NCBI GenBank assembly: GCA_030690405.1
Contig: JAUYGU010000167.1
Location: forward strand, 1 to 32,747
Source of the DNA: Dehalococcoidia bacterium
GTDB taxonomy: Bacteria > Chloroflexota > Dehalococcoidia > SM23-28-2 > RBG-16-64-32
Direction: 5' to 3'
DNA: 32,747 bases
In this document: positions 1 to 32,747 of the stretch, piece after piece
How positions within the stretch are numbered: position 1 is the first letter of the stretch
How the letters are laid out: each line of letters begins with the position of its first letter
Translations under genes and position numbers: made by a program
The notes under the pieces: generated by a model
The model's database searches: none
Seen by the model: only the letters and a program-made list of their open reading frames with translations
What the model was told of the DNA's origin: nothing

Positions 1-32
1 CGCATCAAGACGCTGAAAAGGAGAGCCTACGG

Positions 33-986
33 CTATCGGAACGACAGGAGCTTTCTGCTAAGGATCCTTAGCCTAATCCACACTGATTGATGTAGAGCCT
101 CCGGCGCGACCAGGATGCCGGCCGGGTCGATCTCGATGCGCCGCTCTCCTGCCTCCGTGAAGACGGTGATCCGCACCGGAAGGTCGCCTCCCCCCGCGCC
201 CGGCGCTATTACAGCGCTCCAGAGCAGGAAGAGGGTGTCCCGCCCGGCCACCAGCTTGACGTTGAGGCTCCTCTCGTCAGCGCAGGGCATCGTCGGGTCG
301 ACCAGCTCCAGCGGCCCGAAGGAGCCTCCCCACAGGCTCAGACGGCCGCCTTCGCTGTCGTCCGCGGGCGTCGCCGGGTCGTCCGGCAGCACTGCCGTGC
401 TGTCCGGCAGGGCGCTAAGCGGCCCGCCCGGCGCGAGGGCAGGCCCGCTGCCGCTGTCGCGATCGAACCCTGACAGGAACTGGAGCGTCTTGCAGGTGTA
501 CCGGATGATCGCGTAGCTGATTCCGGGCCGGGCGTCGCCGATTCGCAGCATGAAGGGAACGGCCTGGCCTTCCCGAAACGTCTTCGGCGGTAGGTCGTCC
601 GGCTCGAACTGCCACGACCGCCCGTCCCAGACGGCCAGACTGAAGTCGGGATTGGGCGTGGGGGCGGGCGTAGGCGATGGCGTGGGGGCGGGCGTAGGCG
701 ATGGCCTAGGTGAAGGCTCCGCGGTGGCGGCGGGCGTTGGGGTGGGAGCGGGTGTAGCGGTGGGTGTTGCGGTGGCAGCGGGCGTGGCGGTGGGTGGCGG
801 CGGCGTGACGTTGGCGGAGCCGGAGAGCCAGACGGCGAGAAGGGCGGCGGCGATGGCGGCGAAGAGCAGCGCCGCGCCCGCGAGCGGCAGCAGGGGGAGT
901 GGTGGCGGCGGCCGGCCGGGCCCCGCGGGAGGGCGGGACCAGTTCCAGCCGGTCTCGCGGGAGCCGCGACGGCCGAAGGTGCTCAA
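33..986 (-). CDS. Membrane-anchored protein with Pro/Thr-rich linker, function unknown
   Basis: 317 residues. Order: a short basic, proline-rich cytoplasmic tail (1-30), one hydrophobic helix (about 33-54), a low-complexity Pro/Thr/Ala linker (about 60-112) and a folded extracytoplasmic domain (about 113-300) containing WDGRSWQFEPDDLPP, two cysteines and beta-rich hydrophobic alternation. I do not recognise the outer domain. The layout resembles a single-pass anchor holding an exported domain off the membrane through a flexible stalk. The start is a TTG with GGAG about seven bases upstream; no ATG in frame looks better. The linker is encoded partly by two perfect tandem copies of a 24-base unit (657-704), so linker length may vary between strains. 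The last about 20 residues (HQSVWIRLRILSRKLLSFR) are basic and unlike the rest, so the original end may have been altered. Coding is supported by length and domain organisation, not by a family match. Confidence 0.6.
   Translation of the reverse strand: MSTFGRRGSRETGWNWSRPPAGPGRPPPPLPLLPLAGAALLFAAIAAALLAVWLSGSANVTPPPPTATPAATATPTATPAPTPTPAATAEPSPRPSPTPAPTPSPTPAPTPNPDFSLAVWDGRSWQFEPDDLPPKTFREGQAVPFMLRIGDARPGISYAIIRYTCKTLQFLSGFDRDSGSGPALAPGGPLSALPDSTAVLPDDPATPADDSEGGRLSLWGGSFGPLELVDPTMPCADERSLNVKLVAGRDTLFLLWSAVIAPGAGGGDLPVRITVFTEAGERRIEIDPAGILVAPEALHQSVWIRLRILSRKLLSFR
657..704. repeat. 24-base tandem repeat x2 in the Pro/Thr linker
   Basis: Two identical adjacent 24-base units (657-680 and 681-704), beginning CGTGGGGGCGGGCG. 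On the minus strand they encode Pro/Thr/Ala/Ser-rich linker of the membrane-anchored protein, so copy-number change would lengthen or shorten the stalk without breaking the frame. Confidence 0.8.
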
Positions 987-1089
987 GAAGGGGCTCCGAA
1001 GGGAAAGGCGGGGCGAGTAGCGATGGGACTAATATCGGCGAGGGTGTGTTTATTGTCAAGTTACGATGGAGGACGACTAGCTAGCACGT

Positions 1090-1143
1090 AAGTCGGGGTC
1101 TTTAGACCCCGACTTGCGGGAGTCTGAAGACCCCCGCCTACGA
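1090..1143. repeat. Two tandem hairpins (hairpin family members 1 and 2)
   Basis: Member 1 has a perfect 12-base stem AAGTCGGGGTCT (1090-1101) / AGACCCCGACTT (1104-1115) with a two-base TT apex. Member 2 has a 10-base stem GCGGGAGTCT (1116-1125) / AGACCCCCGC (1128-1137) with a GA apex and one mismatch, followed by CTACGA. They abut directly. Neither has a following T-run, so they are not classical intrinsic terminators. They sit in the 318-base gap (987-1303) between two minus-strand genes, in which I see no gene. Confidence 0.8.
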
Positions 1144-1206
1144 GGCCGCGCGGGGGACGCTCTCGGTAAGTTGTTCGTCTTACCCACCCGCCCCCGCTGG
1201 GTCGGA

Positions 1207-1262
1207 TGTAGGGGCGACCTTCAGGTCGCCCGCCTGGGCCGCGTCGAGGCCTTCAGGCCTCC
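1207..1262. repeat. Two tandem hairpins (hairpin family members 3 and 4)
   Basis: Member 3: GGGCGACCT (1212-1220) / AGGTCGCCC (1223-1231), apex TC, preceded by TGTAG, which is the reverse complement of the family's CTACA tail. Its sequence TAGGGGCGACCT...GCCCGCC is the reverse complement of the copy at 9346-9371. Member 4: GAGGCCT (1246-1252) / AGGCCTC (1255-1261), apex TC. These lie just beyond the stop codon of the APH-like gene and may be transcribed at its 3' end. Confidence 0.8.
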
Positions 1263-1303
1263 ACTAAAGCGCGTAGGTCGATTGTCTGACGGCGCCTGCG
1301 GCT

Positions 1304-2215
1304 CTAGCGCACGCCCTCATCTCGCGCCCAGACGTCCACGAGGCGCCGGAACTTCTCGATGTCTTCCCGCGTGCCCCAGACGTTCGGCTGGTCGATGATC
1401 GGGATGATCTCGGCCAGGAGCGTGGCGCCGGCCCAGGCGCGGAAGGGGCGGTAGTCTGGCATGAGCCCCGCCGTCTCCCGGTAACCGGAGCGCCAGGCGC
1501 GAAGGATGAGCCTGCGGGCCAGGTTCAGGAAGGCGGCGGCCGGTCCGGGAGGGATGGGCGCGGCGAGGAGGGTGATCTCCGTGCGGGCCAGGTCGGCGCG
1601 GGGGTCGCCGGCGCCGGCGCGCGGCCAGTCTATGACGCCGGTGACGGCGGTGCCGTCGCTGAGCAGGTTCAGGGGGTGGAAGTCCATGTGGATCAGGGAG
1701 GAGGTGGAGAGCCCCAGCGTCCTGGCGTGGGTCGCCAGGTCCGCGTACTCCTCGTCGATACGCAAGAGCCAGTCGTCCGGGGCGGCGGCGAGGAACTCCG
1801 GCGGCGGCGTCAGGGCGTGCACCTGGGCCTGCGCACGGCCGAACAGGCGGCCGAGCCGCCAGATCGCCCACGGCCTCTGCTCCACGTACGAAAGGAGCGG
1901 CCTGCCGGGACACCAGGAGAGCACCATCGCGGGCAGTTCCTGGAAATCGCCGGTGGCCTCCAGGCGCGGCGCAGGTAACCCCCCCTTCTCGCAGGTCTGG
2001 AGCGCCAGCCGCTCGTGGCGGGCGAACTCCTCGCGGTCCGGCAGGTGATGGACCCGTAGGGAGTGCTCGCGCCCGTCGGGCGTGGCGAAGTGCCAGAGGA
2101 GCGTCTCCCAGCCGCCCTTCACCCTCTGGGGCTCCGTCGTCTCCGCGTAGCCGAGGGCGGCCAGCGCCGCTCTCGGGTCTACGCTGGGCTCAGTCGGCGC
2201 GGTGTCGGTGCCCAT
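1304..2215 (-). CDS. APH-family phosphotransferase (aminoglycoside/choline-kinase fold)
   Basis: 303 residues, usual length for the APH fold. The catalytic loop HMDFHPLNLL and the metal-binding VIDWPRAGAGDPRADL are both present near residues 175-215, so ATP-dependent phosphoryl transfer to a small-molecule hydroxyl is expected. The substrate cannot be read from sequence; members act on aminoglycosides, choline, homoserine, methylthioribose, hydroxylysine and others. It is the last gene of a three-gene minus-strand set: its ATG lies 11 bases after the stop of the alpha/beta hydrolase, which follows the class III aminotransferase by 13 bases. Pairing of an APH kinase with a class III PLP enzyme recalls the hydroxylysine kinase / phospholyase pair, but this is only contextual. 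A role in antibiotic resistance is possible but less likely in this catabolic-looking setting. Confidence 0.85.
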   Translation of the reverse strand: MGTDTAPTEPSVDPRAALAALGYAETTEPQRVKGGWETLLWHFATPDGREHSLRVHHLPDREEFARHERLALQTCEKGGLPAPRLEATGDFQELPAMVLSWCPGRPLLSYVEQRPWAIWRLGRLFGRAQAQVHALTPPPEFLAAAPDDWLLRIDEEYADLATHARTLGLSTSSLIHMDFHPLNLLSDGTAVTGVIDWPRAGAGDPRADLARTEITLLAAPIPPGPAAAFLNLARRLILRAWRSGYRETAGLMPDYRPFRAWAGATLLAEIIPIIDQPNVWGTREDIEKFRRLVDVWARDEGVR

Positions 2216-2226
2216 GTCGACGTCGG

Positions 2227-3117
2227 CTAGGCGGGCTGCCGTATGAAGTCGAGGACCGTTCCGGCGACGGCTTCGGGGTCCTCGATCGGGAGGAAGTGAC
2301 CGAGGCCGGGCAGCTCCGTGTAGCGGGCCTGCGGCAGCTCGGCGCTGAGGGCGCGGCCCATCTCCAGGTTGGCGATGGGGTCGCCGTCCGCCCAGACCAG
2401 TTGGATTGGCGCCGCGGCTTTGAACGCGCCCAGCCAGCGTTCGCGGTGGAGGTAGCGCTCCCGCATGTAGCCCGCCAGCGCCGGCAGGCGGCGGTTGCCC
2501 TGCTGGTAGAACAGCAGCTCCTCCATCACCGCGGCGTCTTCGTCGCTCACCACCTGCGGGCGCTTCATTATCGCCTTCAGGCTCTGCACGTAGTTGACGG
2601 ACAGGTTCTCGCAGATGGCGATCGCCTGCGTCAGGGTCTCGTTGGAGCCCAGCAGTTGCTGGATTGGGGTGATAGTGGCCTTATCTTGCAAAGTGCTGCC
2701 GTTCAGCAGGGTCGATGAGAGGATGCGGAAGGCCAGGCGCCCCTCTTGCTCGCGGGCCAAGAGCTCGGCGTGGACGGTCTGCCCCACGTCGTGGCTGACG
2801 ACGTGGGCTTCTGCGATGTCCAGGGCCCGCGCAATCCCTTCCGCCATGTCCGTCTGCTGGAAGAGCGAATAGCTGTAGGCGACCGGCTTATCGGAGAGGC
2901 CGTAGCCGGGGAAGTCGAAGGCGATGCAGCGATAGCTGGCGCGGAGGATGTCAATGACGCCGCGCCAGTCGTAGCAGGAGGTCGGGAAGCCGTGGAGGAG
3001 GAACACCGCCTCGCCCGTGCCGCGCTCGTATACGAAGACGCGCCGTCCGTCCAGATCAACGTGCCGGCCTTCACTGAGCCAGCGGCTGGTCGGCTCGGAG
3101 AACGCAGGTGCGTCCAC
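2227..3117 (-). CDS. Alpha/beta hydrolase, MEST/haloalkane-dehalogenase-like, Asp nucleophile
   Basis: 296 residues. Oxyanion-hole motif HGFPTS (42-47), the nucleophile elbow VVSHDVGQ placing Asp110 where lipases carry Ser, a cap region (about 135-215), and a C-terminal GLGHFLPIEDPE supplying the catalytic His274. An Asp nucleophile is typical of haloalkane dehalogenases, fluoroacetate dehalogenase and epoxide hydrolases. The run HGFPTSCYDWRGV...AFDFPGYGLSDKP...YSLFQQ...SHDVGQ resembles the mesoderm-specific-transcript (MEST/PEG1) branch, whose substrate is not established. A soluble cytoplasmic hydrolase of ester, epoxide or carbon-halogen bonds is the safe reading. Middle gene of the apparent aminotransferase - hydrolase - kinase operon, with 13- and 11-base gaps. 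Confidence 0.88.
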   Translation of the reverse strand: MDAPAFSEPTSRWLSEGRHVDLDGRRVFVYERGTGEAVFLLHGFPTSCYDWRGVIDILRASYRCIAFDFPGYGLSDKPVAYSYSLFQQTDMAEGIARALDIAEAHVVSHDVGQTVHAELLAREQEGRLAFRILSSTLLNGSTLQDKATITPIQQLLGSNETLTQAIAICENLSVNYVQSLKAIMKRPQVVSDEDAAVMEELLFYQQGNRRLPALAGYMRERYLHRERWLGAFKAAAPIQLVWADGDPIANLEMGRALSAELPQARYTELPGLGHFLPIEDPEAVAGTVLDFIRQPA

Positions 3118-3130
3118 AAGTGCGGTCTTC

Positions 3131-4411
3131 CTAGTACCGGTTGGACGATTCGTCGACTGTGCGCGCCAGCGTGAGGGCGGTGCCCACCTCCTGGAAGGCG
3201 CCGTCGAAGGCGTCCAGCACCTCGTCGGCCTCCTCAGCCTGGATGATCAGGGGCGGCATGAGCTGGAGGATGTTCGGGTTGTAGTGGGCGTAGACGGCGA
3301 TTACGCCGCGCGCCGCGAGCGCGCGCGCCATGAGCATGCCGCAATCCTTGTGCGACATGACGACGCCGATCATGAGGCCGCGACGGTTGAGCCCCTTCAG
3401 CACCTCGGGGTACTTCTCGCGCAGGGCGGCGAAGCCGTCGTCGAACCGCTGTCCCATAGCCTGAACGTGCTCCAGGAAGCCCGGTTCCGTGATCTGGTCC
3501 AGCATGGCCATCGCGGTGACGCAGCCCAGCTCCGAGCCGCCGGTAGAGGAGAGGTGGGCGAAGGCGTTATCGTCGAAGAAGGACTGGAGGTGCTTGCGAT
3601 AGGTGGCGGAGGAGAGCGGGTAGATGGCGGCGCTCATCCCCTTGCCGCAGACCATGATGTCCGGGGTTACGGCCCACTCCTCGTAGGCCCAGAGGCGTCC
3701 GGTGCGGCCCAGCCCCGCCTGCACCTCGTCGAGGATCATGATGACGCTGCGCTCGTCGCACAGCTTCCGTACGCGCGGGTACCAGTCGTCCGGGGGTATG
3801 GGGAAGCCGGCGGTAGCCGGGATCGTCTCCATGATGACGGCGGCCACGTCGTCCGTGACGGCGGCCTGCAGCGCCTCGAAGTCGCCGAAGGGGACGCGGC
3901 GGAAGCCGGGAGCGAGCGGGCCGAACTTGGCGCCGAACTCGTCGGTGGCGGCCAGGGCGAGGCCGGTGTGGCCGTGGTAGCCTTTCTCCGCCGATATGAC
4001 GCCCGCCCGGCCCGTGTAGCCGCGGGCGAGCTTCAGGGCGAAGTCTATCGCCTCTCCACCGGAGGAGCCGAACGTCGTGTACTGGAGGTCGCCGGGGGTG
4101 AGCTCCGCCAGCCGCTTGGCGAGGAGGCCGCGGTAGCCGCTGGCCAGCATGTGGTCGCTCATGTCGATCTCGTCCAGCGCGGTCTTGAGGGCGGCGATGA
4201 TTCGCGGCGGCCGGTGGCCGAGGTTGAATACGCCGCCGGCGCTGCGACAGTCGATCCAGGAGCGGCCGCCGTCGTGGTCCCAGACGCGCACGCCTTCGCG
4301 GCGGCCGGGGATGAAGTCTACGCCCCACATGCGGTACATGTTGACCTTCTGGGGCGATACGTAACCGGCGAAGTAGTCGAGGAGCTGCTGCTGGGATCGC
4401 TGCTCAGACAT
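3131..4411 (-). CDS. Class III (fold type I) PLP-dependent aminotransferase
   Basis: 426 residues, normal for the family. The phosphate-binding SSGGEAIDFALKLAR (115-130), the cofactor-ring motif ILDEVQAGLGRTG (Asp228) and the Schiff-base lysine in CGKGMS (Lys257) are all present, so the enzyme should be active. YHGHTG near 145 is also typical. The family includes acetylornithine, ornithine, GABA and beta-alanine aminotransferases plus a few phospholyases; the exact substrate is unclear. It is the first gene of the minus-strand set leading into the hydrolase and the APH-fold kinase. The ATG is preceded by a GAGAGG-like ribosome site. The 201-base gap to the divergent HD-GYP gene (4412-4612) must carry promoters for both, but I see no strong consensus boxes in it. 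Confidence 0.9.
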   Translation of the reverse strand: MSEQRSQQQLLDYFAGYVSPQKVNMYRMWGVDFIPGRREGVRVWDHDGGRSWIDCRSAGGVFNLGHRPPRIIAALKTALDEIDMSDHMLASGYRGLLAKRLAELTPGDLQYTTFGSSGGEAIDFALKLARGYTGRAGVISAEKGYHGHTGLALAATDEFGAKFGPLAPGFRRVPFGDFEALQAAVTDDVAAVIMETIPATAGFPIPPDDWYPRVRKLCDERSVIMILDEVQAGLGRTGRLWAYEEWAVTPDIMVCGKGMSAAIYPLSSATYRKHLQSFFDDNAFAHLSSTGGSELGCVTAMAMLDQITEPGFLEHVQAMGQRFDDGFAALREKYPEVLKGLNRRGLMIGVVMSHKDCGMLMARALAARGVIAVYAHYNPNILQLMPPLIIQAEEADEVLDAFDGAFQEVGTALTLARTVDESSNRY

Positions 4412-4612
4412 GGGGCACCTCTCTTCGGCTGGCGGGCGGCCTCGAGGCCAAGAAACCAGATTTGGCGCTCGCTGTCAACCGCGGAGCGGCCGCCGCGCCG
4501 CCGAGGGCGCTTCACCAATCCTTTACCTGGGCGGCGCGCGCCGGCGTAACGGCCGTATGGGCGTCCGCATCTCTGATGTTGAATCCGTTCGTCTTCTCGA
4601 TGAAGGAGCGGC

Positions 4613-5572
4613 ATGTCCGCAGACGACCACGACGACGCAGATAGCAGCGCGAGCCTTGAGAGGCGGGCGCGACTGGCCGCCCGCCGCGTTAGTAGCAGCG
4701 GCGGGCGGCCGGCGAAGGTCAGCAAGTGGGTCTGGATGGCCGGCGTCGTGACCACCGTCGCCTCCATGACCGTCCTGCTGATGGGCCAGGAGCCCTCCGC
4801 GTTCAACTACCTTGCGACCTTTGTCCTGCTGGGCTCCATGGGCACCCTCGCCTTCGTCTCCGCGGCCCGCGCCCTCAACTTCGGCGCTCGCTACGAGGAG
4901 TCCATCCTGTACGTCGAGGAGGTGGAGCGCAGCTACCGCTCCCTGCGGCAGGTGGTGACGACGGCGATGGACCTGCGCGACCGCGTCACCGGCGGCCACT
5001 CCGACCGCGTCGTCGAGCTATCGCTGGAGCTGGGGCGAGGCTTGGGGTTGCCGGAGGAACGCCTCTATCACCTGGAGTGGGGCGCGTTCCTGCACGACAT
5101 CGGTAAGGTGCGTGTCGATGAGGGGATTCTCACCAAGCCCGGCCCGCTGGACGCCAGTGAGTGGGGCGAGATGCAGCAGCACCCGTTCTTCAGTTATTCG
5201 ATCCTGATGCAGGTGGAGGCGCTGCGCGAGGCTGCTGAGATAGTGTACTGCCACCACGAGCGCTTCGACGGCATGGGCTATCCGCGCTCTCTGCGGGGGA
5301 CGGATATCCCCCTGGAGGCGCGCATCTTCTCCGTGGCCGACGCCTACGACGCTATGGTATCGCCGCGGCCGTATCGCCAGATGATGACCCACGAGGATGC
5401 CGTGCGGGAGATCATCTGCCACGCCGGCAGCCAGTTCGACCCGCAGGTCGTGACCGTATTCGCCCGCTGGGCGGTGACGGTGAGCGACGGCAGCGCCCGC
5501 GACATCGTGGAGGAGGAGCTGCAGCGGCTCCCCGCCGGCCTGCTGCGACTGGACCGCGCCCGCTGGGGCTAA
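4613..5572 (+). CDS. Membrane HD-GYP domain phosphodiesterase
   Basis: 319 residues. Two predicted membrane helices (about 38-56 and 65-85), a short coiled linker (about 95-120), then an HD-GYP domain. Diagnostic motifs are intact: GGHSDRVVELS (127-137), HDIGK (161-165), the HHERFDGMGYP signature (214-224) and SVADAYDAM. Proteins with this set hydrolyse cyclic di-GMP (or cGAMP) in the cytoplasm; here there is no GGDEF or receiver domain, only a minimal membrane anchor with almost no external loop, so it may sense the membrane itself or a partner. AAGGAG (4603-4608) sits four bases before the ATG. It appears monocistronic, followed by a palindrome-rich spacer. Confidence 0.93.
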   Translation: MSADDHDDADSSASLERRARLAARRVSSSGGRPAKVSKWVWMAGVVTTVASMTVLLMGQEPSAFNYLATFVLLGSMGTLAFVSAARALNFGARYEESILYVEEVERSYRSLRQVVTTAMDLRDRVTGGHSDRVVELSLELGRGLGLPEERLYHLEWGAFLHDIGKVRVDEGILTKPGPLDASEWGEMQQHPFFSYSILMQVEALREAAEIVYCHHERFDGMGYPRSLRGTDIPLEARIFSVADAYDAMVSPRPYRQMMTHEDAVREIICHAGSQFDPQVVTVFARWAVTVSDGSARDIVEEELQRLPAGLLRLDRARWG

Positions 5573-5590
5573 GGCAGCGCGCCCTCCGGA

Positions 5591-5610
5591 CCGCCGAATG
5601 AATTCGGCGG
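5591..5610. repeat. Hairpin family member 5
   Basis: Perfect stem CCGCCGAAT (5591-5599) / ATTCGGCGG (5602-5610) with a GA apex, 18 bases after the HD-GYP stop codon. It has the T-GA-A core shared with the other hairpins but a different stem and no CTACG tail. No T-run follows. Confidence 0.75.
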
Positions 5611-5629
5611 CATCATCCCTGACGAGGCA

Positions 5630-5704
5630 CGTAGCAGCAGGGCCCTTCGACAGGCTCAGGACATGCTTTAGCCTTGCCAGCAGGCCTAAAGGCCTGCAGC
5701 TACG
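5630..5704. repeat. Composite palindromic element, copy A (includes hairpin member 6)
   Basis: 75 bases bounded by imperfect 10-base inverted ends CGTAGCAGCA and TGCAGCTACG. Inside are CCTTCGACAGGCTCAGGACA (5644-5663), the constant segment TGCTTTAGCC, and the hairpin GCAGGCCT (5680-5687) / AGGCCTGC (5690-5697) with AA apex. It closely matches copy B at 8208-8283 over its whole length. No open reading frame; MITE- or BIME-like. The 166-base gap between the HD-GYP and VOC genes is mostly occupied by this and the preceding hairpin. Confidence 0.85.
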
Positions 5705-5724
5705 GTCGTCCCGCCGCCCGGTGC

Positions 5725-5730
5725 TACAAT
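5725..5730 (+). promoter_or_regulatory. -10 box for a probably leaderless VOC mRNA
   Basis: TACAAT ends eight bases before the ATG at 5739, putting the expected transcription start at or within a couple of bases of the start codon. No Shine-Dalgarno sequence precedes that ATG. No convincing -35 hexamer is visible 17 bases upstream. Confidence 0.5.
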
Positions 5731-5738
5731 GCGGGCGC

Positions 5739-6593
5739 ATGATCACGGACGTCCACCACGTCGGCATAGCCGTGCGCGATATGGCGGCGGCGCTGCGCTT
5801 CTATAGCGAGGCGCTGGGCCTGCCCGTCGTCAAGGAGGGCGAAGCGCCGGCGCGGGGGGCCCGCGTGGCGCTGGTCGCCGTGGGCGGCAGCTACCTGGAG
5901 CTCGTTCAGCCCGTCACCGACGGCTCGCCCTTCGCCCGGCACATCGAAGAGCGGGGCGAAGGGCTCCACCACGTCGCCCTGCGCACGGATGATGTCGATG
6001 CGCTGGTGGCGTCGCTGCGGGAGTGGGACGTGCCGCTGGAGGACGAGCGACCCCGCGAGGGGTTCACCGGCCGGCTGAGCTTCCTGGCCCCGGAGGCGAT
6101 GGACGGGGCGCTGCTGGAGGTCGTCCAGCCGCCGCCGGAGCTGTCCGGCGACAACGCCCCCGCGGGCGTGATCACTCGCATCGACCACGTGGTGCTGCGC
6201 CTCCCGGACGTGGAGGAGGCCTGCCGCCGGATGCGCTACTACTTCGGGGTGGAGACGAAGCGCACCTTCGAGCGCGGCGAGACGCGGTTCAGCTTCCTGC
6301 GTCCGGGCGACGTGGTGCTGGAGCTTATCGGCCCTTCGACTCCGGCTGACGCCGGGCTCAGCACAGGACCGAATGAGGTACCAGCGGAGGCGCGGCCCGG
6401 GTCCATCGCCGGGCTGGCGTTCGAGTGCGTGGGGATCGACGGGCTGGCGGCGGAGCTGGCGGCGAAGGGCTACCCTATCGGCGAGCCACACCCGGCGCTC
6501 CAGGGCGGGCGCATCGTCAGCGTCCACGCGGACGGCCCCGGCGTGGCCGGGGTGCCCGTTGCCTTCATCGACTTCACGGACTCGCCGCGCTAG
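5739..6593 (+). CDS. Two-domain VOC protein, methylmalonyl-CoA epimerase-like
   Basis: 284 residues from the ATG that gives MITDVHHVGIAVRDM, the normal beginning of a VOC fold; an upstream in-frame ATG at 5598 would add 47 residues translated from repeat sequence, so I reject it. The first domain (1-130) matches methylmalonyl-CoA epimerase in pattern: HHVGIAV, YLELVQP, RGEGLHHVAL and LLEVVQ supply the expected His/Glu metal ligands. The second domain (about 143-284) begins ITRIDHVVLRLPD and ends VPVAFIDFTD; it keeps the fold but is more diverged and could bind a different ligand. A role in racemising an acyl-CoA or a related dioxygenase/isomerase reaction is plausible and fits the downstream thiolase. 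Residues about 200-218 (PSTPADAGLSTGPNEVP) come from DNA that resembles the dispersed CCTTCGAC...CTCAG element. Confidence 0.85.
   Translation: MITDVHHVGIAVRDMAAALRFYSEALGLPVVKEGEAPARGARVALVAVGGSYLELVQPVTDGSPFARHIEERGEGLHHVALRTDDVDALVASLREWDVPLEDERPREGFTGRLSFLAPEAMDGALLEVVQPPPELSGDNAPAGVITRIDHVVLRLPDVEEACRRMRYYFGVETKRTFERGETRFSFLRPGDVVLELIGPSTPADAGLSTGPNEVPAEARPGSIAGLAFECVGIDGLAAELAAKGYPIGEPHPALQGGRIVSVHADGPGVAGVPVAFIDFTDSPR
6331..6376. repeat. Possible in-frame dispersed-repeat insertion inside the VOC gene
   Basis: CCCTTCGACTCC...GGGCTCAGCACAGGACCGAATG has the two halves of the CCTTCGACAGGCTCAGGAC dispersed element in the right order, with about 13 extra bases between. It is translated as a Pro/Ala/Gly/Ser-rich stretch in a loop between beta strands of the second VOC domain. 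Similarity is partial, so this is tentative. Confidence 0.35.
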
Positions 6594-6600
6594 GGCTGTG

Positions 6601-6909
6601 ATGGCGGCGTTGGCCGGCTTCGCACTTGCCTTTGCCATCGAGCTGATGACTCTCGCTGTCCTTCGCAGGGCCCTTGACCAGGAGGCCCAGGGCGCCCAGT
6701 CGTACGTCATATGGGTGCTCATCGGGTGCATTGTGCTTTCGGCCCTCGTCGCGGGAATAGCAGATCGCCGGGCACGGCGGTTCGGTGTGGGGTCCGCAGT
6801 TGGCGCGTCTCTGCTGCTTCTGTTCGCTTCGTGGGCGCTGTGGTTCGCCGCCTTCCAGATGGCCTGTAGCGGCACTCAGACGCCCTTCTTCGCGATAAGC
6901 TGTAATTAG
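6601..6909 (+). CDS. Small three-helix membrane protein, unknown function
   Basis: 102 residues starting seven bases after the VOC stop codon, so probably co-transcribed with it. Three hydrophobic segments are evident: LAGFALAFAIELMTLAVL (about 4-21), SYVIWVLIGCIVLSALVAG (about 34-52) and VGSAVGASLLLLFASWALWF (about 63-82), with a basic loop RRARRFG between the second and third. No family recognised. No ribosome site is visible ahead of the ATG (a GTG three bases earlier is an alternative), so it may be translated by coupling. A non-coding alternative is possible, but the hydrophobic periodicity is too regular for a chance frame. Confidence 0.55.
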   Translation: MAALAGFALAFAIELMTLAVLRRALDQEAQGAQSYVIWVLIGCIVLSALVAGIADRRARRFGVGSAVGASLLLLFASWALWFAAFQMACSGTQTPFFAISCN

Positions 6910-7011
6910 GGTTGGAGGCGGCGTCCAGTCTGGCGCAGACCCACGACTCGTATTACCATATGCAGGCATCGCGTTTACGTTAGCATTCGCCCCGGTTTGA
7001 CCTGAGGATCC

Positions 7012-7034
7012 GTCCTGAGCACTGTCGAAGGAGG
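7012..7034. repeat. Inverted dispersed-repeat copy carrying the thiolase ribosome site
   Basis: GTCCTGAGCACTGTCGAAGG is the reverse complement, with one or two changes, of the CCTTCGACAGGCTCAGGAC unit found at 5644 and 8221. Its end runs directly into AAGGAGG (7028-7034), which lies six bases before the GTG start of the thiolase gene, so the repeat contributes part of the Shine-Dalgarno sequence. Confidence 0.65.
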
Positions 7035-7040
7035 CGCTCC

Positions 7041-8195
7041 GTGAGAGAAGTCGTCATCGTGGAGGCGGTCCGCACGCCAATGGGCCGCAGGGCCGGCGTG
7101 CTGTCCGGCATCCACCCGAATAACCTGGGTGCGCTCGTCCTGAACGAGGTCGTGAAGCGCGCCGGTATCGAGTCGTCGCTTGTCGAGGACGTGGTGTTCG
7201 GCTGCGTCGACCAGGTGGGCGAGCAGGGCGCCAACGTCGCCCGCAACGTCCTCCTGACGGCGGACTTTCCGTACGAGACGCCGGCCACCACCGTCGACCG
7301 GCAGTGCGGCTCCAGCCAGCAGGCGATCCACTTCGCGGCGAACCTGATCCAGGCCGGTACCTGCGACATCACCATCGGCGGCGGCGTGGAGTCGATGTCC
7401 CGTGTGCCCCTGGGGGCCACCATCATGCAGGGGCCCGGCGCGCCGTTCCAGCCGGAGCTGCTCTCCAAGTACGAGCTCACGCCGCAGGGGATATCAGCCG
7501 AGGAGATCGCCCTGAAGTGGGGGATCGAAAGGCCGGAGGCGGACGAGTTCGCGCTCGCCAGTTACGAGAAGGCGAAGCGGGCGCGCGACGAGGGCCGCTT
7601 CGACCGCGAGATCCTGCCCGTGGACGTCAAGCTGGAGGGGCTGCCCGCCACCATCAAGACCGACGAGGGGATCCGCGACACCTCGCTGGAGAAGCTGGCC
7701 TCGCTCCAGGCGTCGTTTCGGGAGGACGGCGTCCACCACGCGGGCAACTCCAGCCAGATTACGGACGGCGCCGCCGCCCTCCTCCTGATGGCGAAGGAGA
7801 AGGCGCAGGAGCTGGGTCTGCGGGCGCGGGCGCGCATCGTGGGACAGGCCGTCGTCGGCTCCGACCCCGTCCTGATGCTTACCGGGCCGATCACGGCGAC
7901 CCCGAAGGTCCTCAAGAAGGCCGGCCTTGAGCTCAAGGATATCGACCTGATCGAGATCAACGAGGCGTTCGCTTCGGTGGTGCTGGCCTGGAAGCGCGAG
8001 ATCGGGCCCGACATGTCGAAGGTGAACGTCAACGGCGGCGCTATCGCCCTCGGTCACCCCCTGGGCGCCACCGGCGCCCGCCTGATGACGACGCTCCTGC
8101 ACGAGCTGGAGCGCAGCGGCGGCCGTTACGGGATGCAACTCATGTGCTGCGGCGGCGGCCTCGGCACCGCCACCATCATCGAGCGGCTGGACTAA
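7041..8195 (+). CDS. Acetyl-CoA acetyltransferase (thiolase family)
   Basis: 384 residues, usual thiolase length, GTG start with AAGGAGG six bases upstream. The nucleophilic Cys89 lies in TVDRQCGSSQQAI, the His of NVNGGAIALGHPLGATGAR and the second Cys of MCCGGGLGTA complete the catalytic set, and EINEAFA is present. It should condense two acetyl-CoA or cleave 3-ketoacyl-CoA in the cytoplasm. The N-terminal RTPMGRRAGVLSGIHP is typical of degradative thiolases of the FadA/AtoB group in such genomes; substrate chain length cannot be told. It follows the epimerase-like VOC gene and precedes a quinone reductase, all on the plus strand, but with repeat-filled spacers of 131 and 178 bases, so co-transcription is uncertain. 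Confidence 0.94.
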   Translation: MREVVIVEAVRTPMGRRAGVLSGIHPNNLGALVLNEVVKRAGIESSLVEDVVFGCVDQVGEQGANVARNVLLTADFPYETPATTVDRQCGSSQQAIHFAANLIQAGTCDITIGGGVESMSRVPLGATIMQGPGAPFQPELLSKYELTPQGISAEEIALKWGIERPEADEFALASYEKAKRARDEGRFDREILPVDVKLEGLPATIKTDEGIRDTSLEKLASLQASFREDGVHHAGNSSQITDGAAALLLMAKEKAQELGLRARARIVGQAVVGSDPVLMLTGPITATPKVLKKAGLELKDIDLIEINEAFASVVLAWKREIGPDMSKVNVNGGAIALGHPLGATGARLMTTLLHELERSGGRYGMQLMCCGGGLGTATIIERLD

Positions 8196-8207
8196 CGCTG
8201 GAATCCA

Positions 8208-8283
8208 CGTAGCTGCAGGGCCCTTCGACAGGCTCAGGACATGCTTTAGCCCTGCCAGGCAGACCTGAAGGTCTGCAGCTACG
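8208..8283. repeat. Composite palindromic element, copy B (includes hairpin member 7)
   Basis: 76 bases bounded by a perfect 11-base terminal inverted repeat CGTAGCTGCAG (8208-8218) / CTGCAGCTACG (8273-8283). It contains CCCTTCGACAGGCTCAGGAC (8221-8240), TGCTTTAGCC, and the hairpin GCAGACCT (8259-8266) / AGGTCTGC (8269-8276) with GA apex. It is near-identical to copy A but the stem has changed on both sides (GCC to ACC, GGC to GGT), keeping the pairing. It begins 12 bases after the thiolase stop codon. Confidence 0.88.
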
Positions 8284-8293
8284 ACCGAACCCA

Positions 8294-8315
8294 GGGACAG
8301 GCCTGAGCCTGTCCC
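8294..8315. repeat. 22-base palindrome next to composite element copy B
   Basis: GGGACAGGC (8294-8302) / GCCTGTCCC (8307-8315) with a CTGA loop. It shares the GAGCCTGTC core of the dispersed CTTCGACAGGCTCAGG unit and lies ten bases from copy B. No T-run follows. Confidence 0.7.
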
Positions 8316-8373
8316 ACGAAACGAGATCACAGGGGCGCGGCACGCTGCGTCCCGATTCTGAATGGAGGCCCGC

Positions 8374-9342
8374 ATGAAGGCAGCCGTCTACTACGAGACC
8401 GGCGCCCCGGACGTCTTCCGCTACGAGGATGTGCCCGACCCGCAATGCCGCGCGGGCGGCGTCCTTATCGAGGTGAAGGCGATCAGCATTGAGGGCGGCG
8501 ACGTCCTCAACCGCGCCGGCGGCGACATGCCCGCGAAGCCGCACATCGTCGGCTACCAGTGCGCCGGCGTCATCCGCGAGGTGGGCGAGAACGTGAACGA
8601 CCGCGCGGCCGGTCAGGCGGTGGTGACCGTGATGCCGTTCGGCTCCCACGCGGAGATCGTCTCCGTGGCGGCGATGCAGACGTGGCCTGTCCCGGAGGGG
8701 ATGGCTCTGCGGAAGGCGGCCTGCGTCCCCATCCCCTTCGGCACCGCCCACGAGTGCCTGTTCGAGTTCGGGCGGCTGGAGGCGGGGGAATCGGTGCTCA
8801 TCCACGCCGGCGCGGGCGGCGTCGGCCTCGCCGCCATCCAGCTCGCCAAGCGGGCGGGAGCGACGGTCCTGGCGACCGCATCCAGCGACGAGAAGCTGGA
8901 GCGGCTCAAGGAGTTTGGGCTGGACCACGGCATCAACTATCGCACGGAGGACTGGGTGGCGCGGGCCCGCGCCCTCTCGGGAGGCGGTGGCGTCGCCCTC
9001 GTCGTCGATTCCGTGGGCACCACGCTGCCCGGCAGCGTCCAGGCCACCGGCTATCGCGGGCGCGTCGTCTCGGTGGGTAACGCCGGGCGCTCGGAGGAGC
9101 GAAAGCTGGACATCAGCGGCCTGAGCGAGATGAACCGCTCGCTGACCGGCGTCTTCTTCGGCGGCGCGCTGATGATGGAGCCGCAGCGCGGCCGGCCGCT
9201 TGTCGAACAGCTTCTGCGGGATGTGGCCGACGGCTCGTTGCGCGTCGTCATCGACCGCGAGTATCCGCTCTCGGAGGCCGCGGCCGCCCACGCCTACATC
9301 GAGAGCCGCCAGGCGCTCGGGCGGGTCGTGCTGGTGCCGTAA
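8374..9342 (+). CDS. Zinc-independent quinone oxidoreductase (MDR superfamily)
   Basis: 322 residues from ATG 8374, chosen because GGAGG (8365-8369) sits at good spacing and the product then starts MKAAVYYETGAP, typical for the family; an ATG 12 bases earlier overlaps that ribosome site. GroES-like N-terminal domain (about 1-115) lacks the catalytic and structural zinc cysteines of alcohol dehydrogenases. The Rossmann domain carries AGAGGVGLAAIQLAKRAGA (about 145-165), giving NADPH binding. The reaction is likely NADPH-dependent reduction of a quinone or enone in the cytoplasm. The C-terminus PLSEAAAAHAYIESRQALGRVVL is typical. The physiological substrate is unknown; context next to thiolase permits an enoyl reductase role. 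Confidence 0.9.
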   Translation: MKAAVYYETGAPDVFRYEDVPDPQCRAGGVLIEVKAISIEGGDVLNRAGGDMPAKPHIVGYQCAGVIREVGENVNDRAAGQAVVTVMPFGSHAEIVSVAAMQTWPVPEGMALRKAACVPIPFGTAHECLFEFGRLEAGESVLIHAGAGGVGLAAIQLAKRAGATVLATASSDEKLERLKEFGLDHGINYRTEDWVARARALSGGGGVALVVDSVGTTLPGSVQATGYRGRVVSVGNAGRSEERKLDISGLSEMNRSLTGVFFGGALMMEPQRGRPLVEQLLRDVADGSLRVVIDREYPLSEAAAAHAYIESRQALGRVVLVP

Positions 9343-9348
9343 GTTGGC

Positions 9349-9373
9349 GGGCGACCTGAAGGTCGCCCCTACG
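9349..9373. repeat. Hairpin family member 8, between convergent genes
   Basis: GGGCGACCT (9349-9357) / AGGTCGCCC (9360-9368), GA apex, then CCTACG. It starts six bases after the quinone reductase stop and ends 12 bases before the stop of the convergent rpiB gene, so it would be in both transcripts. Same sequence as member 3 at 1207-1231, in the opposite orientation. Confidence 0.8.
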
Positions 9374-9384
9374 CGGCGCCCTCG

Positions 9385-9834
9385 CTACCGGCCCTCACGC
9401 TCCATTTCCGCCACCTTGTCCAGGCGGCGGCGCAGGCGCTCCTCCCCCTTGAAGCGGGCGGTCAGGAACGCCTTCACCAGCTCCATCGCCAGCGCGTCGC
9501 CGACGACGCGCGCGCCCAGGCAGAGCACGTTCATATCGTCGTGCTCCACTCCCTGGCGCGCGGAGTACGTGTCGTGGCAGATGGCGGCGCGCACGCCGTG
9601 CATCTTGTTCGCGGCTATCCCGGCGCCGACGCCGCTGCCGCAGACGATGATGCCCCGCTCGGCGCGGCCGTCAACGATCGCCTCGCCGACGGCGCGGGCG
9701 TAGTCCGGGTAGTCTACGGAGTCGGCGCTGTTGGTGCCTACGTCCAGCACCTCGTGGCCGTCACGCTTCAGCGCGGCGGCGATCTCGTCCTTCAGCTCGT
9801 AGCCGCGGTGGTCGGCGCCGATTACGATGCGCAT
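9385..9834 (-). CDS. rpiB: Ribose-5-phosphate isomerase B
   Basis: 149 residues, full length for RpiB/LacAB. The N-terminal [15 protein letters not shown], the phosphate/active-site loop [16 protein letters not shown] with the proton-transferring Cys, and [24 protein letters not shown] are near-perfect family signatures. It interconverts ribose 5-phosphate and ribulose 5-phosphate in the pentose phosphate pathway. It is the last gene of the minus-strand set headed by the serine-palmitoyltransferase-like gene, starting 20 bases after the epimerase stop. Its job does not obviously belong with lipid synthesis; it may simply share a promoter. Confidence 0.97.
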
Positions 9835-9854
9835 TTCAGTCCTCGCCCCCTATC

Positions 9855-10838
9855 CTACAGCCATCCCTCGCGGCGGTACCAGGCGGCGGTGAGAGCGGCG
9901 CCTTCGCTGAGGGTGACCTGCGGCTTCCAGCCCAGGTCGTGGGCGATCTCGTCGTGGGAGCAGACCCAGTAGCGCTGGCGCATCTCGGCGTACTTGTCGC
10001 GGTTGAAGGAGACGGCGCGACGGAGGAGGCGGCCGTAGCTCTCGCTGAGAAGGGCGGCGGCGGCGAACGCCCAGTGAGGCGAGGGCAGGCGCAGCGCCTT
10101 CCTGCCGACGGCCTGCTCGATGGCGGCCAGGAAGTCGCGCCAGGTGTAAACGGAGCCGTCGTCCAGGGAGTAGGTGGCGGTGGGGGCGTCGTGGCCGGCG
10201 GTGGCCGCCAGCGCTGCCGCGCGGGCGGCGTCCTCCGCGTAGATGCAGGAGATGGCGTTGCAGCCATCGCCGAGGAGCGGGGCGAGGCGGCGGCGGACGG
10301 CCTGGAACAGGGGCAGCGTGGCGCGGTCCCGCGGCCCGTAGACGATGGGCGGCCGGATTATCGTCGCCGGGCGCTCTTCGCCGGCCCAGGAGCGCACGAG
10401 CTCCTCCGCCATCAGCTTGCTGCGGCCGTAGTTGGAGACGGGGGTGGCGGGCGCATCAGGGCGGCGGGGGCGGCCGTCGGGGCTGGGGCCGTGGGCGGCC
10501 AGGCTGGATATGAGGACGAAGCGGCGGAGGCCGCCGGCGCCGTTGAGGGCGGAGAGGAGGTTCGCCGTGCCGCCGGCGTTCACCGCCTGGAACTCGGCTG
10601 CCGAGCGCGCCTTCACGAGGCCGGCGGCGTGGACGATAGCGTCCACACCGGCCACGGCGGCGGGCAGGCTCTCCGGCTGGGTGACGTCGCCCAGCGCCTC
10701 TTCGGTCTCGAAGCCCCGCAGGAAGGAGCGATCGCTGGTGCGGCGGACGAGCACGCGCACGGTGTGCCCCTGGTGGGCGAGCTGCTCTGCGATATGTGAG
10801 CCAAGGAAGCCGCTGGCGCCTGTGACCAGTACCTTCAT
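9855..10838 (-). CDS. NAD(P)-dependent epimerase/reductase (extended SDR), possible ketosphinganine reductase
   Basis: 327 residues from ATG 10838, which gives MKVLVTGASGFLGSHIAEQL with the extended-SDR GxxGxxG; a longer in-frame extension upstream is rejected because it lies inside the preceding gene. Ser of VLISSLAAHG and YGRSK (Tyr/Lys) complete the catalytic triad, and RPPIVYGP is characteristic. The ATG overlaps the TGA of the acyltransferase gene (ATGA), so translation is probably coupled. In Caulobacter an NAD-epimerase-like protein reduces 3-ketosphinganine in ceramide synthesis; the linkage here to an SPT-like gene makes that role the best inference. Alternatives are a sugar-nucleotide or 3-beta-hydroxysteroid-type dehydrogenase. 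Confidence 0.85.
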   Translation of the reverse strand: MKVLVTGASGFLGSHIAEQLAHQGHTVRVLVRRTSDRSFLRGFETEEALGDVTQPESLPAAVAGVDAIVHAAGLVKARSAAEFQAVNAGGTANLLSALNGAGGLRRFVLISSLAAHGPSPDGRPRRPDAPATPVSNYGRSKLMAEELVRSWAGEERPATIIRPPIVYGPRDRATLPLFQAVRRRLAPLLGDGCNAISCIYAEDAARAAALAATAGHDAPTATYSLDDGSVYTWRDFLAAIEQAVGRKALRLPSPHWAFAAAALLSESYGRLLRRAVSFNRDKYAEMRQRYWVCSHDEIAHDLGWKPQVTLSEGAALTAAWYRREGWL

Positions 10839-11968
10839 GGCGTGAGGGGCTTCTCGTACAGCCGGTAGGTCTTGTAGAGGCGGATGCCGATGTTGTGGAC
10901 CATCGTGTTGATGGCGGTATTCGTCTCCAGCGTCCAGGAGAGCTCCGCCCGCCGGTATCCTCTGTCGCGGGCGCGGTGGTAGATCTCGTCGCACAGCAGG
11001 TAGGCCATCGCCAGGTAGTGGCGGGTGCGGTACTCCTTCTTGACACCCAGGATTATGAGACGGCCGGACTTGAGGCGGCGCACCTTCAGCCGCCACAGCA
11101 GCTTCGCCCAGCCGAAGGGGAAGAGGTGGCCGTTCAGGTCGCGGATCGCCTCGTTGAGGTCCGGCGTGACCAGGACGACGCCCGCCGGCTTGCCATCCAC
11201 CTCCACTATGACGGCCAGGTTCGGGTCGATGATCTGGCGCAGCTCCTGGGCCATGTGGTGCGCCTCGGCGGGCGTAACGGGGACGAAGCCCCAGTTGTCG
11301 CTCCAGGCGGAGTTGAAGACGTCCAGGATGATGGCGATCTCCTCGTTGAAGCGATGGATGTCGCCGCTGCGGATCGTGATGTCGGGCCGCTGGCGGAGGG
11401 TCTCGACCGCGCGGTGGGCCTTCGGCGGCACGGTCTCCAGGTTGTATTGCCAGGCGTACAGGTCCATCGCCTTGCTGAAGCCGGCGCTCTCGATCAGCCG
11501 CCCGTAGTAGGGCCGCGCGTGGTTCATCATGATCATCGGCGGTGTGTCAAAGCCTTCGATCAGCAGCCCGACCTCCTGGTTGATCGAGAAGCTGAGCGGC
11601 CCCCGTGCCGTCTCCATTCCGCGCTCCCGCAGCCAGCCTTCCGCTGTGGCGAGGAGGGCGCCGGCGGCCTCCGGGTCGTCAGCGCACTCGAAGAAGCCGA
11701 AGAAGCCGGTGCGCTCCTCGTGGTGGCGGTTGTGCTCGCGGTCGACCTGGGCCGAGATGCGGCCGACGACCGTTCCGTTGCGGTGGGCGAGGAAGAGCTG
11801 GTGGTCGGCGTGCAGGAGGAAGGGGTTGGTCTTGGCGGCGAACCGCTGTCGCTCCATGAACAGCAGCGGCGGCACCCAGTAGGGATCGTCCCGGTAGAGG
11901 CGGAAGGGGAGCTTGATGAAGGCGTCGAGGTCGCGGCGTCCGGAGACCGGCGTCACGGTCACCGACAT
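10835..11968 (-). CDS. GNAT-fold N-acyltransferase-like protein, possible bacterial ceramide synthase
   Basis: 377 residues from ATG 11968; 11 bases separate it from the stop of the SPT-like gene, and the end overlaps the epimerase start by four bases. The N-terminal half has FRLYRDDPYWVPPLL, LFLAHRNGTVVGRISAQVDREHN and GFFGFFECADD, the pattern of a GNAT domain, followed by MMMNHARPYYGRLIESAGFSK. The second half (about 190-377) has a second GNAT-like module with AVIVEVDGKPAGVVLVTPDLNEAI and ETNTAINTMVHNIGIRLYKTYRLYEK. The family is usually annotated hypothetical or GNAT. I infer N-acylation of a long-chain amino alcohol because of position between an SPT-like enzyme and a reductase. No experiment supports this for this branch that I can cite. 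Confidence 0.75.
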   Translation of the reverse strand: MSVTVTPVSGRRDLDAFIKLPFRLYRDDPYWVPPLLFMERQRFAAKTNPFLLHADHQLFLAHRNGTVVGRISAQVDREHNRHHEERTGFFGFFECADDPEAAGALLATAEGWLRERGMETARGPLSFSINQEVGLLIEGFDTPPMIMMNHARPYYGRLIESAGFSKAMDLYAWQYNLETVPPKAHRAVETLRQRPDITIRSGDIHRFNEEIAIILDVFNSAWSDNWGFVPVTPAEAHHMAQELRQIIDPNLAVIVEVDGKPAGVVLVTPDLNEAIRDLNGHLFPFGWAKLLWRLKVRRLKSGRLIILGVKKEYRTRHYLAMAYLLCDEIYHRARDRGYRRAELSWTLETNTAINTMVHNIGIRLYKTYRLYEKPLTP

Positions 11969-11979
11969 TGGCTGCGTCC

Positions 11980-13266
11980 TCAGGGCAGAAGGCCGTGCTT
12001 GCGGCCCAGGGACTGGAACTGCTCCAGCGCGAACTCTATCTGCTCGTCGGTGTGGGTGGCCATGCAGCTGGTGCGCAGGAGCGCCTTGCCCATGGCCGCC
12101 GCCGGGAACATCACCGGGTTGGTGTACACGCCGCACTCCAGGAGGTCCCGCCAGAAGGTGAGGGTGGCCACCTCGTCGCCGATGGTCACCGGGATGATGG
12201 GTGTCTGCGAGTCTCCCGTGTCGAAACCCATATCGCGCAGCCCGTTGCGGAGCGTGTCGCCCTTGCGCTGCACCTCTGCCACCCGCTCCGGCTCCTCCAT
12301 CAGGACTTCGAGGGCGGCGAGAGCGGCCGCTGCCGAGGCCGGCGGCAGGCTGGCGGAGAAGATCATGGAGCGGGCGAAGTGCTTGATCCACTCCAGCACG
12401 GCGCGTTCGCCGACGACGAAGCCGCCGACGGAGGCCAAGGACTTCGAGAAGGTGCCCACGGTCAGGTCCACCGTGCCCTCCAGGCCGAAGTGGCTGGCCG
12501 TGCCGCGGCCCCCCTTCCCGATCACGCCGATGGCGTGGGCGTCATCGACCAGGAGCCGCGCCTCATGGCGCCGGCAGACCTCCACGATGCCGGGGAGGTC
12601 TGCAATGTCACCGCCCATACTGAATACGCCGTCGATCACGACAAGGCAGGGCTTGTCCTTGTCTATGCGGCGGAGGATCGTGTCCAGGTGCTGGGCATCG
12701 TTGTGGCGGAAGCGGAGCATCTCTCCCTCCGCCAGGCGGCAGCCATCGTAGATGCTGGCGTGGTCGGCCTTGTCGACGACGGCCACGGAGCGGCGGTTGA
12801 CGAGGGAGGAGATGACGCCAAGGTTGGTCTGGTAGCCGGTGGTGAACACCAGGGCTGCCTCCGCGCCCAGGAACTCGGCGATGCGGTTTTCCAGCTCCTC
12901 GTGAAGGTGAGTGGTGCCGTTGAGCAGGCGGGAGCCTGTGAGGGATGTGCCGTGCTCCGCCACGGCATCCTGCGCCGCCTTGATGACGCGCGGGTGGCGC
13001 GTAAGGCCGAGGTAGTTGTTGGAGCCCAGCATGAGCACGCGGCGGCCGTAGATCTCGGCTTCGGCGCCGTCGTTGCGGTCTAGCGGCTGAAAGAACGCGT
13101 AGAGGCCGGCGGCGCGGGCTTGCTCCGCCAGTTGGAATTCGCGGACCTTGGCGAAGATGTCCCTGCCTTCGCGACCGTCGTAGTCGTACAGCAGCGACTC
13201 GATGCTGAGACCAGCCAAGGCAGCAGCTGCGGTTTGCGGGTCTGTTTCTTCAGCCTGTTTGGCCAT
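11980..13266 (-). CDS. Serine palmitoyltransferase-like alpha-oxoamine synthase
   Basis: 428 residues, fold-type I PLP enzyme. Signatures: SNNYLGLTRHP (82-92), HGTSLTGSRLLNGTTHLHEELE (about 105-126), DKADHASIYDG (His169 stacking on PLP), LLVDDAHAIG (Asp241, His244) and the Schiff-base Lys275 in GTFSKSLASVGG. The SRLLNGT form, rather than the GTR or ASGSR forms of KBL and BioF, is what I recall in bacterial serine palmitoyltransferases such as those of Bacteroidetes. The predicted reaction is condensation of serine (or alanine/glycine) with an acyl-CoA/ACP, releasing CO2 and making 3-ketosphinganine. The N-terminus (1-60) is longer than in BioF, also as in SPT. It heads the operon spt - acyltransferase - epimerase - rpiB. 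Alternatives are 2-amino-3-ketobutyrate CoA ligase or BioF, but no biotin or threonine genes are nearby. Confidence 0.85.
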   Translation of the reverse strand: MAKQAEETDPQTAAAALAGLSIESLLYDYDGREGRDIFAKVREFQLAEQARAAGLYAFFQPLDRNDGAEAEIYGRRVLMLGSNNYLGLTRHPRVIKAAQDAVAEHGTSLTGSRLLNGTTHLHEELENRIAEFLGAEAALVFTTGYQTNLGVISSLVNRRSVAVVDKADHASIYDGCRLAEGEMLRFRHNDAQHLDTILRRIDKDKPCLVVIDGVFSMGGDIADLPGIVEVCRRHEARLLVDDAHAIGVIGKGGRGTASHFGLEGTVDLTVGTFSKSLASVGGFVVGERAVLEWIKHFARSMIFSASLPPASAAAALAALEVLMEEPERVAEVQRKGDTLRNGLRDMGFDTGDSQTPIIPVTIGDEVATLTFWRDLLECGVYTNPVMFPAAAMGKALLRTSCMATHTDEQIEFALEQFQSLGRKHGLLP

Positions 13267-13277
13267 GGGTCGCCTCT

Positions 13278-13306
13278 AGTTTGGTGACCCAGGGGCTAAT
13301 TGTCAA
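13278..13306 (-). promoter_or_regulatory. Candidate sigma-70-type promoter for the SPT-like operon
   Basis: Read on the minus strand: TTGACA (13306-13301), 17-base spacer, CAAACT (13283-13278), then AGAGGCGACCC and the ATG at 13266. The -35 is a perfect consensus, the -10 weak (three of six). AGAGG gives a ribosome site. Confidence 0.45.
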
Positions 13307-13329
13307 CCCGCGAACACGAATTGTCGGAG

Positions 13330-13728
13330 TTACCGCTCCTCCGTGTCCGGCACTACCTTGAGAGCGATCTCCATGCCGGCGGCGCGGTGCCCGGGAAGGT
13401 CGCAGTAGACCGGGAAGGTGGCCGCTTCGGACGGCGCCGTCCAGCTGACGCGGCGCGTCGCGCCGGGCGGGATGATGATCTCGTCGATGCCGGCCTCACC
13501 GTCGCGGTAGCTCTCGAACTCGTGGTCCTGGCTGCCTTCGTTCTTGATCACGAACGTGACGTCGGCGCCCGCGGTGACCGTGATCTCGGAGGGTTCGAGG
13601 TACATCCCGCCGCTGCGCTCGCCGGCGGTGATCTGTATCTCCTCGCCGCCGCTCACTTTTGTAAGGGAGCAGCCGCTGAAGACCAGCGCGGCGAGGAGGG
13701 AAGCGAACACTATGACAGCGGGCTTCAT
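13330..13728 (-). CDS. Cupredoxin-domain lipoprotein associated with iron uptake
   Basis: 132 residues from the ATG at 13728, which overlaps the TGA of the FTR1 gene (ATGA), implying coupled translation. Lipoprotein signal peptide MKPAVIVFASLLAALVFSGC with lipobox Cys20. The mature domain (about 30-128) is a blue-copper fold: His69 in SQDHEFESY, Cys109, His114 and Met119 in YCDLPGHRAAGM give the complete type 1 copper set. In FTR1 systems (EfeO cupredoxin domain, FtrB, or P19-like partners) such a protein helps oxidise or deliver iron to the permease at the outer face of the membrane. Redox partner of FTR1 is the natural inference. There is no separate multicopper oxidase, EfeB or EfeO M75 protein here. 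Confidence 0.88.
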   Translation of the reverse strand: MKPAVIVFASLLAALVFSGCSLTKVSGGEEIQITAGERSGGMYLEPSEITVTAGADVTFVIKNEGSQDHEFESYRDGEAGIDEIIIPPGATRRVSWTAPSEAATFPVYCDLPGHRAAGMEIALKVVPDTEER

Positions 13729-14600
13729 CCCTGGTTCCCTTCCGGCTCGGGGACGGCCTCCGCGCCCGGCAGGTGGCTGGCGGCCGCGGCTGGGCGCAGG
13801 GAGGGTACCCGCCCGAAGGCGAAGAAGCCAAGGGCCAGCACCAGATAGGTGACGTGAGCGATCACGAGGCCGAGGTATGGGCTGGAGTCGTAACCCAGGA
13901 TCGTGCTGAGGAACTTGCCGAGCTGCGAGTTGTCGGCGAGGACGTTGTACGTGTCCCACACGTGGGGACCGAGGTTGCCGATGACCGCCGCCTCGTGCAG
14001 CTCCTTCAGCCCGTTAACGAGAAGCCCCGCCGCAAGGATGATCAGCATGACGCCGGTAACGTTGAAGAAGATCCGGAGGTTGATGCGGTAGCCGCCGCTG
14101 TAGATCCCCCAGGTCAGTGCTGTCGCGGCCAGTATGCCAGCGGACGCGCCCATCGTGGACTCCAGCGGCGTCGAGGTGCGGGTGGCGGCGAACAGGAACA
14201 CCGCCGTCTCCAGGCCTTCCCTGAGAATGGCGGTGAAGGGGATCAGGGCCAGGGCGAAGGCGGAGCCCACGCCGATGGCCTGGGCGACGTCCGTCTCCAG
14301 GGTCTTCTTTATCCCGGCCGCCTGGCGCTTCATCCAGACGACCATCCAGCTCAGCACGCCCACGGCGAGGAGCATGGCGGTGCCCTCAAACGCCTCGGCG
14401 GTGCGGCCCTCGAACTCGCCGGCGACGGCGAAGATAGCGGCGCCCGCCGTCAGGCTGACGGCCACGGCAGCGATGGCTGCCACGAACACGGTGCGGAAGT
14501 GCGGGCGCTGGTGAGTGGACTTGAGGTAGGCCAGGATGATGGCGACGATGAGCCCGGCCTCCAGCCCTTCTCGCAGGGTTATGAGAAAGCTGCTACCCAT
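13725..14600 (-). CDS. FTR1-family high-affinity iron permease
   Basis: 291 residues with about seven membrane helices. The two REGLE iron-binding motifs are both present, TLREGLEAGLIV (10-14) and ILREGLETAVFL (127-131), as is the internal two-fold pattern of the family. It moves ferric iron across the cytoplasmic membrane after oxidation of Fe(II), and here it is coupled to a copper lipoprotein encoded just after it. It starts with MGSSFLITLREGLEAG, the normal N-terminus, and AGGAGGC lies about 11 bases before the ATG. The upstream region contains a possible DtxR/IdeR-type site. The tail (about 265-291) is Pro/Ala/Glu-rich and cytoplasmic. Confidence 0.95.
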   Translation of the reverse strand: MGSSFLITLREGLEAGLIVAIILAYLKSTHQRPHFRTVFVAAIAAVAVSLTAGAAIFAVAGEFEGRTAEAFEGTAMLLAVGVLSWMVVWMKRQAAGIKKTLETDVAQAIGVGSAFALALIPFTAILREGLETAVFLFAATRTSTPLESTMGASAGILAATALTWGIYSGGYRINLRIFFNVTGVMLIILAAGLLVNGLKELHEAAVIGNLGPHVWDTYNVLADNSQLGKFLSTILGYDSSPYLGLVIAHVTYLVLALGFFAFGRVPSLRPAAAASHLPGAEAVPEPEGNQG

Positions 14601-14754
14601 TTCTTGCCTCCTGAGCAGGGACGATCAGACAAGGAGGTGGGCTGCCGGTCAGCCATGTGCTGGGGCTGGCGGGCCGGTCCGGCTCCGGACGCTGGTAGGG
14701 CATCTTCGCGTCTCTTTCTAGGGCGGCCCGCCTTAACTAAGCGCTCGCTAAGTA

Positions 14755-14774
14755 TTAGCCTATGCTTACTCTAA
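14755..14774 (-). promoter_or_regulatory. Possible DtxR/IdeR-like iron box upstream of the FTR1 gene
   Basis: TTAGCCTATGCTTACTCTAA resembles the DtxR/IdeR/MntR consensus (TTAGGTTAGGCTAACCTAA) in its TTAG...CTAA ends and AT-rich arms, with several mismatches. A second AT-rich partial copy, TTAACTAAGCGCTCGCTAAG (14734-14753), abuts it. AT-rich sequence is rare in this window. It lies about 155 bases before the FTR1 start. Tentative. Confidence 0.35.
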
Positions 14775-14779
14775 CCCTG

Positions 14780-14791
14780 TGTGCGCGCACA
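14780..14791. repeat. 12-base perfect palindrome TGTGCGCGCACA
   Basis: A gapless palindrome in the 573-base gap (14601-15173) between the divergent FTR1 and glycosyltransferase genes; it could be an operator or chance. The rest of that gap holds the AT-rich FTR1 upstream region, a TATAAT at 14882-14887 without a good -35, the small stem CTCGCC/GGCGAG near 14960, and no convincing gene. Confidence 0.4.
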
Positions 14792-15188
14792 TGTCAATAC
14801 CCCCTGCGATATATTTCACAGATTCGTGGGCGCGAACTTGGAGCCCGCGAGCGGCCCTAGCCATAGCGGCGCCTCCCGCGTTATAATTCAGCGACAGGCG
14901 GTCTGACGCAATGTCGCCCCGGCCCGCTCCAGCGAAACGGGCGGCCACACGGGCGCATCCCTCGCCGACGGCGAGCGGGGTTCAGCCCTCAGCCCCGACC
15001 GTACAGTCTGTAGCCGCCGCCTGCTGTCGGGACGTTCGGCCCTGGTCCGATAGTCCGTTGGGCCATTGCGGGCGGCTCCCGGCCCAGCAGACCATTGGCA
15101 TGGTAATGGGGCCTGTCCGGCTCCGTCTATGGCGAGAGAGTATCTGTGCTTTAGTTGACAGGAGGGCTATAATATGAGATTGCCCCGC

Positions 15189-16298
15189 ATGAGAGTCCTG
15201 CAGATCGCCCCGCTCTGGGAGAGAGTCCCTCCACCTGGCTACGGCGGCACAGAGGCCGTCGTCAGCGTACTCACCGACGGCCTGGTGCGCGCTGGCCACG
15301 ACGTTGTCCTGCGCGCCTCCGGCGATTCGCTGACCCTGGCCGAGCTCCGCTCCGTCTACCCGCGCAGCCTGCGCACGGCAGCGGAAGTGGAGAACGGAAC
15401 GCCGTACGATTGGGTGCACGCGGCCCAGGCGATCGCGGACAGCGGGGAGTTCGACATCGTCCACAATCACGCGGGGGAGCCGGTGATGGCCCTGGCCGGG
15501 CTCACGGACGTGCCGATGCTTAGCACGATGCACTGCCTCATCACACCGGACACCAAATTCGTCTGGGACCACTACGAAGGCTACTACAACACCATCAGCC
15601 GGGCCCAGGTCCGCACCCTACCGCCCCTCGATAGGCCGCTGCACGCCGGAGTGGTCTACAACGCCATCGATGTCGCCACCTTCCCGTTCACCGAGAAGAA
15701 GGAGGACTACCTCCTCTGCCTGAACAGGGTCTCCGCCGAGAAGGGGACCCACCTCGCCGTCGAGGCAGCGCGGCGGGCCGGCCGGAAGCTCATCATCGCG
15801 GGCAAGGTGGATAATGCGGACCGCGAGTACTACGAGAGCATCGTCAAGCCGCTGATCGACGGTCGCTACGTGGAGTTCGTGGGCGAGGCCGACCACAGGC
15901 TGAAGCGGGAGCTGTACGCCGCCGCCGCCTGTGTGCTGATGCCCATCTGCTGGGAGGAGCCGTTCGGCCTGGTGATGACGGAGGCGATGGCCTGCGGCAC
16001 GCCGGTGATCGCCTTCGCCAGAGGGGCGGCGCCGGAGCTCATCGTGGACGGCGAGACCGGCTTCCTGGTGGACGACGTCGAGGAGATGGCCGTGGCGGTG
16101 GGCAGGATAGACTCCATAGACCCGCGGCGCTGCCGCGAGCACGTAGAGGCGAATTTCGATGTGCCGGTTATGGTGGAGGCTTACCTGCGTGTCTACCGGC
16201 AGATCCTCGGCGCTCCCCTTGCCGAGAAGAGCCCGGCCATGACGCCGCCGGCGTTCTACGCCAAGGACAGCGGCACCGCGGGAACGGTGGTGCGATAG
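15189..16298 (+). CDS. GT4-family glycosyltransferase
   Basis: 369 residues from ATG 15189, giving MRVLQIAPLWERVPPPGYGGTE, the typical start of this GT4 branch. An in-frame ATG 15 bases upstream (15174) has GGAGG at good spacing and may be the real start, adding MRLPR. GT-B fold: N-terminal acceptor domain with GGTE, and C-terminal donor domain with LNRVSAEKGTHLAVEAARRAGRKLIIAG and the donor-binding EEPFGLVMTEAMACGTPVIAFARGAAPE, which carries the E-x7-E motif. It transfers a sugar from a nucleotide donor with retention. The downstream BON-like and glucosidase genes suggest work on an alpha-glucan or a compatible-solute glycoside. The C-terminal tail (345-369) is likely disordered. Confidence 0.92.
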   Translation: MRVLQIAPLWERVPPPGYGGTEAVVSVLTDGLVRAGHDVVLRASGDSLTLAELRSVYPRSLRTAAEVENGTPYDWVHAAQAIADSGEFDIVHNHAGEPVMALAGLTDVPMLSTMHCLITPDTKFVWDHYEGYYNTISRAQVRTLPPLDRPLHAGVVYNAIDVATFPFTEKKEDYLLCLNRVSAEKGTHLAVEAARRAGRKLIIAGKVDNADREYYESIVKPLIDGRYVEFVGEADHRLKRELYAAAACVLMPICWEEPFGLVMTEAMACGTPVIAFARGAAPELIVDGETGFLVDDVEEMAVAVGRIDSIDPRRCREHVEANFDVPVMVEAYLRVYRQILGAPLAEKSPAMTPPAFYAKDSGTAGTVVR

Positions 16299-16311
16299 AG
16301 AGGGACAGGGG

Positions 16312-16575
16312 ATGAGGGAGCTGAGCCTCTCCGATCGGTCTTCGAGTCCCCTCCTCCAGGAGGAGGAGCTTCTGGAGAAGCTGCTCGCCGCCGGCGCCTG
16401 CAAGCCGGACAGGGTACGCCTGACGATGGCCGGTCGCTGGCTGTTCGTTGACGGGTTCGTCGATAGCCTGGACCAGAAGCTGCAGGCGGAGAGGGCATGT
16501 CGCCAGCTCGCCCACGGTTGCACCGTCGTCAACCGGCTGCGGGTTGCCGCTGAGGAAGAGACACCGGTATCCTAA
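16312..16575 (+). CDS. Small BON-domain-like protein
   Basis: 87 residues, starting 13 bases after the glycosyltransferase stop. An N-terminal leucine/glutamate helix (about 13-27) precedes a region that fits the BON pattern: VRLTMAGRWLFVDGFVDSLDQKLQAERACRQL with HGCTVVNRLRVA at the end (strand, G-x-V-x-S, helix, V-x-N-x-L-x-V). BON domains usually bind membranes or ligands in exported proteins, but no signal peptide is visible here, so it should be cytoplasmic. Its placement between two carbohydrate enzymes is unusual. A small regulatory or scaffold subunit is conceivable; no function is assigned. Confidence 0.65.
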   Translation: MRELSLSDRSSSPLLQEEELLEKLLAAGACKPDRVRLTMAGRWLFVDGFVDSLDQKLQAERACRQLAHGCTVVNRLRVAAEEETPVS

Positions 16576-16630
16576 CAGCGTGAGACACCGGAACCGACCG
16601 CAGCCGCCGTCTCGCTAGGCGTGACCCCTG

Positions 16631-18826
16631 GTGGTCAAACCCCAGCGACCGAGCGAGAGGCCTCAGGCCCCCACCTGGCGGATGCTCCCCGAAGGGGAGG
16701 CGCGGGTGATCAGGGACACCCGGGGCGCCCTCATAGCCCGGGAAGGCGGCCTGTTCCTGCTGACGGACCCTGACGGCGCCGTCCCTCTGAACAACGCCAG
16801 CGGCTTCGGTCTCTACCACAGCGATACGCGCTACCTCTCCGGCTGGGACCTGTCGCTCATCGGCGTAGAGCCCATCGTGCTCCTCTCCACCGCTGAGCTG
16901 GGCTTCGGCGAGGAGCAGGTGATGACCAACCCCGAGCTGATCAACGAGAACGGGGAGATCCTGCCCAGCGGCAGCCTGGAGATCCGCCGCCAGCGGGTGC
17001 TGGACCACGCCCTCCTCGAGAGCGTGCGGCTGACCAACTTCGCCCATCTGCCGCTGGCTCTCACCCTCCAGTTCCAGTTCGATGCCGACTTCGCGGATAT
17101 CTTTGAGCTGCGAGGGATCGGCCGCGAGCGGCGCGGCCATCTTCTCCAGCCCCGTCTCCATTCGACAGGCGTAACCTTCGCCTACCGCGGGCTTGATCGG
17201 GTGACGCGTCGCGTCAAGGTAAAGTTCCACCGCAGGCCGGACGAGCTGGAGAGCCGGCGCGCGGTGTTCTACCTCAACATACCCCCCGGCAAGGCGGACG
17301 AGATCGGCGTGGTGATATCGGTCGACCACCTGGCGGACGCGCCGAAGACTTCCACCGCCCGCTCCACGCTCAGCGTGGCGCAGAGCCATCACGAGTGGAA
17401 GGAGACCAGCACCCGCGCGCTGACCAGCAACGACCGGTTTAACGCCGCCCTGGACCGCTCTCTTACCGACATGCGCGTCCTCTGGACGGAGCGCGGGCCC
17501 GACCTCAGCTATATCTCGGCCGGCGTCCCCTGGTTCGACGCCTTGTTCGGGCGCGACTCGGCGCTGGCGTCGATGATGTCGCTCGCGCTGCGGCCGGAGA
17601 TGGCCCGGGAGGTCCTCCGCTGCCTCACCCGTTTTCAGGGCAAGGAGGTAGACATCCCCCGCGAGGAGGAGCCGGGGAAGATCGTCCACGAGGTCCGTCA
17701 GAGCGAGATGGCGAACACGGGAGAGGTGGTGTTCGGGCGCTACTACGGCAGCATAGACTCCACACCGCTGTTCGTCCTGCTGGCCGCGGAGTACTATCGC
17801 TGGACCGCGGACCTGGAGCTCATGCGTGAGCTGCAGCCGGCCATAAACGCGGCCCTGGTCTGGATGGACCGGTACGGCGATATGGATGGGGACGGCTACC
17901 TGGAGTACAAGAGGAAGGCGCCGCGCGGGCTGGACAACCAGGGCTGGAAGGACTCCGGAGACGCCATCATGGACGAGAAGGGGGCGCTCCTGGAGCCGCC
18001 GATAGCTCTCGTGGAGGTCCAGGGCTACGTCTACGCCGCGAAGACGGGGATCGCTCAGGTGTACGAGGCGCTGGGCGATGGTCTGCGGGCGAGGCAGCTC
18101 AGGCAGGAGGCGGCCGCCCTGCGCCGGCGACTAAACCGCGCCTTCTGGATGCCGGACTGTTACTACGCCCTGGCGCTGGACGCCCGGAAACGGCCGGCGA
18201 AGGTGCCCACCTCCAACGCCGGACACCTGCTGTGGTGCGGCGTGCCGACCAAGGCCAACGCCCGCTGTCAGATAGACCGGCTAATGCAGGGCGACATGTA
18301 CAGCGGCTGGGGGATACGCACGCTGAGCAGCAAGTCCCGCCGCTATAACCCGATGGGCTACCACGTGGGGTCTATCTGGCCGCACGATAACGCGCTGATA
18401 GCGGCGGGGTTCAAGCGCTACGGCGCCGAGGCGGAGCTCGCCGAGCTGGCCACCGCCATCTGCGATGCCGCCTTCGCCCTCCCCTACTTCCGTCTGCCGG
18501 AGCTGTTCAGCGGCTCCCCGCGCTCGGCGCACCACACGCCTGTGCCCTATCCGGTCGCCTGCCGGCCGCAGGCGTTCGCGGCGGCGGCTCTGCCTTCGCT
18601 CCTGACGTCCATGCTGGGGCTGGCGCCGGACGCCCCGAACGGCTGCCTGTACGTCGTGCGGCCGCGGCTGCCGTTCTGGCTGGACTTCGTCCGCCTGTCA
18701 AACCTACGGGTCGGCGACGTGGCGCTGGACCTGATCTACCAGCACCGCGGGACACGGACGGTGGTGGAGGTGATCGGCAAGACGGCGCCGCTCAAGGTAA
18801 TCCAGACCGCTCGCTGGCCCTGGTAG
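16631..18826 (+). CDS. Amylo-alpha-1,6-glucosidase / glycogen debranching-type enzyme
   Basis: 731 residues from a GTG. The N-terminal domain (about 20-240, REGGLFLLTDPDGAVPL...GFGLYHSDTRYLSGWDL) matches the bis-type GDE N-terminal beta domain; the C-terminal (alpha/alpha)6 barrel (about 285-700) has PWFDALFGRDSALASM, DNQGWKDSGDAI, SGWGIRTLS and GYHVGSIWPHDNALIA, the acid-bearing loops of GDE/GH-type glucosidases. It probably removes alpha-1,6 or related glucosyl units. It follows the BON gene by 55 bases and the glycosyltransferase beyond it, so the three likely form one operon for making and trimming a glucan. The start is uncertain: no clear ribosome site precedes the GTG, and Met18 (ATG 16682) is an alternative. 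Confidence 0.9.
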   Translation: MVKPQRPSERPQAPTWRMLPEGEARVIRDTRGALIAREGGLFLLTDPDGAVPLNNASGFGLYHSDTRYLSGWDLSLIGVEPIVLLSTAELGFGEEQVMTNPELINENGEILPSGSLEIRRQRVLDHALLESVRLTNFAHLPLALTLQFQFDADFADIFELRGIGRERRGHLLQPRLHSTGVTFAYRGLDRVTRRVKVKFHRRPDELESRRAVFYLNIPPGKADEIGVVISVDHLADAPKTSTARSTLSVAQSHHEWKETSTRALTSNDRFNAALDRSLTDMRVLWTERGPDLSYISAGVPWFDALFGRDSALASMMSLALRPEMAREVLRCLTRFQGKEVDIPREEEPGKIVHEVRQSEMANTGEVVFGRYYGSIDSTPLFVLLAAEYYRWTADLELMRELQPAINAALVWMDRYGDMDGDGYLEYKRKAPRGLDNQGWKDSGDAIMDEKGALLEPPIALVEVQGYVYAAKTGIAQVYEALGDGLRARQLRQEAAALRRRLNRAFWMPDCYYALALDARKRPAKVPTSNAGHLLWCGVPTKANARCQIDRLMQGDMYSGWGIRTLSSKSRRYNPMGYHVGSIWPHDNALIAAGFKRYGAEAELAELATAICDAAFALPYFRLPELFSGSPRSAHHTPVPYPVACRPQAFAAAALPSLLTSMLGLAPDAPNGCLYVVRPRLPFWLDFVRLSNLRVGDVALDLIYQHRGTRTVVEVIGKTAPLKVIQTARWPW

Positions 18827-18841
18827 CGCGGCGCCGCGGCC

Positions 18842-19045
18842 CTACATCTCGACGGCCGGCTTTTCGGCGCCGATGTAACGGGGCGGGTCCTCGTCGAACA
18901 TCTGCTTGCAGCCCGGCGCGCAGAAGTAGTACGTCTCGCCCGCGTACTCGCTGGTGAAGCGGGCGCTCTCCTTTTCGACCGTCATGTGGCAGACGGGGTC
19001 GATCGCCGTGGCGGGCTTCTTGCGGAAGATATCCAGGATACCCAT
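18842..19045 (-). CDS. Small YHS-domain protein
   Basis: 67 residues from ATG 19045, which has a strong GGAGG at six-base spacing. After MGILDIFRKKP comes a complete YHS domain: IDPVCHMTVEKESARFTSEYAGETYYFCAPGCKQMF followed by DPPRYI. The cysteines of DPVC and FCAPGC match the TRASH/YHS metal-binding pattern seen in heavy-metal proteins and in copper ATPase N-termini. It likely binds a metal ion or acts as a small metallochaperone in the cytoplasm. It is the second gene after the DinB-fold gene, 32 bases downstream, and converges with the glucosidase gene (15-base gap). Confidence 0.88.
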   Translation of the reverse strand: MGILDIFRKKPATAIDPVCHMTVEKESARFTSEYAGETYYFCAPGCKQMFDEDPPRYIGAEKPAVEM

Positions 19046-19077
19046 TCTGACCTCCTTCAGGGACGGCCGGCCGTCCG

Positions 19078-19587
19078 CTACTCTGCGGCGATGTCGTTGA
19101 CGTGCTGGGTGACGTGCAGGACGGCGATGGCGGTGAGGACGGAGGCCAGCGGTCCCGTGATGCCGCCGGCCGAACGGATGGGCGTGCTGAAAAGCGCCTC
19201 GTCGGCGCTCTCTGCGGCGGCGACGGTGGCGGCGCGGTTCGTCTCGAACTCTTGGATGAGCTCGGCGACGCTGGCGCCGGCCCGCTTCTCGACCTGGCGT
19301 TCGTTGTAGTCGTTGATCCCGCCCTGCATGCCCCGACCAGCAGTCGCGCCTGCCGGGGCGGCAGGGCGCGGCGTCGACGCCTCCCGCGCAAGGTCGATCA
19401 GCCGCGGGTACGTCCACTCGATGGACGCGATGTGGGCCAGGATCTGGCGGCCGTTCCAGCCGTTTTCGTAGCGCCCCTGCTCGAACGCCTCGGGCGGCAG
19501 CGACCGCAGCCTGGCGGCGGTCTCCGCTCCGGTGGAGCGCAGCGTCTCGATGAGTTGAGCCTTGGAGGGCGTGCTCTGCTCTGCCAT
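19078..19587 (-). CDS. DinB-fold (DfsB / maleylpyruvate isomerase-like) protein
   Basis: 169 residues, four-helix bundle type. The first metal His lies in GRQILAHIASIEWTYP and the other two in AVLHVTQHVNDIA near the C-terminus, the H...HxxxH layout of DinB-like metalloenzymes. Members transfer thiols (mycothiol, bacillithiol) or isomerise small adducts, often under stress. The region 80-100 (RPAAPAGATAGRG) is a low-complexity loop. Start ATG 19587 gives MAEQSTPSKAQLIETLRSTG, a normal N-terminus. It is probably co-transcribed with the downstream YHS protein; this suggests metal or thiol stress. Confidence 0.82.
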   Translation of the reverse strand: MAEQSTPSKAQLIETLRSTGAETAARLRSLPPEAFEQGRYENGWNGRQILAHIASIEWTYPRLIDLAREASTPRPAAPAGATAGRGMQGGINDYNERQVEKRAGASVAELIQEFETNRAATVAAAESADEALFSTPIRSAGGITGPLASVLTAIAVLHVTQHVNDIAAE

Positions 19588-19672
19588 GAGTCAGCCTGCC
19601 CCAAGACTTTTTCACACAACGGCCGGGAAGTCAACCGCGCGCCGCCGGGGCGGTGCTGGAGACGTGGCGTAT

Positions 19673-19694
19673 CCCTGCCTGCCGGCGGGCAGGG
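19673..19694. repeat. 22-base inverted repeat at the imuB-like breakpoint
   Basis: CCCTGCCTGCC (19673-19683) / GGCGGGCAGGG (19684-19694), one mismatch and no loop. It lies exactly where recognisable ImuB-like coding sequence begins and may mark the deletion or a mobile palindrome. Confidence 0.6.
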
Positions 19695-19819
19695 ACGACG
19701 AGTGGTGGCGGCAGCGGCCGGTGTCGCGGGTCTACTACCGGCTGGCGCTGGCGGACGGGCGGACGGCGACGGTGTACCGGGATATGGTCAACGGGCGATG
19801 GGCGCAGCAGGCTTATTAG
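19691..19819 (+). pseudogene. C-terminal remnant of an ImuB/DUF6504-type protein
   Basis: The frame ending at 19819 reads DDEWWRQRPVSRVYYRLALADGR followed by VYRDMVNGRWAQQAY, a pattern I associate with the DUF6504-type C-terminal domain found at or beside ImuB translesion polymerases. Only about 43 residues remain. No start, polymerase palm or fingers exist upstream: the sequence before 19673 is the start region of the divergent DinB-fold gene, and an 11-base near-perfect hairpin (19673-19694) lies at the break. It ends one base before the dnaE2 remnant ATG, matching the usual imuB-dnaE2 order. Confidence 0.6.
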
Positions 19820-19820
19820 C

Positions 19821-20335
19821 ATGCCACTCTACGCCGAACTCCACGCCCACTCCAACTTCTCCTTCCTCGAAGGCGCCTCGCACATCGAGGAGCTGGTGCT
19901 GCGGGCGCGGGAGCTGGGGTACGAGGCCCTCGCCCTCACGGACCGTGACGGTCTGCACGGGGCGATGAGCCGCAAGCGCTCGCGGGAGGCGATCGCCAGG
20001 CTCAAGCAGCAGTTCATCGAAGGCTGCCTGCAGAACGGCGCTTCGCCGGAGACGGCGGAGGCGGTGTTCGCCAAGATCGCGGGGTTCGCGGAGTTCGGTT
20101 TCCCCAAGGCGCACGCCGCCGCCTTCGGTCTGCTGGCCTACCAGACGGCCTGGCTGCGCACCTACTATCCGGCGGAGTCCCTCTGCGCCCTGTTCAACGC
20201 CCAGCCGATGGGCTTCTACGGCCCCCACCTGCTGGTCAACGACGGCAAGCGCCACGGGGTGGATGTGCTGCCCCCGATATCAACCGCAGCGGGGCTGACT
20301 GCACCGTGGAGGAGAGCTGTGCGACGGCTGGCGGT
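19821..20335 (+). pseudogene. dnaE2: dnaE2 (error-prone DNA polymerase III alpha) remnant, internally deleted and frameshifted
   Basis: The first 48 residues, MPLYAELHAHSNFSFLEGAS and on to LALTDRDGLHGA, are the PHP-domain start of a DnaE2. From codon 49 (19965) the frame continues as MSRKRSREAIARLKQQFIEG...EFGFPKAHAAAFGLLAYQT and then FNAQPMGFYGPHLLVNDGKR, sequence that lies beyond the polymerase active site in the intact enzyme (about 1,000-1,100 residues). About 700 residues, including the palm with its catalytic aspartates, are missing, yet the join is in frame. A second lesion follows: after LLVNDGKRHGVDVLPP a one-base loss in a C run (about 20271-20275) shifts DINRSGADCTVEE into another frame, and similarity stops near 20325. 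A functional polymerase is impossible. The end is approximate. Confidence 0.88.
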
Positions 20336-20364
20336 GGCTCCGGCGTGCGGGCGAAGTCGCGCTT

Positions 20365-20413
20365 CTTGCCGTAGTCTTCCAGCATGCGTTCCATTATGCC
20401 GCACGCGCGGGCG
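20365..20413. repeat. Left imperfect direct repeat flanking the ars cassette
   Basis: CTTGCC...TTCCAGCA...GTTC...A.TGCCGCACGCGCGGGCG, matching 22037-22079 in the same orientation: 17 identical bases at the right end (20397-20413 and 22063-22079) plus interrupted matches to the left, with a six-base insertion here. It lies between the dnaE2 remnant and arsR. On the minus strand both copies could encode similar peptide (RACGI.E..LE), so they may be parts of an unknown gene end. Confidence 0.6.
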
Positions 20414-20475
20414 ACGGGGCCGGACCTCTGGCAGTTCGCAGATGACACCTTTCTGAACGACTTCAAGGCCGCTGG

Positions 20476-20501
20476 ATTATATGCGAAATATTGCATATAA
20501 T
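20476..20501 (+). promoter_or_regulatory. ArsR operator overlapping the arsR promoter -10
   Basis: ATTATATGC (20476-20484) and GCATATAAT (20493-20501) form a perfect nine-base inverted repeat around an eight-base centre, the shape of ArsR/SmtB operators. Its right arm contains TATAAT (20496-20501), a perfect -10, seven bases before the arsR ATG. Repressor binding would therefore cover the promoter, and the mRNA should start at or next to the ATG (leaderless; no ribosome site is present). The site is strikingly AT-rich for this window. Confidence 0.85.
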
Positions 20502-20508
20502 GCCCTAG

Positions 20509-20925
20509 ATGAATGCAGCAGAGTTCTTCCGGGCCCTCGGGGACGAAGAACGGCTTCGCATTCTCAACCTCTTGCTGCGCGGGCACGGCGAGGCCTGTGT
20601 TTGCGAATTAGTCGACGCCCTGCGCATTCCCCAGTACCAGGTGTCTCGACAACTGGGCGTACTTCGGGGTGTCGGCCTCGTCAGCGGCGAGAAGCGTGGA
20701 ACGTGGGTGTATTACCGGATTGCCCCTGAGCTCCCTCCCTTTCACAAGAGCGTGCTCGAAGGCGTAGCGGCGCAGCTTCAGGGTGATGCTGCGCTGGAGG
20801 ACAGGGAACGCTTTGACATGCGCCTCCGTCTCCGCGCCAACGGCACGTGTGTCCTGGGGTACGAGCCAAATAGACCGTTCCGCGCGAGCATACCTACCGA
20901 CCAGATAGCTCAGGCACTTCCGTGA
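20509..20925 (+). CDS. arsR: ArsR-family arsenic-responsive repressor
   Basis: 138 residues. Winged-helix domain (1-90): FFRALGDEERLRILNLLLRG, the metalloid-sensing CVCELVDAL with the paired cysteines of classical ArsR, the recognition helix IPQYQVSRQLGVLR and wing KRGTWVYYRI. As(III) or Sb(III) binding to the Cys pair should release it from DNA. The C-terminal about 45 residues (with a further Cys in NGTCVLGYEP) are longer than in the minimal family. An operator/promoter overlaps its start, so it should repress itself and the acr3 gene, whose GTG overlaps its TGA (GTGA). Likely acquired together with acr3 as one cassette. Confidence 0.93.
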   Translation: MNAAEFFRALGDEERLRILNLLLRGHGEACVCELVDALRIPQYQVSRQLGVLRGVGLVSGEKRGTWVYYRIAPELPPFHKSVLEGVAAQLQGDAALEDRERFDMRLRLRANGTCVLGYEPNRPFRASIPTDQIAQALP

Positions 20926-22028
20926 GACTGCTCCATCGCCTGCACGACTTCAGGACGCTGCCCTTCTTCGTTGTCTTCAGCATGGCGGTGGGCATCGGCA
21001 TCGGGAAGGCCTTTGGCATCTCCGACTACGAACTGACGCCTCCTATCGACGCCATAAAGGACATCTTCCGGGGGCGATACGACTTCACTATCGGCAACAC
21101 CCTCGCCCTGGGCGTCGTAGCCGGCCTCTTCCTCATGATCTACCCCGCCATGACCAACATTCGCGTCGATGACCTGGGCGCGGCAACCCGTTCGCCGAAA
21201 CAGCTGCTCATCGTCGCCTTCGCCAACTACGCGATAGCCCCCTTCTTCATGTTCGCCCTGGCCGAAGTCTTCCTGCGCGGGGACGAAGACCTGCACACCG
21301 GGCTGGTGCTGTACGGCATCGCACCCTGCATCGCCATGGTCATCGTCTTCACCTTCCTCGCGCTGGGAAACACGCCGCTGGCCCTGGTCCTGGTGGCGTT
21401 CAACTCCGTGGTCCAGATGATCTTGTTGCCCGTGTACGCCAGGCTCCTCATCGGCAATGTCGATTTCGACGTGCTGGTGGTGGGCGAGAGCGTGGTGCTC
21501 TACCTGGGCCTGCCTCTCGTGCTGGGTCTTCTGACCAGGCGGGCCGGCGTAGCCCGCCTGGGCGAGGTGGGCTTCGAGCGGTTCCGTGAGGCGCTCAACA
21601 CGCTCTCGGTCATCGGCCTGCTTTTCACCCTGGTCGTCATGTTCGGCCTCAAGGGCGACCTCATCGTCAACGACCCCATGATCGTGCTGCGCATGGCGGT
21701 CCCCATGGCCATCTTCTTCTTCGTCATGTTCAACGCCGTATACCTGGCGGGGTGGCGGCTCGGGTTCAACTATGAGGACGCGGTCGCGGTGGCCTTCAAC
21801 AGCACCGGCCGCGACTTCGAGATCGCCATCGCCATCGCCATCACGGCGTTCTCCCCCGCGGTGGCGGTTGCGACGGTGGTGGGGCCGCTGATCGAAGTCC
21901 CGGTGATGCTGACCCTGGTCTGGATCGCGATACGCAGCGGGCCGAGGTTATTCGCAGTGCGAGTTGCGCCACCGGAGGCCGTCCCCGTTCCGAGCGCTGC
22001 GCCCGGTGGTCGCGGTGGGGAGCGGTAG
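20922..22028 (+). CDS. acr3: ACR3-family arsenite efflux permease
   Basis: 368 residues, about ten membrane helices. The essential Cys136 lies in YGIAPCIAMVIVF, equivalent to the RCIAMV of characterised ACR3 proteins though with Pro for Arg before the Cys; Glu325 in VVGPLIEVPVMLTL matches the conserved functional Glu. NSTGRDFEIAIAIAITAF replaces the usual NNFELAIAVAI motif, so this is a diverged branch. It should export As(OH)2O- or antimonite using the proton gradient. The start is GTG, overlapping the arsR stop. The tail after 345 is Pro/Ala/Gly-rich. No arsC, arsM or arsA lies nearby, so arsenate reduction must occur elsewhere. Confidence 0.9.
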   Translation: MRLLHRLHDFRTLPFFVVFSMAVGIGIGKAFGISDYELTPPIDAIKDIFRGRYDFTIGNTLALGVVAGLFLMIYPAMTNIRVDDLGAATRSPKQLLIVAFANYAIAPFFMFALAEVFLRGDEDLHTGLVLYGIAPCIAMVIVFTFLALGNTPLALVLVAFNSVVQMILLPVYARLLIGNVDFDVLVVGESVVLYLGLPLVLGLLTRRAGVARLGEVGFERFREALNTLSVIGLLFTLVVMFGLKGDLIVNDPMIVLRMAVPMAIFFFVMFNAVYLAGWRLGFNYEDAVAVAFNSTGRDFEIAIAIAITAFSPAVAVATVVGPLIEVPVMLTLVWIAIRSGPRLFAVRVAPPEAVPVPSAAPGGRGGER

Positions 22029-22036
22029 ACCGTACT

Positions 22037-22079
22037 CTTGCCTTCCAGCACAGGTTCGGTAATGCCGCACGCGCGGGCG
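22037..22079. repeat. Right imperfect direct repeat flanking the ars cassette
   Basis: Begins eight bases after the acr3 stop. It shares CTTGCC, TTCCAGCA, GTTC and the final 17 bases TGCCGCACGCGCGGGCG with the left copy at 20365-20413, in direct orientation, bracketing about 1.6 kb that holds only the operator, arsR and acr3. Confidence 0.6.
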
Positions 22080-22112
22080 CAGCAAGCGGCGCCCGCTACA
22101 GCGGCGGGCTGC

Positions 22113-22118
22113 TACAAT
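22113..22118 (+). promoter_or_regulatory. Candidate -10 box for the histidine phosphatase gene
   Basis: TACAAT about 38 bases before the ATG at 22157; a GGAGG follows at 22122-22126 but is too far from the start to act as its ribosome site. GGGAG lies closer, about six bases before the ATG. No -35 consensus is visible. Confidence 0.4.
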
Positions 22119-22156
22119 TCAGGAGGTTGCAACCAGAGCGAAGACGGGAGTGACTG

Positions 22157-22864
22157 ATGGCTCAGCGAAGGGCGCGCTCACCGGCGGTGTTCGACCGCGC
22201 GTTCCTGATCGGCACGGAAGAGGTGACGGAGGTGCTGCTGGTGCGGCACGCCCAGCAGGACGTCGACTTCCACACCGCGCCGACGGGCGAGATCGCGGAC
22301 GCGCCGCTGACCGCCCACGGCCGCCAGCAGGCCCGGCTGCTGGGTGAGGCGCTTTCCACGCTCAAGGTGGATGCGGTCTTCACCAGCCCGCTCAGGAGGG
22401 CGCGCGAGACCGCTGGGGCGGTCGCCGGCCAGCACCGGCTGGAGCCGGAGGTGCTGGACGACCTGCGCGAGGTGGAGATCTTTCGCGATATGCCACAGGA
22501 GATGCGCGCGGAGGACTTCCTGGGGACGGATTTCCTGGAGGCGGTCCGGCAGAGGATGCTCAACGAGCGGAGCTGGGACGTCTACCCCTTCTCGGAGTCC
22601 AGCTACGACTTCAGCAAGCGGGCGATCAACGCCGTGGAGACGGCGATCGCGCGGAGCTCGGGGGAGCGTATCGTCATCGTCTGCCACGGCGGCGTCATCA
22701 ACGCCTACGTCGGGCACATCATCGGCTCGCGCTACGATATGTTCTTCCGCCCGGCGCACGCCTCCGTCAGCACGATGGTGGCGGGAGAGGGCCGCCGGGT
22801 GCTGCGGGTGCTGAACGATACGCACCACCTCCGCACCGGTGAGGGCGATTTCCTGAGCTACTGA
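22157..22864 (+). CDS. Histidine phosphatase superfamily protein
   Basis: 235 residues. The phosphohistidine motif LLVRHAQQ (Arg30, His31; RHA instead of the common RHG), SPLRRARETA (second Arg), the acid Glu105 in LREVEIF and the second catalytic His177 in IVCHGGVINA are all present, giving a complete phosphomonoesterase site. The substrate cannot be named; relatives act on phosphoglycerate, adenosylcobalamin phosphate, sugar phosphates or proteins. The N-terminal 20 residues (MAQRRARSPAVFDRAFLIGT) are an extension outside the fold. It stands alone between the ars cassette and the ku remnant. Confidence 0.88.
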   Translation: MAQRRARSPAVFDRAFLIGTEEVTEVLLVRHAQQDVDFHTAPTGEIADAPLTAHGRQQARLLGEALSTLKVDAVFTSPLRRARETAGAVAGQHRLEPEVLDDLREVEIFRDMPQEMRAEDFLGTDFLEAVRQRMLNERSWDVYPFSESSYDFSKRAINAVETAIARSSGERIVIVCHGGVINAYVGHIIGSRYDMFFRPAHASVSTMVAGEGRRVLRVLNDTHHLRTGEGDFLSY

Positions 22865-22874
22865 GTGGGGGGCG

Positions 22875-23243
22875 CTATCCTGCGGCGGCCCGACGCCCGC
22901 GGCCCGTCTCTTCGCCGGCCTCTTCGCCCCGGCGCTTCTTCGCCGCCTGCACGCTCGCCTTCAGCGCCGCCATAAGGTCGGTCACCTTGGCGGGGGCCGC
23001 CGCCGGCGCCTCGACGAACTCCTCGCCCTGGAGCTTCGCCTCGATTATCGCCATCAGCGCCTGACGGTACTCGTCCTGGTATCTCTCCGGCTCGAACGAG
23101 TCGGCCAGCAGGTCGATGAGCGTCGAAGCCATCTCCAGCTCGCGGTCGGACACCTGCACCTCGGGGACTTCCGTGCCGCGCTCGACGCGGATCTCGTCGG
23201 GGTAGTACAGCGTCTCCAGCATGAGGGTGCCGTCCATCGGGCG
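22875..23243 (-). pseudogene. ku: C-terminal remnant of Ku (bacterial NHEJ end-binding protein)
   Basis: Residues RPMDGTLMLETLYYPDEIR, then VSDRELEMASTLIDLLADSF, ERYQDEYRQALMAIIEAKLQG and AKVTDLMAALKASVQAAKKR match the C-terminal third of bacterial Ku, ending in a basic tail (RRGEEAGEETGRGRR). Intact Ku has about 260-300 residues; the N-terminal half with the DNA-encircling beta-barrel is absent. The upstream sequence instead encodes the start of a DUF72 protein in another frame, so this is a deletion product. The internal ATG at 23237 could start a 120-residue peptide but without the ring domain it could not act as Ku. No LigD gene is in the window. Confidence 0.85.
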
Positions 23244-23356
23244 TGGAACGCCAGCCGCGCGTCGCTGTCCTTGACCTCGGGCGGGTAGAAGCGCCGGCAG
23301 CCGACCAGCGACCTTTCGACCCAGGAGGAGCTGCCGATGTAGATGCGCGCGGACAT
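23240..23356 (-). pseudogene. N-terminal remnant of a DUF72 (YecE-like) protein
   Basis: From ATG 23356 the frame reads MSARIYIGSSSWVERSLVG, CRRFYPPEVKDSDARLAFHA, the normal N-terminus of DUF72 proteins (family about 230-300 residues, TIM-barrel like, function unsettled). Similarity stops after about 39 residues at the join with Ku sequence, in a different frame (offset of one base). This is a gene head fused by deletion to the tail of ku; the two are often neighbours in other genomes as far as I recall. Confidence 0.75.
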
Positions 23357-23475
23357 AAGAAACGGTCCTTGAGGGCCATGATCGGCGGGCCGCCGGGAGC
23401 TGTCAAACGGGAGCCGCGGCCGTGCTATGCTGACGCTGGTGGTAGGGGCCGTGCGCCCCGGAGGGAGACGCTGAG

Positions 23476-24654
23476 TTGAAGGTGATAGTGCTGGGAGGCG
23501 CCGGACTCATCGGCCGGGCGGTAGTGCGTGACCTCGCCGAGCAACGGGACGTGGATCTGACGATCGCCGACGCCAACCCCGCCGCGGCGGAAGAGATCGC
23601 CCGCTGGGCGGGCGGCGACCGTGTCGCCGTGCGGGAGCTGGACGTCACCGACGAGCGGGCGCTGGTCGAGGTGCTGTCCGGGGCCGGCTGCGCGGTGAAC
23701 GCGGTGAACTACTACCACAACCTGACGGTGATGGGCGGCTGTCTGCGCGCCGGTGTCCCTTACGTGGACCTGGGCGGGCTGTTCCACATGACGCGCAAGC
23801 AGATGGAGCTTGACGCCGGCTTCCGTAAGGCAGGCGTGACCGCCATCCTGGGCATGGGCGCCGCTCCCGGCGTCACCAACCTCCAGGCCGCGCTCGCCGC
23901 CCGCGGGCTGGAGAGCGTCGAGAGCATCCGCATCTTCGATGGGGCCGTGCCGATCGAGGAGGAGGGGATCAACTGGGGCTATTCCCTGGCCACGATCCTG
24001 GACGAGATCACGATGAACCCCGTCACGTTCCGCGACGGGCAGTTCCTGGAGCTGGAGCCGCTGGCCGAGCCGGAACTGTACTCGTTCGCGCCGCCGGTCG
24101 GGCCTCAGACCGTCCACCACTCGCTGCACTCGGAGCTTGCGACCCTGCCCCTGACCTTCGCCGGCCGCGGTGTTCGGGAGGTCAGCTACAAGATCAACCA
24201 CTTCGGCCTGGCGGAGGACGTGTTCGAGCGGCTGAAGCTGCTCGTCGACCTCGGCCTGGCCTCGAAGGAGCCCCTGACGGTGGGCGGGACCTCCCTGCTG
24301 CCGCGGGACGTGCTCATCGCCGCCCTCAGCCGGCAGGTCTCGCCGGCAACGCAGCCGTTCGAGGACACTTCGGAGGAGCTCGTCACGGAGGTGCGCGGCC
24401 GCGATTCGGACGGCGCCGCCAAGGTCACCGTCCGGACGATGACCCCCGGGAAGCCCGACTGGGGCCTCAGCGGCGACGCGCTGGTCACGGGCGTCCCTTC
24501 GGCGATAGCGGCTGTGTGGATCGCCTCTGGGCGGCTGCGCGCCCCCGGCGTAAATGCGCCGGAGTCCGTGGTGGAGCCGGAGGCGTTCTTCCGGGAGATG
24601 GCCGCCCGCGGCGCCGAGACGAAGATGGCGGTCGAGCGGAGCGTTACCGGCTAG
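23476..24654 (+). CDS. Saccharopine dehydrogenase-family oxidoreductase
   Basis: 392 residues from a TTG, with GGGAG about 10 bases upstream; [20 protein letters not shown] is the Rossmann start (GGAGLIG, 7-13). [28 protein letters not shown] and [10 protein letters not shown] are the family signatures, and the large C-terminal domain (about 130-350) is complete. Family members act on saccharopine, carboxynorspermidine or related amino-acid adducts with NAD(P). The next genes encode polyamine uptake, so a carboxyspermidine/lysine-type reaction is a reasonable guess but unproven. Its stop codon overlaps the stop of the convergent potA gene (shared CTAG at 24651-24654). Confidence 0.85.
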
Positions 24655-25796
24655 CCGCCGGCGTCCCCTTCCGGCGGCGGCGACCCGGCTGTGGCCGGCA
24701 GCACGTAGGCGGTCTCCGGGTCCCAGGTCACCCAGACGCCGGACCCGGCCTCGACCCCTGCCGGGCGGTCCTGGGCGAGCATTATCACCACAAGGGCGCG
24801 CTCCTCGGCCGTCTGGAGGTCGAACCGTACGACCGGACCCTGGAACACAATGTCCACCACCCGGGCCTGGAGTCTGCCCTTCGTCTCTTCGCCGGGTGGA
24901 GCGGCGGAGATCCGCAGCCGCTCCGGTCGCAGCACCAGCAGGGCGATCTCGCCGGTGCTGAAGCTCCGGCCGTCGGCGCCGGCGACCGTAGAGCCGCCGC
25001 CGGGCAGCGCCAGCGTTACCTCGCGGCTGTCGGCCCGCTCAACCGCGGCGGGCAGCAGGTTGGCCAGGCCTATGAACCCCGCGACGAACTCAGAGGCGGG
25101 CCGGTCGTATATCTCCTCAGGCGTCGCCAGCTGCTCCACCCGTCCCAGGTTCATCACGGCCACACGGTCGGACATGGTGAGGGCCTCTTCCTGGTCGTGC
25201 GTGACGTAGATGAAGGTGATCCCCACGTCGCGCTGAATGCGCTTGAGCTCAAGCTGCATCGCCCGGCGCAGCTTGAGGTCGAGCGCGCCCAGCGGTTCGT
25301 CCAGCAGGAGGGCGCTGGGGTAGTTGACCAGCGCCCGCGCCAGGGCGACGCGCTGCTGCTGGCCTCCGGAGAGCTGAGCCGGCTTTCGCTGGCCGAACCC
25401 GGTGAGGTGCACTATCTCCAGCATCGCCTCCACCCGCGACCTCACCTCACGGGCCGGCACGCGTCGGCTGCGCGGGCCGAAGGCGACGTTGTCGAACACG
25501 TTCATGTGAGGGAACAGGGCGTACTGCTGGAATACCATGTTGACGTTCCGCCGGTAGGGCGGCACGTCCGAAACGTCGTGGCCTTCCAGGATGATCCGGC
25601 CGCTGGTCGGCGTCTCGAAGCCCGCGACCATGCGCAGGGTGGTCGTCTTGCCGCAGCCGGAGGGGCCGAGCAGCGAGAAGAACTCGCCGCGCTGGATGCC
25701 GAGGTTGATCTCTTCGACGGCGATAACGCTGCCGAACCGCTTGGTGACGCGCTCCAGCGTGATGACCGTGTCCGGGGGCTGATCGGGGAGGGGCAT
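24651..25796 (-). CDS. potA: Spermidine/putrescine ABC transporter ATP-binding protein
   Basis: 381 residues. Walker [10 protein letters not shown] (44-52), Q-loop Gln90, signature [15 protein letters not shown] (142-156), Walker [12 protein letters not shown] (163-173) and H-loop His200 are intact, followed by a C-terminal TOBE/regulatory domain (about 240-360). The Pot assignment rests on [31 protein letters not shown] and on the potB/C/D genes 1.5 kb away on the same strand. It powers polyamine import at the inner face of the membrane. It is separated from them by an oppositely oriented aminotransferase gene, so it needs its own promoter in the 145-base divergent gap. Confidence 0.93.
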
Positions 25797-25876
25797 CCCG
25801 TGTCACCTGCTTCTCGCTGGGCGCCGTGAGCGGACCTCCGCGGCGCGGCCCGAACGTTGCTGAGCCTAAGTTTAGC

Positions 25877-25905
25877 TTGTCGAGCCTCCGGGCATCAATT
25901 AGACT
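25877..25905 (+). promoter_or_regulatory. Candidate sigma-70-type promoter for the GSAM-like gene
   Basis: TTGTCG (25877-25882), 17-base spacer, TAGACT (25900-25905), then a 5' leader of about 30 bases with GGGAG ten bases before the ATG at 25942. Both boxes match consensus in four of six positions. Confidence 0.45.
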
Positions 25906-25941
25906 GGGGATAGGCCACCTGTTGACACAGGGAGACTCACG

Positions 25942-27309
25942 ATGCGACGGGCGACGGTAGACGGGAACGCGGTGGAACGGCTGATCGCGCGGGAGATCGA
26001 GTCGTTCCAGGCAAGGACGCCGGGAGCCAGGAGCATCCTCGATCGCGCCCGCAAAGTCCTCCCTCTCGGCGTGCCGTCTACCTTCCAGGATCACCCGCCG
26101 TACCCCCTCTACGTCCGCCGCGGGCAGGGTTCCCGCGTGTGGGACGTGGACGGCAACGAGTACATCGACTACCACCTCGGCTTCGGCTCCCTGGCGGTCG
26201 GCCACGCCCATCCTCGTCTGGTGGAGGCGCTCAGCGAGAGGCTGCGGAACGGCTCCATGTTCGCGATGGCCACGGAGGAGGCGGTATCGCTGGCCGAGGA
26301 GCTGTGCCGCCGCTTCGGGCTCGACATGGTGCGCTTCTCGAACTCCGGTACCGAATCGACGATGGACGCCCTCCGCGTCGCCCGCGGCGTTACCGGCCGC
26401 GACCTGATCGTGAAGATCGAGGGCTCCTACCACGGCCATCACGACTACGTGATGGTCTCCGTGAAGCCAAGCGCGGAAGAGATGGGGCCGCTGGACCACC
26501 CGGCCTCTATCCCGCTGTCCACCGGGATCCCGGCGGCGGTGGCCGCTATGACGCTGGTCGTCCCGTTCAACCAGCCCGACGCGCTGGCGCGAACGCTGGA
26601 GGAGCACGAGGGCAAGGTGGCGGCGCTGATTATCGAGCCCGTCATGATGAACCTCGGCATCGTCCATCCGGCGGCCGGCTATCTGGAGGCGATAAAGCGC
26701 ATCACCGAGGAGCACGATGTGCTGCTGGTCTACGACGAAGTGAAGACCGGTGTGACGATAGCGCCGGGCGGCGCCTGCGAGCGCTACGGCGTGCAGCCGG
26801 ACCTGGTCTGCCTGGCCAAGTCCATCGGCGGCGGCATCACCATCGGCGCCTTCGGCGGCCGGCGCGAGCTGATGGAGCACGTCAGGCCCGGCGATGTCGC
26901 CCACCAGGGGACGTTCAACGGCAACCCCCTGGCGATGACGGCGGGGCTGGTCACGCTCACCGAGATACTCACCCCGGACGCCTACGAGCGGTTCGAGCGC
27001 CAGGAGGAGCGGCTGGTCTCCGGCTGCGAGGAGATCATCCGCGAGCACGGCCTGCCGATGTACTCGACCGGCATCGGCGCCAAGGGCTGCGTGATGTTCG
27101 CGCCGGAGCCGCTCTCGGACTACCGCGACTACCTGAACATCGACAAGGACCTCGCCTACCTGCACTGGCTCTACTTCATGAACCGGGGCATCTTCATGCC
27201 GCCGGGGCTGGACGAGCAGTGGACGCTCTCCGTCCAGCACAGCGATGAGGACATCGAGGCGCACCTGGCGGTGTTCCGGGAGTTCGCGCGGGACGTGACG
27301 GCGGCCTAG
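25942..27309 (+). CDS. GSAM-like class III aminotransferase/aminomutase inserted in the pot locus
   Basis: 455 residues. Phosphate-binding SNSGTESTMDALRVAR (133-148), YHGHHDYV, the Asp of VYDEVKTG (Asp265) and the Schiff-base Lys293 in LAKSIGGG give a complete PLP site. The order VPSTFQDHPPYPLYVRRGQGSRVWDVDGN resembles glutamate-1-semialdehyde aminomutase, but no other tetrapyrrole gene is near and the EVKTGVTIAPGG region departs from HemL, so a broader amino-acid or polyamine aminotransferase is more likely. It is encoded opposite to, and between, potA and potCBD. A role in transaminating the imported amine is a contextual guess. Confidence 0.85.
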   Translation: MRRATVDGNAVERLIAREIESFQARTPGARSILDRARKVLPLGVPSTFQDHPPYPLYVRRGQGSRVWDVDGNEYIDYHLGFGSLAVGHAHPRLVEALSERLRNGSMFAMATEEAVSLAEELCRRFGLDMVRFSNSGTESTMDALRVARGVTGRDLIVKIEGSYHGHHDYVMVSVKPSAEEMGPLDHPASIPLSTGIPAAVAAMTLVVPFNQPDALARTLEEHEGKVAALIIEPVMMNLGIVHPAAGYLEAIKRITEEHDVLLVYDEVKTGVTIAPGGACERYGVQPDLVCLAKSIGGGITIGAFGGRRELMEHVRPGDVAHQGTFNGNPLAMTAGLVTLTEILTPDAYERFERQEERLVSGCEEIIREHGLPMYSTGIGAKGCVMFAPEPLSDYRDYLNIDKDLAYLHWLYFMNRGIFMPPGLDEQWTLSVQHSDEDIEAHLAVFREFARDVTAA

Positions 27310-27320
27310 ACCGCCGGGGC

Positions 27321-28157
27321 TCAGGCGCGGCGGCGCTGCAGCAGCAGGCTGAGCGCCATCAGGGTCACGGTTCCGCCCATGATCATCGTGCCCATCACGT
27401 TTATCTGTGGTGGCACGGCCACGCGGGCGGCCCCCCAGACGAACAGCGGGAACGTGACCTCCTGCCCGGAGTTGAACAGCGTGATGATGAAATCGTCCAG
27501 GGATAGCGCGAAGGCCAGGAGGGCCGCCGCCAGGATGCCGGGGAAGATCAGCGGCAGCGTCACCTTGAGGAACGTCCGGGCCTCATTCGCGCCCAGGTCC
27601 ATCGCCGCCTCCTCCAGCGTCCAGTCGAACCCCCGCAGGCGCGCCTTCACGGTGACGACGACATAGCTGATGTTGAACATCACGTGCGCGATGATTATCG
27701 TCGCGAACCCCGTCTGCACGCCGAGCTGCAGGAAGAGCGTCAGCAGGGAGGCGCCCAGCACGATCTCCGGTGTGGTAAGGGGGATCAGCACCAGCAGGTT
27801 GGTGGCGGAGAAGCCGAAGAAGCGGTAGCGGATCAGGGCCAGGGCGATCAACGTTCCGAGGGCGGTGGCAATGATGGTGGAGATGGCGGCGATCTCCAGG
27901 CTGAGGATCATCGCGTCCGACAGCCCGTCCACCACGAAGGGGTGCCGCCAGGCGTCCAGCGAGAAGCCGTTCCAGACGAAGTTGAACCGCCCCTCGATGT
28001 GGTTGAAGCTGAACAGCACCATCACCGCTATGGGCAGGAAGAGATAGCCCAGGGCGACGGCGGCCCACACCGTGACAAGCTGGCCGCCCAGGAAGCGCAG
28101 GGCCCGCAGCGCCAGGCCGGGACCGCGCCTGGTCGTGGCCGCTTCCATGGTCGCCAT
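27321..28157 (-). CDS. potC: Spermidine/putrescine ABC transporter permease
   Basis: 278 residues with six membrane helices. The EAA loop EEAAMDLGANEARTFLKVTLPLIFPGILAAALLAF (about 185-220) that docks with the ATPase is present, and the MVLFSFNHIEGRFNFVWNGFSLDAWRHPF segment is characteristic of PotC. It starts two bases after the potB stop (potB-potC, tightly coupled) and ends 11 bases from the convergent aminotransferase stop. It forms half of the translocation pore in the cytoplasmic membrane. Confidence 0.92.
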   Translation of the reverse strand: MATMEAATTRRGPGLALRALRFLGGQLVTVWAAVALGYLFLPIAVMVLFSFNHIEGRFNFVWNGFSLDAWRHPFVVDGLSDAMILSLEIAAISTIIATALGTLIALALIRYRFFGFSATNLLVLIPLTTPEIVLGASLLTLFLQLGVQTGFATIIIAHVMFNISYVVVTVKARLRGFDWTLEEAAMDLGANEARTFLKVTLPLIFPGILAAALLAFALSLDDFIITLFNSGQEVTFPLFVWGAARVAVPPQINVMGTMIMGGTVTLMALSLLLQRRRA

Positions 28158-28159
28158 CG

Positions 28160-29035
28160 CTAGGTGATCTGCTCGGTTCCCAGCAGACGCGCGTAGACCC
28201 CCACGGCGATGAGGATGGTGGCCATCAGCAGGAAGGAGAGCGCCGCCGCCGAGGGGTAGTCCAGCAGCACAAGGAACCGGCTCTGGATGACGTTGCCGAT
28301 CATCGTCGTGTTGGGCGAGCCGAGGAGCGCCGCGTTGACGAAGTCGCCCGCCGCCGGGATGAAGGTCAGGAGCGTGCCGGCGAAGACGCCGGGCAGGGAG
28401 AGCGGGAAGACGACGCGGAGGAAGGCCCGTATGGGGCCGCCGTAGAGGTCGTGCGCCGCCTCCACCAGGCGCCTATCGATCCGCTCCAGACTGACGTAGA
28501 TGGGCAGCACCATGAATGGGAGGAGGTTGTAGGTGATCGCCGTGACCACGGCGGTGGGCGTTGCCAGCAGCCGTCCGTTCTGGGAGATGTGGAGCGTGTC
28601 CAGGACGTCCATGATCCCCAGGTCGCGTAGCGCTGCCACTGCATTGCCCTCGTCGCTGAGGATCGTCTGCCAGGCGAGGGTGCGGATGAGGTATGTCGTG
28701 AAGAAGGGGAGGACTACCAGGAACAGCAGGTAGTTCTTGAAGCGTCCCGCCCGAAAGGCGATCGCGTAGGATTGGGGGTAGCCGATGACGAAGGCTAGGA
28801 GGGTGGCGATTCCCGCGTAGCGGAACGAGCGGATGAACTGCTCCTGGTAGCGGTCCACCGAGTCGGCGAAGTTCTGCAAGTGCCAGGTGAAGCGGAAGCC
28901 GGTGTCAAACGTGCCCTCTTCCAGGGAGCTCTGCGCCAGCGTCACCATAGGCGCGACGAAGAAGATGAGCAGCCAGGCTATCCCCGGCGCCAGCAAGATA
29001 TAGGGGACCAGGGCCCGCAGGCGGCCGAACGTCAC
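28160..29035 (-). CDS. potB: Spermidine/putrescine ABC transporter permease
   Basis: 291 residues with about six membrane helices. LLAPGIAWLLIFFVAPMVTLAQSSL begins the protein and the EAA-type loop EAAHDLYGGPIRAFLRVVFPLSLPGVFAGTLLTF lies near 205-238. SPNTTMIGNVIQSRFL is typical of PotB. It starts six bases after the potD stop and pairs with PotC as the membrane channel. The gene order here is potD-potB-potC with potA detached. Confidence 0.92.
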   Translation of the reverse strand: MTFGRLRALVPYILLAPGIAWLLIFFVAPMVTLAQSSLEEGTFDTGFRFTWHLQNFADSVDRYQEQFIRSFRYAGIATLLAFVIGYPQSYAIAFRAGRFKNYLLFLVVLPFFTTYLIRTLAWQTILSDEGNAVAALRDLGIMDVLDTLHISQNGRLLATPTAVVTAITYNLLPFMVLPIYVSLERIDRRLVEAAHDLYGGPIRAFLRVVFPLSLPGVFAGTLLTFIPAAGDFVNAALLGSPNTTMIGNVIQSRFLVLLDYPSAAALSFLLMATILIAVGVYARLLGTEQIT

Positions 29036-29041
29036 TGGCGG

Positions 29042-30205
29042 CTAGAGCCCGGTGAGCGCCTGGAACAGCTCGTTGAACTCCCGGTCTTCCTCCTCGTCGA
29101 GGGCCTTGAAGATGCGGCTCTTGGCCAGTACATCCTCGCTGGGGAAGATGATGGGGTTCTCGGCGAGGGCCGGGTCGATCTTGGCCATCTCCTCTTTGGT
29201 GCCCTTTACGGGCGGGATGTATTGCACGTACGCCTCCACCTGGGCAGTGATCTTCGGGTCGTAATAAAAGTTCATGAACGCTTCCGCCGTGGCCTTGTGG
29301 GCGGCGTTCTTGGGGATCATCATGTTGTCGGACCAGAGCATGAAGCCTTCTTCCGGGAACAGGAATTGCAGGTCCGGGTTGTCCACTTGCAGCTGTATGA
29401 CATCGCCAGACCAGGCGATGGCCGCCCAGACGTCGCCGCGGGCCAGGTCGTCGCCGTACTCGTTGCCTGTGAAGGCGCGGATGTGGCCGCTGTCCGCGAA
29501 CGGTTGCACCTTCTCCACAACGGCCCTGACATCGTCAACGGTAGCCTTCGTTGGGTCGCGGCCCAGGCCCAGCATCACCAGCCCGATAGTATCTCGCATC
29601 TCCGTGAGCATGGTGACGTGGCCCTCGAACTTCGGATCGAAGATGTCGTTGACGCTCTTCAGTTCGCGGCCCGTGAGCTTCGGGTTGTAGCCAATGCCGG
29701 TAAAGCCGGACTGCCAGGGCAGGCTGAACTCTCGCCCCAGGTCGAAGGAAGGGTTCTTCAGGGCGTCCACAAGGTTTACCCAGTTCGGGATGTTCTCCTT
29801 GTTCAGCTCATCCACGTAGCCCAGCCTGATCAGCCGGCCCGCCATCCAGTCCGTCAGGACGATGATGTCGCGGCCGATGTCCTGGCCTTGACTGAGCGGC
29901 TGCCTTATCTTGGCGAAGAACTCGTTGTTATCGTTGATGTCCTCTTTGTAGTTGACCGTGATCCCAAATTGGGCCTCGAAGTCCGGGAGCGTCTGCTCAT
30001 CGATGTAGAGGGGCCAGTTGGAGAAGTTGAGGGGGCCGGTGAGCGCCTCCCCTGTCGGCGTACCGGCCGGCGCTCCTTCGTCCTTGCAGCCCAGGACGGC
30101 CGCCGTCGCCAGTCCGGCCGCGCCGAGGGCGGTCCCGGCCATGAGCCGTCGCCGCGTTATTCGCCGTCCCCACAGCCGCCTCCAGCTATCGCTTATCTCC
30201 GCCAT
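29042..30205 (-). CDS. potD: Spermidine/putrescine-binding lipoprotein, probably Tat-exported
   Basis: 387 residues. The N-terminus RRITRRRLMAGTALGAAGLA followed by TAAVLGC is a Tat-like twin-arginine signal with a lipobox Cys, so the protein should be exported folded and lipid-anchored. The mature domain is the periplasmic-binding fold of PotD: LNFSNWPLYIDEQTLPDFEAQFGI, DWMAGRLIRLGYVDELNK, GYNPKLTGRELKSVNDIFD, ARGDVWAAIAWSGDVIQLQ and the C-terminal YDPKITAQVEAYVQYIPPVKG. It captures polyamine outside the membrane. The ATG has AGGGGGC a few bases upstream. First gene of the potD-potB-potC set. Confidence 0.94.
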   Translation of the reverse strand: MAEISDSWRRLWGRRITRRRLMAGTALGAAGLATAAVLGCKDEGAPAGTPTGEALTGPLNFSNWPLYIDEQTLPDFEAQFGITVNYKEDINDNNEFFAKIRQPLSQGQDIGRDIIVLTDWMAGRLIRLGYVDELNKENIPNWVNLVDALKNPSFDLGREFSLPWQSGFTGIGYNPKLTGRELKSVNDIFDPKFEGHVTMLTEMRDTIGLVMLGLGRDPTKATVDDVRAVVEKVQPFADSGHIRAFTGNEYGDDLARGDVWAAIAWSGDVIQLQVDNPDLQFLFPEEGFMLWSDNMMIPKNAAHKATAEAFMNFYYDPKITAQVEAYVQYIPPVKGTKEEMAKIDPALAENPIIFPSEDVLAKSRIFKALDEEEDREFNELFQALTGL

Positions 30206-30292
30206 GGGTAGCCCCCTTTCGGTAGATACGACGCGCCGCCGATGCCGCGAATGTATACCTGCGTGGGTGCTGATGTCAACGAGTGGGCGGAT

Positions 30293-30321
30293 GTCATTCT
30301 GAGCGAAGCGGAGAATCTGGG
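30293..30321. repeat. Dispersed GTCATTCTGAGCGAAG-type repeat
   Basis: GTCATTCTGAGCGAAGCGGAGAATCT... with short inverted ends ATTCT/AGAAT. I recall this as one of the common dispersed intergenic units of Chloroflexota and some other phyla. It lies in the 194-base gap (30206-30399) ahead of potD on the minus strand and beyond the aldehyde dehydrogenase stop. Confidence 0.7.
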
Positions 30322-30331
30322 GGTGGGTAGG

Positions 30332-30356
30332 GCAGGCCTGAAGGCCTGCAGCTACA
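30332..30356. repeat. Hairpin family member 9
   Basis: GCAGGCCT (30332-30339) / AGGCCTGC (30342-30349), GA apex, then AGCTACA. Same stem as member 6 (5680-5697) with a different apex. It is ten bases downstream of the GTCATTCTGAGCG repeat, 44 bases after the aldehyde dehydrogenase stop on the minus strand. Confidence 0.82.
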
Positions 30357-30399
30357 GGATTGCCTCCCGCTCCGGCGAGAAGGCTGGTGGCCCGCGCGG

Positions 30400-31824
30400 C
30401 TATGTCCGCAGGACCATGAGGCGCAGCTCCGTCATCTCTTCGATGGCGAAGCGGGGCCCTTCGCGCCCCATGCCGGAGTCCTTGACGCCGCCGTAGGGCA
30501 TCGGGTCCGTCCGGTAGGTGGGCACGTCGTTGATGATGACGCCGCCCACCTCCAGTTCGTCGAAGGCGTAGAAGGCGTTCGCCAGGCTGGGCGTGAACAC
30601 GCCGGCCTGGAGGCCATAGGGCGAGTCGTTCACCGCCGCTACGGCCTCCTTGAAATCGCCGAACGGGAACAGGGCGACGACGGGCGCGAACACTTCTCCC
30701 CGGCAGACCTTGCTCGCGGGCGGGACGTTCTCAAGGACGGTTGGCTGGAAGAACGGCCCGTCCGCATCGCCGCCGGTGAGCAGCTTCGCCCCCTCCGTCA
30801 TCGCCTCCTCGACCCACTGCCGGGTGCGCTGCGCCGCCGCCTCCTCGATCATGGGACCGACGTCTGTCTCCGGGTCCATCGGGTCGCCGACCTTCAGCGC
30901 CTGAACGGCGGCCACCAGCCCCCGCGAGACCGCTGCGTAGGCGCTCTCGTGCACGTAGACGCGCTGGACGGAGATGCAGCTCTGGCCGGCGTAGGTGTAG
31001 CCGCCCTGGGCGATCCGCTTTACCGCCAGCTCCGTGTCGGTGTCCTCGTCGATGATGACGGCGGCGTTGCCGCCGAGCTCCAGGGTCACCCGCTTCTTGC
31101 CGGCGATGCCCTTGAGGCGCCAGCCCACCTCCGCCGAGCCGGTGAAGGTGAGCATCTTGAAGCGGTCGTCCTTCACCAGCTTCTCCTCGGCCAGCGAAGC
31201 GGGGATGGGGAGGACGCTCAGCATGCCCGGCGGCATGCCGGCCTCCGCCATCACCTCCGCCAGCGCGAGCGCGGTCAGCGGCGTCTTCGTCGCCGGCTTG
31301 AGGACGATGGTGTTGCCGGCGGCGATCGCCGGTCCCAGCTTGTGCAGGGGCAGGTTTAGGGGGAAGTTGAACGGCGTGATCGCCGCGATGGGCCCTATCG
31401 GGTAGCGACGCAGCAGGCCGATGCGGTCCCGCGAGTACTCGCGCAGGTCCAGGGGCAGGATCTCGCCGCCGATGCGCTTCGCCTCCTCCGCGGCGACCTC
31501 CAGGTTGTGGAGCGCGCGGTCGGTCTCGGCGGCGGCGTCCTTCCACGGCTTGCCCGCCTCCAGGACGATGGTGCGGACGAAATCCTCCCGCCGCGCGGCC
31601 AGGCCGTCGCGGACGCGGGTGAGGATTCGTGCCCGCTCCTCGGAGGAGAGCCTGCGCGTCTGCTCGAAGGCGGCTGCGGCACGCTCGATCGCCTCCTCTA
31701 CCTGTGTTTCGGTGGGGACGAACGTGACGCCGACGACCTCGCCGTTGAAGGGGCTCCGCACCTCCAGCGGCCGGTCGGAGCGCTGCCACTCGCCGGCGAG
31801 CAGGAACGGGTGCTCTCGCGCCAT
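30400..31824 (-). CDS. NAD(P)-dependent aldehyde dehydrogenase, likely semialdehyde type
   Basis: 474 residues, standard ALDH length. ITPFNFPLNLPLHKLGPAIAAGN and VLKPAT (cofactor binding), TFTGSAEVG, general-base Glu in LELGGNAAV and nucleophilic Cys in YAGQSCISVQR (about residue 285) are intact; EVFAPVV and PYGGVKDSGMGREG follow. The AGQSCISVQR form occurs in lactaldehyde/semialdehyde-type dehydrogenases. Gene order GABA-aminotransferase-like then ALDH, with an eight-base gap, points to oxidation of succinate semialdehyde (GabD role) or of the aminoaldehyde from putrescine. Cytoplasmic. Confidence 0.9.
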   Translation of the reverse strand: MAREHPFLLAGEWQRSDRPLEVRSPFNGEVVGVTFVPTETQVEEAIERAAAAFEQTRRLSSEERARILTRVRDGLAARREDFVRTIVLEAGKPWKDAAAETDRALHNLEVAAEEAKRIGGEILPLDLREYSRDRIGLLRRYPIGPIAAITPFNFPLNLPLHKLGPAIAAGNTIVLKPATKTPLTALALAEVMAEAGMPPGMLSVLPIPASLAEEKLVKDDRFKMLTFTGSAEVGWRLKGIAGKKRVTLELGGNAAVIIDEDTDTELAVKRIAQGGYTYAGQSCISVQRVYVHESAYAAVSRGLVAAVQALKVGDPMDPETDVGPMIEEAAAQRTRQWVEEAMTEGAKLLTGGDADGPFFQPTVLENVPPASKVCRGEVFAPVVALFPFGDFKEAVAAVNDSPYGLQAGVFTPSLANAFYAFDELEVGGVIINDVPTYRTDPMPYGGVKDSGMGREGPRFAIEEMTELRLMVLRT

Positions 31825-31832
31825 GCCGCCTC

Positions 31833-32747
31833 CTAGCGGCTGCCGTCCACGGCGGCGACCGCTGCATCCAGTATGGCGAGCCCTTCCTCGAGCTGCTCGT
31901 CCGTTATCACGAGGGGCATGAGCGTGCGCACGACGTTGGCGCCGGCCCCCGCCTTTAGCACGATTAGCCCGCTCTCGTAGCAGCTATGGATGATCCGCGC
32001 CGTCTCCTCGCCGGCCGGCTCCTTCGTGCCGCGGTCCTTGACCAGCTCCATCGCGACCATGGCGCCGAGCCCGCGCACGTCGCCGATGAGCTTGTAGCGC
32101 TCCTGCATCGCGCGGAAGCGGTCGAGGACGCGTTTACCCAGCTCCTGCGCCCTCGCCACGAGCCCTTCCTTCTCGATCACCTCGATGGCGGCCAGGGCGG
32201 CACGGCAGGCCAGCGGATTGCCGCCGTAGGTGCCGCCGAGGCTTCCCAGCGGCGGCGCGTCCATCACCTCCGCCCTCCCGGTCAGCGCGCTCAGCGGCGT
32301 GCCGCCGGAAAGCGACTTCGCCGTGATCATGATGTCCGGTTCCACGCCGAAGTGCTCGATCGCGAACATCCGCCCCGTGCGGGCGAAGCCTGTCTGCACC
32401 TCGTCGGCGATGAACAGGATGCCGTGCTCCTCGCAGATACGCTTGAGTCCCCGGAAGTAGTCCGGGGGCGGGATCACGAAGCCGCCCTCGCCGAGGACGG
32501 GCTCGATGATTACCGCCGCCACGCTCTCCGGCGCCACGTAGGCGCGGAATATCTCGGAGATGTACTCGGGGGAGTGCCGCTCGCAGGGCGTCTCCAGGCA
32601 ATCGCCGCAACGGTAGGCGTAGGGGACCGGGATGCGGTAGACCTCCGGCATGAAGGGGCCGAAGCCGTCCTTATAGGGGCGCACCTGGCCGGTCAGGCTC
32701 AGCGCCAGCATCGTGCGGCCGTGGAAGCCCCGCTCGAAGGTGATGAC
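31833..32747 (-). CDS. GABA aminotransferase-like class III enzyme, 5' end beyond the window
   Basis: 304 residues are visible; the reading frame is open to the window end, so the N-terminal about 130-150 residues (phosphate-binding part) lie outside. Visible motifs: VITFERGFHGRTMLALSLTG, FIADEVQTGFARTG, the Schiff-base lysine in ITAKSLSGGTPLSA and LGGTYGGNPLACRAALA. GFGPFMPEVYRIPVPYAYRC matches 4-aminobutyrate:2-oxoglutarate aminotransferases, including the YRCGDCLETPC cysteine cluster that I have seen in Gram-positive-type GabT. It forms an operon with the following aldehyde dehydrogenase (eight-base gap), together giving the two-step GABA to succinate route. Confidence 0.9.
   Translation of the reverse strand, partial: VITFERGFHGRTMLALSLTGQVRPYKDGFGPFMPEVYRIPVPYAYRCGDCLETPCERHSPEYISEIFRAYVAPESVAAVIIEPVLGEGGFVIPPPDYFRGLKRICEEHGILFIADEVQTGFARTGRMFAIEHFGVEPDIMITAKSLSGGTPLSALTGRAEVMDAPPLGSLGGTYGGNPLACRAALAAIEVIEKEGLVARAQELGKRVLDRFRAMQERYKLIGDVRGLGAMVAMELVKDRGTKEPAGEETARIIHSCYESGLIVLKAGAGANVVRTLMPLVITDEQLEEGLAILDAAVAAVDGSR

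Follow-up and report, generated by a model that had tools for sequence, protein, structure and literature searches.

GTAG-headed REP hairpins of several families, partly in inverted pairs, in a Dehalococcoidia genome stretch: probable short derivatives of RAYT element ends

Our findings indicate, with a probability of roughly 0.93, that the short hairpins in the window (the whole 32,747-nucleotide stretch of Dehalococcoidia DNA analyzed here) are GTAG-headed REPs of several families, arranged in part as inverted pairs (BIMEs), and that they are short derivatives of the ends of RAYT elements. The earlier note had offered REP/BIME as a lead, which proved right, and had treated the hairpins as one family; in place of that single family there are at least three REP families, with GCAG, GGGCGACC and GCGGGGGTC stems, besides which one copy is decayed and one hairpin is probably not a member. 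Stem diversity has two sources: the coexistence of several REP families, each located next to a transposase lineage of its own, and compensated change of stem pairs within a family.

Results

Hairpins of the window

All nine hairpins were found at the positions claimed for them, with the two apical bases as previously tallied (GA in five, TC in two, TT in one and AA in one), and every apex is TTYA when read on one strand. In this window, with a G+C content of 67.9%, seven hairpins have a perfect stem of 7 bp or more and, on one strand, a TTYA loop, compared with a mean of 0.017 and a maximum of 1 in 300 first-order Markov shuffles, and five of them carry GTAG close 5' of the stem, compared with none in the 300 shuffles. 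When one stem mismatch is allowed, GTAG lies on the TTYA strand in six of the nine (1116, 1212, 5680, 8259, 9349 and 30332), and in 6/6 of these GTAG-headed hairpins the TTYA apex is on the GTAG strand. The head of hairpin 1090 is GTAA instead of GTAG, and in the nine-hairpin comparison no clear GTAG head was seen at 1246 and none at 5591; GTAG is therefore missing in three of nine, an observation that speaks against the REP reading. The CTACG or CTACA tail beside one arm, which had been ascribed to most of the hairpins, does accompany most of them, 1246 and 5591 being the two without it. The claim that both arms pair holds for seven hairpins with perfect stems of 7-11 bp and for the 6 perfect pairs in the stem of 1246, and falls short at 1116, where one pair is mismatched.

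At the left of the window, a REP with the head GTAA, an 11-bp perfect stem and the loop TTTA (1088..1115, + strand) is the left partner of an inverted pair with a GTAG REP at 1116..1141 (- strand; CTAC at 1138-1141 on the + strand), which has the single stem mismatch and the loop TTCA on the - strand. Two GTAG REPs belong to the GGGCGACC family, one at 1208..1234 (+ strand, loop TTCA) and the other at 9346..9372 (- strand, loop TTCA on that strand), and each is an exact inverted copy of the other. The GCAG family is represented by GTAG REPs on the - strand at 5680..5703 (GCAGGCC, loop TTTA on -), 8259..8282 (GCAGACC, loop TTCA on -) and 30332..30355 (GCAGGCC, loop TTCA on -). The copies at 5680 and 8259 have left partners on the + strand, at 5630..5678 (GTAGCAGCAGGGC) and 8208..8257 (GTAGCTGCAGGGC), both interrupted in the same way by a stretch that matches a separate dispersed repeat. 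The window thus contains three inverted pairs in the BIME arrangement at short distance, namely 1088/1141, 5630/5703 and 8208/8282.

Two hairpins stand apart. The first (1243..1264, + strand), GAGGCC[TTCA]GGCCTC, is a decayed REP-like hairpin without a clear GTAG head, and its stem resembles the stem beside one of the RAYT genes described below (L150). The second (5591..5610, no strand assigned), CCGCCGAA[TGAA]TTCGGCGG, is probably not a REP, because it has no GTAG and its loop is closed by an A-T and not a C-G pair. After the same gene, two relatives (G418 and G421) carry a different GC hairpin and then TTTT.

The claim that the hairpins are intergenic was upheld, with nine of nine lying between genes of the chosen gene set, according to which 1052 of the 10,076 bases of 1021-11096 are non-coding. 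It was likewise accurate that they mostly lie just past a gene end and that the flanks inspected have no T-run behind the hairpin; as GC hairpins without a following T-run they lack the form of an intrinsic terminator, and no family reached its gathering score in an Rfam scan of the window. The chosen ORFs at 550-1020 and 5724-6875 had no Pfam match, and the gene to the left of 1090 is uncertain, its candidate ORFs being without Pfam match. The window also holds further perfect palindromes, some of them within genes, and what a repeat search across the window listed was mostly weak resemblance among coding regions.

Orthologous sites in relatives

A thiolase scan of genome contigs gave distant loci, the best identity among the matches listed being 64%, and closer relatives were reached through rpiB, starting from a Chloroflexi bacterium genome. 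The RpiB of the window is closest to those of G418-G421 and G423, which belong to one order of 25 genomes (79-82% identity), and its thiolase is 89.7-91.9% identical to those of G418-G421. Gene order is broadly common to the window and these relatives, with some genes missing or added, and the fullest match, in G420, runs from 1.3 to 14.6 kb; the relatives' assemblies are fragmentary.

Sites were compared in the gaps after the HD gene, between thiolase and rpiB, and after the APH gene, leaving aside the 30332 site and, after APH, G420, which was unalignable there. No REP occurs in the 200 bases after the HD gene in four of four relatives, the hairpin with TTTT in G418 and G421 lying there, and the thiolase-rpiB gap is short and REP-free in G418, G420 and G421. 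A decayed GTAGCT copy follows the thiolase gene in G419. The REPs beside rpiB of G423 number three, of which two are GCAG-type and the third resembles the window copy at 1116. In G423 the flank following the APH gene can be aligned by eye, and the window's hairpin block is missing from it. The pattern is one of insertion, in which sites take REPs repeatedly, and not that of a conserved element.

Spread across genomes

The hairpins recur in other genomes in excess of control sequence, a point on which the earlier note had made its case depend, the exact GCAG-type and GGGCGACC-type patterns being present and their reversed-pattern controls zero. Among 393 genomes of the nearest relatives' class, drawn from a larger group, 10 contain an exact GCAG-type 24-mer, and eight of these ten belong to the order of 25; the reversed control had zero matches in the same 393 genomes. 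The GGGCGACC-type pattern, with 1 mismatch, was found in 9 of the 25 genomes of the order and its reversed control in none. Exact GCAG-type copies number up to 51 per relative (G425). A looser GCAG pattern (2 mismatches) was noisy: in 13 genomes it matched 341 times and its reversed control 104 times, with no excess over that control in G518 and G420.

In 912 kb from five relatives, made up of stretches picked regardless of hairpins, the arrangement GTAG..C-TTYA-G with at least 6/7 pairs occurs 14 times, and at the same pairing threshold the control heads gave 3 (GATG), 1 each (CTAG, GAGT and GGTA) and 0 (TGAG). Because control heads also gave well-paired matches, the linkage to GTAG is an excess and not an exclusive association. 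REP density is higher in the window than in the fragmentary assemblies of the five relatives.

RAYT genes between like hairpins

A linked Y1/RAYT transposase, the association raised in the earlier note, is present in close relatives; none was found in the window, where the best RAYT tblastn match (E 0.002, 63 residues, 29% identity) is not credible. The window thus appears to be without a RAYT, and the link is one drawn from the relatives. Y1_Tnp (PF01797) occurs in 14 of the 25 genomes of the relatives' order, and 9 of 10 Y1 proteins scored were above the NCBIfam NF047646 REP_Tyr_transpos cut-off, the exception (L132) being of IS200 type. Those encoded between GTAG hairpins lie above the REP_Tyr_transpos cut-off and below that for IS200. 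The sole PDB match of L148 is TnpA-REP 4er8 (E 8e-9), and L134 matches the IS200-type 2fyx first (E 2.5e-6) and 4er8 slightly more weakly (E 1.7e-5).

The gene is flanked at L134 and L135 by GTAGCT-GCAGGGC[TTCA] on one side and an inverted GTAGCT-GCAGGCC[TTCA or TTTA] on the other, stems of the type found in window hairpins 5680, 8259 and 30332, and at L148 by two GTAG-GGGCGACC hairpins, which have the stem of 1212 and 9349. These three loci have the arrangement of a RAYT element, a REP_Tyr_transpos gene between two inverted REPs, and L343 is another RAYT between inverted hairpins of window stem type. The relatives' RAYT genes sit between inverted hairpins of like stem, and the dispersed pairs resemble RAYT ends from which the gene is missing. 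Other RAYTs have other stems (GACAGAGC/GACAGACC, GGAGGCC, GGTCAGGGC and GGCCAGGC), and in some of the 21 RAYT flanks examined, such as those of L147 and L153, the end hairpin is unclear. RAYTs with the same stem cluster in a FastTree phylogeny of 24 Y1 proteins (23 of the 30 Y1_Tnp loci from the order, plus G609), read for its branching with support values left unread. Of the 10 genomes that contain the exact GCAG pattern, 3 (G419, G423 and G609) were seen to have a RAYT beside GCAG-type ends, and the PF01797 search, which left out G518, gave no Y1 match in G426 or G429; we put the missing RAYTs beside GCAG copies down to loss or fragmentary assembly.

Compensated changes in the stems

Independent drift of the two arms was not seen: in 61 GCAG-type copies preselected for at least 5/7 pairs, 18 of them distinct, 96.3% of cells are paired, compared with a mean of 84.0% and a maximum of 88.8% when the 3' arms were re-dealt in 2000 shuffles. 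In these copies pair 5 is G-C in 40, A-T in 18 and other in 3, and pair 6 is G-C in 32, C-G in 26, T-A in 1 and mismatched in 2, with related copies in these counts not independent of each other and the loop and closing pair forming part of the selection. The switch at pair 6 recurs in the 20 rows that start GTAGGG (G-C 10, C-G 9, T-A 1). Among the looser-GCAG matches listed, 97 of 125 GTAG-headed rows have the C-TTYA-G core, and pairing in these 97 is 7/7 Watson-Crick in 70, at least six in 84 and fewer than five in 8. Pairing is therefore kept while letters change, within and between families, and to that extent the proposal of selection on structure is borne out; the tag, the closing C-G pair and the apex stay constant while the stems drift.

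Inverted partners are usually unlike

The 71 listed copies include 26 neighboring pairs within 600 bases (two clusters have copies in common), of which all are inverted and 23 have GTAG outward. In 25 of the 26, the partners differ at the base pair located two from the loop, a G-C/C-G switch in the GCAG family, and three of these unlike pairs span a RAYT gene; the exception includes a copy with a mismatched stem. The window pairs 5630-5703 and 8208-8282 follow this GCAG plan, save for the interrupted left partner. A different kind of unlikeness is found in G609, where a GCCGAGC/GCCGACC-type hairpin has an ACAG-type partner in 9 of 12 fetched stretches and the outer stem (GCCG-type versus ACAG-type) differs in all nine stretches in which the partner is seen; G419 has a similar unlike pair. 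We weighed a universal partner rule based on the inner G/C switch and discarded it, given this outer-stem difference in G609, the like ends of L148 in the GGGCGACC family, and the 12 of 18 fetched GGGCGACC-type stretches in which a second GTAG-headed hairpin is absent.

Discussion

Several other explanations of these hairpins were weighed. RNA structures that selection on the transcript keeps at the 3' ends of genes, such as terminators, stabilizers of mRNA 3' ends or protein-binding hairpins, would account for a location that is always between genes and mostly just after a gene end and for stems that keep their pairing, and action of REPs at the RNA level has also been suggested (PMC3733652). 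We nevertheless consider this improbable, given flanks without T-runs, the failure of any Rfam family to reach threshold, and the near-identity of the copies, which have GTAG on one side and agree with the hairpins at RAYT gene ends. Nor was a conserved RNA element retained as the principal explanation, since the orthologous gaps compared lack the window's hairpins, which favors mobile insertions. A reading other than REPs, with the hairpins as termini of an ordinary IS200/IS605 element or as a MITE belonging to another transposon, is very unlikely: two genomes of the order do carry IS200-type Y1 genes, and one such gene (L132) has TTYA-like hairpins nearby, but the hairpins at L132, the sole IS200-type protein scored, differ (CCGCACCT, CCCCAGCC) and have no GTAG head, and the Y1 proteins between GTAG hairpins pass REP_Tyr_transpos while falling below the IS200 cut-off. 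Chance palindromes of a G+C-rich genome would fit the other perfect palindromes of the window, including those inside genes, and 5591 may itself be a chance palindrome or the relic of a terminator; for the hairpin set, chance is refuted by the seven hairpins observed against 0.017 expected and by exact patterns in other genomes with a reversed control of zero, 5591 and in part 1246 being excepted.

We therefore favor GTAG-headed REPs derived from RAYT ends, each family being, on this proposal, a short derivative of both ends of one RAYT element. A REP would fold when its strand is single, for example at a replication fork, and the RAYT would read the GTAG tag, the TTYA apex and the paired stem, as suggested by biochemistry in other bacteria (PMC8266576). 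The RAYT would then cut nearby, and copies may in this way have been transposed into gaps between genes. If pairing is more important than most letters of the stem, compensated changes would let stems drift, and every RAYT lineage would come to have a stem of its own.

The anatomy closely resembles that of known systems. GTAG REPs and BIMEs, as described by Di Nocera et al. 2013 (PMC3733652), share the GTAG end, a short stem and a TY loop between T and A (loops there fit TY or CMA), sub-families whose stems carry alternative residues that remain complementary, several families per genome, intergenic location, Chloroflexi among the hosts, repeat-specific REPtrons, and head-to-head dimers in which unlike partners are preferred; the likeness is one of anatomy. 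The RAYT elements or REPtrons of Nunvar et al. 2010 (PMC2817692) likewise have a RAYT between two inverted REPs, several RAYT-specific REPs per genome and complementary mutations that keep the palindrome, with the difference that here the linkage is seen in relatives, the window being without a RAYT. The Marinomonas group 3 TnpA-REP system (PMC8266576) has a perfect stem and a T-T-N-A loop on the GTAG strand, with a stem of 5 bp as opposed to the 7 to 11 bp here. In that system, the first two T and the A of the TTTA loop are needed and the third position is free, and stem mismatches harm cleavage, the effect of replacing the stem by its complement being moderate, such that pairing is needed and the stem letters are partly free. 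A constant TTYA apex with drifting stems fits these cleavage needs, and by analogy the present RAYTs may work like the group 3 system. The stem covariation singled out by the earlier note is thus already described in print (PMC3733652, PMC2817692), as are short TY loops, heterodimers, repeat-specific RAYTs and Chloroflexi hosts; the novelty lies in the members and perhaps in how clearly a fixed tag and apex stand out against moving stems.

It is conceivable, though we regard it as doubtful, that RAYTs across this one order keep a GTAG and C-TTYA-G reading head while their stems diverge (L134 and L159 are about 38% identical), and that the stem difference between partners constitutes a code for the identity of the ends. 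Were this so, stem letters would label ends and families, and the tag and apex would serve catalysis. The like ends of L148 in the GGGCGACC family speak against such a code, and unlike partners would also remain if perfect long palindromes were cleared; protection from such clearance is given in PMC3733652 as a possible reason for the preference for heterodimers.

These results suggest caution in similar genomes, in which conserved-looking intergenic hairpins need a check for empty sites before they are labeled as regulatory RNAs. They also provide a useful natural data set on which part of a REP the transposase reads, in which the tag, the apex and pairing look fixed and the stems free. Our findings place well-described tiny mobile repeats, together with their transposase, in a little-studied lineage of Chloroflexota that holds several families of them.

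Interrupted REPs and neighboring palindromes

The left REP (a short, GTAG-headed hairpin) is interrupted in two REP pairs of the GCAG type, one of the stem types, at 5630-5678 and at 8208-8257 in the window, and in both cases it is split by CCTTCGACAGGCTCAGGACATGC. The core of this interrupting sequence, TTCGACAGGCTCAGG, occurs 33 times in the loci searched, and among these loci the composite of left REP and CCTTCGACAGGCTCAGGACATGC was found in the window only. Directly past the second of these REP pairs, at 8294-8315, lies an additional perfect palindrome, GGGACAGGC[CTGA]GCCTGTCCC, which carries no GTAG. A zinc-binding dehydrogenase gene (8362-9342) is flanked by the thiolase gene and rpiB in the window, where three related genomes (G418, G420 and G421) have a gap of only ~90 bases. 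At the site corresponding to the window hairpin at 5591-5610, 3' of the HD gene, G418 and G421 present a GC hairpin followed by TTTT, and the window hairpin is perhaps a decayed or replaced terminator.

Repeats and Y1 transposase genes in related genomes

The related genome G425 holds 51 exact GCAG-type REPs yet just one Y1 transposase gene, whose adjoining stem differs from the GCAG type; the cognate RAYT (REP-associated tyrosine transposase) of these REPs is lost or unassembled. At two other loci, L132, of the IS200 type according to NCBIfam, and L157, the Y1 genes lie near CCGC-type hairpins without GTAG, with TTTA, TTCA, TGAA or TAAA loops, and share the hairpin CCCCAGCC[TTCA]GGCTGGGG. L142, L158 and L138 represent a different sort of RAYT locus, with GTA-headed stems (GGTCACGGC or GTCAGGGC) and CCNN loops (CCCA, CCTA and CCCT), and two of the three form a separate lineage in the FastTree phylogeny of 24 Y1 proteins.
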